From contig NZ_CP016094.1 in NCBI RefSeq assembly GCF_001746835.1, positions 1,488,001 through 1,552,000 on the forward strand: DNA of 64,000 nt, read 5' to 3'. Numbering within the stretch: position 1 is the first letter of the stretch; every line of letters begins with the position of its first letter. The notes under the pieces were generated by a model. It saw nothing but the letters and a program-made list of their open reading frames with translations, was not told the DNA's origin and did not search any database. Both the position numbers and the translations under genes were made by a program. The stretch is from Lacunisphaera limnophila. Lineage in GTDB: Bacteria > Verrucomicrobiota > Verrucomicrobiia > Opitutales > Opitutaceae. This document shows positions 1 through 64,000 of this stretch, piece after piece.

Positions 1-592
1 CCGCGTTGCCGCCGAGCCAGCCGAAGCGCTGATGGCCCAGGTTGAAGAGGTGGCGGACCAGCTCGGTGAGGGCGCCGGGCTCGTTGCCAAGCACGGAGTG
101 GCAAAGCCCGTGGTAGCGGGCGGACACGGCGACGACGCGCCGGGTGTGCCGGCACAACTCACCCAGAAAGGGCCGGGCTACTTCACCCAGCACGACGACG
201 CCGCCCAGGCGGTTGCTGGGATGGAAACACTGGCCGAGCTTGGCCGGGCTGAGTTCGTCCTCGGCCCCGAGATAGACCAGGCGCTGGCCGAGCCGCTCGA
301 GTTCCTGGTGCAGGCCATGCTGGACGTGGCCAAAGTAGGTGCTGGGAATGTAGAGGCGCAGCGGGGCGCGCAGGATGTAGCCGATCTGCCCGAGGCGCGA
401 GGCCTCCGGGGTGGAGTCGACGCGCATGCCCTTGGGCAGGTAGCCCTGGCTGATGGCGCGATCCCAGATGCGCTGGTAGGTGTCGGGGTTGATGCCCGCG
501 CTGCGTCCGTTGAGGGCGAGGGAAACGAGGGCCTGGGAGACGCCGAGCTCCTTGGCGAGGAGGGTTTGGGAGATTTTTTTCTTCGGCCGCAC
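1..592 (-). CDS. LacI-family transcriptional regulator, N-terminal part (runs off the left edge)
   Basis: The reverse strand encodes a LacI-type DNA-binding domain followed by the beginning of a periplasmic-binding-protein-like sensor domain. Residues 7-30 (ISQTLLAKELGVSQALVSLA then LNGR) form the helix-turn-helix and hinge start typical of the family, and the region around residue 95 starts the ligand domain. The frame is closed by a TAA upstream, and the only in-frame start before the helix is a GTG at 592, which gives a short basic leader (MRPKKK). About 197 of the usual ~340 residues lie in the window. It points away from the oxidoreductase/rhamnosidase pair and is a candidate local sugar-responsive repressor. 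The ligand is unknown. Confidence 0.85.
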   Translation of the reverse strand, partial: MRPKKKISQTLLAKELGVSQALVSLALNGRSAGINPDTYQRIWDRAISQGYLPKGMRVDSTPEASRLGQIGYILRAPLRLYIPSTYFGHVQHGLHQELERLGQRLVYLGAEDELSPAKLGQCFHPSNRLGGVVVLGEVARPFLGELCRHTRRVVAVSARYHGLCHSVLGNEPGALTELVRHLFNLGHQRFGWLGGNA

Positions 593-732
593 GCTCCAGC
601 TCTTGATAAGTATGACCGGAGGTTCAACGCCTTATTGGCCAGGAGGGCGCGGGAATCTGGAGCCACGGCGACCCCGCCATGGTTTGGACGAAGACCGCAG
701 CGAGGTTGCCGCGGCTCCAGAATTTCCGAGGC

Positions 733-759
733 AAACCTGCGCGGAGCGCAGGTTCCACC
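733..759. repeat. 3'-end hairpin repeat, family 2 (copy 1)
   Basis: Perfect 9-base arms (AACCTGCGC / GCGCAGGTT, loop GGA) followed by CCACC, directly after the stop codon of the minus-strand oxidoreductase. Related copies lie at 35198-35223 and 40561-40590. Read on the minus strand it is a GC-rich hairpin ending in GGTTTGCC, so it may work as a terminator or mRNA stabiliser. Confidence 0.6.
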
Positions 760-760
760 C

Positions 761-2116
761 TCAAACCAGCTGACTGAGCTTGGTCGCCTCGGGGCGGAGG
801 GAGACCAGGTCAGTGAGATTCACCGGCTGGTTGCGCCGGATCGACTCGAGGCCGGCGATGCCGACGAGGATGGAGGCGGCGCCCTGTTCGTGACCGGCGA
901 AGCGGCCCCAGGCGTCGGCGTCAGTGGCACCCGGGGCGTAGAAGGAGCGGTTGAGAATTTCGTCGGCCCCGCCATGGGCCGCCTTGATGACGGGCATCGG
1001 CACGGTGTAGCCGGTCTGGAAGTGCGGATAGACCTTGATCCACTCGCCCTCCGCCTCCTGGCCGGGGCGGTCGTCCTCCAGCTTGAAATCCTTCGGGCGG
1101 ACGGCGCGGTTCATGTGCGAGCCGATGAACTCGTGGTATTCGATGCGACCGCGGTCGCCGTTAAAGCACACGCGCATGCCCTCACGGGGCGAGTAGCACA
1201 CGAGCGAGTAGGTGAGCAGCTCGCCGGTGCGGTAGCGGACGTTGAGCGACATCTGGTCGGGGATGTCGATACCCTCGCGAAACACATTTTGGTCGCGGAT
1301 ATAGCCGGAGTCGGCCTCGCCGGCGCGGTAGATCCGCCGGAAGGACTCGCTCTCGTCCAGGTCGAGACGGAACGGATCGTCCTTGGCCTCGGGGTGGCCG
1401 GTGTAGCGCGGGTAGGCCGTGAGCGCGCCGTCGCCGCGGGCCACGGCGTTTTTCTTCCCGTAGAAGACTAGGTCCCCGTAGGCGAAGACCTGGGCCGGGA
1501 TGGCGTCGAGCCACCAGTTGACGAGGTCGAAGTGGTGCGTGCTCTTGTGCACGAGGAGCGTGCCGGACTCGGCGGCGTGCGAGTGCCAGCGGCGGAAGTA
1601 GTCGGCGCCGTGGTTGGTATCGAGGAGGTACTCGAGGTTGACGGAGCGGACCTTTCCGATGACGCCGCTGGCGATGAGTTCCTTCACCTTCGTGCGGAAG
1701 GGGGCCCAGCGGTAGTTGAAGGCCACCCGCACGCGCCGGCCGCTGGCGCGCTGGGCCTCCAGGATGGCGTGGCACTTCGCCGCGTCGATCGTCAGGGGCT
1801 TCTCGGTGATGACATCGCAGCCGGCGCGCAGGGCGCGGATGATGTAGTCATGATGGGTGTCGTCCTTGGAGCAGACGAAGACGGTGTCGGGCTTCGTCTC
1901 GCGCAGCATGGCGTCAAATTGCGCGGCCGGGTAGGCGGGCACGGCGTGGTAGGCCCAGTCGCCGGCGAGCAGCCCGTTGTAGTAGGCCATGCGCGCCGGG
2001 CTGAGGTCGCAGATCGCAACCAGCTCGTTGGTGTCACGGTAAGTCGTGACGAGGGGCTCGATGAAGCTGATGGCGCGGCCGCCGGTGCCGACGAAGGCGA
2101 AACGTTTCTTGGTCAT
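761..2116 (-). CDS. Gfo/Idh/MocA-family NAD(P)-dependent oxidoreductase
   Basis: A 451-residue cytoplasmic sugar dehydrogenase-like protein. An N-terminal Rossmann motif (FAFVGTGGRAISF, residues 6-18) binds NAD(P), the family EKP motif is at 105-107, and a C-terminal alpha/beta domain carries the HKSTHHFD segment typical of this subgroup. There is no signal peptide. The ATG at 2116 overlaps the TGA of the upstream GH106 gene (ATGA), so translation is probably coupled; longer readings of the frame run into that gene. The pairing with a rhamnosidase recalls YteT in the Bacillus rhamnogalacturonan regulon, but substrate and reaction (sugar oxidation or 3-keto-sugar chemistry) are inference only. 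Confidence 0.9.
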   Translation of the reverse strand: MTKKRFAFVGTGGRAISFIEPLVTTYRDTNELVAICDLSPARMAYYNGLLAGDWAYHAVPAYPAAQFDAMLRETKPDTVFVCSKDDTHHDYIIRALRAGCDVITEKPLTIDAAKCHAILEAQRASGRRVRVAFNYRWAPFRTKVKELIASGVIGKVRSVNLEYLLDTNHGADYFRRWHSHAAESGTLLVHKSTHHFDLVNWWLDAIPAQVFAYGDLVFYGKKNAVARGDGALTAYPRYTGHPEAKDDPFRLDLDESESFRRIYRAGEADSGYIRDQNVFREGIDIPDQMSLNVRYRTGELLTYSLVCYSPREGMRVCFNGDRGRIEYHEFIGSHMNRAVRPKDFKLEDDRPGQEAEGEWIKVYPHFQTGYTVPMPVIKAAHGGADEILNRSFYAPGATDADAWGRFAGHEQGAASILVGIAGLESIRRNQPVNLTDLVSLRPEATKLSQLV

Positions 2117-4683
2117 GGCAGGGAGAGGGGCTGAAGCGGCGTGAGGGTGACAGGCCCGAGCAGGCCCGAGGGGGTGTCCGGCCAGGCGGAGGCGTTGAAG
2201 GGCTTGTAGTCTATATCCACGAAATTGATCTCGTGCATGATTTTCCAGTCCACCTTGCGGCGGTCCAGGTCGCGGATGCGGTTGGCGGCGAGGTTGGTGA
2301 CGTCGAGCTCGAGCACGTTGCGCCCGGGCCGGAGGTGCGGGCCGACGCGCAAGCGGAAGGGCAGGCTCCAAGCGGTGGCGACCTCGGTGCCGTTAAGGCG
2401 CACCCGGGCGCTCTCACGCACGTCGCCGAGGTCGAGCAGCCAGTCGGCCGCGGGGGTGGCCGGCAGGTCGAATTCCAGCCGGTAGCGCGCGGTGCCGCCG
2501 AAAGCCTGCGCGGCTTCCCCGAGTTCCGTCCAGGGTTTCAGTTCCGGGAGGCGGGCGGATCGGGGCAGCGTCGGTCCCCCGGTCAGGAAGGTGAGTTGCC
2601 ATACCCCCGGCAGCGGCACGGCGGGACCGGTGGGAGCGGTCCAGGTCCAGGCGGGTGCGGGCGAATCCGGGGCGGACTCGAAAGTGCGCAGCAGGAGGGA
2701 TGCCCCCGGGGCGAGTTGGAGGTATACTTCGGGGCTGAGGCCCGGGCGCAGCGGGGCCGCCCCGGTCTGGCCGGTGAGCGGGTCGGTGAGAGTGGCGGCT
2801 CGCGCGGGCGTGCCGAGGCGGAGCCAGCCGTCGAAGGCCCGGGCGGTGAGGTTGACGAAAAAATAGTCCCGGCCTCCGGCGCGGGCCCGGCGGATGAATT
2901 CAAGCCCGGCTTCGACGGCGGGTTCCCGCGGGATCAGGTGGGCCGCCAGCGTGGTGAACAGGGCCGAGGGTTGCTGCCATTCGGGCGCGGCCAGCAGTTC
3001 GCGGAATTGCGCGCGACGCTCCGCCAGCCGGCCGAGGCCGGGCACGTCGACGGGGGCGCCGTCGGGCAGGATGATCGTCGCACCCGCGAGCCGGAGAGCG
3101 CGGAGGTGGGCGAGGGTCTCGACCGGCATATGGTGGGTCAGCGGCACGACCAAGGCCCGGTAGCGGCCGCCGCCCGGGGTTACGATGGCGCCGTCTTCGG
3201 CGCGGGAAGCCAGGAGCTGGGCGTCGGAGAGATAGTCGACGGCGTAGCCGGCCTGGATCAGCTCGGTGGCGCGTTGTTCGAAGGCGGAGCTGTTGAGCCA
3301 GCTGCGGTCGTGCACCCCGTATTGCTTCATCAGGCCGTCGGGCGCGTGCAGCACGTCGTGGAAGGGCCAGTAGAGCAGCACGTCGTTGTCGGGGCGCCCG
3401 GACTGGAGAACGGTCTGCACGCGGGTGACGTAGGCGTTGAGCGCGGCGAAGTCCTGCCACCAGGTGTTCTGGGGGTTAAACTGCGTGGAGGCATAAAACA
3501 GCCAGCCCGGCCAGACGGCGTCCGGCGGCGAGTAGGCGGTACCATGGTAGAAGACATGGTTGATGCCGCTGGTGAAGAGCCGGTCGATCTCCGGCTTGGC
3601 GAAAGCGAGGGCCACCTGCCAGTGCTCGCGCAACCAAGTGCAGGTTTCGCTGGAGGCGAGCGGCCGGCCCATCACATGCGCGGCGGACGAGGCCATGCGC
3701 AGCACGAGCGGGTCGGGCAGGTCGCGGGTGGAGGTCCAGGTTTGTCGGAGCCCGGGAATAGGGAAGGGCGTTGAGCCGAAGGTCTCGGTCTCGGGGATGT
3801 CCACGGCGCCGTAGAGGTCGAGCAGGTTGGCCGGGGCCCCGTGGGACTGGTTGCGCACGAGGAAGCCGTGGTCGTGTGACCAACGAATCCAGGTCTGCAG
3901 GTATTCGAGATGGAGTTGGCCGAGCGTCGCCCGGTAGTCGGCCTTGAGGCGGGGCAGGGGCGCAGCGAGGTCGCGGCGGAGTTCGGCCAACTCCTCCGCG
4001 GTCAGCTTGCGGGGATCCATCAGCCCCGCGGCGTGGTCCTGCAGGTCGTAGCCGTGCAAGGCTTGGAACGCCGCCGGCAGCTCCGGCGTCCAGCCGGACT
4101 CATAATATTCGAACGAGTCGTGAAACTGTCCGCGCACGAGGCCCGCGGGAAAAGTGGTGAACGCCGCCGTGAACGGCGCGAGGTAGCGCCCGAGCGCGGC
4201 GGGGGAGTAGGGATCGACGACCAGGCCCTCGGCGCCGGGTGCGGCGCGCTTGACCTTCATCTTCGTGGGCGTGCCGGCGAGACGGCCGTCCTGCAGGATC
4301 AGTTTTTGCGCGCCGTCCGCCGGGGCGACCCAGGGCCCGCCGAAGGGCCAGCCGGTGCCGGTGGCCATGTCCACGCCCAGACCGAGGCGCTGGGCCTCGC
4401 GGCCGGTGTGGGCGAGCAGCTCCATCCAGCGGGGGGAGAGATACGCCACCTGGCGGGACTCCGCGCCGCGCACGCCATAGATGGGCGTGATCTCGACACC
4501 GCCCAGGCCCGCGGCAGCGAATTGCTCCAGCTGGCGGGTGAGTCCGGCCTCGTCCACGGCGCTGCCGGGCCACCACCACCGGGTCCAGGGCTTGGTGGTG
4601 TCGACCACCGGGCCGGCGACGAGACCGATGGGAGCGAGCAGGCCGAGGCCAAGGAACAGGACAAGCGCGGGGTGGAGTCTCAT
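2113..4683 (-). CDS. GH106 alpha-L-rhamnosidase-like glycoside hydrolase
   Basis: An 856-residue secreted enzyme with a signal peptide (residues 1-23). It shows the GH106 hallmarks TRWWWPGSA (34-42), GGVEITPIYG and GTGWPFGGPW (109-118), a TIM-barrel catalytic core, and a C-terminal jelly-roll (about 735-830, with LDLGDVRESARVRLNG). GH106 enzymes release terminal alpha-L-rhamnose from rhamnogalacturonan and related glycans. It is shorter than the ~1100-residue Bacteroides members. It is first in a two-gene unit with the oxidoreductase (ATGA overlap at 2113-2116) and is divergent from a second oxidoreductase. A candidate operator (4748-4759) lies 65 bases upstream. Confidence 0.88.
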   Translation of the reverse strand: MRLHPALVLFLGLGLLAPIGLVAGPVVDTTKPWTRWWWPGSAVDEAGLTRQLEQFAAAGLGGVEITPIYGVRGAESRQVAYLSPRWMELLAHTGREAQRLGLGVDMATGTGWPFGGPWVAPADGAQKLILQDGRLAGTPTKMKVKRAAPGAEGLVVDPYSPAALGRYLAPFTAAFTTFPAGLVRGQFHDSFEYYESGWTPELPAAFQALHGYDLQDHAAGLMDPRKLTAEELAELRRDLAAPLPRLKADYRATLGQLHLEYLQTWIRWSHDHGFLVRNQSHGAPANLLDLYGAVDIPETETFGSTPFPIPGLRQTWTSTRDLPDPLVLRMASSAAHVMGRPLASSETCTWLREHWQVALAFAKPEIDRLFTSGINHVFYHGTAYSPPDAVWPGWLFYASTQFNPQNTWWQDFAALNAYVTRVQTVLQSGRPDNDVLLYWPFHDVLHAPDGLMKQYGVHDRSWLNSSAFEQRATELIQAGYAVDYLSDAQLLASRAEDGAIVTPGGGRYRALVVPLTHHMPVETLAHLRALRLAGATIILPDGAPVDVPGLGRLAERRAQFRELLAAPEWQQPSALFTTLAAHLIPREPAVEAGLEFIRRARAGGRDYFFVNLTARAFDGWLRLGTPARAATLTDPLTGQTGAAPLRPGLSPEVYLQLAPGASLLLRTFESAPDSPAPAWTWTAPTGPAVPLPGVWQLTFLTGGPTLPRSARLPELKPWTELGEAAQAFGGTARYRLEFDLPATPAADWLLDLGDVRESARVRLNGTEVATAWSLPFRLRVGPHLRPGRNVLELDVTNLAANRIRDLDRRKVDWKIMHEINFVDIDYKPFNASAWPDTPSGLLGPVTLTPLQPLSLP

Positions 4684-4747
4684 GCGATGGGGTCACGCGG
4701 TTTTATGCCCGGTCCGGCCACAGATCAAGCGACCGGGCATGCAATCT

Positions 4748-4759
4748 GCTCGGACTGTC
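4748..4759 (+). promoter_or_regulatory. candidate operator, motif 1 (GCTCGGACTGTC)
   Basis: The 12-base GCTCGGACTGTC lies in the 220-base divergent gap between the GH106 gene and the second oxidoreductase. The same sequence precedes the TonB receptor (10645) and variants precede the mutarotase (23943) and the symporter (14613, opposite strand). GGAC-W-GTCC is an odd-length palindrome, as expected for a dimeric repressor site. Function is inferred from recurrence. Confidence 0.55.
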
Positions 4760-4903
4760 AAGACCGCGCAGGCAATGACGCCCGGGGTGGCTGGACTAGT
4801 TTGCCCGACTCAGCCCCGCACCTACCCCGCGCGGGAGTGGCCGCCGCCCCTCGGGGCCTATCCGGTTGCTTCCGCCGACCCCCTCCGCTTCTTTTTCCGT
4901 TTC

Positions 4904-6082
4904 ATGTCCGCCCTCTCCTCACCCGCCCGGATCGCCATCATCGGTGTGTCCGGCTATGGCCGCATCCACCTGCAGCTGGCGCGGGAATCCCGGGATCGCG
5001 GGGAGATCCGGATCACCGCCGCCGCCATCATCAACCGGGAGGAGGAGGCCGCGACGGTGGCGGAACTGCGGGCTCAGGGCACCGAGGTGTTCACGGACTA
5101 CGCCGAGATGTTCCGCCAGCACGCCGGCCGGATCGACCTCTGCCTGATCCCGACTGGCATCCACTGGCACGCGCGCATGACCATCGCGGCGCTGGAGGCC
5201 GGGGCCAACGTGCTGGTGGAGAAACCGCTGGCCGGCTCGGTGGCCGAGGTGGCCGAGATCCGCCGGGTGGAGCAGCGCACCGGCCGGTTCGTGGCGGTGG
5301 GCTTCCAGGATTTCTACGAGCCGGGCACCATCTGGCTGAAGCAGGAGCTGCAGCGCGGGGTCATCGGCGACATTTGGTCGGTGCGGTTTCTCGGCGTCTG
5401 GCCCCGGCCGCGGGCCTATTTCACGCGCAACAACTGGGCGGGTCGCCTGCAGGTGGACGGGGTGGCGGTGATGGACTCGCCGCTGAACAACGCCTTCGCG
5501 CACTTTGTGATGCTCAGCCTGTTTCTGGTCGGGGCGGAGGATTCCGTCACCACGCCGCGGCTGGAGGGCGTCGAGCTGCTGCGGGCCCACGCCATCGAGA
5601 GCTTTGACACCGCGGTCGTCCGTTCGCTCACCGCGCGCGGGGTGAAGCTGTGGTTTGGCGCCAGCCACGCGTGCCGCGAGACGGTCGAGCCCGAGATCGT
5701 GATCACGGGCCGTCACGGCCAGGCCTGCTGGCGCTACGAGGCCGAAGCCTGGTGGCGCGCCACCGACGGGGTCACCACGCGGCGCACGCTGCTCGACATC
5801 ACCGGTGCCCGTCGCGCGATGTTCCAGGCCGCGTTGCGGCGCTTGCAGGATCCCGCGGTCCCGATTTGCACCAGCGAGCTGGCCGGCCGGCACACGGCGC
5901 TGATCGAGGCGATCCACGGGCAGGCCCGGGTGGAGGTGGTGCCGGCCGACAAGATCATCTGGGCGGGCACCAACGGCGACACCACGCAGGTGCCCGAGAT
6001 CCTCGGGCTGGGCGAGGCCCTGCGCCGTTCCTACGTGGCCGAGCAGTCGCTGGCGGCGAGTGGTTTCTCCCTCGGCGCCTGA
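4904..6082 (+). CDS. Gfo/Idh/MocA-family oxidoreductase
   Basis: A 392-residue cytoplasmic protein with an N-terminal Rossmann fold (IAIIGVSGYGRIHLQLA, residues 10-26) and the family VEKPLAG motif near residue 105, followed by a C-terminal sugar-binding domain. The ATG at 4904 was chosen because the Rossmann strand begins six residues later and upstream sequence in this frame looks intergenic. It shares only family-level features with the oxidoreductase at 761-2116, so it is not a recent duplicate. It lies 66 bases upstream of the ABC-importer genes on the same strand and may be co-transcribed, suggesting a role in oxidising an imported sugar. The substrate is unknown. Confidence 0.88.
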   Translation: MSALSSPARIAIIGVSGYGRIHLQLARESRDRGEIRITAAAIINREEEAATVAELRAQGTEVFTDYAEMFRQHAGRIDLCLIPTGIHWHARMTIAALEAGANVLVEKPLAGSVAEVAEIRRVEQRTGRFVAVGFQDFYEPGTIWLKQELQRGVIGDIWSVRFLGVWPRPRAYFTRNNWAGRLQVDGVAVMDSPLNNAFAHFVMLSLFLVGAEDSVTTPRLEGVELLRAHAIESFDTAVVRSLTARGVKLWFGASHACRETVEPEIVITGRHGQACWRYEAEAWWRATDGVTTRRTLLDITGARRAMFQAALRRLQDPAVPICTSELAGRHTALIEAIHGQARVEVVPADKIIWAGTNGDTTQVPEILGLGEALRRSYVAEQSLAASGFSLGA

Positions 6083-6148
6083 GTGCCGCCCGGAAAAGGG
6101 ATATGATTGACTCCGCTCATATGGGCCGGAAGGTTCCGGCTTCCCCGC

Positions 6149-7666
6149 ATGCACCCGGATACGGTCCCACCCCTGTTGAGCCTGGCCGGCATCGAGAAGC
6201 GCTATGGCGCGGTGCGGGCACTGCAGGGGGTTGATTTCGAGCTCCGGGCCGGCGAGGTGCACGCCTTGCTCGGTGAGAATGGGGCGGGCAAGTCGACCCT
6301 GATCGGCATCATCACCGGGGCGCGGCCGCCGGATGCGGGCACGATGACGCTGGCCGGGCGGGTGGTCGCCGGGCTGGATCCCGCGGCAGCGCGCCTGCTC
6401 GGCATTGCGTGCGTCCACCAGCAGCCCGCGCTGTTCGCCGAGCTGACCGTGGCCGAGAACATCGGCCTGCGCCTCGAGGCCGGCGGCGCGTGGCGGCGCG
6501 TGGACTGGCGGGCCCGCGCGGCCCGGGCCGCGGAACTGCTGCAGCGCGTCGGGGCGGAGTTTCCCGCCACCCGCACCGTGCGCGAGCTGTCCATGCCCGA
6601 GCAGCAGCTGGTGGAGATCGCGGGCGCGCTCGGCGCGGGCGCGCGGATTGTCATCATGGACGAGCCGACCGCCTCGCTCACGCGGCGGGAGCAGGAAAAA
6701 CTTTACGGGATCGTGCGCGGCCTCCGCACGGCCGGGGTGGGGGTCATCTACATTTCCCACCGCCTGGAGGAGATCCGGGCGCTGGCGGACCGTGTCACGG
6801 TGTTGCGGGACGGACAGAGCGTCGGCACGCGGGCCGTGGCCGACGTGACCGAGCCGGAGCTGATCCGGCTGATGGTCGGCCGCGAGGTTGGCCTGACCGA
6901 GCGCGCGCCCGGCGCCGCGCCCGGGGCCGTGCGCCTGGCGGTGCAAAAACTCGGTTGTGCTGCCGGCGGGGTGGGCGACATCTCCTTCGAGATCCGCGCG
7001 GGGGAGATCCTCGGCTTGGCCGGTCTGGTCGGCGCGGGGCGCACAGAGTTGGCGCGCACGCTATTCGGCCTGACGCCGGCGGACACGGGCTGCATCCGGA
7101 TCGACGGGCAGGAAAAAAGAATTCGCACCCCCGGCGACGCCATCGCGGCGGGCCTGGCCTACGTGCCGGAGGACCGGCGGCGCCACGGCGTCATTCTCGA
7201 GATGCCGATCGCGCAGAACATGACGATGGCCGTGCACCGCCGGCTGTTCCCGGGCGGCTGGCTGCGGTCGGGGCCGGAGCTGGCGCTGGCGGCGGACTAT
7301 ATCCGGGACCTGGGCATCAAGGCCGCCGGGCCGGACGCACCCGGGGCGAGCCTGAGCGGCGGCAACCAGCAGAAGGTGGCGCTGGCGCGCTGGCTGGCGA
7401 CGCAGCCGCGCGTGCTCATCCTGGATGAGCCGACGCAGGGCGTGGACGTGGGCGCAAAAAGCGAGATCCACCGCATCATCCGCCGGCTCGCCGCCGACGG
7501 GCTCGCCGTGCTTCTGATCTCGAGCGACCTGCCGGAGGTGTTGGCGATGAGCGACCGCCTCGGCGTGATGCGCGGCGGCCGCCTGGTGGAGATGCTGCCG
7601 GGGGGCACGCCCGCGCCGGTCGTGATGGCCGCGGCGCTCGGGCAGACGGGGAGGGCGGTCGCATGA
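6149..7666 (+). CDS. rhaT: sugar ABC transporter ATP-binding protein (RhaT/RbsA-type, two ATPase domains)
   Basis: A 505-residue fused double ATPase of the carbohydrate uptake class 2 (RbsA/XylG/RhaT). The first domain has Walker A GENGAGKST (42-50) and Walker B IVIMDEPTA. The second has the usual degenerate P-loop GLVGAGRTE, signature LSGGNQQKVALARWL, and LILDEPTQGVDVG near residue 425. It powers a ribose/rhamnose-type importer with the next three genes. A TTG start at 6107 is also possible, but the ATG at 6149 fits the family N terminus, and a TATGAT at 6102 could be a -10 element between them. Its stop overlaps the next ATG (ATGA). The rhamnose assignment rests on the binding protein and context. 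Confidence 0.88.
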   Translation: MHPDTVPPLLSLAGIEKRYGAVRALQGVDFELRAGEVHALLGENGAGKSTLIGIITGARPPDAGTMTLAGRVVAGLDPAAARLLGIACVHQQPALFAELTVAENIGLRLEAGGAWRRVDWRARAARAAELLQRVGAEFPATRTVRELSMPEQQLVEIAGALGAGARIVIMDEPTASLTRREQEKLYGIVRGLRTAGVGVIYISHRLEEIRALADRVTVLRDGQSVGTRAVADVTEPELIRLMVGREVGLTERAPGAAPGAVRLAVQKLGCAAGGVGDISFEIRAGEILGLAGLVGAGRTELARTLFGLTPADTGCIRIDGQEKRIRTPGDAIAAGLAYVPEDRRRHGVILEMPIAQNMTMAVHRRLFPGGWLRSGPELALAADYIRDLGIKAAGPDAPGASLSGGNQQKVALARWLATQPRVLILDEPTQGVDVGAKSEIHRIIRRLAADGLAVLLISSDLPEVLAMSDRLGVMRGGRLVEMLPGGTPAPVVMAAALGQTGRAVA

Positions 7667-8592
7667 GGCGGCCCACCCGCGAACTTTCGGTGGCCGGCGT
7701 GCTCGCGCTGCTGCTGGTGGCCATGGCGGTCCTGGCCCCGGCGTTCTTCGCGCCGCAGCCGCTGCGGTCGCTGCTGGTGCGCGAGATGCCGGCGCTCGTC
7801 GTGGCGTGCGGCATGGCGTTCGTGATCATCGCGCGGGAGATAGACATTTCCGTGGGCGCGCAGTTTTCCGTGTGCAGCGTCGTCGCCGGGCTGCTGGCCG
7901 TGCGCGGCTGGCCGCTGCCGCTGGTGCTGGCGGCGGCGATGGGCACGGGCGCCCTCATGGGCCTGGCCAACGGGGCGCTCGTCGCGCTGGCCCGGCTGCC
8001 CTCGATTGTGGTGACGCTGGCGACCATGGTGACCCTGCGGCAGGGCCTGAACCTCGCGCGGCAGGGTGAATTCGTGAACCTGCCCGATGGCGTGCAGTGG
8101 TTCGGCCTGAGCCAGACCGCCGGTCAGTGGCTGGTGCTCGCCGTGGCGGCGGGCGTCCTGACGGTGCTGGCATGGGCGGCGCGGCACCTGGCGGCCGGGC
8201 GTTTTGTCTACGCCGTGGGCAGTGAGGCGGACGCGGCCCGACTGGCCGGCATCGACCCCGCGCGCGTCACGCTCGGGGTCTTTGGCTTCATGGGGGTCCT
8301 CACCGGTTTCGCGGCGATGCTGAACCTGGTGCAGTCGCCGCAGATCCAGCCGCTGGTCGGCAGCGGCCTGGAGCTGAAGGTCATCGCCGCCGCGGTGGTG
8401 GGCGGGGTCGCGATCTCCGGCGGCCGGGGCAGCCTCTGGGGCGTGCTCGCGGGCCTGCTGCTGCTCGCGACGATTCCGCCGGCGCTCATCCACCTGCACA
8501 TCGAGGCTTATTGGGAGAAGGCGATCCAGGGTGCGATCATTCTGCTGGCCGCCGCGTCGGACGGTCTGGGCCGGAAGGGGGGCCGCGCATGA
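7663..8592 (+). CDS. rhaP: sugar ABC transporter permease (RhaP/RbsC-type)
   Basis: A 309-residue inner-membrane protein with about eight to ten hydrophobic helices. It has the RbsC-family signature REIDISVGAQFSV near residue 58 and GGVAISGGRGSLWG near residue 250. It forms half of the translocation pore of a class 2 carbohydrate importer. The start overlaps the ATPase stop (ATGA at 7663-7666) and its own stop overlaps the next permease start, so the three genes form a tightly coupled unit. Confidence 0.88.
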   Translation: MRRPTRELSVAGVLALLLVAMAVLAPAFFAPQPLRSLLVREMPALVVACGMAFVIIAREIDISVGAQFSVCSVVAGLLAVRGWPLPLVLAAAMGTGALMGLANGALVALARLPSIVVTLATMVTLRQGLNLARQGEFVNLPDGVQWFGLSQTAGQWLVLAVAAGVLTVLAWAARHLAAGRFVYAVGSEADAARLAGIDPARVTLGVFGFMGVLTGFAAMLNLVQSPQIQPLVGSGLELKVIAAAVVGGVAISGGRGSLWGVLAGLLLLATIPPALIHLHIEAYWEKAIQGAIILLAAASDGLGRKGGRA

Positions 8593-9617
8593 GCCCAACC
8601 GGGGAAACCCCTCTCTGGCGGCGGCTGCTGTTCCGCCATGAGACACTGTTGCTGCTCGTGCTCGTGGTCGAGTGGCTGCTCTTTTATCACTACGGCACGA
8701 CGGTGAACCGCCGGGGGGTGACGGTCGGCTTCGGCACGATGGACCGGCAGATGGACATCCTGCGCCACTCCTGTGAGATCGGGCTGCTCGCGCTGGCGCT
8801 GACGCCCGTGATCCTCACGGCCGGCATTGATCTGTCGGTCGGTTCGCTGCTGGGCCTCTGCGCGATCGTCTTCGGCAAGCTCTGGCACGATGCCGGGGTG
8901 GGACTGCCGCTGGCCGCAGCCCTGACGCTGCTGGCCGGGGCATTGGCGGGCGGACTCAACGCCGGGTTGATCACGCGGCTGCGGCTGCCGCCGTTGATCG
9001 TGACCCTGGGCACGTATTCGCTGTTCCGCGGGCTGGCCGAGGCGATGACGCAGGGGGCTGTCACCTACACGGATTTTCCGGCGGCTTTCCTGTTCCTGGG
9101 TCAGGAGCGTTGGCTCGGATTGCCGGCCCAGGCCTGGGTACTGCTGCCGGTGGCCGCGGGCGTCTGGCTGATGGTGCACGCGACCGCGACCGGCCGTTCC
9201 CTGCGCGCGATTGGGTTTTCACCCGAGGGCGCGCGTTATGCCGGCCTGCCGGTGGACCGCCGCGTGGCGCTGGTCTATGTGCTGGCCGGGGTCATCGCCG
9301 CGCTGGCGGCGCTGATCTACACCGCGCGGCTCGGGCAGGCGAAGGCCGATGCGGGGACGGGCTACGAGCTGTTCGCCATCACCGCGGTGGTGCTCGGTGG
9401 CACCAGCATCTTCGGTGGGCGCGGCAGCATCACCGGCACACTGCTCGGCGTCGCGGCCATCGCCGTCTTGAAAAACGGCCTGGCCACCCTGCCGGTGGTG
9501 ATCCGCCTGAACGCAACCGAGGAACTGGCCGGGGTGCTCACGGGTCTGCTCCTGTTGCTTGCGCTGCTGGGGAGCAACCTGCCAGCCTGGCTGGGCCGAG
9601 GTCGGACTCCCCGCTGA
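8589..9617 (+). CDS. rhaQ: sugar ABC transporter permease, second subunit (RhaQ/RbsC-type)
   Basis: A 342-residue polytopic membrane protein of the same family as the preceding permease, with TAGIDLSVGSLLGL near residue 80 and VVLGGTSIFGGRGSITG near residue 275. Two different permeases in tandem are typical of RhaPQ systems, whereas ribose systems usually have one. The ATG at 8589 sits in an ATGA overlap with the previous stop; a longer reading of the frame starts inside the upstream gene and was rejected. Confidence 0.87.
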   Translation: MSPTGETPLWRRLLFRHETLLLLVLVVEWLLFYHYGTTVNRRGVTVGFGTMDRQMDILRHSCEIGLLALALTPVILTAGIDLSVGSLLGLCAIVFGKLWHDAGVGLPLAAALTLLAGALAGGLNAGLITRLRLPPLIVTLGTYSLFRGLAEAMTQGAVTYTDFPAAFLFLGQERWLGLPAQAWVLLPVAAGVWLMVHATATGRSLRAIGFSPEGARYAGLPVDRRVALVYVLAGVIAALAALIYTARLGQAKADAGTGYELFAITAVVLGGTSIFGGRGSITGTLLGVAAIAVLKNGLATLPVVIRLNATEELAGVLTGLLLLLALLGSNLPAWLGRGRTPR

Positions 9618-9638
9618 ACCTTACGACCCCTTACCCCC

Positions 9639-10625
9639 ATGAAATCACCCCGCATCCTCCTCCTGTCCGCCCTCGCCGTGCTGATCGCAGCCGCCAGTTC
9701 GGTCTCCGCCGCCGAGTCCAAGCTCATGATCGGCATGCTGCCCAAGGCCAAGGGCAACGCCTATTTCATCTCCTGCAAGAACGGCGCGGACAAGGCCGCG
9801 AAGGAACTCGGCGTGGAACTGCTCTTCGACGGACCCACGGACAGCAACGCGGCCAAGCAGAATGAGATCGTCGAAAACTGGATCACGCTGGGGCTGGATG
9901 TCATCACCGTGGCGGCCGAGAACAAGGAGAGCCTCTCCACCGCGCTGCGCAAGGCGCGGGCCCAGGGCATCGCGGTGCTCACCTATGACGCGGACGCGAT
10001 GCCGGACGCGCGCTCGTTCTTCGTCAACCAGGCCACGCCGGCGGGCATCGCGCTGGGCCTGCTGGACAAGGCGGCGGAGCTGGCCGGCGGGGAGGGCGAG
10101 ATCGCGATCATCACCGCCACTCTCACGGCCGGCAACCAGCGGGAATGGCTGAGGATCATCCATGAAACGCTGCCGGTGAAATACCCGAAGCTGAAGCTGA
10201 TCGCCGTCCGCCCGAGCGACGACCTAAAGGACAAGGCGCAGTCCGAGGCAACCGCCCTGATGAGCGCCCATCCCAACCTCGAGGTCATTGTCGCCATCTG
10301 CACGCCCGGCACGCCCGGCGCCGCGGAGGCGGTGAAGCAGGCGGGCAAGACCGGGAAAGTGCATGTCATCGGCCTCGGCCTGCCCAACGAGAACCGGCGT
10401 TACGTCCACGAGGGCGTCACCGACGCCGTCATGCTCTGGAACACCGAGGATCTCGGCTACCTCACGGTCTATGCCGCGGCGGCGCTGGCGCATGGCGAAC
10501 TGAAGCCCGGAGCCAAGTCGTTCCAGGCCGGCGCCCTCGGGTCCTTCGAGATCACGGGGGACAACATTCTCCTCGGGAAGCCCTATTTCTTCACGAAGGA
10601 GAACATCGACCGGTTTGATTTTTAG
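9639..10625 (+). CDS. rhaS: periplasmic sugar-binding protein, rhamnose ABC transporter (RhaS-type)
   Basis: A 328-residue secreted binding protein: signal peptide 1-24 (ending VSA), then the two-lobe type I periplasmic-binding fold. Stretches such as NGADKAAKELGVELLFDGP, ITVAAENKESLSTALRKA and TYDADAMPDARSFFVNQA are characteristic of the RhaS/autoinducer-2-like binding proteins. It lies 21 bases after the second permease, preceded by CCCCC rather than a Shine-Dalgarno. It would deliver L-rhamnose (possibly a related deoxy-sugar) to the importer. Neighbouring GH106, RhaM and RG-lyase genes support rhamnose. Confidence 0.85.
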   Translation: MKSPRILLLSALAVLIAAASSVSAAESKLMIGMLPKAKGNAYFISCKNGADKAAKELGVELLFDGPTDSNAAKQNEIVENWITLGLDVITVAAENKESLSTALRKARAQGIAVLTYDADAMPDARSFFVNQATPAGIALGLLDKAAELAGGEGEIAIITATLTAGNQREWLRIIHETLPVKYPKLKLIAVRPSDDLKDKAQSEATALMSAHPNLEVIVAICTPGTPGAAEAVKQAGKTGKVHVIGLGLPNENRRYVHEGVTDAVMLWNTEDLGYLTVYAAAALAHGELKPGAKSFQAGALGSFEITGDNILLGKPYFFTKENIDRFDF

Positions 10626-10644
10626 CCCCGGCTGGCCGGGGTTT
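10626..10644 (+). terminator. possible terminator of the ABC-importer operon
   Basis: CCCCGGCTGGCCGGGG followed by TTTG begins right after the binding-protein stop codon. The stem is six GC pairs with a CTGG loop. The T-tract is short, so termination may be partial. Confidence 0.4.
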
Positions 10645-10656
10645 GCTCGGACTGTC
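10645..10656 (+). promoter_or_regulatory. candidate operator, motif 1 (GCTCGGACTGTC)
   Basis: Identical over 12 bases to the site at 4748-4759 and placed 154 bases before the TonB receptor start. A TATGAT at 10775-10780 could be a -10 element for the receptor, but I see no good -35 at normal spacing. Confidence 0.55.
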
Positions 10657-10810
10657 TGAAACGTGCCCCCGTTGTGTCAGGCGGGAGGGCGCGTTCTGTG
10701 GGGCTAGTCGCCTCACCCCGCCTTACCCCCTGTTACCTTGGCATGGGCTGCACCCCGCCTTCCGCGCGCAGCCGTATGATTTTCCAAGACAACCTGACCC
10801 CAAACCAACC

Positions 10811-13800
10811 ATGACCCCGCACAAGATGCACTCCCCCCGAGTCCGGCGTTTCCTGACGCCGTTGCTGGCCCTGACCGTGGCCCTGCCTGCCATCGCGCAG
10901 ACGGCCAATCCCGCCCCCGCCCCGTCCCCGACGGAGGAGAAGAAGGACGTGCTGCAACTCTCGCCCTTCACTGTCACCACCACCAAGGATCAGGGCTACT
11001 TTGCGGAAAACACGCTCGCGGGCAGCCGCCTGCGGATGAACATCTCCGATCTCGGCTCCTCGATCACCGTCGTGACGAAGCAGCAGATGGAGGACACCGG
11101 CTCGCTCGATATCAACGACGTCTTCCGCTACGAGGCCAACACCGAGGGTTCTTCCACCTACACGCCTTCGGTCCAGTCGCTCCGCAATGACGGCGTGGTC
11201 GACGTGAACGCCGGCTACACCCACGGCGGTGACGGCCAGCCCCAGACCAACGCCAGCGCCAACCGCGTCCGCGGCCTGGGCGTGCCGAGCTCCTCGAGCA
11301 ATTACTACCCGTCGATCTCGCAGGTGCCCTTCGACGCCTACAACATCCAGTCGATCGAGATCAGCCGCGGCCCCAACTCCATGATCTTCGGCATGGGCAG
11401 CCCGGCCGGCATCGTGAACTCGAGCACCGCGCAGGCGGTCATCGGCCGCGACGCCGCCTCGGTCTCGCTGCGCACCGACGACCAGGGTTCCCAGCGCGCC
11501 AGCTTCAACTTCAACAAGAGCCTGATCGACGACCGCCTGGCGATCTACGGCGCCTTCCTCGTCGACAACCGGGAGTTCGCCCGCAAGCCCTCCTACGATG
11601 ATACCCGCCGTATGTACGGCACCTTCACGTCCCGTCCGTTCCAGAAGACCACCTTCCGCGGCAGCATCGAGAAATACGAGAACGACAACAACCGCCCGAA
11701 CACGCTCACCCCGCGCGATGGCGTCACCCAGTGGCGCGCCGGCGGCAGCCCGACCTACGACCCGTCCACCGGCCGGATCACCCGCAACGGCCAGTATGCC
11801 GGCACGCTCGCCCTCCGCGCCGGCTCCCCGCGCATCGCCGAGACCCGCGCGTACATCGAGTCGCGCCCCGGTTACAACCCGGCCCTGTGGAACACCGCCC
11901 GCACCGCCTACAACGGCATCAATATCTTCGGCGGCGGCGCGCTGACCACGGTCGGTTCCGCCCTCTTCACGCCCGGTCTCGGCCTCGGCACCACCAGCCG
12001 CCCGATCCAGCAGATTGCCGACGGCGAGGTCGTCAACTGGTTCTCCGCCGAGGCGCCCCAATACCGCCAGGTCTTCGGCACGACCGCCAATCCGGCGGCC
12101 AATGCGGCGCTCTTCCCGGCCGAGGCGGCCATCTTCGCCAATCCGCTCAACGCCGCCGCCTACGACACCAGCTATTCCAACTCGGCCTTCTTCACCGCCG
12201 TCGGCAACGGCGTCGGCAGCTACCGTTACCCGGGCGTCACGGACCGGTCGATCTACGATTGGGAGAACATCAACATCCTGTCCATGAACTTTGGCCATGA
12301 TGAGAACACGACGATGAACCTCGAACTGGAGCAGGAGCTCCTGCCCAACCTGAACTTCAGCGCCGGCTGGTTCCGCCAGGATTTCAAGTCCACGACCAAC
12401 TATACGGTTTCCCAGCTCAACGTCGCGACCCTCTTCGTCGACACCAACGTCAAGCTGCCCGACGGCCGCGCGAACCCCTATTTCGGCCTGCCCTTCGTGG
12501 AGGACTTCGATCCGGACCGCTTCATCAACAACGAGGTCAACGACAGCCGCCGCGCGATGCTCGCCTGGACGCCTGACTTCACCAACAACGACGGCTGGAC
12601 CAAGTGGCTCGGCCGCCACCAGTTCCTCGGCCTGGTCTCGCGCAACGAGTCCACCCGCTCCTTCATCCGCCAGCGCTGGTTCATCACCGCCAGCGACGAG
12701 GGCGCCGATGGCACGATCTTCTGGTCGGCCAACCCGAACAACAACACCGACGGCAGCCCGACCGGCTGGAACCGTCAGGGCCGCAGCGGCCGCCGCCTGT
12801 ATTATCTCTCCACCCCGGGCAGCCCGACCGACGGCTCGGTCACCCGCGGCAGCGGGATGAACTCCGCCGCCAACCGGCAGTCGGGTGAGGTCCAGATCTG
12901 GAACCACGGCACCAGCAGCTGGAGCAATATGGGCCTGACCCAGGAGTTCATCGACATGGATGCCTCCACCGGCCGCACCTACCGCCAGGTCGACTCCAAC
13001 AGCCTCGGCGTCACCAGCACCCTCTGGAACGACCGCCTCGTGGCGACCCTCGGCATGCGCACCGATGACTACAAGGCGCGCGCCACCACCAACGGCGTCG
13101 TCCTCGCCCAGGATGGCACCACGATCGCCGCGGCCATGACCAATCCGCAGAAGTGGATCAACGGCGTCTACCAGACCGATGTCGTCCTCAACCGCTGGAA
13201 CCGCTGGGACCTGCTCAAGGGTGACACCAAGACCATGGGTGGCGTCCTCAAGCCGTTCAAGAATTGGGGCGGCATCGACCGCCGCGCGAACGACGGTTCC
13301 GCCTGGTGGGACTTCGTGCGCAGCGTCGGCTTCAGCTACAACAAGTCCGACAACTTCAATCCCCCGACCGCCGCGCAGGTGGACGGCTTCGGCACCCCGC
13401 TGCCCAAGCCCACCGGCGAGGGCACGGACTACGGTGTGCAGTTCTCCCTGTTCGACAACAAGCTCTTCGCCCGCATCAACTGGTTCGAGTCGAGCAACCA
13501 GAACGAGCGCACGAACCCCGGCACCTCCATCAGCCGCCTGACCGGCAACGTGGACACGACCCTGTTCCGCAACTGGGCCCGCACGATCGCCCTGATTAAC
13601 TCCGGCGAGGATCCGCGCCTGATCGGCTTTGGCGAGGGCCTCACCCCGGCCGAGGAGCAGTCGATCCAGGACGCCGCCGCCGTGATCTGGAAGCTGCCCT
13701 ACAACTACTACAACGACATCGGCACGATCTTCGCGACCCGTTCGGCCGTGGCCGAGGGCAAGGAGTTCCAGCTGACCTACAACCCCTCCACCAACTGGAC

Positions 13801-14518
13801 GATGAAGTTCACCGCCGGCGAGCAGGTCACGAAGTATTCCAACGTCATGCGGGAGTTCTACGCCTGGTACGATGAGCGCAGCCCGGTCTGGATCGCCGCC
13901 CGCGCCAGCGACTACCTGCTCCCGCAGTACCAGTCCCTGGCCACCTACAGCACCTCGGGCGGTCGCGCGGTCAACCTCACCACGTTCTTGAACAGCTACG
14001 GCTACGACTCGGCCGTCCGTCTCGACGAGCCCAACGGCAACTTCAACGTGCAGCGCTACTACGACAATGTCGTGACCCCGCAGGTGGCCATCGCCACGGA
14101 TCTCGAGGGCCAGGCCGCCCCCGGCCAGCGCAAGTACCGCTGGTCCTACCTGACCAACTACACGTTCAACGAGGGCCGCTTCAAGGGCTTCTCCGTCGGC
14201 GGCAGCGTCCGCTGGGAGGACAAGGCCATCATCGGTTACTACGGCCGGGCCAACACCGCCGCCGGCACGACCGACCTGACCCTGTCTGACACCACCCGCC
14301 CGATCTACGACGACGCCAACACCTACACCGACCTGTGGATGAGCTACACCCGCAAGGTGTTTTCCGACAAGGTGCGCATGAAGGTCCAGCTCAACATCGT
14401 GAACGCCTTCGAGAGCGGCGGCCTGCAGGTCGTCGGCGTGAACTACGACGGTTCGCCCAACGCCTACCGCATCATCGATCCCCGCCAGTTCATCCTGCAG
14501 ACGACCTTCGACTTCTAA
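10811..14518 (+). CDS. TonB-dependent outer-membrane receptor (carbohydrate-uptake type, no SusD partner)
   Basis: A 1235-residue outer-membrane protein: signal peptide 1-29 (ending AIA), a linker, a TonB-box-like LQLSPFTVT (49-57), a plug domain with TLAGSRL and SSITVVTKQQMEDTG, then a long beta-barrel ending in an aromatic C terminus (FILQTTFDF). ATG 10811 is preferred over an upstream in-frame reading that covers the intergenic region; ATG 10826 is a second possibility. It would carry RG-derived oligosaccharides across the outer membrane. No SusD-like lipoprotein is nearby, unlike Bacteroidetes loci. A strong terminator follows. Confidence 0.9.
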   Translation: MTPHKMHSPRVRRFLTPLLALTVALPAIAQTANPAPAPSPTEEKKDVLQLSPFTVTTTKDQGYFAENTLAGSRLRMNISDLGSSITVVTKQQMEDTGSLDINDVFRYEANTEGSSTYTPSVQSLRNDGVVDVNAGYTHGGDGQPQTNASANRVRGLGVPSSSSNYYPSISQVPFDAYNIQSIEISRGPNSMIFGMGSPAGIVNSSTAQAVIGRDAASVSLRTDDQGSQRASFNFNKSLIDDRLAIYGAFLVDNREFARKPSYDDTRRMYGTFTSRPFQKTTFRGSIEKYENDNNRPNTLTPRDGVTQWRAGGSPTYDPSTGRITRNGQYAGTLALRAGSPRIAETRAYIESRPGYNPALWNTARTAYNGINIFGGGALTTVGSALFTPGLGLGTTSRPIQQIADGEVVNWFSAEAPQYRQVFGTTANPAANAALFPAEAAIFANPLNAAAYDTSYSNSAFFTAVGNGVGSYRYPGVTDRSIYDWENINILSMNFGHDENTTMNLELEQELLPNLNFSAGWFRQDFKSTTNYTVSQLNVATLFVDTNVKLPDGRANPYFGLPFVEDFDPDRFINNEVNDSRRAMLAWTPDFTNNDGWTKWLGRHQFLGLVSRNESTRSFIRQRWFITASDEGADGTIFWSANPNNNTDGSPTGWNRQGRSGRRLYYLSTPGSPTDGSVTRGSGMNSAANRQSGEVQIWNHGTSSWSNMGLTQEFIDMDASTGRTYRQVDSNSLGVTSTLWNDRLVATLGMRTDDYKARATTNGVVLAQDGTTIAAAMTNPQKWINGVYQTDVVLNRWNRWDLLKGDTKTMGGVLKPFKNWGGIDRRANDGSAWWDFVRSVGFSYNKSDNFNPPTAAQVDGFGTPLPKPTGEGTDYGVQFSLFDNKLFARINWFESSNQNERTNPGTSISRLTGNVDTTLFRNWARTIALINSGEDPRLIGFGEGLTPAEEQSIQDAAAVIWKLPYNYYNDIGTIFATRSAVAEGKEFQLTYNPSTNWTMKFTAGEQVTKYSNVMREFYAWYDERSPVWIAARASDYLLPQYQSLATYSTSGGRAVNLTTFLNSYGYDSAVRLDEPNGNFNVQRYYDNVVTPQVAIATDLEGQAAPGQRKYRWSYLTNYTFNEGRFKGFSVGGSVRWEDKAIIGYYGRANTAAGTTDLTLSDTTRPIYDDANTYTDLWMSYTRKVFSDKVRMKVQLNIVNAFESGGLQVVGVNYDGSPNAYRIIDPRQFILQTTFDF

Positions 14519-14541
14519 GCGGATTCGATCCGGTTTGTTTC

Positions 14542-14572
14542 AAACCCCGCGGTGCCCACCGCGGGGTTTTTC
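14542..14572 (+). terminator. intrinsic terminator after the TonB receptor
   Basis: AAACCCCGCGGT - GCCC - ACCGCGGGGTTT forms a perfect 12-pair stem with a four-base loop, followed by TTCTTT, starting 23 bases after the stop codon. The clearest intrinsic terminator in the window. Confidence 0.9.
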
Positions 14573-14612
14573 TTTGGGCGGCTCGGGCTCGCCGTGGGAT
14601 TTGCCCCCGCGC

Positions 14613-14625
14613 GAACTGTCCGAGC
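14613..14625 (-). promoter_or_regulatory. candidate operator, motif 1 variant
   Basis: GAACTGTCCGAGC, whose reverse complement GCTCGGACAGTTC matches the GCTCGGACTGTC motif with the central T changed to A and one other change. It lies 110 bases upstream of the symporter operon start. Confidence 0.45.
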
Positions 14626-14735
14626 CGCGGTCCGGTTGCGGGTGGGGCGGCAGCCCCAACTTTGGTTCTTCCCCGCGGCGCCCCTTGCTGGTCAACTCCG
14701 TCCCGCAGGTCGGCGCCCCCCCAACCCCTCCCCCC

Positions 14736-16769
14736 ATGCGCTTTGGCAGTCTTCATATCGTGGATATTCTCGTGGTGCTGGCCTACCTCGCCGCGGTGGT
14801 GTGGATCGGCCGCCGGGCCGCCGGGGCGACGCAGAACGAGGACGGCTTCTTCCTCGCCGGCCGCAAACTCGGCAAGCTCTACCAGTTCTTCCTCAACTTC
14901 GGCAACGCCACCGAGCCCCAGGGCGCCGTCAGCACCGCCAGCTTCGTCTACCAGCAGGGCGCGCCCGGCGCCTGGCTGTCCTTCCAGACCGTCTTCATGA
15001 ACCCGTACTTCTGGTTCATGAACGTCTGGTTCCGCCGCGTGCGCCTCACCACCGTCTCCGACCTCTTCGAGGACCGCTACGCCAGCAAGGGCCTCAGCCT
15101 CTTCTACGCCACCTTCCAGATCCTCGTGGCCTGCGTCTTTCTTGGCTTCGGCAACGTCACCGCCTACAAGATCGCCTCCTCCCTCGTGGTGAAGCAGGAG
15201 AGCCAGTGGACGGTCGAGGACCGCGCCACCGTCGAGGGCTACCGCGAGCTCAAGGCGCTGGAAAAGCAGGCCGCCGTCGCCCCGCTGCCCGAGGCGGCGC
15301 AGCAGCGGCTGGAAATCCTGCGCGACCGCAACGCCCGCGGCGAACTGCACAGCTACGTCACCCTGCTCAACGACCTCCTGTTCTATGGCATCTTCACCCT
15401 GGTGGTGGGCAGCTACATCGTGCTGGGCGGCATGGCCGCCGCGGCCGTCAACGAGGGGCTGCAGAGCGTGCTCATCATTGTGTTTTCCCTGCTGCTCATC
15501 CCCACCGGCCTGAGCGCCATCGGCGGTTGGGGCGCGCTGGCGGAAAAAGTCCCGCAGGAGATGTTCAACCTCTTCGGCGCGGCCGGCGGTGCGCAGTTCA
15601 CGGTGTGGAGCCTCGTCGGCATCCTCCTCGTGAGCATCGTGCAGAACGGCGGCCTGAGTCACAACATGGGCATCTGCGGCTCAGCCAAGAACGAGATGGC
15701 CGCGCGCTCCGGCGTCTCCGGCACCTACCTGAAACGCCTCATGATCATCCTGTGGGCCTTCGCCGGCCTCATCGCCGTGGCGATGTTCGGCGCCGGCGGG
15801 CTGTCGGATCCCGACGCCGTGTGGGGCACGATGTCCAACCAGCTCCTCGGCACCGGTCTCGTCGGCCTCATGCTGGCCGGCGTGCTGGCCGGCACGATGT
15901 CCACCCTCGCGGCCAAGGCCCTCGCCATCTCCTCGCTCTTCGTCCGCAACGTCTACCGCCAGATCTGGCCCGATATCACCCAGGCGCAGGGCGTCTTCTA
16001 CGCCCGCTGTACCATCGTCGTCGTGCTGGTCATGGGCACGGTGGCGGCGACGCTCATGGGCAGCTTCTACGACATCGTGAACATCGTCCTCACGGTGAAC
16101 ATCCCCTTCGGCGCGGCCGTGCTGCTCACCTACTGGTGGCGCCGGGTCACCGGTCCGGCGGTCTGGGCCTGCGTCATCCTCTCCACGCTCACCATCCTGG
16201 TCATCCCGTGGACCGCCTCGAAGGTCCCCGCCATCGCGCAGAGCACGGAACTGGCCCAGCCGAGCACGAAGCCCGGCACCGGGGTCTACTTCTCCAAGGT
16301 CGTGCACCGCGATGCCGCCGACCTCACCAGCCCGTACATTGCCGCGCCCCTGCGTACCAACCGCTTCAACCTCGAGGCCTGGTTGTTGGGCCGGGCCGGG
16401 GTGGATGTCGTCGCCCTCAGCCCGACCCAGCGTTTCACCCTGCAGTTCTTCTTCGACGCCCTTTTCCCGTTCGCTGTGCTGATCGGGGTCAGTCTGTTGA
16501 CGAAACCGACGGATCCCGCGCGCGTCGCGCAATTCTACGGCAAAATGAAAACCCCGGTCGGCGACACCCCCGAGTTGGAGGAGGCGGCCATGGCGGAAAC
16601 CCGCCGCAACCCGGCGCGCTTCGACCACACCAAGCTCCTGCCGTGGTCCAATTGGGAATTCTGCAAATGGGACCGCGCGGACACCGTCGGCTTCCTCGCC
16701 TGCTGCACGCTCTCGGCCTGCATCGTGGGGCTGTTTGTCTTCCTGCTGAACCTCGCGAGCGGCGGCTAA
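14736..16769 (+). CDS. sodium/solute symporter (SSS family)
   Basis: A 677-residue inner-membrane transporter starting at an ATG preceded by CCCCC. The N-terminal helix leads into the SSS pattern (EDGFFLAGRKLGKLYQFFLN, residues about 37-56), with about 13 hydrophobic helices and long loops near 150-205 and 500-545. It is predicted to import a sugar or uronate with Na+. It is the first gene of an operon with GH2 (9-base gap) and GH43-like (2-base gap), so its substrate is probably their monosaccharide product. The longer reading of this frame overlaps the terminator and operator region and was rejected. Confidence 0.88.
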   Translation: MRFGSLHIVDILVVLAYLAAVVWIGRRAAGATQNEDGFFLAGRKLGKLYQFFLNFGNATEPQGAVSTASFVYQQGAPGAWLSFQTVFMNPYFWFMNVWFRRVRLTTVSDLFEDRYASKGLSLFYATFQILVACVFLGFGNVTAYKIASSLVVKQESQWTVEDRATVEGYRELKALEKQAAVAPLPEAAQQRLEILRDRNARGELHSYVTLLNDLLFYGIFTLVVGSYIVLGGMAAAAVNEGLQSVLIIVFSLLLIPTGLSAIGGWGALAEKVPQEMFNLFGAAGGAQFTVWSLVGILLVSIVQNGGLSHNMGICGSAKNEMAARSGVSGTYLKRLMIILWAFAGLIAVAMFGAGGLSDPDAVWGTMSNQLLGTGLVGLMLAGVLAGTMSTLAAKALAISSLFVRNVYRQIWPDITQAQGVFYARCTIVVVLVMGTVAATLMGSFYDIVNIVLTVNIPFGAAVLLTYWWRRVTGPAVWACVILSTLTILVIPWTASKVPAIAQSTELAQPSTKPGTGVYFSKVVHRDAADLTSPYIAAPLRTNRFNLEAWLLGRAGVDVVALSPTQRFTLQFFFDALFPFAVLIGVSLLTKPTDPARVAQFYGKMKTPVGDTPELEEAAMAETRRNPARFDHTKLLPWSNWEFCKWDRADTVGFLACCTLSACIVGLFVFLLNLASGG

Positions 16770-16778
16770 TCCTCCCCC

Positions 16779-19382
16779 ATGTCCCTCCGTCACTTCCCCC
16801 TGGTTCTTGCCCTGATCAGCGGGCTCGCGGCTGGCGCCCGTGAGACTGAGGTCCGTTACCTCTCCGGCACCGGCCCCGAGAACGCCGTGCCTTGGGAATT
16901 CCTTTGTACCGGTGGCCGCAACAGCGGGATCTGGACCACCATTCCCGTGCCGTCCTGCTGGGAGCAGCAGGGTTTCGGCACTTATAACTACGGGGTCCAT
17001 CACCGGCCTTCGAAGGACAAACCCAACCCGCCGCCGCTGGCCGACGAGGAAGGCCACTACCGCCACACCTTCCGCGTGCCGGCGGAGTGGCGCGATCGCG
17101 CCGTGCGCCTCGTCTTCGACGGCGTGATGACCGACGCCGAGGTGACGGTCAACGGGCGCTCCGCCGGGCCCGTGCACCAGGGCTCGTTCTACCGCTTTCA
17201 TCATGACATCACCGCGCTGCTCGATTTCGAGGGCGAGAACCGGCTGGAGGTTGTGGTCCGCAAGAAATCCGCCAATGAGAGCGTCAACCGCGCCGAGCGC
17301 CTCGGCGATTACTGGCTTTTCGGCGGCATTTTCCGCCCGGTCTGGCTCGAAGCCCGCCCGCGCGCCGCCATCGAGTGGACCGGCATCGACGCCCGGGCGG
17401 ATGGCACGTTTACCGCGGACATCCATTTCGGGGCGGCGGCGGCTGTCGCCGGTCGCGTGACCGGCGTGCTGGTGGACCAATACGATCACGAGCTGAGTCC
17501 GCCGCTCTCCGCCGCCATTCCCGCTGGGGCCGCAAAGGCGACTCTTTCCGGCCGTTTCGAAAACCTCGCCCTCTGGACCGCCGAGACGCCCAACCTGCAT
17601 CGCATGCGTTTCACCTACTCGCCGGAGGGGGGTGAACCCCACACCGTCACCGAGCGCTTCGGCTTCCGCACCTTCGAGGTTCGTCCCCAGGACGGACTCT
17701 ACCTCAACGGCACCAAGATCATCCTCAAGGGTGTCAACCGCCACTGCTTCAACCCCGACACGGGCCGCACCATCTCGCGCGCGCAGAGTTATGCCGACGC
17801 GCGCCTCATCAAGGAGATGAACCTGAATGCCGTGCGAATGTCGCACTACCAGCCGGACAAGCATTTCCTCGAGGCCTGCGATGAGCTCGGTCTCTACGTG
17901 TTGAACGAGCTCGCCGGTTGGCAGGGTGCCTACGACACGCCGACCGGCACCCGGCTGATCGGCCAGCTCGTGCGGCGCGACGTCAATCACCCGAGCATCC
18001 TTTTCTGGGACAACGGCAACGAAGGCGGCTGGAACACCGAAGTGGACGGGGAATTCGCGAAGTGGGACATCCAACAGCGGGCCGTCCTGCATCCGTGGGC
18101 GAAATTCAGCGGCGTGGACACCGACCATTACGAAGTCTGGGACTCCCACGTGAAAAAGAGTGCCGGGCCGATGCTCTACATGCCCACCGAGTTCCTGCAC
18201 GGCCTCTACGACGGCGGCATCGGCGTGGGATTCCGCGACTATTGGGACGTGATGAAAAAGAGTCCGACGGTGGTGGGCGGCTTTTTCTGGGTCTTCGCCG
18301 ACGAGGGCATCGCCCGGACCGATCAAGCCGGCCGCATCGACAACGCCGGCAACCTGGCCCCCGACGGCATCGTCGGCCCCCGCGGCGAGAAGGAGGGGAG
18401 CTTCTACACGGTGAAGGAAATCTGGTCACCGGTGCAGATCAGCCTGCCGGCGGTGTTGCCCCCGGGCTGGACGGGGGCGGACATCCGCAATGAGTACCAG
18501 TTCACCGACCTGGCCTCCGCCTCCTTCCGCTGGGAATGGCTGCGGGCCGGCCCGGAAGGGGAGACGCTCATCGAGGCGGCGGACCAGGCAGGCCCGGTGC
18601 TGGCGCCGGGTGCATCGGGCATTTTGCCGTCACCCTTGGTCGTGCCGGCGGGAGCCGAGTTTCTGCGACTGACGGCGTTCGCTGCCGGCCAGGTCGTGAC
18701 GGTGGCAAGCGCCTGGACCGGTCCGGTTGCCGCCCCGCCCCCGGCGGCGAACGCGGCGCCGGCGGGCGCGCCCGACTGGCTCGGTGAACCCACGGTGCTG
18801 GCCCTTCGGCGGCAGGACCGGCGCTTCGAGCCCGTGCCGGCGGCGACAAACCCGGTATTCCGGTGGACGCGGCAGCCGGATGGCGCGCTGCGGCTCGACT
18901 ATGAGTTCACCTACGACGGCCCCGCCGACGTGCTGGGCATCCGTTTTCCCGTGGCCGAGGCCCGCCTGCAGGCCAAGCGCTGGCTGGGTCACGGCCCCTA
19001 TCGCGTCTGGCAGAACCGGCTGGAGGGCGGCTGGCTCGGCGTTCATGCCATGGCCTTCAATGATGCCACACCGGGCGAGAGTTGGGCCTATCCCGAATTC
19101 AAGGGCTGCTTCCGCGACTGGCGCTGGCTCAGTTTGCTCACCCCCGAAGGCTGGTTGCAGGTGACCAATCTCTCGGGCGTGCCATTCTTTGGCCTCGGGC
19201 GGCCGCGCGACGGGGTGAATGGCCTCTATGCGATGCCGGACCTCGGGCTCAGCTTCCTCGAGGTCATCCCCGCCATGCGAAACAAGTTCCACAGCCCGGA
19301 ACAGCTCGGACCGCAGTCGCGCACCCGCGAGGTCGCCGGCATCCACCGCGGCTCGCTGCTATTCCGGCTGGACCGGCCCTGA
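16779..19382 (+). CDS. GH2 beta-galactosidase-like glycoside hydrolase
   Basis: An 867-residue secreted enzyme with a signal peptide (about 1-19). It carries the GH2 order: sugar-binding jelly roll (VPSCWEQQGFGTYNYG, GYWLFGG-type region), immunoglobulin-like domain, TIM barrel (KGVNRHCFNPDTGR), and a C-terminal sandwich of the beta-galactosidase small-chain type. Expected catalytic residues are present: acid/base Glu415 in DNGNEGGWN and nucleophile Glu471 in MPTEFLHG. Exact specificity (beta-galactoside, beta-glucuronide, or arabinopyranoside of RG side chains) cannot be read from sequence alone. It sits between the symporter and a GH43-like gene in one operon. Confidence 0.87.
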   Translation: MSLRHFPLVLALISGLAAGARETEVRYLSGTGPENAVPWEFLCTGGRNSGIWTTIPVPSCWEQQGFGTYNYGVHHRPSKDKPNPPPLADEEGHYRHTFRVPAEWRDRAVRLVFDGVMTDAEVTVNGRSAGPVHQGSFYRFHHDITALLDFEGENRLEVVVRKKSANESVNRAERLGDYWLFGGIFRPVWLEARPRAAIEWTGIDARADGTFTADIHFGAAAAVAGRVTGVLVDQYDHELSPPLSAAIPAGAAKATLSGRFENLALWTAETPNLHRMRFTYSPEGGEPHTVTERFGFRTFEVRPQDGLYLNGTKIILKGVNRHCFNPDTGRTISRAQSYADARLIKEMNLNAVRMSHYQPDKHFLEACDELGLYVLNELAGWQGAYDTPTGTRLIGQLVRRDVNHPSILFWDNGNEGGWNTEVDGEFAKWDIQQRAVLHPWAKFSGVDTDHYEVWDSHVKKSAGPMLYMPTEFLHGLYDGGIGVGFRDYWDVMKKSPTVVGGFFWVFADEGIARTDQAGRIDNAGNLAPDGIVGPRGEKEGSFYTVKEIWSPVQISLPAVLPPGWTGADIRNEYQFTDLASASFRWEWLRAGPEGETLIEAADQAGPVLAPGASGILPSPLVVPAGAEFLRLTAFAAGQVVTVASAWTGPVAAPPPAANAAPAGAPDWLGEPTVLALRRQDRRFEPVPAATNPVFRWTRQPDGALRLDYEFTYDGPADVLGIRFPVAEARLQAKRWLGHGPYRVWQNRLEGGWLGVHAMAFNDATPGESWAYPEFKGCFRDWRWLSLLTPEGWLQVTNLSGVPFFGLGRPRDGVNGLYAMPDLGLSFLEVIPAMRNKFHSPEQLGPQSRTREVAGIHRGSLLFRLDRP

Positions 19383-19384
19383 CC

Positions 19385-20362
19385 ATGCTCCGCCGACTCC
19401 TCCTCACCCTGATCCTGGGCGCGAGCACACGTCTCGCAGCCGACCCCGTGTACCTGTTCACCTATTTCACCAAGAACGGCGAGGACGGCCTGCACCTCGC
19501 TTGGTCGGAGGATGGCTACAAGTGGCAGGCGCTGAACGAGGGACGTAGCTTGCTCGCGCCGCTCATCGGCTCGAAGGAGAAACTCATGCGCGATCCCTGC
19601 GTGGTGCGCGGGCCGGACGGGACCTACCACCTGGTATGGACCTCAGGCTGGTGGGAGCGCGGCATCGGCTACGCCTCGACCAAGGATTTTATCACCTGGT
19701 CGGACCAGAAGGAAATCCCGGTGATGGCCCACGAGCCCACCGCGCGGAACAGCTGGGCACCCGAGATCGTGTACGACGAGGCCAAGGGGGAATTCCTGAT
19801 CTTCTGGGCCACGACGATTCGCGGACGGTTTCCGGCCACCTCCGGCGCCTCCGAGGATGACCTCAACCACCGGATGTATGGCACCACGACGAAGGACTTC
19901 GTGACCTTCACGCCGACGGCCTTGTTCTACGACCCCGGTTTCAACTGCATCGACGCGACCTTCCTGCAGGCCGACGGTAAGCGCTGGCTCGTGATCAAGG
20001 ATGAGACCAAGTTCCCGACGCCGGCGAAGAACCTGCGGATCGGCCCGGCCGGGAGCCTGCGCGGACCTTTTGGGCCTTTGTCGGCGCCCTTCTCTCCTCC
20101 CGGACTCTGGGTCGAGGGCCCGACCGCGGTGAAGATCGGCGACGAGTACCTGGTCTATTTCGACGCCTACACGCAGAAACACTACAGCGCCATGCGCTCG
20201 CGCGACCTGGTCAATTGGGAGCAGATCCCCGCCGGCGAACTCCACTTTCCCTTCGAGGGCACCCCCGAGCGCATGCGGCATGGCACCGTGATCGAGGTGC
20301 CCCGCGCGCTCATCGAGCGGCTGCGGTCGGCGACACCCCCGCATGCACCGCAAAATCCCTGA
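19385..20362 (+). CDS. GH43-like glycosidase (arabinosidase/xylosidase/galactosidase type)
   Basis: A 325-residue secreted protein with a signal peptide (1-18) and a five-bladed beta-propeller of the GH43 type. RDPCVV (69-74) supplies the second catalytic Asp, ARNSWAPEIVYDE is the blade II pattern, and Glu244 in LWVEGPTAV is the likely acid. It starts two bases after the GH2 stop, so it is co-translated with it. The last 53 bases overlap the 3' end of the convergent DUF6250-like gene, and the final residues (ATPPHAPQNP) are encoded there. The substrate is probably an arabinoside or galactoside of RG-I side chains. Confidence 0.82.
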   Translation: MLRRLLLTLILGASTRLAADPVYLFTYFTKNGEDGLHLAWSEDGYKWQALNEGRSLLAPLIGSKEKLMRDPCVVRGPDGTYHLVWTSGWWERGIGYASTKDFITWSDQKEIPVMAHEPTARNSWAPEIVYDEAKGEFLIFWATTIRGRFPATSGASEDDLNHRMYGTTTKDFVTFTPTALFYDPGFNCIDATFLQADGKRWLVIKDETKFPTPAKNLRIGPAGSLRGPFGPLSAPFSPPGLWVEGPTAVKIGDEYLVYFDAYTQKHYSAMRSRDLVNWEQIPAGELHFPFEGTPERMRHGTVIEVPRALIERLRSATPPHAPQNP

Positions 20363-21002
20363 TCTCGATCTGGCTGTCCACCGAGCGGAAGCCGAACCAG
20401 CCGCTGCGCAACGGGGCGGGGTCCGTCCAGTCGAACACCACCTCGCCGTCGCGGATGAACTGCACGCGACCGTTTTCGTCCGCGGTGATCGTGATCCGGT
20501 AGGCCTGGTCGGGCTGCAGCAGGAACTCCGGGGCCGAGAGATCGTGCGCCGGCAGGAGCGGGCGCGCGCCGGTGCCGTCATAACGGCGGAAGCGCGTCGT
20601 GGTGTTAGTGTTCCCGCCGTAGCCGACGTAGTAGGTGCGCAATGCATCGTAAGAGGCGAAGGTCCCGTCGCGTCGCCCCGCCCCCGGGGCGAAAAGATCC
20701 CCGTCCGGCTGCGCCGGATCCGTCGCCATCCAGAAGCAATTCAAGTCCGATACCCGCCCGGTGGACCGCACCGTCGCGGTGTAGCTGATGGTCACGGGCG
20801 CCGTCAGGCGGTGCCGGAACCACACCGTGATCCCGGTCCGGTTGGTGATTGTCATGCCCGTGCCCTCGTCGAAGGCCAGCCGGGCGGTAGCGGCCGCTTC
20901 CACCCGCCACAGGTCGCCCGATTTGAAAACGTCCCGGAACAGCGGGGCCTCCGCCCGCAGGAATCCCGGCAACAGCATCACCCCCAGCAGCCACTTGCTC
21001 AT
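20310..21002 (-). CDS. secreted DUF6250-like protein (rhamnogalacturonan-locus family)
   Basis: A 230-residue protein with a signal peptide (1-17) and a concanavalin-like beta-sandwich. Features I recognise from DUF6250 proteins are FRDVFKSGDLWRVE, VWFRHRL, RVSDLNCFWMATDP and YVGYGGNTNTTTRFRRYDG. Such proteins recur in pectin/RG loci; the activity is not known to me and may be carbohydrate binding or lytic. ATG 21002 is preceded by GGAGGC, the only clear Shine-Dalgarno-like start I saw here. It diverges from the tandem CE12 gene (57 bases) and overlaps the GH43-like gene tail-to-tail by 53 bases. Confidence 0.75.
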   Translation of the reverse strand: MSKWLLGVMLLPGFLRAEAPLFRDVFKSGDLWRVEAAATARLAFDEGTGMTITNRTGITVWFRHRLTAPVTISYTATVRSTGRVSDLNCFWMATDPAQPDGDLFAPGAGRRDGTFASYDALRTYYVGYGGNTNTTTRFRRYDGTGARPLLPAHDLSAPEFLLQPDQAYRITITADENGRVQFIRDGEVVFDWTDPAPLRSGWFGFRSVDSQIEIRDFAVHAGVSPTAAAR

Positions 21003-21059
21003 GCCTCCAGCACACGCGCCGGGCGTGGATAGGCCACTGCAAAATCCCTTTTCGCTGTC

Positions 21060-22664
21060 ATGATAATTCCCCTCGTCCGATTCCTGCCGCTGCTGCTGTC
21101 CCTCACGGTTGCCTCGACCGCCGCCACCGACCTGCCCGTCAACCCCGCGGCGGAGAACCGTCCCCTTGATCCGGCGCTGCCCACGCTGTTCATTGCGGGC
21201 GATTCGACCGCCGCGCCGGGGAGCGAGGCGTCCTTGGGGTGGGGCGTGCCCTTTCCCGACTACTTTGATCCCGCGAAGATCAACGTGGTGAACCTGGCCC
21301 GCGGCGGACGCAGCAGCCGCACGTTCATCACGGAGGGCCTCTGGGACAGGCTGATCGCGCAGGTGAAGGCCGGGGATTTCGTGCTCATCCAGTTCGGCCA
21401 CAACGATGGCAGCCCGGTCAACGAGGAGGCCACCGTGCCACCCGAGCGCCGGCGTTCGCGCGGCAGCCTGCCCGGGCTGGGCGAGGAGACGGTCGAGATC
21501 GACAACATCGTGACAGGCCGGCACGAGGTCATCCGCACCTTCGGTTGGTATCTTCGGAAGATGATCGCGGACGTGCAGGCGAAGGGCGCCACGCCGATCC
21601 TGCTCTCGCTGACAGTCCGCCACCTTTGGACAGACGGCAGGGTCGAGCGCGGTTCGGGCCAATACCGGGTGTGGATCCGCGAACTCGCCCGCAGCGCCGG
21701 GATTGGATTCATCGATCACACGCGCCTGATCGCCGACGAGTACCAACGCCGCGGCGAGGCGGCGGTGAAGGAGCTTTTTCCCCGCGATTACGTGCACACC
21801 AGCGCGGCCGGGGCCGATCTGAACGCGGCCCTGGTGGTCGCCGGGCTCAAAGGTTTGCGGCCCGTTCCGTTTAAAGAGGTGTATTCCTCTAGAGGGGAAG
21901 CCGTGGAAGCCGATCGCATCGGCTGGTTGAACCTGCCGGAGCCGGCGGACCCCAAGCTGCCTTCGCTCGTCCTCATCGGCGACTCGACCGTGCGCAACGG
22001 CGGGGGCGACGGGGCCAACGGGGAGTGGGGCTGGGGCGATTTCCTCGGCGCGCATTTTGATCCCGCCAAGGTCAATCTCGTGAACCGCGCCATCGGCGGG
22101 CTCAGCAGCCGCACCTTCCGCACGCAGGGACACTGGGAGCGGGCGCTCACGCTGGTCAAACCGGGTGACTTCGTCCTGATGCAGTTCGGCCACAATGATG
22201 CTGCGCCCTTGAACGACGACCAACGCGCCCGGGGCACGATCAAGGGCACGGGGGAGGAGACCGAGGCGATCGACAACCTGCTGACCAAGCAGCCCGAGGT
22301 CGTGCACACCTACGGCTGGTATCTGCGGCAGTACATCCGGGAGGCGCGGGCCGCGGGCGCCACGCCGGTCGTCTGCTCGCCCGTCCCGCGAAAGACCTGG
22401 CAGGACGATCGCATCGTTCGTTCGACGACCGACGGTTATGCGGCCTGGGCGCGGCAGGTGGCGGAGCAGGAGGGCGCCGCCTTCGTCGACTTGAATGACC
22501 TGGTTGCCACCCGCTACGAGGCGCTGGGCGCCGAGGCGGTGAATACGCTCTTCGCCGATGCCCATACCCACACCAGCCGCGCGGGGGCCGAGCTGAATGC
22601 CGGCTTGGTGGCGGGCGCGCTGCGGGCTTTGCCGGGGGATCCGCTGGCCGCGTGGGCGAAGTGA
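21060..22664 (+). CDS. tandem two-domain CE12 rhamnogalacturonan acetylesterase
   Basis: A 534-residue secreted protein made of two SGNH/GDSL esterase domains. Domain 1 (about 40-275) has FIAGDST (Ser49), GHND near 115 and DYVH (Asp243, His246). Domain 2 (about 300-530) has LIGDST (Ser309), GHND near 380 and ADAHTH (His504). Shared stretches such as RTFGWYLRKMI versus HTYGWYLRQYI show internal duplication. CE12 enzymes remove acetyl groups from galacturonic acid in RG-I. In domain 2 the Asp lies four rather than three residues before the His, with Ala at the usual Asp position, so its activity needs testing. Signal peptide about 1-22. Confidence 0.88.
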   Translation: MIIPLVRFLPLLLSLTVASTAATDLPVNPAAENRPLDPALPTLFIAGDSTAAPGSEASLGWGVPFPDYFDPAKINVVNLARGGRSSRTFITEGLWDRLIAQVKAGDFVLIQFGHNDGSPVNEEATVPPERRRSRGSLPGLGEETVEIDNIVTGRHEVIRTFGWYLRKMIADVQAKGATPILLSLTVRHLWTDGRVERGSGQYRVWIRELARSAGIGFIDHTRLIADEYQRRGEAAVKELFPRDYVHTSAAGADLNAALVVAGLKGLRPVPFKEVYSSRGEAVEADRIGWLNLPEPADPKLPSLVLIGDSTVRNGGGDGANGEWGWGDFLGAHFDPAKVNLVNRAIGGLSSRTFRTQGHWERALTLVKPGDFVLMQFGHNDAAPLNDDQRARGTIKGTGEETEAIDNLLTKQPEVVHTYGWYLRQYIREARAAGATPVVCSPVPRKTWQDDRIVRSTTDGYAAWARQVAEQEGAAFVDLNDLVATRYEALGAEAVNTLFADAHTHTSRAGAELNAGLVAGALRALPGDPLAAWAK

Positions 22665-22710
22665 TTTTTGTGGGGCGGGATCTCCGCATCCCAGCCTATG
22701 GGCAAACCGC

Positions 22711-23742
22711 TTACCCGCCCGTCGCCGCCGCGCGCAGGGTCGGGCCCTCGAGGAAGCGGGCGGGGATGGTCGTGAGCGAGGGTTGCACCGGGATGCCGAG
22801 CTCGTTGTGCAGCAGCTGGCCGATCACCAGTTCCGCGGCGCGCGCGCCGATCTGAGCGGGCTGGAAATCGAGGGCGGCGCAGGGCTCGGTCGTGCGCAGC
22901 GAGTTCAGGCAAACGAAGCCGTGGGTCTTCGGCAGCCGGGCACCACAGCTGCGCATCCACTCGATGGCCTCCGGAAAGTGGCCGATCACGACGTCGGGCT
23001 TGTGCTTGCGGAACCAGGGAATGAAATCCTCCCGCGAGAGGTTGGTCGTGCGCAGGGCGGGTACCTCGACGAGGCCCGTCAGGTATTTCTGGTGGGCGAG
23101 GAAGGCGCCTTCCCAGCGATACTGCAGGCGCTCATCGATCGCGATCTCCATGAACAGGCCGGGCCGGCGGTACCCGCGCTCGTGCAGCTCGCGCAGCAGC
23201 ATGACCATCGAGCGGTAATGGTCCAGGCACACGCAGTGCAGGGGCGGGTGATTGATGAAGAGGTCGGCATAGACCGCCGTGTAACGCTCCCAATTCAGGC
23301 CGGAGAGGTCGGGCAGGCCGGAGGCGGGCAACAGGACCAGACCTTGGATATTCCGGGTGTGCAGGATCGTGTCGAGGCGGTTGAGCCGCATGCCCTCGGG
23401 TCCGAGCTCGAAGCGCTCCATCTTGAAGCCGAGCTCGCCGGCGCGGTCTGCGATGCCCTTCAGCACCGCTTCGTTGTACCGCACGGCATGCGCCGGGCGT
23501 TTGGCGTCGACGATCTCCAGCGCCGCCAGCACGCCGCGGAACTGCTGGCCCCGCGAGCGTCGTAGTTGCGACATGACCGCGCCGGTCAGCGGGTTGTGCT
23601 CGTAGCCGGCCTCCTTCGCCGCCTCGCGGACGCGCCGGACCGTGTCGGCCTTCACGCGCGGGGAACCGCGGAGGGCGTCGGAAATGGTCGTGCGGGATAG
23701 GCCAAGCGTCTTGGCCAGGGTGCGCAGCGTCGGGGCGGACAT
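22711..23742 (-). CDS. LacI-family transcriptional regulator
   Basis: A 343-residue cytoplasmic repressor. The N-terminal helix-turn-helix (TLRTLAKTLGLSRTTISDAL, residues 5-24) and hinge are followed by a type I periplasmic-binding-like sensor domain. It uses VYADL and LDHYRSM motifs and ends in the usual FLEGPTLR segment. The ATG is preceded by CACCCC. Located between the CE12 esterase and rhamnose mutarotase genes, it is the best local candidate to bind motif 1 (TCGGACWGTC), one copy of which is 200 bases upstream of its start on the other side of the gap. The inducer is unknown, possibly rhamnose or an RG fragment. Confidence 0.9.
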   Translation of the reverse strand: MSAPTLRTLAKTLGLSRTTISDALRGSPRVKADTVRRVREAAKEAGYEHNPLTGAVMSQLRRSRGQQFRGVLAALEIVDAKRPAHAVRYNEAVLKGIADRAGELGFKMERFELGPEGMRLNRLDTILHTRNIQGLVLLPASGLPDLSGLNWERYTAVYADLFINHPPLHCVCLDHYRSMVMLLRELHERGYRRPGLFMEIAIDERLQYRWEGAFLAHQKYLTGLVEVPALRTTNLSREDFIPWFRKHKPDVVIGHFPEAIEWMRSCGARLPKTHGFVCLNSLRTTEPCAALDFQPAQIGARAAELVIGQLLHNELGIPVQPSLTTIPARFLEGPTLRAAATGG

Positions 23743-23845
23743 GGGGTGCGCCTAAACTCCGCGGATCCCACCAAAGCTCAACGCCAAATTCGGAGCGTCC
23801 GATTTAGGGAGGGATCCCGGTCCGACGATGCGGCCCGAACCCTTT

Positions 23846-23913
23846 CCGCGGATGACGCGGATGGCCGCGGATCAATCCGGGCCCTTATCCGCGAGAATCC
23901 GCGCTATCCGCGG
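23846..23913. repeat. inverted repeat built of CGCGGAT units
   Basis: The left arm (23846-23872) has three spaced GCGGAT units and the right arm (23887-23913) three ATCCGC units. The two 27-base arms match at all but five positions around a 14-base spacer. The phrase GCGGATTACACGGAT at 58840-58855 is related, suggesting a dispersed extragenic repeat. Confidence 0.6.
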
Positions 23914-23942
23914 GGAATCCTGGTTCCGCCATGGTTGGCTGG

Positions 23943-23952
23943 TCGGACTGTC
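23943..23952 (+). promoter_or_regulatory. candidate operator, motif 1 (TCGGACTGTC)
   Basis: GGTCGGACTGTCC in the LacI/RhaM gap contains the exact palindrome core GGAC-T-GTCC. It is 92 bases before the rhamnose mutarotase start and 200 bases from the LacI start. Confidence 0.5.
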
Positions 23953-24044
23953 CCTGCAGCTTGCGCTTGGTTCTACGCGCAAACCGGTGAAGAGTGGCTC
24001 CATCCCCCACGCCGGGATTCGTTCCGGCTGACCTTTCTCTCTGT

Positions 24045-24359
24045 ATGATCCGCCAAGCCTTTGTCATGTCGGTCCACCCCGGCCACGAGCAGGAATACGA
24101 GCGCCGGCACCGCCCTATCTGGCCCGAGCTGGAGAAGGTGCTCAAGGACCACGGCGTCCACAACTACTCGATCTTCCTGCACCCCGGCACCCGCCAGCTC
24201 TTCGCCTACGCCGAGATCGAGGACGAGGCCCGCTGGCAGGCCATCGCCGCCACGCCCGAATGCCAGCGCTGGTGGGTGCACATGGGCGAGGTGATGCCTT
24301 CCAACCCCGACCACAGTCCGGTCGCGACGCCGCTGCGCGAGGTATTTCATATCGATTGA
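24045..24359 (+). CDS. rhaM: L-rhamnose mutarotase
   Basis: A 104-residue cytoplasmic protein that I recognise as RhaM, which interconverts alpha- and beta-L-rhamnopyranose so that rhamnose can be metabolised. Nearly the whole length matches the family: [62 protein letters not shown] and a LREVF terminus. Its length equals the E. coli protein, which fixes the start at 24045; a longer upstream reading was rejected. It is strong evidence that this locus handles rhamnose, although rhaA, rhaB and rhaD equivalents are not here. Confidence 0.95.
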
Positions 24360-24374
24360 GAATCCCCACCCCCC

Positions 24375-24444
24375 GTGGGCGATGAGCTTGCTCACGCTAC
24401 GCCCACGCTGAAGTGATCGTGGCGCCAGCGAGCTGGCCGCCCAC
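24375..24444. repeat. imperfect inverted repeat (GTGGGCG...CGCCCAC)
   Basis: Between rhaM and the PL26 gene, a 23-base left arm beginning GTGGGCGATGAGCTTGCTC pairs with the right arm ending GAGCTGGCCGCCCAC at 17 of 23 positions. A shorter nested pair GTGGGCG/CGCCCAC lies within. It looks like an extragenic repeat, with possible terminator activity for rhaM. Confidence 0.5.
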
Positions 24445-24515
24445 AAGGCTCTGACAATTCGCCCCCTCTCAGATCCCGGCCCCAGATCCTCTACCCCCTG
24501 ACCCCAATTCTGCCC

Positions 24516-27323
24516 ATGTCCTCCCTGACCCGTCGCGAGTTTGTCCGTAAAACCACCCTTGTGGCGGCGGCCGCCCAGCTGGCGACCAGCCTGCGGGCCA
24601 CGTCGACCGGGTCCGCTCCCGCACCGGCCGCTCCGGTCCGTGCTCCTGATACCCTGCACTGGCTGGAAGGAACGCCCGCGGCCCTGCCCGGAGCGACCTG
24701 GGGCCGGCCCTGGCCGCGGGGGCAGCATCCGCGGGATACCACCTTTCAATTGCAGACGACCGACGGGGCCGCGGTGCCGCTGCAGAGCTGGCCGCTGGCC
24801 TTCTGGCCGGATGGCTCCCTCAAGTGGACGGCCCACGCCATTCCCGCCGATGCCCCAGCCAGCGCGGAATACCGGATAACCGCCGGTTCACCGGCGGCGC
24901 CGGCGCGTCCGGTAAAGGTCACCGAGAGCGCGGAGGCCGTGGAAATCGACACCGGCGTGATCCGCGCCGTCATCGGCCGCCGCGGCGGCGACCTGATCCG
25001 CACCATCACCCGCGACGGGAAAGAAATCGCCCGGGCCGGCCGGCTGGTGTGTCAGCTCCAGAACCGTCGCGACCCCGCCGCGATCCGGGTGGAATCGTTC
25101 ACCGGGGAGATCGCCGCGGTCACGGTCGAGCAGGCCGGACCGGTGCGGGCTGTGGTGAAGATCGAGGGCAAACATCGGCAAACAGGAGGCCCTTCGACGG
25201 GTTCGACAAGCTCACCGCAGGCGGGCTCAGGGCAATCGGGCCCACGGCCCGATTGGCTCCCGTTTGTCGTCCGGCTTTATTTCCACGCCGGCGGGGAGAT
25301 GGTGCGCGTGATGCACACCATCCTCTTCGACGGCAACGCGGAGCAGGATTTCATTTCCGGCCTGGGCGTGAGTTTCACCGTGCCGTTGCGCGGTGAGCTG
25401 TACGATCGGCACGTGCGCTTCAGCGGACCGGACCGCGGCGTGTTTGGCGAGGCCGTGCGCGGGCTCACCGGCCTGCGCCGTGATCCGGGCAAAGCGGTCA
25501 AGGAAGCCCAGGTCGCCGGCCGCGCCACGCCGCCGCTGGCGGAGTGGGACCAGCGCGTCGTGGAACGCCTGCAATACGTCCCGGCCTACGCCGACTGGAC
25601 CCTCCTACAGGCCAATGCCGATGGTTTCCAGCTCCGCAAACGCACCCACGCGGGCCACACCTGGCTCGATGCCGCGCAGGGCCAGCGCGCGGGTGGGCTC
25701 GGCTACATCGGTACGCCAGCGGGTGGCGTCGCCTTCGGCCTGCGCAATTTCTGGCAGAGCCACCCCGCGCAGTTCGACATCCGTGGCGCCACCGGCGATG
25801 CGGCGACCGTGACCGCCTGGCTGTGGGCGCCCGACGCCGCCCCGATGGACCTGCGCCCGTATCACGACGGGCTCGGCATGGACACCTTCGACAAGCAATA
25901 TAACGGCGGCCTCGAGATCACCTACGAGGATTACGAACCCGGTTTCAACTCGCCCGAGGGGGTCGCCCGCACGAGCGAGCTGCACCTGTGGTGCCTCGCC
26001 GCCACGCTCGCCCGCGAGACCCTCGCTGCGCTGCAGCGCACACTCGAGGCCCCGCCGATGCTCGCGAACTCGCCCGCTTGGCTGCACCAGTGCGAGGTGT
26101 TTGGGGCGATCTGGAATCCGTCGGACCGCTCGGTTCCGGCCCGGGCCGCGGTCGAGGATCGGCTGGCCGCGTATTTCGACTTCTACGTCGGCCAGCGGGA
26201 GCAGCGCCGCTGGTACGGCTACTGGAACTACGGCGATGTGATGCACACCTACGATGCCGACCGGCATGAGTGGCGCTATGACATCGGCGGCTTCGCGTGG
26301 GACAACTCCGAGCTTTCGACCGATCTGTGGCTCTGGCTTTACTACCTGCAGACCGGCCGGGCTGACGTCTTCCGTTTCGCGGAGGACATGACCCGCCACA
26401 CCGGGGAAGTGGATGTGCACCACCTCGGGCGCTTCGCCCCGCTCGGTTCGCGACACAACGTGCAGCACTGGGGTTGTAGCGCCAAGCAGCTGCGCATCAG
26501 CACCGCCACTAACCGCCGCTATTATTTCTACCTCACTGGCGACGAGCGGGTGGGCGACCTCATGCGCGAGCAGGTGGAGGCCGGCCGCGCGCTCCTGAAG
26601 TTCCCGCCAGGCCGCAAGCTGGCCTTTGCCAACGAGCAGGGCGACCAGTCCCGGGGCACGCCGACCAGCCCTGACAGCGTGGGCGCCAGTATGGGCACCG
26701 ACTGGGGCTCGCTCGCGGGCGCGTGGCTCACCGAGTGGGAGCGCACCGGCGACCCGAAGATGCGCGACCGTCTCATCGCGAGCATGCGGACCCTCGGGGC
26801 GCAGCCGAAGGGACTCTTCAGCACCGGCCTCATCCTCAATGTCGAGACGGGCGCCTTTGAGATCACGAAGAGCGACAAGGTCTCCGTGTCGCACCTCAAC
26901 GCCGTCTTCGGCCTCGTCGAGGTCTGCGCCGAGCTAATCGCGCTGCTCGACGTGCCCGCGTTCAAAACGGCCTGGCTCGACTACTGTGAGCTCTACAACG
27001 CGTCCGCCGAGGAGCAGACGAAGCGCCTGGGCTCGGCCCTGCGCGCCAACGGCCTGCGGCAGGGACACGCGCGGCTCACCGCCTACGCCGCCAAGCTCAA
27101 GGGCGACCCGGCGCTGGCGCAGCGGGCCTGGGCGGAATTTGCGCGGGATTGGCGCGGCCGCGAGAGCGCGACCGGCCGATTCCCGGTGACGCGCGTCGAG
27201 GGCCCGGCCGTGCTCCGTCCGGTGGACGAGGCGGTCTTCGTCTCGACCAACGACGCGGCGCAATGGGGCCTCGCCGCCATCCAGTGCCTGGCCCTTATCG
27301 GTGAACACCAGCCGGCGGGGTGA
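24516..27323 (+). CDS. PL26 / YetA-like exo-rhamnogalacturonan lyase family protein
   Basis: A 935-residue exported protein with a twin-arginine signal (RREFVRK, residues 6-12, then an Ala-rich core), so it is probably exported folded. The layout is an N-terminal RIFT-barrel-like beta domain (LHWLEGTPAALPGATWG, WPDGSLKWTAHA), a central domain, and a large (alpha/alpha) toroid (GYWNYGDVMHTYD, DNSELSTDLWLWLYYLQTGR). This order fits the PcRGLX/YetA family, whose fungal member is an exo-acting RG lyase. A Ser/Gly/Pro-rich segment (about residues 224-246) appears to be an inserted repeat. The GH105 gene follows after 73 bases and would process its unsaturated products. Confidence 0.83.
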   Translation: MSSLTRREFVRKTTLVAAAAQLATSLRATSTGSAPAPAAPVRAPDTLHWLEGTPAALPGATWGRPWPRGQHPRDTTFQLQTTDGAAVPLQSWPLAFWPDGSLKWTAHAIPADAPASAEYRITAGSPAAPARPVKVTESAEAVEIDTGVIRAVIGRRGGDLIRTITRDGKEIARAGRLVCQLQNRRDPAAIRVESFTGEIAAVTVEQAGPVRAVVKIEGKHRQTGGPSTGSTSSPQAGSGQSGPRPDWLPFVVRLYFHAGGEMVRVMHTILFDGNAEQDFISGLGVSFTVPLRGELYDRHVRFSGPDRGVFGEAVRGLTGLRRDPGKAVKEAQVAGRATPPLAEWDQRVVERLQYVPAYADWTLLQANADGFQLRKRTHAGHTWLDAAQGQRAGGLGYIGTPAGGVAFGLRNFWQSHPAQFDIRGATGDAATVTAWLWAPDAAPMDLRPYHDGLGMDTFDKQYNGGLEITYEDYEPGFNSPEGVARTSELHLWCLAATLARETLAALQRTLEAPPMLANSPAWLHQCEVFGAIWNPSDRSVPARAAVEDRLAAYFDFYVGQREQRRWYGYWNYGDVMHTYDADRHEWRYDIGGFAWDNSELSTDLWLWLYYLQTGRADVFRFAEDMTRHTGEVDVHHLGRFAPLGSRHNVQHWGCSAKQLRISTATNRRYYFYLTGDERVGDLMREQVEAGRALLKFPPGRKLAFANEQGDQSRGTPTSPDSVGASMGTDWGSLAGAWLTEWERTGDPKMRDRLIASMRTLGAQPKGLFSTGLILNVETGAFEITKSDKVSVSHLNAVFGLVEVCAELIALLDVPAFKTAWLDYCELYNASAEEQTKRLGSALRANGLRQGHARLTAYAAKLKGDPALAQRAWAEFARDWRGRESATGRFPVTRVEGPAVLRPVDEAVFVSTNDAAQWGLAAIQCLALIGEHQPAG
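25186..25252. repeat. probable dispersed repeat inserted in frame inside the PL26 gene
   Basis: The stretch beginning AGGCCCTTCGACGGGTTCG and continuing GACAAGCTCACCGCAGGCG, GGCTCAGGGCA reads like a common intergenic repeat (CTTCGACAAGCTCAGGG type) and codes for GPSTGSTSSPQAGSGQSGP. Flanking protein sequence (VVKIEGKH ... WLPFVVRLYF) is otherwise family-like. No second copy was found in the window, so repeat status rests on my recognition of the sequence type. Confidence 0.5.
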
Positions 27324-27396
27324 ACGTGAGTTCCGTGCATCCCGACGAAGCCAACGGGCTCCACCTACTTGATCCACACCGCCTCCACTCTTCCCC

Positions 27397-28536
27397 ATGA
27401 CCCCCTCCCGCTTCCTCCGGTCCGCCCTCGCCGGACTTCTCTTGGCCGCCGGTACCGCCGGGGCCGTGCCGACCGCGTCGGTGCCGGAATTCTCCGACTG
27501 GCCCGCGGGCACCGCGCCAGCCGAGGTGGGCCGGCGGGTGGCGGAGAACTTTGCCGCCCGCTCCTTCCAGTGGCAGACCGATCCCAAGCGCCGCTATGTG
27601 ATCTACCCGGAGATCTGCGCCTGGTATGGCGCTCTCACCGTGGCCGGGCTCAGCGGTGACACGGCCCTGCGCGACCGGCTTTACGCCAAGTACGACGTCC
27701 TGCTCACGCCCGAGGGCGCGGCGCGCGTCTCACCTGATGCGCACGTGGATTACCGGATCTTCGGCGTCGTGCCGTTGGAGTTCCAGGTGCAGGGCCGCGG
27801 CGACGCTTGGCGCGCCATCGGACTGACCTACGCCGACGCGCAATGGGGCAACCCCGTGATCGCGGATGGCGTTTCGCCGGAGGCCCGCTGGTGGATCGAC
27901 GACATGTACATGCTGCCCATCCTGCAGGTGCAGGCGTACCGCGCCTCGCGGCAGGCCAAGTACCTCGATCGCGCCGCGCTGACGATGGCCGCCTACCTGG
28001 ATAAACTGCAGCAGCCGAACGGCCTTTTTCTCCATGCACCGGATTCGCCGTTCTATTGGGGCCGGGGCAACGGCTGGGTGGCCGCCGGCATGGCGGAACT
28101 GCTGCGCGACCTGCCCGCCGATCATCCGCACCACGCCCGCATCCTCGCCGGCTACCGCGCGATGATGGCCGCGTTGCTGCCGGTGCAGGGGACCGACGGC
28201 CTGTGGAAGCAACTCGTGGACAAGCCCGAGAGTTGGGGCGAGACCTCCGCCACGGGGATGTTCACCTTCGCGCTCGTGACCGGCGTGAAATCCGGCTGGC
28301 TCAACGCGAAGGACTATGCCCCGGCCGCGCGCCGCGCCTGGCTCGCCCTCGTGGCGCACCTCGATGACGACGCCAACCTTGCGGAAGTGTGCGTGGGCAC
28401 CGACAAGGCCCGGAAGACGACCAAGAGCGACGACCTCAAGGTCCAGTATGACTTCTACCAGGCCCGTCCCCGTCGGAGCGGGGATCTCCACGGTCAGGCG
28501 CCGGTGCTTTGGACGGCGAGCGCGTTGCTGCGGTGA
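27397..28536 (+). CDS. GH105 unsaturated rhamnogalacturonyl hydrolase
   Basis: A 379-residue secreted enzyme: signal peptide (about 1-23), then an (alpha/alpha)6 barrel of the YteR/YesR type. The general acid is predicted as Asp168 in WWIDDMYMLP, and FYWGRGNGWVAAG and ESWGETSATGMF are further family motifs. It hydrates and removes the 4,5-unsaturated galacturonyl residue left by RG lyases, releasing a rhamnose-ended product. It follows the PL26 gene, and together they form the depolymerisation end of the left module. The start is preceded by CCCC. Confidence 0.92.
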   Translation: MTPSRFLRSALAGLLLAAGTAGAVPTASVPEFSDWPAGTAPAEVGRRVAENFAARSFQWQTDPKRRYVIYPEICAWYGALTVAGLSGDTALRDRLYAKYDVLLTPEGAARVSPDAHVDYRIFGVVPLEFQVQGRGDAWRAIGLTYADAQWGNPVIADGVSPEARWWIDDMYMLPILQVQAYRASRQAKYLDRAALTMAAYLDKLQQPNGLFLHAPDSPFYWGRGNGWVAAGMAELLRDLPADHPHHARILAGYRAMMAALLPVQGTDGLWKQLVDKPESWGETSATGMFTFALVTGVKSGWLNAKDYAPAARRAWLALVAHLDDDANLAEVCVGTDKARKTTKSDDLKVQYDFYQARPRRSGDLHGQAPVLWTASALLR

Positions 28537-28591
28537 GGCAAAAAGTCCGCGGAAGCACCGACCCTACAAAAAGGCAGGTGCGGGCCGAAGC

Positions 28592-31550
<2,959 letters not shown>

Positions 31551-31615
31551 GGGGAGAGAAGATAGTTGCGGGGAAAGGTAGTATCAGCGGAACCCGGGTC
31601 GGCCGTGATGTCAGC

Positions 31616-32638
31616 TCAGCGTGCGCCCAGCTCGCCCTTGAGGCGGAGAGTGTGGCCGAGGTCCTCGAGCTCGAAGAAGCGGGCGCGCTCCACTTTCCGG
31701 TTGGGCTGGTGGATAACCATCACCAGGCGGTCATCGAACGTCTTGAACACCGTCGGGTGGCCGCCGTCGTCGGACCAGAGAGGCTCGGGCAGCTGTTCCC
31801 ACGGGCCGAAGACGCTGCCGCTTGACGACCGGGCGATGCCCACCGCGTATTTGGTCGGGCCGTAGCTCGACCAGAGCATCAGCAGGGTGCCGTCCTTGGT
31901 GCGGTGCAACCAGTTGCCGTCGCTCACGTAGGCGTGGTAACGTTTGCCCTGGTAGAGTTCGCCGATGTCGCCGCGGCAACGCACCCACGGGCCCTCGGAC
32001 GCGGAGAAAAGCAGCTTCGGATCACCCACCGCCAGGGCCAGGTCGTCGCTGAGTTGCACAATATCAAAGCTGCCGTCGGTGATCTGGGCCCACTCGTGAC
32101 AGAACACCATGTAAGGCACGCCGTCTTCGACCCACAGGCTGCCGTCGAGGGCCATCCAGTCGGGGGGCGTCTGCGGTCCGGTCCCGAGCGGCTGAAACGG
32201 TCCGAGCGGCGAGTCGGCGACGAGGATCTCGGTGCCGCGTTTCACATTTTGCGGCCGGCCGGCAGGCGTCGGCAGGGTGTCCTTCGACGTGATGGTCACG
32301 AACAGGTAGTACTTGCCGCGGTAGGCATGCACCTCCGGCGCCCACACCGTCTCGCGGCCCCAGTGGTCGGCGGGCACCTCCCACACCGGCACCGGGTCGG
32401 ACCAGTGTTCGAGATCCTTGGACTGGAAAACCATCACGGCCTTGCGCTTGATGCCGCCGTCGAAGATGCCCGCGGTCGTCGTGCCGTAGATGTAATAGGT
32501 CTGCGTGGCCGGTTCGGGCAGCACGAAGGGGTCGCGGATGCGGACCTCCGCCCGGGTGGTCGCGGCGGCGCCGGAGACGCCCGCGAGCGCGGCCGCGAGG
32601 GTGACGAGGCGGATGAGGCGGGGCAGGGTCGCGGGCAT
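31616..32638 (-). CDS. GH43 glycosidase (arabinan/xylan type)
   Basis: A 340-residue secreted five-bladed propeller with a signal peptide about 1-27. Catalytic base Asp is in VRIRDPFVL (33-41), the pKa-modulating Asp probably in ALDGSLWVEDG, and WAPEVHAYRGKYYLF is the blade pattern. GH43 members act on alpha-L-arabinofuranosides or beta-xylosides; the neighbours GH127 (5 bases upstream) and GH51 favour arabinose-containing substrates. The 5-base gap to GH127 indicates one operon. Confidence 0.85.
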   Translation of the reverse strand: MPATLPRLIRLVTLAAALAGVSGAAATTRAEVRIRDPFVLPEPATQTYYIYGTTTAGIFDGGIKRKAVMVFQSKDLEHWSDPVPVWEVPADHWGRETVWAPEVHAYRGKYYLFVTITSKDTLPTPAGRPQNVKRGTEILVADSPLGPFQPLGTGPQTPPDWMALDGSLWVEDGVPYMVFCHEWAQITDGSFDIVQLSDDLALAVGDPKLLFSASEGPWVRCRGDIGELYQGKRYHAYVSDGNWLHRTKDGTLLMLWSSYGPTKYAVGIARSSSGSVFGPWEQLPEPLWSDDGGHPTVFKTFDDRLVMVIHQPNRKVERARFFELEDLGHTLRLKGELGAR

Positions 32639-32643
32639 CGGCG

Positions 32644-35043
32644 CTATTTGGTTTCCGCCTTCACCAGGCGCACGCCGTAGACGGAGCCCGTGCGGGATTT
32701 CTCGCGGGCGGCGAACTTGACGGTGAGCGGGCCGGCGGCCGCGAGGTCGGCCGGGAGCGGATAGACGACGTCCACCATCCGGTCGCGGCGGTCGCCGCTC
32801 AGTTCCACGGTGGCAAGCACGCGGTCATTGACGAGCACGTCGAAGCGGCGGTCGCGCTCGCTGCCATCATAGGTCACGACGAGTTCGAGGGCGGTCCCGG
32901 TAGCGCCGGCAGGATTGAGGGAGTAAGCGAACCAGCCGCCCACCGCCTCGCGCCAGCGGAGGCCGTGCGTGGAGCCCGTCCGGGTGGCCTCGCCCGTGAA
33001 ACCGTGCTCCACCTCCGACTGCTGCTCACCGGGAGCGACGCGGTCGAGCGTGCGCGCCTCCAGCGCCAGCAGCGCCCGTTCCGAGGCCTCAAGGGCGGCG
33101 ACCACGGCCGGATATTTATCCGCCGTCACCGTCCGCCAGTAGAGCATGTAACGGGAGTCGTGGACCCGGAAGAAGGGCACCAGCTCGAGGGCGCCGAAGG
33201 CCTGCGGCCGGATGAGGTCCCCCGCGGTGAAGGTCAGCGGCCGGCCCGCGACCGGGCGGAGGCCGGCGGCGAGCTGCGCCGGATCGCCCACCAGCATCGG
33301 GGCCCCGTCGAGCGGGAGGTAGGGGCCGGGGGAGATATGGCCCATGCGGCTGTCGTTGGCGACGAGGCCCTCGAGGGGGCCGGTGCCGGTCGGGGCGGCG
33401 AGGACGATCGGGCCGTGCAGCACCGCGGCGTAGTCAGAACCGTCGGGCAGGCGCTCGAGGGTCGTGGTCATCGGCAGGGTGAGCTCGAGGCGGTCGCCGT
33501 CGCGCCATTCGCGCTCGATTGCGAAATAGGAGGAGGGGGATGAGGTCACGGCCAGCGGCTGGCCGTTGAGGAGGATCACGGGCCGGGCGCACCAGGCCGG
33601 GTGGCGCAGGTGCAGGGTGAAACGCTGCGGCTGGGCGGTGGTGACGGTCAGGGTGGTGCGATCCGTGTCGGGGAAGGTGGTTTCCTGCCGCAGGCGGACG
33701 CCGCGTTCGGCCCAGTCGAGCTCGGAGGCGACAAACAGGTTCACGTAGAGGGCATCGTGGGCCGCGGACCGGGCGTAGAGGAAGGCGCCGTATTTGCCGT
33801 GGTTTTCCATGCCGCTGCCGACGCAGCACCAGAAGCAGACCCCGGGTTGAGAGTAGACGCGGTAGTGGCGCGGGCGGAGGGGGGTGAAATAGACGTAGCC
33901 GCCGTGGTCCGGGTGCTGAGAGGCGAGGATGTGGTTGTAGAGAGCGCGCTCGTAGTAGTCGGCGTAACGCGCGGCCGGCTCGGCGCGGAAGAGCACCTCG
34001 GTGAGCCGGAGCATGTTGTAGGTGTTGCAGGTTTCCGGGCCCTCGCGGGACTCAAGGAGGGAGGAGAAATCGTCGGGCGGATTGAAATGCTCGCGCTCGC
34101 TGTTGCCGCCGAAGACGACGCTGCGGGGGCCGGCGACGCGGTTCCAGAAGTAGCGCGAGGCATCGCGCCATGAGGCATCGCCGCCGAGCTCGGCGATGCG
34201 GGCAAAGCCGATGACCTTCGGGATCTGGGTGTTGGCGTGCAGGCCGGTGAGCTGGTCCTCGTGGCGCAGGAGCGGATTGAGGATGGCGCGGTGCGAGAAG
34301 CGTTGCGCGAGCCGCAGGTATTTGGCGTCGCCGGTGATGGCGGCGACATCGGCGAGGACCTCGTTCATGCCGCCGTGCTCGGTGCCGAGCATGGCCTGCA
34401 TCTGCTCGTCGGTCAGCCGCGCGAGGAGGGTGTCACACCAGTCGGCGAGGCGCACGAGGACGTCCTTCGCCTGCGCATTGCCGGCGAGCAGCCAGGCGTC
34501 GCGCAGGCCGGCGAAGAGCTTGTGCTCGTTGTACCACGGGACCCAGGCGCCGTTGAGGCTGAAGCTTTGGAAATTGTGCCGACCCGCGGCGATATCGTCC
34601 CAAAGCGTGCGGCCGCGGGGGATGCCGCCGACGTAGCCGTCGCCGCCGGCCTGCTGGCAGGCAGCGAGCCCGGCGACCATTTGGTCGATCCGGCGGCGCC
34701 ACTCGGCGTCGCCGCTGGCGGCCCATTCCTGGGCGAGGGCCGTGAGGTAGTGGCCGCCGGTGTGGCCGGAGAGGCCCATGCTTTCCCAGTTGGGATATTT
34801 GGGCTGGGGTGTGGCCAGGCCGGCCTCGATCCGGAACGGAGCGAGCAACCGGTCAACATCGTGGGCGAGCAGGTAGCGGCGGTTCACCTCCTGCGCGTGG
34901 CGGAAGGGCCCGTCGAGGAGCTGGACCCGGCTGAGCGGGAACAGCCCGGCGGTGGCGGCCGGTCCGGGGCCGGTGGCGTCGGCCGCGAGGCCGGATAGGG
35001 TGAACAGGGAGACCAGCAGAATGGCGGGGGTGACGCGCTTCAT
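32644..35043 (-). CDS. GH127 beta-L-arabinofuranosidase
   Basis: A 799-residue secreted enzyme: signal peptide about 1-20, (alpha/alpha)6 barrel with GLSGHTGGHYL and TEHGGMNEVLADV, then C-terminal beta-sandwich domains including a jelly-roll near 690-795. Residues of the Zn-binding Cys/Glu site typical of HypBA1-like enzymes are present: Glu337 and Cys339 in EGPETCNTYNM, and Cys406-Cys407 in CFWCCVGSGMEN. GH127 removes beta-linked L-arabinofuranose, found on extensins and RG-II-type glycans, and so complements the alpha-specific GH51. The start is preceded by CCCCC. Confidence 0.93.
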   Translation of the reverse strand: MKRVTPAILLVSLFTLSGLAADATGPGPAATAGLFPLSRVQLLDGPFRHAQEVNRRYLLAHDVDRLLAPFRIEAGLATPQPKYPNWESMGLSGHTGGHYLTALAQEWAASGDAEWRRRIDQMVAGLAACQQAGGDGYVGGIPRGRTLWDDIAAGRHNFQSFSLNGAWVPWYNEHKLFAGLRDAWLLAGNAQAKDVLVRLADWCDTLLARLTDEQMQAMLGTEHGGMNEVLADVAAITGDAKYLRLAQRFSHRAILNPLLRHEDQLTGLHANTQIPKVIGFARIAELGGDASWRDASRYFWNRVAGPRSVVFGGNSEREHFNPPDDFSSLLESREGPETCNTYNMLRLTEVLFRAEPAARYADYYERALYNHILASQHPDHGGYVYFTPLRPRHYRVYSQPGVCFWCCVGSGMENHGKYGAFLYARSAAHDALYVNLFVASELDWAERGVRLRQETTFPDTDRTTLTVTTAQPQRFTLHLRHPAWCARPVILLNGQPLAVTSSPSSYFAIEREWRDGDRLELTLPMTTTLERLPDGSDYAAVLHGPIVLAAPTGTGPLEGLVANDSRMGHISPGPYLPLDGAPMLVGDPAQLAAGLRPVAGRPLTFTAGDLIRPQAFGALELVPFFRVHDSRYMLYWRTVTADKYPAVVAALEASERALLALEARTLDRVAPGEQQSEVEHGFTGEATRTGSTHGLRWREAVGGWFAYSLNPAGATGTALELVVTYDGSERDRRFDVLVNDRVLATVELSGDRRDRMVDVVYPLPADLAAAGPLTVKFAAREKSRTGSVYGVRLVKAETK

Positions 35044-35103
35044 GGGGGATCAGGTTGTTGGGCGGAGGCCGGGTGGCGAGCAAAGCTCCGGGGGATCGTA
35101 ATG

Positions 35104-35189
35104 TGTAGGGCGGGGTCGCCGAACCCCGCCTTCCGGCGAACACGATATCATCATCGAACCAAGGCGGGGTTCGGCGACCCCGCCCTACA
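35104..35189. repeat. modular inverted repeat, family 1, copy A
   Basis: Perfect 29-base arms (left starts TGTAGGGCGGGGTCGCCG; right ends CGGCGACCCCGCCCTACA) around a 28-base spacer containing CGAACACGATATCA. It lies between the GH127 and alpha/beta hydrolase genes, 34 bases from the hydrolase stop codon, with a family-2 hairpin in between. Strongly folding if transcribed. Confidence 0.9.
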
Positions 35190-35197
35190 ACAAGGCA

Positions 35198-35223
35198 AAC
35201 CCCCGCGGAGCGCGGGTTCCACC
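35198..35223. repeat. 3'-end hairpin repeat, family 2 (copy 2)
   Basis: AACCCCCGC - GGA - GCGCGGGTT then CCACC, with one stem mismatch, touching the stop codon of the minus-strand hydrolase at 35224. Same pattern as 733-759. Confidence 0.6.
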
Positions 35224-36003
35224 TTACTGCGCGACGGGCTTATTCTGGTCGCTGACGGATTCCGCGATGAGGGTGGCGACGCCGCGCGGGTCCTCCTGCT
35301 GGGCGACATGGCCGCCGGGGAAGGTGCGGATCGTCCAACCGCGGGCGACGGCGTTCTGCCAGCTCTTGTCCGTCTTGGCGCGTTCCTCGGCGGACTTGTC
35401 CTTCGGCACGAAGGCGACGTAGGTCACGGGCAGCGCGAGGGCGGCGGGGTTCTTGTAGGAGACGGGCTGGTTGAAGCACTTGATCGACTGCTTCATGCTG
35501 TGCGGCGGCTTGTCGCCGGGCTTGACCCAGGGCACCTGCATGAAGCCGTCGGCGAACCGGGGGCCGGTGGGGTTCTGGCCGCCGAAGATATCCCAGATGG
35601 ACTGGCCGTCCTGGGGCACGGCAGCGTCGAGGAAGACGACATGCTTGATGCGCTCGGGCACGCGGTCCATGACGCCGGTGATGACCATGCCGCCGTAGCT
35701 GTGGCCGGTGAGCACGATGTCATGCAGGTCCTCGAAGAGGATCAGGTTCACGACATCGTTGATGTGGGTCTGCAGGTCGTTGTCGGGGCTGCTGAGGTGC
35801 ATGCGCTCGCCGAGGCCGGTGAGGGTGGCGCGGTAGACGGTGTGGCCGTCCTCGACGAGGAAGTTGCCGCAGCGTTTCCATTCCCAGCCGCCGGCGGTGG
35901 CGCCGTGGACCATGACGAAAGTCTCCTTGGCCGGGAGGGAGGTGGTGAGGGCCGTCACGCCGAGGGCGATCAGGGAAATGACACGAACGAGGGGGTTTTT
36001 CAT
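35224..36003 (-). CDS. alpha/beta hydrolase (MES-like esterase fold), paralogue 1
   Basis: A 259-residue secreted alpha/beta hydrolase: signal peptide about 1-25, oxyanion region FVMVHGATAGGWEW, nucleophile Ser102 in LTGHSYGG, and a late His in FPGGHVAQQ. It resembles plant methylesterase-type hydrolases, so an ester such as a methyl or acyl group on pectin is a reasonable guess; the true substrate is unknown. It is closely related along its whole length to the protein at 47920-48708 (shared THINDVVN, LFEDLHD, TGHSYGG, RIKHV, NAVARGWT). Family-1 repeats lie on both sides. Confidence 0.85.
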   Translation of the reverse strand: MKNPLVRVISLIALGVTALTTSLPAKETFVMVHGATAGGWEWKRCGNFLVEDGHTVYRATLTGLGERMHLSSPDNDLQTHINDVVNLILFEDLHDIVLTGHSYGGMVITGVMDRVPERIKHVVFLDAAVPQDGQSIWDIFGGQNPTGPRFADGFMQVPWVKPGDKPPHSMKQSIKCFNQPVSYKNPAALALPVTYVAFVPKDKSAEERAKTDKSWQNAVARGWTIRTFPGGHVAQQEDPRGVATLIAESVSDQNKPVAQ

Positions 36004-36027
36004 GAGGGATGGGGGTGGAGAAGAAAA

Positions 36028-36108
36028 TGTAGGGCGGGGTCGCCGAACCCCGCCTTTCTACGAACACGATATCACGTGCACGGCGGGGTTCGGCGACCCC
36101 GCCCTACA
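36028..36108. repeat. modular inverted repeat, family 1, copy B
   Basis: Perfect 27-base arms (36028-36054 and 36082-36108) with a spacer containing CGAACACGATATCAC, the same phrase as copy A. It ends 7 bases from the stop codon of the esterase at 36116. Confidence 0.9.
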
Positions 36109-36115
36109 ACTGGGT

Positions 36116-37033
36116 TCATCGGTCCTCGGGGAACATGATCTGCGCGGTCTGCCAGAGGTAGCGGCGCCAGTTGAGCCATTCGTGGCCGTGGGAGCTGAGG
36201 ACGGAGAAATGACGGACGCCGTGCTCGGCGAGGACGGCGACGGTTTTCATGCTGTTGAGGTAGGCGATGTCAGTTTCGCCGACGGCGACGTAGATGGGCA
36301 TGCGCAGGCGCTCGTTGATCTTGAGGTCGCTGAGCAGGGGCTGGATGCGCTCCTTGAAAAGCCCGAGCTGATCGGGCCAGTAGCCGGAACTGAACACGTA
36401 GAGTTCGCCGAAGGTCTCAAGGTGGGTGAGGCCGGTGTTGAGCACGACGAAGCCGCCCATCGAGAGGCCGGCGACGGCGCGGCTGGCGCGGTCCGGACGC
36501 GTGCGGTAACGGGCGTCCACGAAGGGCAGGATGTCCTTCAGGTATTCCTGCGTGCACGCGTCGTCCTCGCCGAGCTTGGGCGGCGTGCCTGATACGAGCC
36601 GGCCGGTGTTGGGCATGACAATGATCATCGGGCGGGCTTTCCCGTCGGCGATGAGGTTGTCGAGGATATGGGGCGCGTGGCCGCTTGCGGTCCAGTGGCT
36701 GTCGTTCTCGCCGCCGCCGTGGTTGAGGTAGAGGACCGGATAACGGTGATCCGTCGCGGAATCGTAGCCGGGCGGCAGGTACACGTGCATGCGCTTCTCC
36801 GTGCCGGCGGAAGTGCGGTAAGTCACGAGCTCAACGCGGCCATGCGGTACTTCGCGCTCGGCGTAGAAGGAGATGTCCTCGGGCGCGGGCAGGGCCGGCA
36901 GGATGGGGACGGGGTGGGCGGGTTTCGGGACGTTATAATGGCTCGCGGGCGACGGGCGCGGCGCGGGGGTTTCCTGCGCCAGGGCGGTGGCAGCGAGGAG
37001 GAGGACGGGAAGAGCGAGCTGACGGAGGGTCAT
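36116..37033 (-). CDS. CE1-like esterase
   Basis: A 305-residue secreted esterase: signal peptide about 1-20, YLPPGYDS, VLYLNHGGGEND, IIVMPNTG and nucleophile Ser191 in AGLSMGG; HGHEWLNWRRYL near the end supplies the catalytic His. It is in the same family as the enzymes at 28592 and 46232 but clearly divergent from both. The expected role is removal of feruloyl or acetyl esters from hemicellulose or pectin. It starts after CCCCC and follows the GH97 gene by 61 bases. Confidence 0.85.
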   Translation of the reverse strand: MTLRQLALPVLLLAATALAQETPAPRPSPASHYNVPKPAHPVPILPALPAPEDISFYAEREVPHGRVELVTYRTSAGTEKRMHVYLPPGYDSATDHRYPVLYLNHGGGENDSHWTASGHAPHILDNLIADGKARPMIIVMPNTGRLVSGTPPKLGEDDACTQEYLKDILPFVDARYRTRPDRASRAVAGLSMGGFVVLNTGLTHLETFGELYVFSSGYWPDQLGLFKERIQPLLSDLKINERLRMPIYVAVGETDIAYLNSMKTVAVLAEHGVRHFSVLSSHGHEWLNWRRYLWQTAQIMFPEDR

Positions 37034-37074
37034 GGGGGAGAAGCGGGGCGCGTGAGGGGGTATGGGGCCGGTCC

Positions 37075-37095
37075 GGGCCAGTCAGAGACTGGCCC
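37075..37095. terminator. hairpin at the GH97 stop codon
   Basis: GGGCCAGTC - AGA - GACTGGCCC, a perfect 9-pair inverted repeat that begins inside the TAG stop of the minus-strand GH97 gene. No T-tract follows, so it may be an mRNA 3'-end stabiliser or weak terminator. Confidence 0.5.
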
Positions 37096-39029
37096 TACTC
37101 AAACAGCACGGCGCCGCCGCCGACCTCGAGGGTGAGGGTGAGCTGGCCATCCGCGCCGACGGTGACCGGGCGCGTGGCGGCGGTCTGGGCGGGGCCGTCA
37201 TGGATGAGAGTGAGCGTGCGGCCGGCGAGGAAGGGGACGCTGAGCGTCAGTTCCTTGGCTTGTTTCTCGCCGTTGGTGGCGGCGACAAACCAGCGGTTGC
37301 CGTGGCGGCGGGCCAGCGCGACGTGCTTGCCGGGATAACCGGCGAGGTAGCGGGTCTCGTCCCACACGACGGGCACCGAGCGGAGGAAATCGAGGACGAA
37401 GGCCGGTTGTTCCTTGAGGTTGTTCGGTGTGAGGCCGAAGTGCTGGAGCGGCGACTGGTAGAGCACGGTGGTGGCGAGCTGGAAGGCGTCGGTGGTGCGG
37501 CGCTGGTTGCCTTTGCCCGCTTCCTTGTGGAAGGTGCGGTTCAGGACCATCGGGCCGAAATCGAGCGGGGCGACGGGGTTGCGCAGGTGGGACAGGATCG
37601 TGCTGAGGCGGGCCTCGCCGTCGGCGAAGCCCTGGGAGAAGATGAGGTTCTCGGAGACGGTGGCGGCCTCGCTGGACAGGAAGTTCGGGTACATGCGTTC
37701 CCAGCCGCGCGGGATCGTGGTGCCGTGGAAGACCAGCATGAGACCGTGGGCGTTGCCGTCCGTGAGGATGTCCTCGTAGAGCTTCATCGTCGTCTGCTTG
37801 TCGCCGCCGAAGAAGTCGACCTTGAGGCCCTTCACGCCGATGGACTTCAGCCAGGCCATTTCCTGCTGGCGGGCGGGGGCGGAGTCCATGCGGTTGCGCG
37901 GGTCCTGCGGGGCATCGTTCCAGGCGCCGTTGGAATTGTACCAGAGCAACACCTCGACCTTTTTCGACCGGGCATAGGTCACGAGTTCGGCGAGCTTGGC
38001 GCGGCCCAGGTTTCCCTCCCAGAGCGCGTCCACCAGGATGTATTCCCAGCCCATCGTGGCGGCGAGGTCGATGAAGGTGCGCTGGTCGGCCTCGTTCATG
38101 CTGGCATCCTGCCAGACGAGCCAGCTCCAGGTGGCGCGGCCGGGGGCGTAGACCTGCGACGGGGCGTAGAGGGGTTGCACGACGTCGGTGGCGACGGTGC
38201 TCTCGACGATGGGCGCGAGCGTCGCGCCGACGGTGAGGGTGCGCCAGGGCGTCAGCAGCGGCATCGCAGCCGAGACGGTGGCGTCACCGATGCCGCCGTT
38301 CTCGCCCGGCTCGGGGAAGGCGATGGGATAAATCCCGTCTGGCGTGGGATCGCCGAGGCGCGTGCCAGCGTAGTGGCTGGTGGTGCCGGTCTCGGACACG
38401 AGCACCCAGCCGTTGTCGCCGACGCGAAAGAGGGCGGGGAAGGTGAAGCCGAGGCCGGTGGGGGACTTCGTGCCGACGGGCTCGTCGATCTGGTAGCCTT
38501 CCTCGTAACTGGGCTTGGACTTCATCCAGCCGTCGCCGGGTTTGGCCTGCCAGGTGACGAAGGCGGTGGCGGCGGCGGGAAAGTTGAAGCCGGTGGCCTC
38601 GCGCTGGATGGTGACGCGCTGGCGGTCTTTGCCGGAGAGGCGGTAGGCGAAGGCGACATCGCGGTCGCTGACGCGGAAGATGACCTCGAGGGAGTCGCCC
38701 GTGGCGTTGGTGAAACGGGCGGTGAGCTCGTTGGCCACATAATGCACGTCGCGCACCTTGCCGTGCGGCAGGGTGTAGCGTTCATCGATCTGCGCCGTGG
38801 TAACGCCGGCGGCCTTCAAGCCGGTGGCGAAGCTGCCGAGGCTCGTCTCCAGGCCGAGAGGGGAAGGCTCGAGCATCAGGCGGCCGTCGCGGCTGACCTG
38901 GTAAGTCAGGGCGCCGCCGTCGAGCGTGAGCTGCACGGCGAGGGCCCCATCGGGGCTCTTGATGGCCTGGGCGGGCAAGACCTGGGCCAGGAGCAAGGCG
39001 AGTGGGGCGAGGAGAAGACGGGTTTTCAT
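37095..39029 (-). CDS. GH97 glycoside hydrolase (retaining alpha-galactosidase type)
   Basis: A 644-residue secreted enzyme: signal peptide about 1-22, N-terminal beta-super-sandwich, TIM barrel and C-terminal beta domain, as in GH97. GVKGLKVDFFGGDKQ places Asp405 as the probable nucleophile, the arrangement of the retaining alpha-galactosidase subgroup rather than the inverting alpha-glucosidases. ATG 39029 opens a clean signal peptide and is preceded by CCCC; the frame stays open far upstream, across the divergent gene, but that is a GC-driven artefact. It could remove alpha-galactose from pectin or galactomannan side chains. It shares a promoter gap holding motif 2 (39198) with the divergent esterase. 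Confidence 0.9.
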   Translation of the reverse strand: MKTRLLLAPLALLLAQVLPAQAIKSPDGALAVQLTLDGGALTYQVSRDGRLMLEPSPLGLETSLGSFATGLKAAGVTTAQIDERYTLPHGKVRDVHYVANELTARFTNATGDSLEVIFRVSDRDVAFAYRLSGKDRQRVTIQREATGFNFPAAATAFVTWQAKPGDGWMKSKPSYEEGYQIDEPVGTKSPTGLGFTFPALFRVGDNGWVLVSETGTTSHYAGTRLGDPTPDGIYPIAFPEPGENGGIGDATVSAAMPLLTPWRTLTVGATLAPIVESTVATDVVQPLYAPSQVYAPGRATWSWLVWQDASMNEADQRTFIDLAATMGWEYILVDALWEGNLGRAKLAELVTYARSKKVEVLLWYNSNGAWNDAPQDPRNRMDSAPARQQEMAWLKSIGVKGLKVDFFGGDKQTTMKLYEDILTDGNAHGLMLVFHGTTIPRGWERMYPNFLSSEAATVSENLIFSQGFADGEARLSTILSHLRNPVAPLDFGPMVLNRTFHKEAGKGNQRRTTDAFQLATTVLYQSPLQHFGLTPNNLKEQPAFVLDFLRSVPVVWDETRYLAGYPGKHVALARRHGNRWFVAATNGEKQAKELTLSVPFLAGRTLTLIHDGPAQTAATRPVTVGADGQLTLTLEVGGGAVLFE

Positions 39030-39197
39030 GGGGACGGAAGGCGAAGGGGAGGGACGACGGCGTCGGCTGCGGCCGCGATGCCAGGAAGGCGGCGGCGGGG
39101 GATGCGCATGAAACGAGGGGGTGGGGTGCCCGGGGCCGGGGTGGCCAAGGCTGCCCATGTTCTCGCGGCCTCGCTCGAATGGCATCACGCATGTCAC

Positions 39198-39208
39198 TTT
39201 ACCGTCAC
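39198..39208 (+). promoter_or_regulatory. candidate operator, motif 2 (TTTACCGTCAC)
   Basis: GTCACTTTACCGTCAC lies in the divergent gap, 98 bases before the esterase start (39306) and 169 bases from the GH97 start. The TTACSGTC core recurs at 47529, 51589, 55322 (inverted) and 57575, all in promoter-like gaps. Confidence 0.5.
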
Positions 39209-39305
39209 GGGAAACCCTGGTCGTCGGCTCCGGCCGGAGCGAAAGGTTGTATCGCGCGATCCCCGCGATCATCGTCGCGTCGTCCGTCTCCCCCACACCC
39301 CACCC

Positions 39306-40541
39306 ATGAAAAATTCGCTCCGCGGGATCGTCCTCCCGCTTACTTTGGTTGTTACGCTCCTGCCGGCCAACCTGGCCGCCGCGGACCAGACCTACGCCGT
39401 CACCCTCGACCAGCCGGTTCACGGACGATTCTCGGTGGACCCGGCCCTGCCGGCGGACGGCCGCTATCCCGCGGGCACCGTGGTCACCATCACCACGCAG
39501 CCGGATACCGGGTACACGCTCGATGCCGGCTATTACTCGGTGCCCGGCCGCTGGGGGGCGATGTATCACGAGTCCCCGACGCCGGTCTTCAGCGTGGTGA
39601 TCGACCAGGACAAGCACCTCGGCGCCTCGTTCATCGAGGCGGCAGCGGTGGCGCATGTCACGGTGCGCGACAACATCGTCTACGCCCAACCGGGCAAGAA
39701 ACCGCTCAAGTATGACGTGTTCTCGCCTGTGGGGGCGAAGAACCGGCCGATCATCGTCATCATCCATGGCGGCGGCTGGACGACCAACGACGAGGACGTC
39801 ATGCGCGGCCTGGCGCGCGAACTCACGCGCGGCGGGCAGTTCGTCGTGGCTAGCATCGACTACCGCTGGGCGGGCAAGGCGGATGGCGATGCCACCGCCA
39901 ACTCGATGGTGAACCTGATCGAGGATTGTTACGGCGCCATCGCCCACATCAGGGAGCATGCGGCCGACTACGGCGGCGACCCGACGAGGATCGGCGTGAC
40001 GGGCGACAGTGCCGGCGGCCACTTGTCGGCGTCGGTTTCCCTGATGGTGGAACGGATCGGCACCCGCGGCTTCGGCCGCGAGCCCGGCGTCTTTGAATTC
40101 AAGCCTACCTATGTGCCGGCCGGGAAGTCCGTGGCTGAGCTGAAGGCGGAGATGCTGGTTGCGATCCGGGCGGCGGCGCCGAGTTACGGCGTGTTCGCCG
40201 GGGCGTGGCTGAAGGCCGACCCCGAGAACCCGGCGGCGGACGCGAGCTGGGACCAGGCGGTCCAGCCCCTCCATGCGATTCCCGCGGCGACCGGGCGCGC
40301 CGTGCCGCAATACCTGACCCGGGGCACGCGCGATCCGCTGATCACGGACGCGATGGTCACGGAGTTCATGGACGCGCTGGTGAAGGCCGGGCAGCGGGTG
40401 CAGTACGTGCAGGTCGGCGGGGCGGAACACGCCTTCTTCGACTGGAAACCCGATGCGAAGACAAAGGCCACCTTCGCCGAACACGGCGTCTATTACGCCG
40501 CGGAAATGAAGGCGTTCTTCGCGAGCGTGCTGCAGCCGTAA
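39306..40541 (+). CDS. secreted alpha/beta hydrolase (HSL-type esterase) with an N-terminal beta domain
   Basis: A 411-residue protein, the only plus-strand gene in the right half. Signal peptide about 1-26, then an unusual 27-112 region (DQPVHGRFSVDPALPADGRY, VVTITTQPDTGY) resembling InlB B-repeat/Listeria-Bacteroides-type modules. The catalytic domain has oxyanion motif HGGGW (154-158) and nucleophile Ser235 in GDSAGG. The late His is probably in GGAEHAFFDW. It probably hydrolyses acetyl or feruloyl esters. It is divergent from GH97 with motif 2 between. Confidence 0.85.
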   Translation: MKNSLRGIVLPLTLVVTLLPANLAAADQTYAVTLDQPVHGRFSVDPALPADGRYPAGTVVTITTQPDTGYTLDAGYYSVPGRWGAMYHESPTPVFSVVIDQDKHLGASFIEAAAVAHVTVRDNIVYAQPGKKPLKYDVFSPVGAKNRPIIVIIHGGGWTTNDEDVMRGLARELTRGGQFVVASIDYRWAGKADGDATANSMVNLIEDCYGAIAHIREHAADYGGDPTRIGVTGDSAGGHLSASVSLMVERIGTRGFGREPGVFEFKPTYVPAGKSVAELKAEMLVAIRAAAPSYGVFAGAWLKADPENPAADASWDQAVQPLHAIPAATGRAVPQYLTRGTRDPLITDAMVTEFMDALVKAGQRVQYVQVGGAEHAFFDWKPDAKTKATFAEHGVYYAAEMKAFFASVLQP

Positions 40542-40560
40542 GGCATGCCGCGCTGCCAAA

Positions 40561-40590
40561 AACCAGCCCGCGCGAAGCGCGGGCTCCACC
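40561..40590. repeat. 3'-end hairpin repeat, family 2 (copy 3)
   Basis: AGCCCGCGC - GAA - GCGCGGGCT then CCACC in the convergent gap between the plus-strand esterase and the GH3 gene. Perfect 9-pair stem; could terminate either side. Confidence 0.6.
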
Positions 40591-40638
40591 GGGCGGCGTT
40601 GACGGGAATTCCTGCCCGGCGAACGCGGCCCGGCGGGT

Positions 40639-43347
40639 TCAGAGCTTCACGGTGATGGTCTGGGTTAGGTCGGCGGAGGAGGCGCCGGCTGCGAGGGTCC
40701 AGTCGCCGGCCGGGACTGCGTAGTCCTTGGCGGCCACATCCCAGCGCCGGAGGGCGATGGCGGGGACCGTGACGGTGACGGTGCGCTTCTCGCCGGCCTT
40801 GAGCTGGACGCGGGTGAAGCCGCAGAGGGCGCGGATTTCCTGCGGGGCGGAGGCGGCGGGCGGCGTGGCGTAGAGCTGCACGACGTCGGCCCCGTCGCGG
40901 GTGCCGGTGTTGGTGACGTCGAGCGTGACGGTGAGCGCGCCCTCGGCGGCGGGCGTCACGCGGAGGTTGGCGTAGGAGAAGGTCGTGTAGCTGAGGCCGT
41001 GGCCGAAGGCGTAGAGCGGCTTCCCGGTAAAGTAGCGGTAAGTCCGGTTCTTCATCGAGTAGTCGGAGAAATCCGGCAGGTCCGCCGTGGACCGGTAGAA
41101 GGTCACGGGCAGGTGACCCGAGGGATTGACGAGGCCGAAGAGGACCTCCGCCACGGCCCGGCCGCCGCTCTGCCCGGGATACCAGGCCTGCACAATCGCC
41201 GGCAGGTTTTCGTCCTGCCAGGTGAGCGCCATGGCCGAGCCGCTGCAGTTGACCAGGACGACGGGCTTGCCCGTGGCGTGGAGGGCGCGGATGAGGTCCT
41301 CCTGCTCGGGCGGCAGCTCGATGGCGTCGCGGTCGAAGCTTTCCCCTTCCTGCGCCGCCGTGATGCCGCCCACGTAGACGATCACGTCGGCCTGCGCCGC
41401 CTGCTCCAGGGCCTCGGCCTTGAGCTCGGCGACCGAGCGCGTCGGCGTGTTGTCCTGTCCGCTCCACGGCGCGGTGGCCGTTTTGGATGTGATCGGGCTG
41501 CCCACGGCATGGGTGACCTTGAAGTCCTTGCTGGCCACGGCGCGGATGCCATCGAGGATGGAAACCGCGCGCGTGGGGGTGCCGTGGTAGTTGCCCTCGA
41601 GCATCGACTTGGAGGCGGCGTTGGGCCCGATGACGGCGAGCTGCTTCAGCTTCGCGCGGTCCAGCGGGAGCACGCCGGTGTTCTTCAGCAGCACGATCGA
41701 CTGCCGGGCCAGCTCCAGCGCCACCTCGTCGTGCGCCGGGAGTTCGTTGTCGAGGAGCGTGTACTTCGAGAACGGCACGAGCTCCGGCGGATCGAAGAGG
41801 CCGAGGCGGAAGCGGGTCCACAGGGTGTGGTAGAGCGCGACGTCGATTTCCTTTTCGGTGATCAGGCCCTGCTGCACGGCGCGCACGAGGGCGTTGTAGT
41901 CGCCGCCGCAGCAGAGGTTGGTGCCGGCCTTGACCGCGAGCGCGGCGGCCTCCTCGGCGGTCTTCACGTAGGCGTGCTGTTTCTCGCCGTAGATGTCGCG
42001 GATGGCATCGCAATCGGACACCACGTAGCCCGTGAAGCCCCAGCGCTGGCGCAGCACGCCGGTGAGGAGGGCGGCGTCGGCGCTGACCGGCACGCCGTTG
42101 ATGGCGTTGTAGGCGCTCATCACGCCGCCGACCTGGGCCTCGCGCACGAGGCGCTCGAACTGCGGCAGGTAGGTGTCGTAGAGGTCGCGCTCGTTGACCA
42201 CCGCGTTGAAACGATGCCGGGAAGGCTCGGGGCCGCTGTGGACGGCGAAGTGCTTCGCGCAGGCCATCGCGAGCATATAGTTCGGATCGTCGCCCTGGAT
42301 GCCCTTGACGAACTGGATGCCGATTTCGGCGGTGAGGAACGGATCCTCGCCATACGTCTCCTGCCCGCGCCCCCAGCGGGGATCGCGGAAAATGTTCACG
42401 TTGGGCGTCCAAAACGTCAGGCCCGCCCACCACCGGGAATCGCCCTGGTGCAGGTTGGCGTAGTCGTTGAACTTGGCGCGGCCCTCGATGCCGATCACCC
42501 GGCCCTCCTGGCGAAACAGCTCCGGGTTCCACGACGAGGCGGCCCCGACCGCCTGGGGAAACACGGTGGCGGCCCCGTTGTTGGCGACGCCGTGCAAGGC
42601 CTCGTTCCAGTAGTCGTAGGCGGGCAGGCCGAGGCGGGGGATGCCGGGGGCGGCGTTCTTGAGTTGCGAGACCTTCTCCGCGAGCGCCATGCGCCGGATC
42701 AGATCGTCGGCGCGGGCGCGCAGGGGCTGCGCGGGGTCGCGCCAGATCGCGGGTTCCTTGACCTCGGGCGGGACCATGGCGGCCCGCGAGAAGGCGTCGG
42801 CGAGATCGGAGGCGGCGAAGGCCACGACCTCCGCGCCGGCCTCGTCCTTGATCGTCACCGTGTTGAACTTCGCGTGGCCCTTGGTGGCGGTGAACACCAG
42901 CCGCAGTGGCCCGCGCAGGGCATCGTCGGATTTCTCGACGGTGCCGGTGACGGTGGCCGCCTTGCGCCGGCCGCCGGCGGCCACGAAGAGGTCGAAATCC
43001 TTCGCCAGCACCTGGTCGCCGGCGGTCACGTCGAACACGCGCTCGCCGGCCGCGTTCGCCTGCGTCTCGGAGGCGGCGATCTCGACGGTGTAGCGGCCGG
43101 CGGGGAGGTTGGCGATGGCCACGGTGAACTGCGGACCGTTGATATCCTCCCGATAGGCTGCGGGACCCGGCATCGGGGGCCCGGGGGGTTCCTTGCGGTG
43201 GGTGAAGTCACCGGTGACAGTGACCTTGCCGCCGCAGGTGGTGCAGGCCTCGTCGGCGGCGAAGGCCGCGGTGGCGGCCAGAAACAGGCCGGCGAGGAGC
43301 AGGCGCAACGAGCGGGTGCAGGTGGGCAGGACGGCGGACGATTTCAT
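40639..43347 (-). CDS. GH3 beta-xylosidase/beta-glucosidase with an N-terminal malectin-like domain
   Basis: A 902-residue secreted enzyme. Signal peptide about 1-31, then a carbohydrate-binding malectin-like region (about 60-190), then the GH3 domain starting at PLRARADDLIRRMALAEKVS. DPRWGRGQETYGEDP, ACAKHFAVH and the nucleophile Asp445 in YVVSDCDA are present. A C-terminal alpha/beta sandwich and fibronectin-III-like domain complete it. WNEALHGVA and the overall pattern favour bacterial beta-xylosidases. It would release xylose from xylo-oligosaccharides made accessible by the neighbouring esterases and GH43 enzymes. Confidence 0.9.
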   Translation of the reverse strand: MKSSAVLPTCTRSLRLLLAGLFLAATAAFAADEACTTCGGKVTVTGDFTHRKEPPGPPMPGPAAYREDINGPQFTVAIANLPAGRYTVEIAASETQANAAGERVFDVTAGDQVLAKDFDLFVAAGGRRKAATVTGTVEKSDDALRGPLRLVFTATKGHAKFNTVTIKDEAGAEVVAFAASDLADAFSRAAMVPPEVKEPAIWRDPAQPLRARADDLIRRMALAEKVSQLKNAAPGIPRLGLPAYDYWNEALHGVANNGAATVFPQAVGAASSWNPELFRQEGRVIGIEGRAKFNDYANLHQGDSRWWAGLTFWTPNVNIFRDPRWGRGQETYGEDPFLTAEIGIQFVKGIQGDDPNYMLAMACAKHFAVHSGPEPSRHRFNAVVNERDLYDTYLPQFERLVREAQVGGVMSAYNAINGVPVSADAALLTGVLRQRWGFTGYVVSDCDAIRDIYGEKQHAYVKTAEEAAALAVKAGTNLCCGGDYNALVRAVQQGLITEKEIDVALYHTLWTRFRLGLFDPPELVPFSKYTLLDNELPAHDEVALELARQSIVLLKNTGVLPLDRAKLKQLAVIGPNAASKSMLEGNYHGTPTRAVSILDGIRAVASKDFKVTHAVGSPITSKTATAPWSGQDNTPTRSVAELKAEALEQAAQADVIVYVGGITAAQEGESFDRDAIELPPEQEDLIRALHATGKPVVLVNCSGSAMALTWQDENLPAIVQAWYPGQSGGRAVAEVLFGLVNPSGHLPVTFYRSTADLPDFSDYSMKNRTYRYFTGKPLYAFGHGLSYTTFSYANLRVTPAAEGALTVTLDVTNTGTRDGADVVQLYATPPAASAPQEIRALCGFTRVQLKAGEKRTVTVTVPAIALRRWDVAAKDYAVPAGDWTLAAGASSADLTQTITVKL

Positions 43348-43396
43348 GGTAGGGGCAACGGGGGCGGGGAGAATGGGGCCGGAGAGCGGGCGGGTT

Positions 43397-44509
43397 CTAT
43401 TTCTGATCCAGGTTCACCTGCCAGTGGGCGGCGACGGCGCGGAGTTCGTCGGGGGTGAGAGGGATGACGGCGCCGTGCTTGGGGCGCTCGAAGTTCGTGC
43501 CTTTCATCACGCCCTCGTTGAAGCGGCCGAGGTGGTGGAAGGTCACGAAGTCCTCGGTCTCGCTGAAACCCATGTTGTTGGGCCGCGCGCCGTAGACGTC
43601 GTACATGAGCACGTAGGTGGAGGTGCCGGTCCGCCGGAAGATGTTGGGCGCCTCGGTGTTCACGGTCTCGGGGTCGATGCGCTGCGGCACCACGGTGTAG
43701 CCGTCGGCCAGCCGGGGGGAAGAGGCGTAGCGGATCTTGGCATCCGCGACGTAGAACATGTGCCAGGTGCCGTCCACGAGCGTGAGGTCGGCGTCGATGC
43801 CGCCGATCTCGGGAATTTTCTTGGGCACGGTCTCGAGCTTGGTGAAGGCCTCATCGGCGTGGGCCCAGAAGATGTTGGCGTGCTTGTTGGCGTAGCGGAT
43901 CGTGAAATACACGACCATTTTGCCGGCGACCGGGTCCCAGGTCGTCTGCGGCGCCCAGGAGCAGTCGATGTCGCCGAGTTCGGGGAAGGCGAGGTCGACG
44001 CGGAAATTGGCGTGCGTCCAGTGGATGAGGTCCCAGGACTTCATGAGCACGAGGGCGCGGTTGTTGCCCCAGCCGTATTTTTCCTCGGGGCGCTGCCAGC
44101 GGGTTGTGCGGTGGCCGGCGCGGTCGCCAAAGATGTGCAGGTCCGTCATCGCGAGGTAGAATGCGCCGTCGGGGCCGCGGGCGATGTGCGGGTCGCGCAC
44201 GCCCTTCTGCTCGGCCAGCGCGGCGCCGTCGAAGACGGGATCGCCGCCGTTGACGTCCGTGAAGGTGTAGCCGTCGCGGCTGATGGCGAAATAGGCGCAG
44301 TGGGTCGGGTCCTTGAAATACACCATGAGGTAACCGCCCATGTCTTGCTCGGAACGCGGGCCGGCGGTGGCGGGTTTCTCGAGGGCCGGCACGATGACGG
44401 TGCCGACTGGCCGGCGCGGGGTGGCGGGTGGGGTCGGAGCCGCCGGCGCCTGGGCGAAGGTGGTGGTCGCGGCGGCGGCGGCGAGGAGGAGGCAGGAGAG
44501 GAGTTTCAT
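43397..44509 (-). CDS. GH43 glycosidase
   Basis: A 370-residue secreted propeller enzyme: signal peptide about 1-19, Pro/Ala-rich linker, then GH43 blades with GVRDPHIARGPDGAFYLAMT (catalytic-region Asp), DCSWAPQTTWDPVAGKMVVY and EIGGIDADLTLVDG; the likely acid Glu is in TVNTEAPNIF. It lies 49 bases upstream of GH3, suggesting joint action on arabinoxylan or xylan. The start is preceded by CCCC. Exact specificity is not readable. Confidence 0.85.
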   Translation of the reverse strand: MKLLSCLLLAAAAATTTFAQAPAAPTPPATPRRPVGTVIVPALEKPATAGPRSEQDMGGYLMVYFKDPTHCAYFAISRDGYTFTDVNGGDPVFDGAALAEQKGVRDPHIARGPDGAFYLAMTDLHIFGDRAGHRTTRWQRPEEKYGWGNNRALVLMKSWDLIHWTHANFRVDLAFPELGDIDCSWAPQTTWDPVAGKMVVYFTIRYANKHANIFWAHADEAFTKLETVPKKIPEIGGIDADLTLVDGTWHMFYVADAKIRYASSPRLADGYTVVPQRIDPETVNTEAPNIFRRTGTSTYVLMYDVYGARPNNMGFSETEDFVTFHHLGRFNEGVMKGTNFERPKHGAVIPLTPDELRAVAAHWQVNLDQK

Positions 44510-44528
44510 GGGGTGCGTTCTTGCGGGC

Positions 44529-44640
44529 TGTAGGGCGGGGTCGCCGAACCCCGCCTTGCTGTGGAGACTGTGCTGCTGGGGAGGCGGGGTTCAGCCGTCG
44601 CCAAGGCTATGGCTGACACGGTCGGCGACCCCGCCCTACA
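44529..44640. repeat. modular inverted repeat, family 1, copy C (extended right arm)
   Basis: The left arm is the full 29 bases starting TGTAGGGCGGGGTCGCCG. The right arm is split: GGCGGGGTTC, then a 30-base insert with its own hairpin (TCAGCC ... GGCTGA), then CGGCGACCCCGCCCTACA. The element ends 6 bases from the carboxylesterase stop codon. Confidence 0.9.
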
Positions 44641-44646
44641 GGAAGA

Positions 44647-46206
44647 CTACTGCGCCCAGGCCGCGCCTTCGGGGGTGCGGCGCCAGGCGAAGTAGGTGTC
44701 GAGTACGGCCAGCGCGTCGGCGCTGGGGACGGGGCCGGGCTGGGCGGTGTCCTTGAAGACCATCACCTGGCGGTCGGTGGCGGTGAACTCCGGCCAGGCC
44801 GGGACGCCGGGGCCGTTGGGGTTGCCGTGCTTGGCGAAGTTCGCCCAGTAGGTGGACACCGTCTCGGAGATCGCGAAGTCCGCGGGGGTAAGCCGGGCGT
44901 CGTTGCGGTCGAGGGTTTGGAAGACATAGGGCACATCCACGCCGTGCGGCATGCCGTGGTCGGCCTCGGGCGAGTCGGCCGGGCGTTTCGCGTGCTGGTC
45001 GAAGTAATAGAAGAACACCTTGGACTTGCCGGTCTTAACCTGCAGGTTCGCCCAGGACCAGGTCTGCCAGCCGAAGGCGGCGTCGCGCATCAGGTCGCGC
45101 GCGGTCTTCGGGACGGTGCTTTCCCCGGCGGGGTAGGCGGCGAGGAGTTTTTCGGCGAAGGGGCCGTAGCGCTTCTCGGTGTTGGCGCGGTATTCGGCGG
45201 GCGTCTTCTCGCGCGAGAAGCTCAGACCCTCGTCGGAGTTATAGCCGACGAGGATGGCCACGTCGTTGTACCGGCCGGCCTGGTAGAGCTTGTGCTGGTC
45301 GTCGGGAATGATGTGGCCGTCGACGATGGGCCAGGCGGCGCCGCTGCCCCAGCCGGCGGGGAGTTTGCCGGGCGCGACCTGACGGAGTTCGGCGAGGGTG
45401 GCGGCGCCGGCTTTCTGGGCGTAGGCGACGCCGGAGGCCTCGGCCATGGCGAGGGTGCGCATGTTTTCACCCGGGTAGGTGGTGGGACGCGTGGGGCCGA
45501 AGGAACCGCCGCTCTGGGAGATAGCGCCTTGAAAGAGCCCCTTCGCCTGCGGCGAGGCGCAGAGCATGCTGACGGCGATGCCGCCGGCGGATTCACCGAA
45601 GATCGTGACCTGGTCCGGGTCGCCGCCGAAGGCCGCGATGTTGGCCTTCACCCACTGCAGGCCGGCGATTTGGTCCATCAGGCCGTAGTTGCCGGAGGCG
45701 CCGTGGCCGGACTCGGCGGTGAGTTCGGGGTGGGCGAGAAAGCCGAGCGGGCCGACGCGGTAGTTGATCGTGACGAGGACGACACCCTTGCGCGCGAGGT
45801 GCTCGCCGTTGTGCGTGGGATTGTTGTTCCCGCCGAAGGAGAAGCCGCCGCCGTAGATCCAAACGAGCACGGGGATCTTGTCGCCGGGGGATTTGGCCGG
45901 GGTCCAGACGTTGAGGTAGAGGCAGTCCTCGCTCACGCCGTTCGTGCCGTCGCCCTGATAGGGATCGGGACCGAACTTGTCGGCGGCGCGCACGCCGTCC
46001 CATTTCGCGGCGGGCTGCGGGGCGCGCCAGCGGAGGTCGCCCACCGGCGGGGCGGCAAAGGGGATGCCCTTGTAGACGGCGAGGTCCTTTTCGGCGACGC
46101 CTTGCACGAGACCGGTGGCGGTCATGACCGGTGCGGGGGCTTGGGCCAGGCCGGGGACGGTGGCACCGAGGGTGAGGAGGGAAGCGAGACAGAGGGCGGA
46201 TTTCAT
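44647..46206 (-). CDS. carboxylesterase type B (para-nitrobenzyl esterase family)
   Basis: A 519-residue secreted esterase: signal peptide about 1-22, type-B signature EDCLYLNVW (93-101), oxyanion YGGGFSFGG, and nucleophile Ser206 in TIFGESAGG. Triad acid is near NSDEG and His near ADHGMPHG. Members hydrolyse feruloyl, acetyl or other esters; the context suggests plant cell-wall esters. ATG 46206 is preceded by CTCCC; longer readings run into the upstream esterase gene. It follows the CE1-like gene by 25 bases. Confidence 0.9.
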   Translation of the reverse strand: MKSALCLASLLTLGATVPGLAQAPAPVMTATGLVQGVAEKDLAVYKGIPFAAPPVGDLRWRAPQPAAKWDGVRAADKFGPDPYQGDGTNGVSEDCLYLNVWTPAKSPGDKIPVLVWIYGGGFSFGGNNNPTHNGEHLARKGVVLVTINYRVGPLGFLAHPELTAESGHGASGNYGLMDQIAGLQWVKANIAAFGGDPDQVTIFGESAGGIAVSMLCASPQAKGLFQGAISQSGGSFGPTRPTTYPGENMRTLAMAEASGVAYAQKAGAATLAELRQVAPGKLPAGWGSGAAWPIVDGHIIPDDQHKLYQAGRYNDVAILVGYNSDEGLSFSREKTPAEYRANTEKRYGPFAEKLLAAYPAGESTVPKTARDLMRDAAFGWQTWSWANLQVKTGKSKVFFYYFDQHAKRPADSPEADHGMPHGVDVPYVFQTLDRNDARLTPADFAISETVSTYWANFAKHGNPNGPGVPAWPEFTATDRQVMVFKDTAQPGPVPSADALAVLDTYFAWRRTPEGAAWAQ

Positions 46207-46231
46207 GGGAGAGGAGCGGGACCGGCGGGGG

Positions 46232-47416
46232 TTATTCTTTCCGCCACAGCTTCGGCAGGAAGCGTTCGTGCAGGAGGTGGCGCCAGGTGGCCCAGTCGTG
46301 GCCGCCGTGGCCGCCGACATAGTACTCGTGCTGGATGCCATGTTTCACCAGCGCCTGGCGCAGGGCCTCGGAGCGTTCGCCCAGGCGGCCGGTGGATTCC
46401 AGGGCGCCGAGGCCGACGAAGAGATAGTCGATCTTGGTGTTCACCGCCGGGTCGTTGAGGAAGGTGGCGAGCGTGCGCTCGCTATCGGGGTCGCCGGCGC
46501 TGAGCACGCCGAAGTTGGCAAAGAGGTCGAGCGAGTTGAAGCCGGCGTACATGGTGTGGCGGCCGCCCATGGAGAGGCCGGAGAGGGCGCGGCCCCGCGG
46601 ATCGCGGCGGACGGAGTACTCGCGCTCGACGAGCGGGAGCACGTGCTGGCGGAGTTCGGCTTCGAATTTCTTGAAAGTGAGCTCGGCGTGCTGCGGGTGG
46701 TTGCGGTGAACGACCTGGTTGTTGGGGATGACGATGACCATCGGGACCGCCTTTCCCTCGGCGAGGAGGTTGTCCATGATGAAGTTAACGCGGCCATCGT
46801 GGATCCAGTTGTGCGGGAGTTCGCCGCTGCCGCCGACGAGGTAGAGGACGGGGTAGGTCTTCGTGCGGTCGTAGCCCGGCGGGGTGTAGACGTAGAGGTC
46901 GCGCTCACCCTGGGTGACATCGGAGTGGTAGATGTGGCGGGTGATGCTGCCGTGCGGGACGGGGCGTGCGTCGTAGTAGGCCGGACCGTCGCCGTGGACG
47001 ATGAGCTGGCTGTAGGGCGGCATGCCGGTGAAGGCGGCCTGGGTGTTGCTGGGATCGGCGACCTGCACGCCGTCGATGCGGATGAGGTAGGCGTAGATGT
47101 CGGGGCGGAGCGGGCCCATGGTGAGCGTCCAGATGCCGTCCGCCCCCTTTGCGAAGGGTAGCGTCTCGCCCCAGTTCCGCCCGACGGCGGCGAGCACCGC
47201 GCCGTTGAGCTCGACCTTTTCCGCCTCAGGCGCCTTCACGCGGAAGGTGACGGTGCGGTCGGCGTGGACCTCGGGGGAATTGAGCGGCGCGCTGAACGGG
47301 ATAAGGTTCTCCGTGTTCTGCTGCGGGTTGTAGTCGAGGTTGACGTTCGCCTGCTGCGCCCGGGTGAGGAGGGGGAGCAGGAGACAGCCAACGGCCAGGA
47401 GGAAACGGGGGCGCAT
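46232..47416 (-). CDS. CE1-like esterase with an N-terminal E-set/CBM48-like domain
   Basis: A 394-residue secreted enzyme: signal peptide about 1-20, then an Ig-like E-set domain (about 38-130: VTFRVKAPEAEKVELNG, WTLTMGPLRPDIYAY) typical of feruloyl esterases. The catalytic domain has YTPPGYD, VLYLVGGSGE and nucleophile Ser282 in SGLSMGG; GGHGGHDWATWR holds the His. The pattern resembles bacterial feruloyl esterases acting on arabinoxylan. It heads a two- to four-gene minus-strand run; motif 2 lies 113 bases upstream. Confidence 0.88.
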   Translation of the reverse strand: MRPRFLLAVGCLLLPLLTRAQQANVNLDYNPQQNTENLIPFSAPLNSPEVHADRTVTFRVKAPEAEKVELNGAVLAAVGRNWGETLPFAKGADGIWTLTMGPLRPDIYAYLIRIDGVQVADPSNTQAAFTGMPPYSQLIVHGDGPAYYDARPVPHGSITRHIYHSDVTQGERDLYVYTPPGYDRTKTYPVLYLVGGSGELPHNWIHDGRVNFIMDNLLAEGKAVPMVIVIPNNQVVHRNHPQHAELTFKKFEAELRQHVLPLVEREYSVRRDPRGRALSGLSMGGRHTMYAGFNSLDLFANFGVLSAGDPDSERTLATFLNDPAVNTKIDYLFVGLGALESTGRLGERSEALRQALVKHGIQHEYYVGGHGGHDWATWRHLLHERFLPKLWRKE

Positions 47417-47528
47417 GCAGCGGCGGGGGTGGGGGTTAGGGCCGCCGGATCGGGGACAATCCGGCGGTGGGTATCGCGGGTTGAAATGTCTAGGGAAAGC
47501 GGAGCCGCGCGGCCACGGGCCCGCCATG

Positions 47529-47540
47529 TTACCGTCCAGT
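47529..47540 (+). promoter_or_regulatory. candidate operator, motif 2 (TTACCGTCCAGT)
   Basis: TTACCGTCCAGT sits in the 134-base gap before the CE1 gene at 46232-47416 and is identical over 12 bases to the site at 51589. CGCCA and TGGCG flank it symmetrically. Confidence 0.5.
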
Positions 47541-47550
47541 GGCGCGGGGC

Positions 47551-47883
47551 TCAGCCCGGGACTGCGGGGATCGGGATGCGCAGGTCGGGTTCGTCGTGTT
47601 CAAAATTGATCCGCAGGCTGCCGGCCACCTCGGTGCCGGCGGGGGCGGCGGCCGCGGCCAATTCCTCGGGCGAGGGGGGCGGCAGGTGGACGCCGATCGT
47701 TGCGAGGGACTGCCGGAGACGGGCGAACCCGGCCGGCGGGAGTTCCAGCGTGAAGCAGACGGCCAGGTTCGAGAACTGGTTGTAGTCGAGCACGTGACCG
47801 CCCGCGGCGACGATGGCATCGGACGCGGCGGAGGTCGCGGCGTGTCGGGGTTCGCGGGTTCGTCCCTCGAGGCGAATGATCAT
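47551..47883 (-). CDS. small conserved-looking hypothetical protein
   Basis: A 110-residue protein with no signal peptide and no catalytic motif I recognise. MIIRLEGRTREPRHA, GHVLDYNQFSNLAVCFTLELP and RINFEHDEPDLRIPIP look like a compact alpha/beta domain; I have an impression of similar ~100-residue proteins in other bacteria but cannot name the family. Codon usage and the CCC-ATG start fit a real gene. It lies 36 bases after an alpha/beta hydrolase on the same strand. A role in polysaccharide use is not implied. Confidence 0.6.
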   Translation of the reverse strand: MIIRLEGRTREPRHAATSAASDAIVAAGGHVLDYNQFSNLAVCFTLELPPAGFARLRQSLATIGVHLPPPSPEELAAAAAPAGTEVAGSLRINFEHDEPDLRIPIPAVPG

Positions 47884-47919
47884 GGGCGCAGGTCGGTGCG
47901 GCGGATCCGGGTGGGCGGA

Positions 47920-48708
47920 CTACGGGGCGACGGGCGTGTTTTTGTCGTTTACCGCCTCGAGGATCAGGGCCGCCAGCCCTTGGGGGTTTTCCAGCATGGC
48001 GGTGTGGGAACCGGGAAAGGTCCGGACCGTCCAGCCGCGGGCGACGGCGTTCTTCCAGCTGGGGTCCCGCGCCGCGCGCTCGGCGACATCCTGGCCGGCC
48101 GGGATGAAAGGCACGTAGGTCACGTTCAGCTTGAAGGCGGCCGGGTTGTTGTAGGCCACCGCCTCGTACGAGGGGCCGATGGGTTGACCGACATTGTGCG
48201 GATAGGTCGTCGGATTCTCGTTCAACCAGGCGGGAATGCGCCGACCGTTTTTGACCACCATGTCTGCGGGGGGGCCGCCTTGGCGGGAAAATCCGGTCTC
48301 GCCGTCGTTGGGCACGGCGGCGTCGAAAAACATCACGTGTTTGATGCGCTCGGGAATGCGGTTCATCACGCCGGTGATGACCCGCCCGCCGTAGCTATGG
48401 CCGGTAAGGATCACGTCGTGCAGGTCCTCGAACAGGATCGTGTTCACGACGTCGTTGATGTGGGTGGTCAGATTGACCCCCTCGGCGCTGAGATGGGACC
48501 GCTCGCCGAGGGCCGTGAGGGTGACGCGGTACACGGTGTGGCCGTCCGCGAGGAGGTGGTGGCCGGTTTCCTTCCATTCGTAGCCGCCGGCGGTGGCGCC
48601 GTGCACGAGGACGAAGGTGTACTTCGGGGCCGGGTCGGCGGCGTGGCTGACGAGGGCTAGGCCGAGCGCTAGGCCGGCGAGGAGGACGGGGAGGAAGCGG
48701 AGTTTCAT
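47920..48708 (-). CDS. alpha/beta hydrolase (MES-like esterase fold), paralogue 2
   Basis: A 262-residue secreted hydrolase: signal peptide about 1-24, FVLVHGATAGGYEW, nucleophile Ser105 in LTGHSYGG, and a late His in FPGSHTAM. It is a paralogue of 35224-36003, sharing long blocks and even a similar tail (NDKNTPVAP versus SDQNKPVAQ). The middle segment (about 135-170) differs and may set substrate choice. Probably a pectin or hemicellulose esterase; substrate unknown. Confidence 0.85.
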   Translation of the reverse strand: MKLRFLPVLLAGLALGLALVSHAADPAPKYTFVLVHGATAGGYEWKETGHHLLADGHTVYRVTLTALGERSHLSAEGVNLTTHINDVVNTILFEDLHDVILTGHSYGGRVITGVMNRIPERIKHVMFFDAAVPNDGETGFSRQGGPPADMVVKNGRRIPAWLNENPTTYPHNVGQPIGPSYEAVAYNNPAAFKLNVTYVPFIPAGQDVAERAARDPSWKNAVARGWTVRTFPGSHTAMLENPQGLAALILEAVNDKNTPVAP

Positions 48709-48724
48709 CGGGTGGCGGGGGCGC

Positions 48725-48803
48725 TGGGGCGGGGTCTTTAAGCCGCGTTACGAACGTGATATCACGGTCGAACGAAGGCGGGGTGCGGCGACCCCGCCCT
48801 ACA
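48725..48803. repeat. modular inverted repeat, family 1, copy D (decayed left arm)
   Basis: The right arm (AAGGCGGGGTGCGGCGACC, CCGCCCTACA, ending 48803) and spacer phrase CGAACGTGATATCAC are kept, but the left arm is degenerate (GGGGCGGGGTCTTTAAGCC). The element ends 5 bases from the GH51 stop codon. Confidence 0.75.
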
Positions 48804-48808
48804 GTCAC

Positions 48809-50356
48809 TCACTTTTTCAGGGGGATTTCGAGCTGGGTAAACGAATGGGCGGGGAAGGTGTGGTTGATCTGGTGGCCGGTGAAAGCCAGGTCGGTGGTGA
48901 CGGTACGCACCTGCTCCGCCGTGGCGGTGTTAGTGGCCGTGATGGAATCGGCGGTGATGAGATGCACGCGGCCCTGGCCGGTGTAGGCGCCGGACTGCAG
49001 ATCCACGTCAGCCGTGATGGCCTCGGTTTCACTGCGGTTTACGACGTTGATCACCAACGTGCCGCTGGCCTCGTTGTGCACGGCGGTGACGTCCAGGTAG
49101 GGGATGTCCTTGAAGGCCTTGTTGCTGTAAGTGGCGCAGCGGGTGTGGACGTCGAGTGCGGTGCCTCGGCAGTTGTTGGAATAAAGGGAGAACGGGTAGT
49201 AGAGGGAGGTCTTGAAGCTGCCCTCGGGGGTGATGCCGACGAGGGAGGTGAGGAAGGTCAGGTTCGCCATCTTGACGATGTCGGCCTGGCGGATGAAGGC
49301 GTTCAGGTGCTGGGCCAGCAGGAGCGGGCCGGCCAGGGTGTTGCCCCTTGCGCCGTATTCGTCGAACGAGATGTAGATCGGCCGGTCGGTCTCGGATTTG
49401 ACCATGGCCTTCTGGATCTGGCCCTTGGTCACCTGGATGATCCGGTCGATTTCCATGCCCAGCGACATCTCGTCGGCGAAGCCCGGCTTTTCGAAGGCCC
49501 GCAGGACCTGGAACACGTAACGGTGGAGGGAGATGTAGTCGACGTAGCCGGCCATCTGGTCGAGCACGTAGTCGTTCCAGTCGGTCCAACCGTCCTTGGG
49601 GTCATACCGCTTCGTGACGAGGGGGTAGTTCGACGCGCCGGCGGCGACGAGTTTGATGTTCTTGTCGACGGCGCTCATCATCTTCGCGGCCTCGATGGCG
49701 AACTTGGTGTAGTCCTCCTTGCTCTTGTACCCGAGCTGCCAGGGGCCGTCGGGTTCGTTGCCGAGGGCCCAGTACTTGACCTTGAAGGGTTCCGGGTGGC
49801 CGTATTTGGCGCGGAGGTCGGCGTAGCGCGTGCCGACGGGGGCGTTGCAGTATTCGACCCAGCGGGCGGCCTCGTCGATCGTGCCGGTGCCGGCATTGAT
49901 GCAGATGAAGTTCTCGGCGCCGACCAGGTTGCAGAAGGCCACGTATTCATCCGTGCCCATCTGGTTCGACTCCTTGCGCGTGCGCGAGAGGTCGAGGGAG
50001 ACGGGACGGTCGGCCTTCGGGCCGATGGCGTCCATCCAGTTGTGGCCGGACACGAAGTTGCCGCCCGGCCAGCGGACGGACGCGACCTTCAGCTCCTTGA
50101 CCTGCTGGAGGTATTCCCGGCGGAAGCCGTTTTCGTCGGAGTGCGGTGAGGCCGGGTCGTAGAGTGGCCCGTAGACGATGTCCGGGCGTTCGCCATTGGA
50201 CAGCGGCTCGAGGAAGCTGCTGTAAATGTTGGGATCGATCGCGCTGATGGTGCGGTCGAGGTCGACCTTGATCAGGGCGGGCTCAGCGGCCGAAAGGGAG
50301 CCGGGGAGCGCGGCGGCGAGGCACAGGGCGCCGAACAGGAGTGCGGGAGATTTCAT
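48809..50356 (-). CDS. GH51 alpha-L-arabinofuranosidase, second type
   Basis: A 515-residue secreted enzyme: signal peptide about 1-23, then the classic short GH51 layout (TISAIDPNIYSSFLEPL, VASVRWPGGNFVSG), a TIM barrel and C-terminal beta domain. Acid/base is Glu201 (ALGNEPDGPW) and nucleophile Glu333 (SFDEYGARGN). It differs from the other GH51 (29559) in lacking the N-terminal carbohydrate-binding insert. It removes alpha-L-arabinofuranose, possibly with different linkage preference. The ATG is preceded by CCCCC. Confidence 0.92.
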   Translation of the reverse strand: MKSPALLFGALCLAAALPGSLSAAEPALIKVDLDRTISAIDPNIYSSFLEPLSNGERPDIVYGPLYDPASPHSDENGFRREYLQQVKELKVASVRWPGGNFVSGHNWMDAIGPKADRPVSLDLSRTRKESNQMGTDEYVAFCNLVGAENFICINAGTGTIDEAARWVEYCNAPVGTRYADLRAKYGHPEPFKVKYWALGNEPDGPWQLGYKSKEDYTKFAIEAAKMMSAVDKNIKLVAAGASNYPLVTKRYDPKDGWTDWNDYVLDQMAGYVDYISLHRYVFQVLRAFEKPGFADEMSLGMEIDRIIQVTKGQIQKAMVKSETDRPIYISFDEYGARGNTLAGPLLLAQHLNAFIRQADIVKMANLTFLTSLVGITPEGSFKTSLYYPFSLYSNNCRGTALDVHTRCATYSNKAFKDIPYLDVTAVHNEASGTLVINVVNRSETEAITADVDLQSGAYTGQGRVHLITADSITATNTATAEQVRTVTTDLAFTGHQINHTFPAHSFTQLEIPLKK

Positions 50357-50369
50357 GGGGGTGAAGCGA

Positions 50370-50506
50370 TAGGGCGGGGTCGCCGACGGAGGCGGGGCGG
50401 AGAGGGCGAAGCAACCCCGCCGCGAGCGCGGCATCGGCAGCGAATCAAGGCGGGGTTCAGCCGTCGCCATGGCTATGGCTGACACGGTCGGCGACCCCGC
50501 CCTACA
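50370..50506. repeat. modular inverted repeat, family 1, copy E (both arms extended)
   Basis: The left arm AGGGCGGGGTCGCCGA is interrupted by a GGAGGCGGGGCGGAGAGGG segment before ACCCCGCC. The right arm carries the same 30-base hairpin insert as copy C (CAGCCGTCGCCATGGCTATG). It ends in CCCTACA 6 bases from the next stop codon. The longest copy in the window. Confidence 0.85.
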
Positions 50507-50512
50507 ATGATC

Positions 50513-51472
50513 TTACTTGGCGGCGACCGGCTTGAGGAAGCCGTTGTGGTCGAGCCAGTGGGTGAAGGGTTCGAACCAGTAGTAGGTGGGGTGGCCGGGG
50601 TAGCCCATGCCGAAGCCGTGGCCGCCGTCCTGGTAGAGGTGGAACTCGACAGGGCGCTTGGCGTCGTACCACGACTTGATCAGGCCGAATTCGCCGTTGA
50701 AGAGGAAGTCGTTGGCGGCGATGGCCACAAACAGCGGGGGCGCGTCCTTCGGCACCTCGACCGGGCCCATGCCGCCGTAGATCGGGGCGATGAAGAGCAG
50801 CTTCATGGTCTTGGAATTGAGCGTGCAGTGCATCGTCAGGCCGGCGCCGGCGGAGAAGCCCATCATGCCGATGCGGTCGGGGTTGACGTTCCATTCCTGG
50901 GCGCGGGCCACGATCATCGCGTAGGCGGCCTCGGCGTCGGCGAGCTGGTTGTCGAGATTCGGGCGCGGCGGGCGCGGGGGCGTGGCCGGGGCGGGCGCGG
51001 CAGCACCGCCGGCGGGCGGCGTGACGGCGGCGAAGGTGCGGTTCATCGACTGCTGCAGGCCCTCGATCGTCGGCGGGGTCGGGATGAGGCGGTACTTGAG
51101 CACGAAGGCGGCGATGCCGCGCTCGTTGAGCGCCTTGGCGATTTTCCAGCCCTCGTTGTTGATGGAGAGCCAGCGGAAGCCGCCGCCGGGGGCCACGATG
51201 ACGGCGGTGCCGTTGGCCTTGGCGGGATCGGGGAGATAGGGCGTCAGGGTGGCGGTGGAGACGTTGCGCACCATCGGCTCGCCCCACTGGCGGAACCAGC
51301 TTTCGGGTGCGGGTTGGTCGGCGACGCCGCCGGTGCCGAGCGGGATGGCGCCGGGCTCGGCGGGAGCGTCGAGCGGGAGGATGGTGCCGTCCTGCGCGAA
51401 GGCGGACGCGGCGCAGGCGAACAGGGAGACGAAGGCGGCCTTTTTGGCCAGAGAGACGAACAGTCCAGGCAT
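50513..51472 (-). CDS. secreted alpha/beta hydrolase (acetyl/feruloyl esterase, BD-FAE-like)
   Basis: A 319-residue protein: signal peptide about 1-26, oxyanion region VIVAPGGGFRWLS, nucleophile Ser207 in MMGFSAGA, and His in QDGGHGFGMGY. A Pro/Ala-rich insert at about 151-171 is unusual for the family and may be a flexible loop. ATG 51472 gives the signal peptide; an upstream in-frame start overlaps motif 2 and was rejected. It probably deacetylates or deferuloylates xylan. Confidence 0.85.
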   Translation of the reverse strand: MPGLFVSLAKKAAFVSLFACAASAFAQDGTILPLDAPAEPGAIPLGTGGVADQPAPESWFRQWGEPMVRNVSTATLTPYLPDPAKANGTAVIVAPGGGFRWLSINNEGWKIAKALNERGIAAFVLKYRLIPTPPTIEGLQQSMNRTFAAVTPPAGGAAAPAPATPPRPPRPNLDNQLADAEAAYAMIVARAQEWNVNPDRIGMMGFSAGAGLTMHCTLNSKTMKLLFIAPIYGGMGPVEVPKDAPPLFVAIAANDFLFNGEFGLIKSWYDAKRPVEFHLYQDGGHGFGMGYPGHPTYYWFEPFTHWLDHNGFLKPVAAK

Positions 51473-51588
51473 GGTAATGCGGAGTTGGGGGTTGGGGGTG
51501 CCCATCGAATCCTGGATTAGGACGAACCAAGTCGCGGGTGCATCGGGCATAGGCCGGGGCGCCGGCGGTGGCAACGGGCGGTGCAGCA

Positions 51589-51600
51589 TTACCGTCCAGT
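51589..51600 (+). promoter_or_regulatory. candidate operator, motif 2 (TTACCGTCCAGT)
   Basis: Identical over 12 bases to 47529-47540 and 117 bases upstream of the esterase at 50513-51472. It directly abuts family-1 copy F. Confidence 0.5.
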
Positions 51601-51603
51601 ACG

Positions 51604-51706
51604 GACGGGGCCTCCGACGGAGGCTTGGCGGAGATGGCGAAGCAACCCCGCCTGCGTTCGATCAGGATGCCGCGGGCGAGGCGGGGTTCGGCGACCCCGC
51701 CCTACA
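51604..51706. repeat. modular inverted repeat, family 1, copy F (extended left arm)
   Basis: The left part carries the GACGGAGGCTTGGCGGAGA, GCAACCCCGCC module, homologous to the left-arm insert of copy E. The right arm (51679-51706) is the standard sequence ending CGACCCCGCCCTACA. It lies 42 bases from the CE6 stop codon. Confidence 0.8.
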
Positions 51707-51748
51707 ACTTCGGACGAGCTAAAACCCCGACGCCGAGGGACACCGGTA

Positions 51749-52588
51749 TTATTTGGCGCCGAGCAGCGGCAGCATTGTCTCGGCGTAGCGGCGGCCGAGT
51801 TCGCGGTAGCCGGCGGGGCTGAAATGCAGGTGGTCGGCCACGGCCTCGCAGCCGTCGGAGGACACGAAGTGCGCAGTCGGGATGGTTTTCGGCAAGTCGG
51901 CGATGACCGCGTTCATGGCGGCACACTTGCCCTGCTGGTCGGCGGGGACGACGCCCCCGGCGAGCAGCGGCACGGTATCGGCGGTCAGGCCGAGGTCGGC
52001 GAGCAGCCGCTCGTAGACGGCCTTGACCTTGGTCGGCCAGGCCGGATCGCCGACGTTGGATTCACCCTGGTGCAGGAGGATGCCCTTGATGACACCCGAT
52101 TGTTGCGCGATCCGCGCCATGTCCACGAGCCGCTGGTAAGGACTGTCGTTGTACGCCTTGAGGGCACCCTTCATCCAGCCGGGGGCGGTGGCCACATAGT
52201 CCGGGAAGGCCACCGGGTCGAAGAGCTCAATCTTGCAGCCGCCCACGGCGACGTTCACCACGCCGATGCGGATGTTTTCCGGCAGCGCGGCGGCGAGGGC
52301 GCGACCGAAGCCGTCAGCGGGGCTCATGCCGGAGTTCGGCCGGCAGAGCGGTGGCGTGGCGGGATACCATTTCCCCTGCTCACGGCCCAGCGTCGGGAAA
52401 TCGACCGCCGCCAGGACCTGGAAGCGCGGGTTGGCGTAGGACTTCTCCTCGTCGGGGATGCCGGGATAACCCTCCATGTTGGATTGTCCGAGGCAGAGGT
52501 AGATGTGGAAATCCTTGTCTTGGGCCTGGGCGCGAGCGCAGAGCAGGAACAGGGTGGCGACGGCCAGCGGGAGGAAGCACTTTTTCAT
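51749..52588 (-). CDS. CE6-like SGNH acetyl(xylan) esterase (SASA domain)
   Basis: A 279-residue secreted esterase: signal peptide about 1-22, then an SGNH domain of the sialate-O-acetylesterase/CE6 type. GQSNMEG gives nucleophile Ser36, GGCKIELF and LLHQGESN follow, and DHLHFS has Asp252 and His255. CE6 enzymes remove acetyl groups from xylan. It lies 20 bases after the GH39 gene in a ThuA-GH39-CE6 operon, fitting joint attack on acetylated xylo-oligosaccharides. Confidence 0.87.
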   Translation of the reverse strand: MKKCFLPLAVATLFLLCARAQAQDKDFHIYLCLGQSNMEGYPGIPDEEKSYANPRFQVLAAVDFPTLGREQGKWYPATPPLCRPNSGMSPADGFGRALAAALPENIRIGVVNVAVGGCKIELFDPVAFPDYVATAPGWMKGALKAYNDSPYQRLVDMARIAQQSGVIKGILLHQGESNVGDPAWPTKVKAVYERLLADLGLTADTVPLLAGGVVPADQQGKCAAMNAVIADLPKTIPTAHFVSSDGCEAVADHLHFSPAGYRELGRRYAETMLPLLGAK

Positions 52589-52608
52589 AAGGAGGGGGCG
52601 GGGGGAAC

Positions 52609-54324
52609 TCAGCGTTGCTTGAGGGGGATCTCGATCAACCCGACGGACTGACCGAGCAACTGCAAGTCAAAGGTGGCGGCGCCGGCGGCCGGGGTGGACG
52701 CGGGCAGGGGTTCGGCACGGAGGGTGGCGGCGGCGTGCAGGCCGGCGATTTGCGCGGGCGTCGGGTCCTGCGGTTCACCGAGGGCCAGCCAGGCGGTGAA
52801 GGCGTTGGCGTGGGTCTGGTCGATCCGGGTGAGCGTGACGGCGGCAAGGTCGTGATCGGCGGTGATACCGGTGACCCGGAGCGAGGCCGCCGTTGACTCG
52901 TAGAAACCGACGGCGACGTCGTGATAGTTCCACACGAGGATGCGGAGCGCGCCCGTGTCTGTCCGCGTGGCGACGACGCCGAGGTCGGGGGCGCCGCGCA
53001 CACTCTTGGTCAGGATCTCGGCGATGGGGCGCATACCGGTGGACGCGGACTCGACGCGCATCGACCCGAGACGCGAGAAGAGTTTGAAGGCGTTGAAGAC
53101 GGGCAGGGCGATCTCGTTGGTCGTGAGGGCGCGGAGGCCGTTGAACCAGGGTTGGTCGTGGAAGGTGAAGGCCCAGGAGACGGCGCCCTGCAAGTTGCCC
53201 CCGTGGGCGGCGGCGAGGTCCTGCTTGCGCATGAAGGACGCGGCGGTGTACGCGGCGAACTGCGAGGTGCGGCGGTAGTCGCGCTGCGGGTCGAGCGTCG
53301 ACGGACAGCCCGCGCAGCCCTCGGGGTCAGACTCGCCGATGTAGACAGGCAGGGCGGCGTATTCCGGAAAGCCCGCGATGATGCCGCTGTAGAGATCGAT
53401 CGTCGCGAGGTGATTGCGGAGATCCATCTCGACGCGGCCCGACTCGTCGAGGCGCGTGAGACCCTTCGCGTGGTAGGCGACGAAGTCGAGCGGGGCGCCG
53501 GTGCCGCCAGTGGCCGCGTTTTTCCCGGAGCGGCAATGCTCGAGGAAGGCCGCCATGAACAGGTCGCCACGCTTCCACTTCGGGTCCGTGGTGTGCGGCG
53601 CGCCGACGCGGGCCTCGGGGACGACGGCTTTCACCGCGGCGGTGAAGTGGTCGTAGAGGCGGCAGTAATCCGCGACCGTGCCCTTGAAGTAGGGCGACTC
53701 GGGCTCGTTCCACAATTCCCAGAGCCAGGAAGCGACGGCGGCGCGCCCGTAGCGCTCGACGCAGTGGCGGACCCAGGCCTCGATGAACGCCTGCCACTTG
53801 GCGTGGTCCTTGGGTGGGTAATAGGCGCCACCGGAGAGGATGTCGTTCGAGGGCAGGCCGCGTTTGGTCAGTGACGGGGTGTAGGGTTCGGGCGAGGCCG
53901 AGAGCGCCTGCGGCATGAAGCTGACCTCGATGAAGGGTTCGAGGCCCGGACGGGTGAGCTCGTCGAGGATCGCGTCGATCCGCGTCCAGTCCAGGACCGG
54001 GTTGCCCTGCGCGTCCTCGGTATAGACGTTGGTGCTGGACCACTTGAGGGCGAGGGTGCCGTCGCCGCTGGTGTGGAGGTGATGCACGCGGATGCGGATG
54101 GGTTCCGCGTCCGTCATCTGGTTGAGCTCGCCGAGCAGGTGCCGGCCCTCGGGCGTGAGCGTGGTGAGGGCCTCGTCGTAGCCGAAATAGTTCCAGATCG
54201 GGCGGAGTGCCGTGGTCGGCCGGTCGGCGTGGACGGTGATCTCCACCGGACCGTCCGCGGCGGCGAGGGGCGCGGCGAGGCCGAGGGCAAGAGCGAGGCC
54301 GAAGAAGGAGTGGGGGTATTTCAT
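52609..54324 (-). CDS. GH39 beta-xylosidase-like glycoside hydrolase
   Basis: A 571-residue secreted enzyme: signal peptide about 1-23, TIM barrel and C-terminal beta-sandwich. GH39 motifs include NYFGYDEALTT, VHHLHTSGDG, FIEVSFMPQAL, acid/base Glu207 in LWNEPESPY and nucleophile Glu331 in YIGESDPEG. GH39 members are mainly beta-xylosidases; other specificities exist, so xylose is likely but not certain. It sits 18 bases after the ThuA gene and 20 bases before CE6. Confidence 0.88.
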   Translation of the reverse strand: MKYPHSFFGLALALGLAAPLAAADGPVEITVHADRPTTALRPIWNYFGYDEALTTLTPEGRHLLGELNQMTDAEPIRIRVHHLHTSGDGTLALKWSSTNVYTEDAQGNPVLDWTRIDAILDELTRPGLEPFIEVSFMPQALSASPEPYTPSLTKRGLPSNDILSGGAYYPPKDHAKWQAFIEAWVRHCVERYGRAAVASWLWELWNEPESPYFKGTVADYCRLYDHFTAAVKAVVPEARVGAPHTTDPKWKRGDLFMAAFLEHCRSGKNAATGGTGAPLDFVAYHAKGLTRLDESGRVEMDLRNHLATIDLYSGIIAGFPEYAALPVYIGESDPEGCAGCPSTLDPQRDYRRTSQFAAYTAASFMRKQDLAAAHGGNLQGAVSWAFTFHDQPWFNGLRALTTNEIALPVFNAFKLFSRLGSMRVESASTGMRPIAEILTKSVRGAPDLGVVATRTDTGALRILVWNYHDVAVGFYESTAASLRVTGITADHDLAAVTLTRIDQTHANAFTAWLALGEPQDPTPAQIAGLHAAATLRAEPLPASTPAAGAATFDLQLLGQSVGLIEIPLKQR

Positions 54325-54342
54325 GGGCGTGGAAGGGACGGC

Positions 54343-55272
54343 TCAGGGCGTGGCGGGCAGCGGTATATCCCCGCGTACGGAGACTTTTTCGGCGGTCGGG
54401 AAATCAGCGGGCACGGGATAATCAGCCGGGCGGCCGGCAAGCCACTGGAGGGCGCGGACCATGACGGTCTGCAGGCCGGCGCAGCGCATGCGGGCTGGCT
54501 GGGTGTCGCCTTTCCAGACATGGCCGAAGGTGGAGGTGTAGACGCGGCCGCGGCCGTAATCGACAGTCCACTCCAGCGGCCATTCCTGTTTCGTGTCCGG
54601 ATCGAAACCGTGGGAAAGCACCGTGAGATTCTCCGCCGGACCGCGGGCGAAATAGTAGACCTCGATGTCGGGGGTGAGCCAGGAGCGCGGAAGGCCGGCG
54701 TGCAGCGGGTGGTCGCCGAGGCGGTGGACGACGGTGTCGAGGCGGTTGCCGTGGCCGGTGTCGCGCCCCTCGCCGGCCGGGATGCGGATGGTCCGGCCAT
54801 CGGGGCCGACGGCCAGGGCCCAGCCGAAGGTCTTTTTGCGCCAGCCGAGACCGATCATCTCATTGTAGGCGGGCCAGCCGGCGAAGGCGTTGTTGCCGGC
54901 GTGCCAGACGTAGAGTCCGCCGCCGTTCCGCACGTAGGCCTCGAAATCCTCCTCCACCGCGCGCGGCCATCGGGGGCCGCCGCCGAGGTCGTTGCAGGTC
55001 TGGATGACGACGTCGTGGTCGGAGAATTTGGGACGCCAGGTATCCCAGCCCGGGGAGTCTGCGGTGGCCGGGGCGGTCGAGACCGTGACGGTGAACTGGC
55101 CGGTGGGCTCGAGGATGCCGCGGATCAACGCGGTGGTGAGGCGCCAGTCATGGTTGCTGTAGCCGTCGACGATGAGCACCCGGAGGGGGGCGGGACCGGC
55201 GGGCGAGGCCACGCCGAGCGTCCAGCCCAAGGCCAGCCACAGGAGCAGACAGACGGGGGTAACGCGTCGCAC
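54343..55272 (-). CDS. secreted ThuA-domain protein
   Basis: About 309 residues with a signal peptide and a class I glutamine-amidotransferase-like ThuA fold: VLIVDGYSNHDWR, VVIQTCNDLGG, GGGLYVWHAGNNAF, VYYFARG and a C-terminal TFGHVWKGD. ThuA proteins work with Gfo/Idh/MocA dehydrogenases in 3-keto-sugar metabolism in rhizobia; whether this one does so is unknown. No ATG is available: GTG 55281 and GTG 55272 are in frame. I prefer 55272, since the resulting MRRVTPVCLLL matches the signal peptides of the GH51 and GH127 proteins. First gene of the GH39-CE6 operon. Confidence 0.8.
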   Translation of the reverse strand: MRRVTPVCLLLWLALGWTLGVASPAGPAPLRVLIVDGYSNHDWRLTTALIRGILEPTGQFTVTVSTAPATADSPGWDTWRPKFSDHDVVIQTCNDLGGGPRWPRAVEEDFEAYVRNGGGLYVWHAGNNAFAGWPAYNEMIGLGWRKKTFGWALAVGPDGRTIRIPAGEGRDTGHGNRLDTVVHRLGDHPLHAGLPRSWLTPDIEVYYFARGPAENLTVLSHGFDPDTKQEWPLEWTVDYGRGRVYTSTFGHVWKGDTQPARMRCAGLQTVMVRALQWLAGRPADYPVPADFPTAEKVSVRGDIPLPATP

Positions 55273-55320
55273 GGAGATCACGGTGACGGTGGGATCGGTC
55301 GGTTCGAGGGGTGCCGTGGT

Positions 55321-55331
55321 TGACCGTAATG
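55321..55331 (-). promoter_or_regulatory. candidate operator, motif 2 (inverted; ATTACGGTCA)
   Basis: On the minus strand CATTACGGTCAACC matches CATTACCGTCCAGT of the 51589 site at most positions; the centre base is swapped, as expected for an odd palindrome read from the other side. It lies 50 bases upstream of the ThuA start. Confidence 0.4.
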
Positions 55332-55364
55332 TGGGCGTCGGACGATCGAACCCGGATCAGGCTG

Positions 55365-57482
55365 TCATTCGGCCGCGACCTCGGCCCAGGTGAGCACGGT
55401 GCCGTCGCGGCGGTTGGGGGTGGTGCCGGGCCAGTCGGCGCCGTAGGGCTCACCGGTGTCGGGGGCGAGGCCGACGAACCGGTTGGTGTGCAGCGAAAGC
55501 AGCATGCACTGGCGGTCGCGGAGCAGGTCCTGCCACATGAAAAGACTCGCCGCGGATTCCTGCTTCAGCGGGCGGACGTCGGCGGAGAGACCGGCGCCGA
55601 CGACGGTGAGGAAACCGCTGCCGTCCATGACCTCGAGGGCGACGCGACCCTGGCCGCGGTCGTGGACGCGGAAACGCGCCTGCGGGCTGCTGGCCGGCTT
55701 CGAGCCGGGCGCGGCCGAATGGAGCATGCCGTGCGGGTTGGCCCAGACGACGGAGCCGTTGGCGAGGTTGGTGAAGGTGATGACCTTTCCGAGAGGCAGG
55801 TTTGGCGTGCGATCGGCCAGCGGTTCCTCGACGCGGAAGCCGGCGAAGTCGGCGTGGCCGCCTTCGCGGCCGGCGGTGTTGAAGGCGAAGAGGCCGAGGC
55901 GCGTGCCCTGGAAGGTCTTCAACTGGTAGGGCAGGCGGATCTCGCCGCCGATGTCGGTGAAGGTCCGGCCGTCGGTGCTGTAGCTGAGGCGGGCGACATC
56001 CTCGTCGAGATCGGCGGTGGCGCGGAGCCAGACGCGCGGCGCGGGCAACGGTTGGTCGAGGGTCTGATTTTTGAACTGGTCGTAGTGGCGGAGCACGAAG
56101 CCCGCGTCGGTCGACGCGACGCCGAGCGTGGCGAAGGGCATGTTCACGAGCGCGAGGCCGGCGGTGTCGCCGGGTTGCAGGCCGGAGGCATCGAGCTCGG
56201 CCGTCACGACGGAGACCGGGCCGATGGCGCGCTGCGTGAGCGTGTTCTTGGCCCAGAGCAACTGGGTGGCGGGGAGGGTGTGCAGGCGGAGGGAGCCGGG
56301 GTTTTCCGTGAGCGACCATTTCGCGTTCACCGGGTTGTGGTTCCATTGCCAGACGGGCAGGAGCTTCGGGCCGGCGAAATCGTCGCTACGCTCATAGGGG
56401 GCGTGAGGTTCGACCTTGGCAGCGACGGCGGGCTTGGTCCAAGTGCGCGGTGAGCGGCCGAGGTTGCCGGGCAGGCCGAAGTACGGCCAGCCGTCCACCC
56501 AGGTGACGGGCGAGAGCGCGGTGGTGCGGCCGACGGAGCGGAAATCGAGCATGGAGAAACCCCACCAGTCGCCGTTGGGCAGGTCGACGATGCCGCCCTG
56601 GTGCATGGGCACGGCGGCGTGCTGGTTGCCGCCCGGGGCGGAGAGTTGGAAGGTCGCGCCGGGCTCCGGCACCTTCATGCCGAGGCCGATGGGGTTGAGC
56701 GACCAGCCGCGTTGGGTGCCGAGGGTTTCCTTGGCGGCGATGACGCGGGTCTCGTAGGGCCCATGCACGTGGTCGGCGCGGGCGGCCTGCATGCGGCCGG
56801 TGGGCGCGTAGTTGGCGCTGAGGATGTGATACTGGCCCTTGATCTTGTAGAAGTGGTGGCCCTCCCCCATGGCATTGCCGCGCGGGATGACGACGCGCTC
56901 GCTGCCGGCGATGAAACCGCTGAGGTCGGGCTTGAACTCGATGACCTTCACCTCGTCGTAGCCGTAGACGGCGTAGATGCGGCCGTCGTCGTCGAAGAGC
57001 ACGGACAGGTCGTGGATGCCCGTCTGGATGCTGCGGTGCGCCCAGGGGCCGGCGGGATTGTCGGCGGTGAAGACCTGCAGGCTGTGGCCGTTGACGTTGG
57101 AGAAGAGGTAGAACTTGCCGTTGTGATAGCGGATGCACGGCGCCCAGATGCCCTGGCCATAGGCTTCCTTGCCGTTCTCGAGGTTGAAATCCGGCCCGAG
57201 CTCGAGGCGGTCGAAGGCGTAGCTGAGGAATTTCCAGTTCACGAGGTCCTTGGAGTGCAGGACCACGAGGCCCGGCATCGCGTGCATCGTGGTGCCGGCG
57301 AGGTAGAAGTCCTCGCCCACACGGATCAGATCGGGATCGGAGAACTCGTCATAGAAGAGCGGGTTCGTGTAGGTGCCGTTGCCGTTGTCGGCGGTCCAGG
57401 ATACCGCGCGCGGCGCGGCGGCGAGGACCGGGGTGGCGGCGAGCAGGAGCAAAGCGGCAAGGCGGGGCAGGCGGGGGCGCAT
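55365..57482 (-). CDS. GH43 enzyme fused to a beta-sandwich and a fascin-like beta-trefoil
   Basis: A 705-residue secreted multidomain enzyme. Signal peptide about 1-22, GH43 propeller about 35-340 (EFSDPDLIRVGEDFYLAG, GIWAPCIRYHNGKFYLFS, NAMGEGHHFYKIKG with the probable acid Glu). Next a GH43_C2-like beta-sandwich (about 365-555) of the beta-xylosidase type. The last ~140 residues (ITFTNLANGSVVWANPHG ... LTWAEVAAE) look like a beta-trefoil of the fascin/actin-crosslinking type, rare on GH43. It probably acts on xylan or arabinan, with the trefoil aiding binding. ATG 57482 is preceded by GCCCC. Motif 2 lies 92 bases upstream. Confidence 0.85.
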   Translation of the reverse strand: MRPRLPRLAALLLLAATPVLAAAPRAVSWTADNGNGTYTNPLFYDEFSDPDLIRVGEDFYLAGTTMHAMPGLVVLHSKDLVNWKFLSYAFDRLELGPDFNLENGKEAYGQGIWAPCIRYHNGKFYLFSNVNGHSLQVFTADNPAGPWAHRSIQTGIHDLSVLFDDDGRIYAVYGYDEVKVIEFKPDLSGFIAGSERVVIPRGNAMGEGHHFYKIKGQYHILSANYAPTGRMQAARADHVHGPYETRVIAAKETLGTQRGWSLNPIGLGMKVPEPGATFQLSAPGGNQHAAVPMHQGGIVDLPNGDWWGFSMLDFRSVGRTTALSPVTWVDGWPYFGLPGNLGRSPRTWTKPAVAAKVEPHAPYERSDDFAGPKLLPVWQWNHNPVNAKWSLTENPGSLRLHTLPATQLLWAKNTLTQRAIGPVSVVTAELDASGLQPGDTAGLALVNMPFATLGVASTDAGFVLRHYDQFKNQTLDQPLPAPRVWLRATADLDEDVARLSYSTDGRTFTDIGGEIRLPYQLKTFQGTRLGLFAFNTAGREGGHADFAGFRVEEPLADRTPNLPLGKVITFTNLANGSVVWANPHGMLHSAAPGSKPASSPQARFRVHDRGQGRVALEVMDGSGFLTVVGAGLSADVRPLKQESAASLFMWQDLLRDRQCMLLSLHTNRFVGLAPDTGEPYGADWPGTTPNRRDGTVLTWAEVAAE

Positions 57483-57573
57483 GGGGCGATCGGGGTTGGG
57501 CCGGATACTGGACTCCGGCGCGGGGTGCGCAAACCTGCACGCGGTCGCCGGGAAACGGAAGCCCCGGGCCCGC

Positions 57574-57584
57574 TTTACCGTCAC
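57574..57584 (+). promoter_or_regulatory. candidate operator, motif 2 (TTTACCGTCAC)
   Basis: Same 11 bases as the 39198 site, in the 115-base gap before the GH43-trefoil gene. Confidence 0.5.
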
Positions 57585-57597
57585 GTGGGGGATGGAT

Positions 57598-58881
57598 TCA
57601 GTTGCCCCGGGGCGTTTCCGTGCGGCGCTGCGGGCTGGCGGGCAGCGTGAAGGCAGCCGGATCGTCGGGCTGCGTCGGGTTGTAGCCGGTAAAATCCTCG
57701 GTGAGGAAGGGTTCGAGCGACAGGCGCGTGTCGCGGATGCCCTGGGCCACGGCTTTCGCGAGTTGGTAGGCGCCGTAGTTGTTGTGGTGGGTGGCGTCCT
57801 GGCCGCCGTTGCTGAAGGCGAGGGGGGCGCGGTCGGGGCCGAGGGCCTCGTAGAGCGCGCGGCTGGCGGCCTCTAGGTCGATGAGCGGGACCTTTTCCGC
57901 GGCGGCGACGGCGCGCACGGCGGCGGGGTAGTCGCCGTGGGTGTTGCGGATCTTGCCGTCGGGGCCGAAATTCCGGCGCTGGGGCGAGGTCACGAGCACG
58001 GGCGTGGCGCCGCGCAGGCGGATCTCGGCGAGATAGGTGCGCAGGTAGGCCGGGTAGGTGGTGGCGGCCTCGACGTAGGTCTGCGGCCAGTTCTTTTTCT
58101 GGTCGTTGTGCCCGAATTGAAGGAAGACCCAGTCGCCGGCCTGGAGCTGCGAGAGCACCTTGGCGAAGCGCAGGCCGGTGAGGAACGACTTCAGCGTCTC
58201 GCCCGACTCGGCGTGGTTGGCGACGGCGACCTCCGGCCGGAGGAAGCGCGGGAGCATCTGGCCCCAGCTGGCGCCGTCTTCCCACCGCTGGTCGGTGACA
58301 GTGGAGTCGCCGAGGAGGAAGACGGTGGGGTGGTGCACCCGGGTCACGGCGACCGATTGCACTTGGGGCGAGGGACCGTTGAACTCGAGGGTGAGCTTCT
58401 TGTCCCAGGTGAAGGAGCCCAACTCGCGGTCGTTGAGCAGGACGGTGGTCCCGCCGGGCGCGTTGCCCGGCAGGGGGGGCAGGATGGGATCACGCACATT
58501 GACCACAAAGAAGCGGCGCACGTCTTCGCCCGGGGCGGTCTTGACCGACTCGAGCATCAGGCGGCGCGATTCCGCCTTCACGGTGGTGTCGCCGGCTACC
58601 GGGCCCCGGAAGAGGACTTCGACCAGCCAGTTTCCTTCCGGCACCGCGACGGAGTAGATGAACGGCCGGCCCTCCGTGTTGTGTCCGGTGCCGAATTCAT
58701 AGCCGGAGCCGCGCTCGGTCGTGAAGGGTGCGGGGTCGGAGAGATCATAGGCCGTCCAGCGCGTGACGTCAGCCCAGCTCAGAACCGGGAAGGTCGCAAT
58801 AAGCGCGGAAAGCGCCAACGACCGCAGCCGGAAAAATCCCCGCGGATTACACGGATGACCGGCTGGGGTGAAGTGGGTCAT
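57598..58881 (-). CDS. CE12 rhamnogalacturonan acetylesterase with an N-terminal beta domain
   Basis: A 427-residue secreted esterase. N-terminal signal-like segment (hydrophobic core about 21-37), a galactose-binding-like domain (about 50-180: YEFGTGHNTEGRPFIYSVAV) and an SGNH domain with FLLGDST (Ser193), FLQFGHND and a canonical DATHH (Asp and His three apart). It deacetylates RG-I. The start at ATG 58881 is tentative: residues 1-20 (MTHFTPAGHPCNPRGFFRLR) come from DNA that looks repeat-derived, and the upstream in-frame ATG (58914) would translate another repeat phrase. Confidence 0.87.
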   Translation of the reverse strand: MTHFTPAGHPCNPRGFFRLRSLALSALIATFPVLSWADVTRWTAYDLSDPAPFTTERGSGYEFGTGHNTEGRPFIYSVAVPEGNWLVEVLFRGPVAGDTTVKAESRRLMLESVKTAPGEDVRRFFVVNVRDPILPPLPGNAPGGTTVLLNDRELGSFTWDKKLTLEFNGPSPQVQSVAVTRVHHPTVFLLGDSTVTDQRWEDGASWGQMLPRFLRPEVAVANHAESGETLKSFLTGLRFAKVLSQLQAGDWVFLQFGHNDQKKNWPQTYVEAATTYPAYLRTYLAEIRLRGATPVLVTSPQRRNFGPDGKIRNTHGDYPAAVRAVAAAEKVPLIDLEAASRALYEALGPDRAPLAFSNGGQDATHHNNYGAYQLAKAVAQGIRDTRLSLEPFLTEDFTGYNPTQPDDPAAFTLPASPQRRTETPRGN

Positions 58882-58910
58882 TTTTCGTGTCTCTTGGTGA
58901 CTTTTCGTGG
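58838..58910. repeat. repeat-like segments around the CE12 start
   Basis: CCCGCGGATTACACGGAT (58839-58856) resembles the CGCGGAT units at 23846-23913. TTTTCGTGTCTCTTGGTGAC, TTTTCGTGG (58882-58910) contains a direct repeat of TTTTCGTG. Both are phrases common in extragenic DNA of many bacteria; here they flank or form the 5' coding end of CE12. Confidence 0.45.
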
Positions 58911-58916
58911 CCAAGT

Positions 58917-61283
58917 TCAGTCCAGGCTCGGCCCGAAGGTGCGGGACTCGCCGGGCTTAAGATCCACGGCGACGATCTTGTCGCCGTAGCGGAGGGAGCC
59001 GCCGGTGCCGGTGACGCTGCGCACGGTGGCGGAGGTGAGCTTGCCGTCGGCCCAGGCGAGATCGACCTCGTAGCCGCCGCGGGCGCGGAGGCCTTTGACC
59101 GAGCCGGTGGGCCAGACTTTCGGCAGGGCGGGCAGGAGTTGGATCTCAAATTTCAAATCTGAGACTTGAGAGGTGGCCGTCCCGGCCGAGCGGTGGCTTT
59201 GGAGCAGCATCTCGGCGATGCCGGCGGTGCCGCCGAAGTTGCCATCGATCTGGAAGGGCGGGTGGGCGTCGAAGAGATTGGGGTAGGTGCGCTCGGGGCG
59301 GAGCAGGAGCTTGAGGATGCCCATGGCGTGTTCGCCGTCGTGGAGGCGGGCCCAGAGGTTGAGGCGCCAGCCGATGGCCCAGCCGGTGGCGTCGTCGCCG
59401 CGCAGCTCGAGGGACTTGCGGGCGGCGGCGGCGAGGGCGGGCGTCCGGAGGACGTCGATCTGCTCGCTGGGATAGAGGGCGTAGAGGTGCGAGGTGTGGC
59501 GGTGATGCTGCTCGGGCGCGCCAGCGTCCCAGTCTTCCATCCATTCCTGCAGCTGGCCCTGGGCGCCGATGCGGTCCGGGGGGAGCTTGGCGCGGGTGGC
59601 GATGAGTTGCGCGCGGAATTCGGCATCCACGCCGAGGATCTCGGAGGACTGGATGCAGGCGGCGAAGAGGTCGCGCAGGATCTGGTTGTCCATGGCCGGG
59701 CCGGCGGCGATGGAGACGTCGCCGCGGTGGGCGTTCTCCGGGGAATTCGAGGGGCTGGTGACGAGCCAGTCGCCGCCGTGGCTCTTCTCGGGGACGAGGG
59801 TCTCGAGGAAGAACTGCGCGGAGCCCTTCATCAGCGGGTAGGCGCGCGCGAGGAAGGCGCGGTCGCCGGAGAAGAGGTAGTGTTCCCAGAGGTGGTAACA
59901 GAGCCACGCACCGCCGGTGGGCCACATGCCCCAGCGGGCGCCGTCGATCGGGCCGGTGGCGCGCCAGAGGTCGGTATTGTGGTGGGCGACCCAGCCGCCG
60001 GCGTTGTAGTGGTCCTTGGCCATCTTGGCGCCGGTCTGGCTGAGATCCTCGATCAGCCCGAAGAGCGGTTGGGTCAGCTCGGCGAGATTGGTGATCTCAG
60101 CCGGCCAGTAGTTCATCTCGGTGTTGATGTTGATGGTGTACTTGCTGCCCCAGGGCGGCGTGAGGCTGTCGTTCCAGATGCCTTGGAGGTTGGCGGGCTG
60201 GGTGCCGGGGCGGGAGCTGCTGATGAGCAGGTAGCGACCGTACTGGAAGAAGAGCGCGGCGAGGGCGGGATCGTTCTCCGTGGCGAAGCGGCGCACGCGC
60301 TCGTCGGTGGGGAGGTCGGCGGACGGCGTGCGGCCGAGGTCGAGGGCGACGCGGCGGAACAGGCGCTGGTGCTCGGCGGTGTGGGCGGCGAGGAGTTGGT
60401 CGAAGCTCTTGGTGGCCGCGGCGGCGAGCGTGGCGCGGTTGAGGGCGGCGGGGTCGCCGCTGACGTCGTTGTACTTCTTGAAGCTGGTGGCGGCGGCGAT
60501 GAGCACGAGCGCGGAGCGGGCGCCGCTGACATGGATCTGCTGGCCGTCGGCGCGGAGCGTGCCGCCCTCGGGGATGACCTGCACGCGGGCTTGGAAGGTC
60601 AGGGCGCCGGGGATGCCGGCGGAAGCGCCGTTGCGGCCGTCGAGGAGGAGGATGTTGTCGCCCTCGGTGCGGCTGTTGGCCTGCTGGTGGCTCTGGGCCC
60701 CGAGCGTGAAGGTGAGGCGGCCCTGGTCGGGGCGGTTGGGGGCGGTCGCGGTGATCCGCATCACGATCACCTGGTCCACGGGGCTGGCGAAGACCTCGCG
60801 CACGTGGACGGTGCCCCAGGCGCTGGTGCCGATGGTGAGTCGGGTGGTGGCGACGGCGGTGTCGAGGTTCAGTTCGCGACCGTAGGTGGCGGCCGGCTCG
60901 CCGCCGGCGAAGGTGAACATCAGGTCGCCGACCGTCTGGTACGGCATCTGGGTCATCGGCTTCGACATGAACTTCGCCTGGGTGAGCTTCTGCGCGGCCT
61001 CGTGGTCGCCGGCGGCGATGAGGCGGCGGATTTCAGGCAGGGCGGCGAGGGCCTCGGGGTTGGCGGGGTCGTAGGGGCCGCCGGCCCAGAGCGTGTCCTC
61101 GTTGAGCTGGAGGCGTTCCTGGTGGATGCCGCCGAAGACCATGGCGCCGAGGCGACCGTTGCCGACGGGCAGGGCCTCGACCCACTCGGCGGCGGGGCGG
61201 GTGTAGCGCAGCGTAAGATCCGGCGCGGCGGCGAGGGGAGCGACCAGGCTGAGCAGCAGGAGGGGGAGGTGGCGGGGTTTCAT
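58917..61283 (-). CDS. GH95 alpha-L-fucosidase / alpha-L-galactosidase
   Basis: A 788-residue secreted enzyme: signal peptide about 1-19, N-terminal beta domain ([31 protein letters not shown]), an (alpha/alpha)6 barrel with [31 protein letters not shown] carrying the catalytic Asn pair region, [37 protein letters not shown], and a C-terminal beta domain. GH95 removes alpha-1,2-L-fucose or L-galactose from xyloglucan or RG-II-type chains. A short segment ([13 protein letters not shown], about 705-717) is probably a repeat inserted in frame. Confidence 0.92.
59137..59180. repeat. probable AT-rich repeat inserted in frame in the GH95 gene
   Basis: GATCTCAAATTTCAAATCTG followed by AGACTTGAGAG is locally AT-rich in an otherwise very GC-rich gene. 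It resembles a dispersed CAAATTTGAAATCTGAGATT-type repeat. It codes for [10 protein letters not shown] between the GH95 motifs AEMLLQSH and LLPALPKVW, where family members usually have only a few residues. Confidence 0.5.
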
Positions 61284-61315
61284 AAAGGAGGAAAGGATTT
61301 AGCGAAGCGGGCGAT

Positions 61316-62197
61316 TCAAGGTGTCAGGGTGGGCTCGGGCGGCATCAGCCGGAAGGCGCAAAGCAGCGATGCATGGCCGAAGGCGGCGCGCTGCGGCGAG
61401 AGGCACCAGAACCCGCGGGGTGTCGGGCCGTCATAGTCGATCACGATCCAGGACAGGCCGATGATCTTGTTCTCCGTCAGGAGGGAAGTCACGGAGCGTT
61501 CCGGACCCTCGGCGCCGGCGTAGTCGAAGGGCGTGAGGTAAAACTCGACCGTGATCTTGCCGCCTTCGCCCGGCTTCACGGTGAAACGCTGGGCCGACTT
61601 CGCCCAAGGCGCGTCCTTGATCCAGGTGCCCGCGCCGAGGATGAAGGCCCAGTCCTTGTTCACGGCGGGGGTGAACACGTGGTAGTTCTGCGCGTGGACC
61701 CCGTGCAGGGCGCGGCGCGCGGCCTCGGCGTCGATCCGCGGCTCGGCCCGCAGGTCGGCCGGGGCGATGAGGTCGGGCGTCCACACGCTCTTTTGGTCCC
61801 GGGCGACGAAGGGGCCGCCGGAGGCGTCGCCATCCACCATGACCTCGAAGGTGTCGTTGCGCAGGCCGGGTTGGGCGAAGTCCCAGTAGTCATCCTCGGC
61901 CTCGTAGAGGAAATAAAGCCGGTCCTCTCCCTTGACCCAGCCGACCTTCACGCGCACCGCGAGGGTTGCGTCCCCGGCGGCCGGCGGCTCGGCGGCAGTG
62001 TTGTGCAGGTGCGAACGGTCCTCGACGTAGCTCTCGGGCACTTGGGCCCAGTCGGAGGCGTCGCCGTCGATCACGGGTGCGCGGTCGGCCGGGAATTGGA
62101 AGACCTGGTAGGTGATGGCGGGCTTCTCCAAGGAGAAGCCCGTGGTCGCGAGCATGGCCGCGAGGATGGGGGACCAGCGACGGGGCATGACGGTCAT
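61316..62197 (-). CDS. secreted CBM9-like carbohydrate-binding protein
   Basis: A 293-residue protein with an N-terminal signal (MPRRWSPILAAMLATTGFS) followed by one family-9-like carbohydrate-binding domain: PVIDGDASDWAQVPES, VKVGWVKGEDRLYFLYEA, NDTFEVMVDGD and FYLTPFDY. No catalytic domain follows, so it may capture sugar or anchor enzymes. ATG 62197 overlaps the upstream esterase stop (TGATG), which points to translational coupling; ATG 62188 is an alternative. Confidence 0.75.
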   Translation of the reverse strand: MTVMPRRWSPILAAMLATTGFSLEKPAITYQVFQFPADRAPVIDGDASDWAQVPESYVEDRSHLHNTAAEPPAAGDATLAVRVKVGWVKGEDRLYFLYEAEDDYWDFAQPGLRNDTFEVMVDGDASGGPFVARDQKSVWTPDLIAPADLRAEPRIDAEAARRALHGVHAQNYHVFTPAVNKDWAFILGAGTWIKDAPWAKSAQRFTVKPGEGGKITVEFYLTPFDYAGAEGPERSVTSLLTENKIIGLSWIVIDYDGPTPRGFWCLSPQRAAFGHASLLCAFRLMPPEPTLTP

Positions 62198-63138
62198 CAA
62201 CGCGGGGTGAGCAGGCCGCGAGCGCGCAGCCATTCCTCGGCGCGGTCGGGCCAGTCGGAGGCGGTGCCGAAATCCGGTTTCAAGCCCATGCCGTGGGAGC
62301 CGCGCTCGAAAGCGTAGAACTCCGCCGGCACGCCTGCCCGGGTCAGGGCCTGGAAAAAGCGAATGCTGTTCTCGATCGGGACGGATTTGTCCTCCTGCGT
62401 GTGGATGAGCAGGGTCGGGGGCGTGGCGGCGGTGACCTGGAGCTCGAGGGAGGCGAGGGCCAGGCTGGCCGGGGTGCGCTGCGCCCCGAGTAGGTTCTGG
62501 CGCGAGCCCTCGTGGGTGACGCCGTCGGCCATGCTGATGACGGGGTACATCAAAATGAGGAAGTCGGGCCGCGCGTTGACGGCGTCGAGCGCCGCGCCGG
62601 TCCGGCCGTCGGAGTGATCGAAGAGGGTGCCGGCGCTGGCGGCGAGGTGGCCGCCGGCCGAGCTGCCCATCACGCCGAGGCGGGCGGGATTGATTTTGAA
62701 CTCGGCGGCGCGGGACCGCACGAGGCGGACAGCGCGGAGCACGTCCTGTAGCGGGGCCGGGTGGCCGTATTCCTTCAGGCGGTTCTTGAGGATGAAGGTG
62801 GTGACGCCGAGGTGGCTGAGCCAGTGGGCGAACTGGATGCCCTCGCGGTCGTTCGATAGGATGCCGTAGCCGCCGCCCGGGCAGACGATCACGGCCGTGC
62901 CGTTGGGCCGGTCGACGGCGGGCCAGTAGACGGTGAGCGTGGGCTCGGAGACGTTGGCGATCCGTCCGCCCTCCTCGAGTCGTTCCGGCCCAAGCGGCCC
63001 CAGCGCGGCGGGAGCGTCCGGCCGGACGGCGGCGGGCACGCCCTCGGGCCAGAGGGGAATCACGGGGTGATCGGAAAAGGCGGCGGAGGCGGGGGCAGCA
63101 AGGAGGGCGCTCATCAGGAAAAAGACGGGGAGTTTCAT
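62197..63138 (-). CDS. secreted alpha/beta hydrolase (acetylxylan-esterase-like)
   Basis: A 313-residue esterase: signal peptide about 1-20, then IPLWPEGVP, TLTVYWPAVDRPNGTAVIVC, PGGGY, and nucleophile Ser160 in VMGSSAGG. The acid is probably in HTQEDKSVP and the His in ERGSHGMGL. The pattern is common to esterases next to xylanolytic enzymes. It follows the partial GH43 gene by 19 bases and overlaps the CBM9-like gene by one base. The start is preceded by CACCCC. Confidence 0.87.
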   Translation of the reverse strand: MKLPVFFLMSALLAAPASAAFSDHPVIPLWPEGVPAAVRPDAPAALGPLGPERLEEGGRIANVSEPTLTVYWPAVDRPNGTAVIVCPGGGYGILSNDREGIQFAHWLSHLGVTTFILKNRLKEYGHPAPLQDVLRAVRLVRSRAAEFKINPARLGVMGSSAGGHLAASAGTLFDHSDGRTGAALDAVNARPDFLILMYPVISMADGVTHEGSRQNLLGAQRTPASLALASLELQVTAATPPTLLIHTQEDKSVPIENSIRFFQALTRAGVPAEFYAFERGSHGMGLKPDFGTASDWPDRAEEWLRARGLLTPR

Positions 63139-63157
63139 GGGGTGGGTTTGATCAGGC

Positions 63158-64000
63158 TCAGCGGCCAGGTGTGGGAATCGGGTCGTCGGGGCGGGGGACG
63201 CCGAAATCCGGCGTGCCGTCGGCGCGCCAGCGGACGGCTTGCACGCGGGTGTGGCGGTTGGGGTCTTTGAGGGGGTCGCCCTTGATCTCCTCATAGCTGC
63301 GGGCGTGGTAGACGATGAGGTCGGTCACGCCGTCCTCCGCCACGGTGAAGCCGTGGTGGCCGGGACCGTAGATCCGGTTGGTCTCGCTCGTAACGAAGAC
63401 AGGCGCGGGTGACTTCACCCACGATTGTGGGTCGAGCAGGTCGGCGTTTTCATCCGCGGTGAGCATCCCCAGGCAATATTCCGGCCCGGTGCCGGCGGCG
63501 GAGTAGGTGAGGAAGAGGCGGCCGTTCTTCTTGAGGACGACAGGGCCCTCGTTGACGGCGTAGCGGACCTTCTCCCAGTCGAACTCCGGTTTCGACAGCA
63601 GCACGGCCGGGCCGGCCAGGGTGGTGGGCGAGGCCATCGGCGCGATATAGAGGTTGGTGTTACCCGGGATGCCGGGTTGCTGCTGCGCCCAGAGCAGGTA
63701 GCGCCGGCCGCGATGCTCGAAGGTGGAGGCGTCGAGCGTGAACGACTCCCAGCCAGTCTTGAGCTGGCCACGCTCGATCCATTCGCCCTCGAGGGGGTTG
63801 GCGGCGGTGTTTTCCAGGACGTAGATCCGGATGTTCCAGATCTTTTCGGCTTCACCCGCGGCGAAGTAAATGAACCACCGGCCGTCGAGGTGATAGATCT
63901 CCGGTGCCCAGATGTGCGCGCCCATGATGCCCGTGGGGTGTTTGCGCCAGATGACCTTCTCCTCCGCGGTCGGCAGGCCCGCAAGCGTCGGCGCGCGGCG
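63158..64000 (-). CDS. GH43 alpha-L-arabinofuranosidase-like enzyme, C-terminal part (runs off the right edge)
   Basis: At least 280 residues of a GH43 propeller, open to the window edge. Visible blocks: GAHIWAPEIYHLDGRWFIYF, FTLDASTFEHRGRRYLLWAQ (pKa-modulating Asp), AVNEGPVVLKKNGRLFL (probable catalytic Glu) and IYGPGHHGFTVAEDG (the His that often coordinates Ca2+). The pattern matches the arabinofuranosidase branch of GH43. The N-terminal catalytic Asp and any signal peptide lie outside the window. It is the first visible gene of an operon with the esterase and CBM9-like genes. Confidence 0.88.
   Translation of the reverse strand, partial: RRAPTLAGLPTAEEKVIWRKHPTGIMGAHIWAPEIYHLDGRWFIYFAAGEAEKIWNIRIYVLENTAANPLEGEWIERGQLKTGWESFTLDASTFEHRGRRYLLWAQQQPGIPGNTNLYIAPMASPTTLAGPAVLLSKPEFDWEKVRYAVNEGPVVLKKNGRLFLTYSAAGTGPEYCLGMLTADENADLLDPQSWVKSPAPVFVTSETNRIYGPGHHGFTVAEDGVTDLIVYHARSYEEIKGDPLKDPNRHTRVQAVRWRADGTPDFGVPRPDDPIPTPGR

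Follow-up and report, generated by a model that had tools for sequence, protein, structure and literature searches.

AraQ of Bifidobacterium is a LacI-family protein whose gene adjoins the ara operon and which has an even operator, TGTGAGCGCTCACA (PMC4746261). AraR of Bacillus subtilis, a GntR/LacI chimera, is an arabinose-released repressor of the ara genes (PMC4666351), and BtAraR of Bacteroides thetaiotaomicron, a member of the NrtR family, works with an arabinan-responsive activator (PMC4666351; PMC5061871). The locus considered here is a stretch of 64,000 nucleotides from Lacunisphaera limnophila (the window), in whose right module five upstream gaps share the word TTACSGTC. Very probably this word is the core of the operator recognised by an AraR-like arabinose regulator of the LacI family. 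That regulator, whose gene is at C1:1472106-1473185, would control both the ara genes and the window units. The sequence itself shows a palindromic motif that is conserved upstream of the regulator gene and stands ahead of arabinose genes and of the five window units. A regulator, an operator and part of a regulon are in this way named from sequence alone in Verrucomicrobiota. We found no such description for Verrucomicrobiota in open-licence PubMed Central full text, where papers on LacI and Opitutaceae were off topic among the matches listed.

The araB-linked LacI protein and its relatives

The regulator gene lies about 15 kb to the left of the window and is divergent from araB-araA-araD. 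Its product combines a LacI helix-turn-helix (PF00356, 1.7e-14) with a periplasmic-binding-like effector domain (PF13377, 8.8e-11). It resembles Bacillus AraR in its LacI-type effector domain and, presumably, in its release by arabinose; unlike that protein, which has a GntR-type DNA-binding domain (PMC4666351), it has a LacI helix-turn-helix, LacI and Peripla_BP_3 being the only domains found, with no GntR domain, at E 0.001. With BtAraR it would share the role of an arabinose-responsive repressor, exerted there over arabinose and arabinan genes (PMC4666351; PMC5061871), but the two belong to unrelated protein families, and no Nudix-like domain was found here at E 0.001. It is like AraQ in having a palindromic operator predicted upstream of both the ara genes and the regulator's own gene, and a regulon extending beyond ara. 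As PMC4746261 describes it, however, the AraQ regulon reaches central glycolysis and not a polysaccharide cluster, and the operator given there differs from the consensus here, TACTTGACnGTCAAGTA.

This consensus was obtained by an unsupervised search of the 160-bp upstreams of 27 orthologues of the LacI gene, all from other genomes (the best 30 loci in 80 genomes, minus L234 from L. limnophila itself and the truncated L240 and L263). The search returned a 17-bp palindrome, with TTGACnGT in 22 of the 27 chosen sites. A predicted palindromic operator upstream of the own gene, as expected of LacI/GalR regulators, is present, and both features, the palindrome and the autoregulation suggested by a site before the own gene, are shared with the LacI-family factors of a published survey (PMC4052901). 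In that survey 1251 of 1303 motifs are even palindromes and odd ones make up 4%, whereas the element here is odd; its centre may be A, C, G or T, in place of the even palindrome with central CG that is typical, not obligatory, for LacI/GalR. The main text of PMC4052901 does not contain the words Verrucomicrob or arabino. The recognition helix of the araB-linked protein reads SKNTVSL. A helix of the form SKNx[VI]SxAL is found in 25 of 29 readable orthologues, this one included, and in the araB-linked protein only among the 11 LacI domains of the genome. The fit between helix and site is imperfect: L241, L257 and L258 combine the SKN helix with poor sites, and L242 and L244 combine SKY with good ones.

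A palindrome shared by upstream gaps

All five sites claimed by the sequence-only reading are present, with TTACSGTC at 39199, 47529, 51589 and 57575 on the plus strand and at 55322 on the minus strand; a sixth window copy, at 19973, lies within a left-module gene. That reading, right about a shared motif, had caught the core alone and missed the larger palindrome, which in this genome is the odd 17-bp element CACnTKACSGTMAnGTG. Because S is the palindrome axis, ATTACGGTCA, taken for a separate inverted variant, is the same kind of site as the others.

The motif is genuine and not a matter of chance. The 16 right-module upstream gaps (1,877 bp) hold five TTACSGTC copies, against a single copy in 175 background upstream gaps of the same genome (26.2 kb, from 400 kb), and that sole copy, at coordinate 1471972, is the araB/lacI site. 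Weighted by expected frequency, GACGGTAA is the top 8-mer of the right-module gaps (p 6e-8); a better one arose in 3 of 300 random gap sets and was always the start-codon word CCCATGAA. Two of the three copies of TTTACCGTCAC in the whole 4.2-Mb genome, and both copies of TTACCGTCCAGT, fall within the window. A genome-wide scan for TTACSGTC returned 68 copies (45 coding, 19 in upstream gaps and 4 in convergent gaps by our own gene calls). Short words may of course be shared by chance in a window of 68% GC: gaps of this kind often share 8- and 11-mers, some 8-mer being common to four gaps in 62% of 500 random gap sets, and six or more TTACSGTC matches were reached in 3 of 100 window-wide shuffles. 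We regard this as barely credible in the face of the gap-set, column-shuffle and cross-genome controls and of the recovery of the sites by a matrix built with no input from this genome. Over 464 kb, the five window sites come out at ranks 1, 4, 6, 7 and 11 with that matrix, ranks 2 and 3 being in the araB/lacI gap and rank 5 in an arabinofuranosidase/GH42 gap; in none of 300 column-pair shuffles did the first 11 ranks include five sites from right-module gaps. When the matrix was built from the 18 orthologues below 65% identity, four of the five were still in the top 8. The shared regulator for five units that had been proposed is in this way supported by data from 27 other genomes, independently of the window. 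A further 14 lacI loci, of which 11 of the 13 with an upstream show a site of at least 11 before lacI, at least partly overlap the training genomes and are not counted as independent evidence. A sequence-only covariance model (26 sites, one outlier of the 27 omitted) gave no match in 499 kb at E up to 10.

The word might also be a core promoter element, either a -35 TTGAC or an extended -10, and not an operator. TTGACA-like left halves stand upstream of many lacI orthologues, where TTGAC could partly be a -35 box, and TA-rich bases follow GACGGTAA in some sites. Five lacI sites, however, start just 19-20 bp ahead of the start codon, and a promoter element is hard to square with the near absence of the word from background gaps noted above. 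We rejected this reading, which we consider very improbable, because the orientation of the word relative to the gene varies and inverted right halves, GTCAAG, recur.

The five predicted operators and their target units

The first predicted operator, CACTTTACCGTCACGGG (39195..39211; PWM score 14.8, rank 6 in 464 kb), has one mismatch to CACNTKACSGTMANGTG. It lies 174 bp, from site centre to start codon, before a minus-strand GH97 glycosidase (37095..39029; Pfam GH97 N, catalytic and C domains) and 103 bp before a divergent, plus-strand BD-FAE-like esterase (39306..40541; Abhydrolase_3, BD-FAE). Minus-strand units do follow all five sites, as had been stated, but the divergent nature of this gap and its plus-strand esterase had been missed. 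The second, CATGTTACCGTCCAGTG (47525..47541; 12.0, rank 11), is the weakest of the five and drops out of the first 16 when the matrix from distant orthologues is used. It stands 117 bp upstream of a minus-strand unit (40639..47416) of a CE1-like esterase (46232-47416), a carboxylesterase, a hypothetical gene and a GH3 gene (40639-43347), with Pfam Esterase, COesterase and GH3 domains, taken as a single unit by orientation and spacing only. The third, AGCATTACCGTCCAGTA (51585..51601; 14.5, rank 7), precedes by 88-121 bp a minus-strand unit (47551..51505), single by the same two features only, of a BD-FAE-like esterase, an arabinofuranosidase (Alpha-L-AF_C), an alpha/beta hydrolase and a small ORF; the orthologous upstream in the related genome G016 retains AGGATTACCGTTCAGTG, scoring 8.5. 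The fourth, TGGTTGACCGTAATGTG (55317..55333; 16.0, rank 4), lies 44 bp before the minus-strand ThuA-GH39-CE6 (SASA) unit (51749..55281). The fifth, CGCTTTACCGTCACGTG (57571..57587; 16.6, rank 1), lies 97 bp before a minus-strand GH43 gene (55365..57482), and in the relative G023 a site, TCCTTTACCGGCAAGTG, is found about 83 bp upstream of the GH43 homologue. Pfam assigns this gene GH43 and GH43_C2 domains and, at E 0.001, no trefoil domain, so the earlier label GH43-trefoil falls. The spacing of 50-170 bases before the first gene that had been given holds for the other minus-strand units (88-121 bp), not for ThuA (44) or GH97 (174). In the LacI-family survey more than 75% of sites lie 30-140 bp upstream of a start codon (PMC4052901); all five window sites are within this range of at least one start, GH97 itself being outside it.

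The predicted regulon and the apparent division of the locus

In this genome sites precede the araBAD, arabinose-type transport and arabinofuranosidase genes. Exact TGACCGTAAWGTG occurs four times in the whole genome: in the araB/lacI gap, at 55321 of the window, upstream of a ytfQ-type binding protein and upstream of a GH51-type arabinofuranosidase. We propose that a LacI dimer would bind the 17-bp sites and repress, and that L-arabinose or a derivative may release it; ara catabolism, the ytfQ-type transporter, the arabinofuranosidases and the arabinoxylan-type cluster would therefore be induced together. Since the sites very probably belong to an arabinose sensor encoded beside the ara genes, one sensor would switch on both the sugar pathway and the plant-fibre enzymes. 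The prediction is that free arabinose, not xylan or arabinan as such, induces the esterases, GH97, GH43, GH39 and the arabinofuranosidase. It is tempting, though speculative and on balance doubtful, to suppose that in Opitutaceae the clade's own LacI-type arabinose sensor, with its non-canonical odd operator, came to regulate an entire cluster for hemicellulose degradation, so that a single cytoplasmic sensor of a monosaccharide fills the role that dedicated polysaccharide sensors have in Bacteroidetes, and that operators arose anew at each promoter as the cluster broke up and was rearranged.

The left module carries a different word, TCGGACTGTC, with three copies in the window (4750, 10647 and 23943) and none in 400 kb of background. 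The copy at 23943 lies in the upstream gap of the LacI-family gene that the window itself contains (22711..23742, minus strand; Pfam LacI, recognition helix SRTTISD), whose product is a candidate regulator of the left module and not of the TTACSGTC motif. Matrix scores of at least 10 are reached in 0 of 12 left-module upstream gaps and in 5 of 20 right ones. Two regulators thus appear to divide the locus, the left-module motif being different, as the sequence-only reading had proposed; what its local picture missed was an arabinose regulon with members elsewhere and a regulator outside the window. The sites could instead be operators of another regulator that responds to arabinose or xylose and has a similar-looking motif, for instance a second LacI paralogue, given that the genome has 11 LacI domains, that TCGGACTGTC shares a related GAC-n-GTC core, and that relatives with patchy target sites possibly use other regulators. 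Such a regulator seems improbable, for the matrix was built solely from upstreams of the araB-linked LacI, the SKN helix is confined to that protein among the 11, and the left module lacks sites.

The predicted arabinose operator can be followed in relatives, to whose genomes the matrix is applicable. Exact CTTGACnGTCAAG occurs 12 times in 24 related genomes, against 4 for a reversed control. Six of the 12 precede lacI and belong to training genomes; of the rest, two precede araB, two a ytfQ-type protein and one an arabinofuranosidase, and the last is inside a glyceraldehyde-phosphate dehydrogenase gene. Conservation before the target genes themselves is, by these comparisons, only patchy. Of seven relatives with a GH97 homologue, G017 has a site of at least 10.5 directly upstream of it and G020 has one ahead of the containing run; of seven with a GH43 homologue, G023 has a site directly upstream of it and G004 has one ahead of the next upstream gene. 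Five further related loci scanned with the matrix had no site. In G016 only unit heads bear sites, and weak ones (7.0-8.5), a GH127 site scoring 11.3; upstream alignments with G016 and G020 are poor, the word being kept only upstream of BD-FAE.

Other observations count against the operator reading. Genome-wide, mismatch-tolerant patterns gave no excess over reversed controls (43+30 vs 36+47; 11 vs 17; 93 vs 132 per strand, the last for ACTTGACSGTCAAGT with three mismatches, among the matches listed). Because the two-mismatch pattern behind the second of these comparisons, searched in 16 genomes, mostly fell below its reversed control (below in 14, equal in one, above in one), only the best of its listed matches were used. 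One of the two one-mismatch matches from the first comparison (1614401) is coding, and a high-scoring site (17.1) lies within a pyruvate kinase gene. A wider element, CTGNACGGTAA, was dropped, with 59 matches against 98 in the reversed control across 24 genomes. Palindromes such as GTGATATCAC in the right-module gaps adjoin a dispersed repeat.

Palindromic element at arabinan/xylan gene starts

The word TTACSGTC (S = C or G) had been noticed before five gene units of the right-hand, arabinan/xylan module, and a sequence search confirmed all five positions. The 16 upstream gaps of this module (those 30-600 bp long; 1,877 bp in all) hold five copies, against a single copy in 175 upstream gaps from 400 kb of the same genome, and that sole background copy is the site in the gap that araB shares with a divergently oriented LacI-family gene (C1:1472106-1473185). 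With repeats masked, GACGGTAA was the top 8-mer by surprise in the right-module gaps; of 300 random gap sets, three held a more surprising 8-mer, which was always the start-codon word CCCATGAA. Weighting by surprise matters because sharing is common by itself: some 8-mer was common to four gaps in 62% of 500 random gap sets. Genome-wide (4,199,284 bp, one contig), TTACSGTC occurs 68 times, 45 of them in coding sequence.

By-eye alignment of the gap copies suggested the longer TGACCGTAAWGTG. Only four places in the whole genome match it exactly: the araB/lacI gap, window 55321, and the upstream regions of two genes, one for a ytfQ-type sugar-binding protein and one for a GH51-type arabinofuranosidase. 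Allowing one mismatch adds window 39195 and position 1614401, the latter in coding sequence. NCBIfam identifies araB, araA and araD; the binding protein of the ytfQ-type operon matches YtfQ, but under the curated cut-off. The full element, CACnTKACSGTMAnGTG, is a 17-bp palindrome with S as its axis, so the "inverted variant" singled out by the sequence-only reading is the same site and not a variant. At two mismatches neither pattern, TGACCGTAAWGTG included, rose above its reversed control in this genome; weak matches are therefore mostly noise. One of the two-mismatch searches gave 11 sites in this genome, six of which are treated here. The L. limnophila palindrome is odd and hence unusual: odd motifs make up 4% of those in a LacI-family compilation (PMC4052901).

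Matrix of the predicted operator and its likely regulator

For 27 orthologues of the araB-linked LacI, all encoded in other genomes of the family, the 160 bp preceding each gene were searched for palindromic 17-mers with no motif supplied. The best was TACTTGACnGTCAAGTA; TTGACnGT lies within 22 of the 27 chosen sites, and a perfect CACTTGACCGTCAAGTG is present at one orthologue. The resulting matrix, free of own-genome training, was scanned over 464 kb of the L. limnophila genome. Window 57571 (GH43) ranked first, two sites in the araB/lacI gap second and third, window 55317 (ThuA-GH39-CE6) fourth, CGCTTGACCGTCATATT (G000:C1:1556982-1556998) fifth, window 39195 (GH97/BD-FAE-like) and window 51585 (BD-FAE-like unit) sixth and seventh, three coding matches eighth to tenth, and window 47525 (CE1 unit) eleventh. 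Neither the five right-module gap sites nor the eight upstream-gap sites in this top 11 were equalled by any of 300 column-pair-shuffled matrices (maximum four, once, and six, twice, respectively). A matrix from the 18 orthologues below 65% identity placed four of the five window sites within its top 8, and 47525 outside its top 16.

The region has a sixth operator-like site, CGCTTGACCGTCATATT, which lies 5 kb to the right of the window, between an arabinofuranosidase gene and a GH42 gene that diverge; the cluster extends beyond the window's right edge. Another operator-like sequence (62184-62200, score 12.4) overlaps the start codon of gene 61316-62197. One within the pyruvate kinase coding sequence (G000:C1:597589-597605, score 17.1) is probably due to chance, but in Bifidobacterium pyk is a reported target of AraQ (PMC4746261).

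The genome encodes 11 LacI domains. The araB-linked protein has the recognition helix SKNTVSLAL, and the form SKNx[VI]SxAL is shared by 25 of 29 readable orthologues, own included, and by none of the 10 other LacI domains of the genome. Four orthologues depart from this form: in L261 and L262 the sites are off consensus too, and L242 and L244 have an SKY helix yet good sites. Poor sites accompany an SKN helix in L241, L257 and L258. Given this agreement and its exceptions, the case for the araB-linked LacI as predicted regulator of the sites is strong but indirect. Most likely, a LacI-type dimer would repress from the predicted operators and an arabinose-derived effector would then release it; for repression, effector, co-induction and gene units alike, we rely on family knowledge, orientation and gene content. 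Among the published systems found, the nearest analogues are AraQ of Bifidobacterium (PMC4746261) and, in logic, BtAraR (PMC4666351, PMC5061871).

Predicted core and variable targets in other genomes

Across 24 genomes picked for having a LacI match, CTTGACnGTCAAG occurred 12 times, in eight genomes, versus four times for the reversed control. Half of them, six, stand immediately in front of the LacI gene; having served for training, they were counted only once as evidence. The other six precede araB (two; 79-81% identical to own araB), a ytfQ-type binding protein (two; 82% identity) and an arabinofuranosidase gene that itself follows an araD-like gene (one; 67% identity), or fall inside a glyceraldehyde-phosphate dehydrogenase gene (one). 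Related YtfQ-type proteins bind L-arabinofuranose (PMC10191376). The recurring part of the predicted regulon is a core of lacI, araB, transporter and arabinofuranosidase.

Target genes were scored in relatives at a matrix threshold of 10.5 or more. Such a site precedes GH97 in one (G017) and GH43 in one (G023) of the seven relatives examined with each homologue. Sites at this threshold also precede an esterase-GH3-GH97 run in G020, GH127 in G016 and, in G004, the arabinofuranosidase gene that lies upstream of GH43; the remaining GH97 and GH43 loci examined had none. The G016 cluster differs in gene order from that of L. limnophila; in the matrix scan its GH97, CE1, ThuA and GH43 promoters lacked good sites, and weak ones (7.0-8.5) stood at unit heads. 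This patchiness of predicted target sites is what speaks most against a conserved arrangement.

Left module and a dispersed repeat

Matrix scores of 10 or more were found in 0 of 12 left-module gaps versus 5 of 20 right-module gaps. Three left gaps carry TCGGACTGTC (window 4750-4759, 10647-10656 and 23943-23952), absent from 400 kb of own-genome background. The last copy lies upstream of the window's own LacI gene (22711-23742, minus strand), and TCGGACTGTC is probably that protein's own operator. The division of the locus between two regulators, proposed from the sequence at the outset, therefore holds in silico, and a separate LacI is the likely regulator of each half.

The right-module gaps also contain a dispersed repeat with core CGGGGTTCGGCGACCCCGCCCTACA (for example at 35044-35223, 36004-36115 and 51506-51748). 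Copies of its 17-base end number nine within the window and 11 across 400 kb of this genome, 12-base pieces of it occur in 6 of 16 right-module gaps, and the relative G016 has a similar copy.
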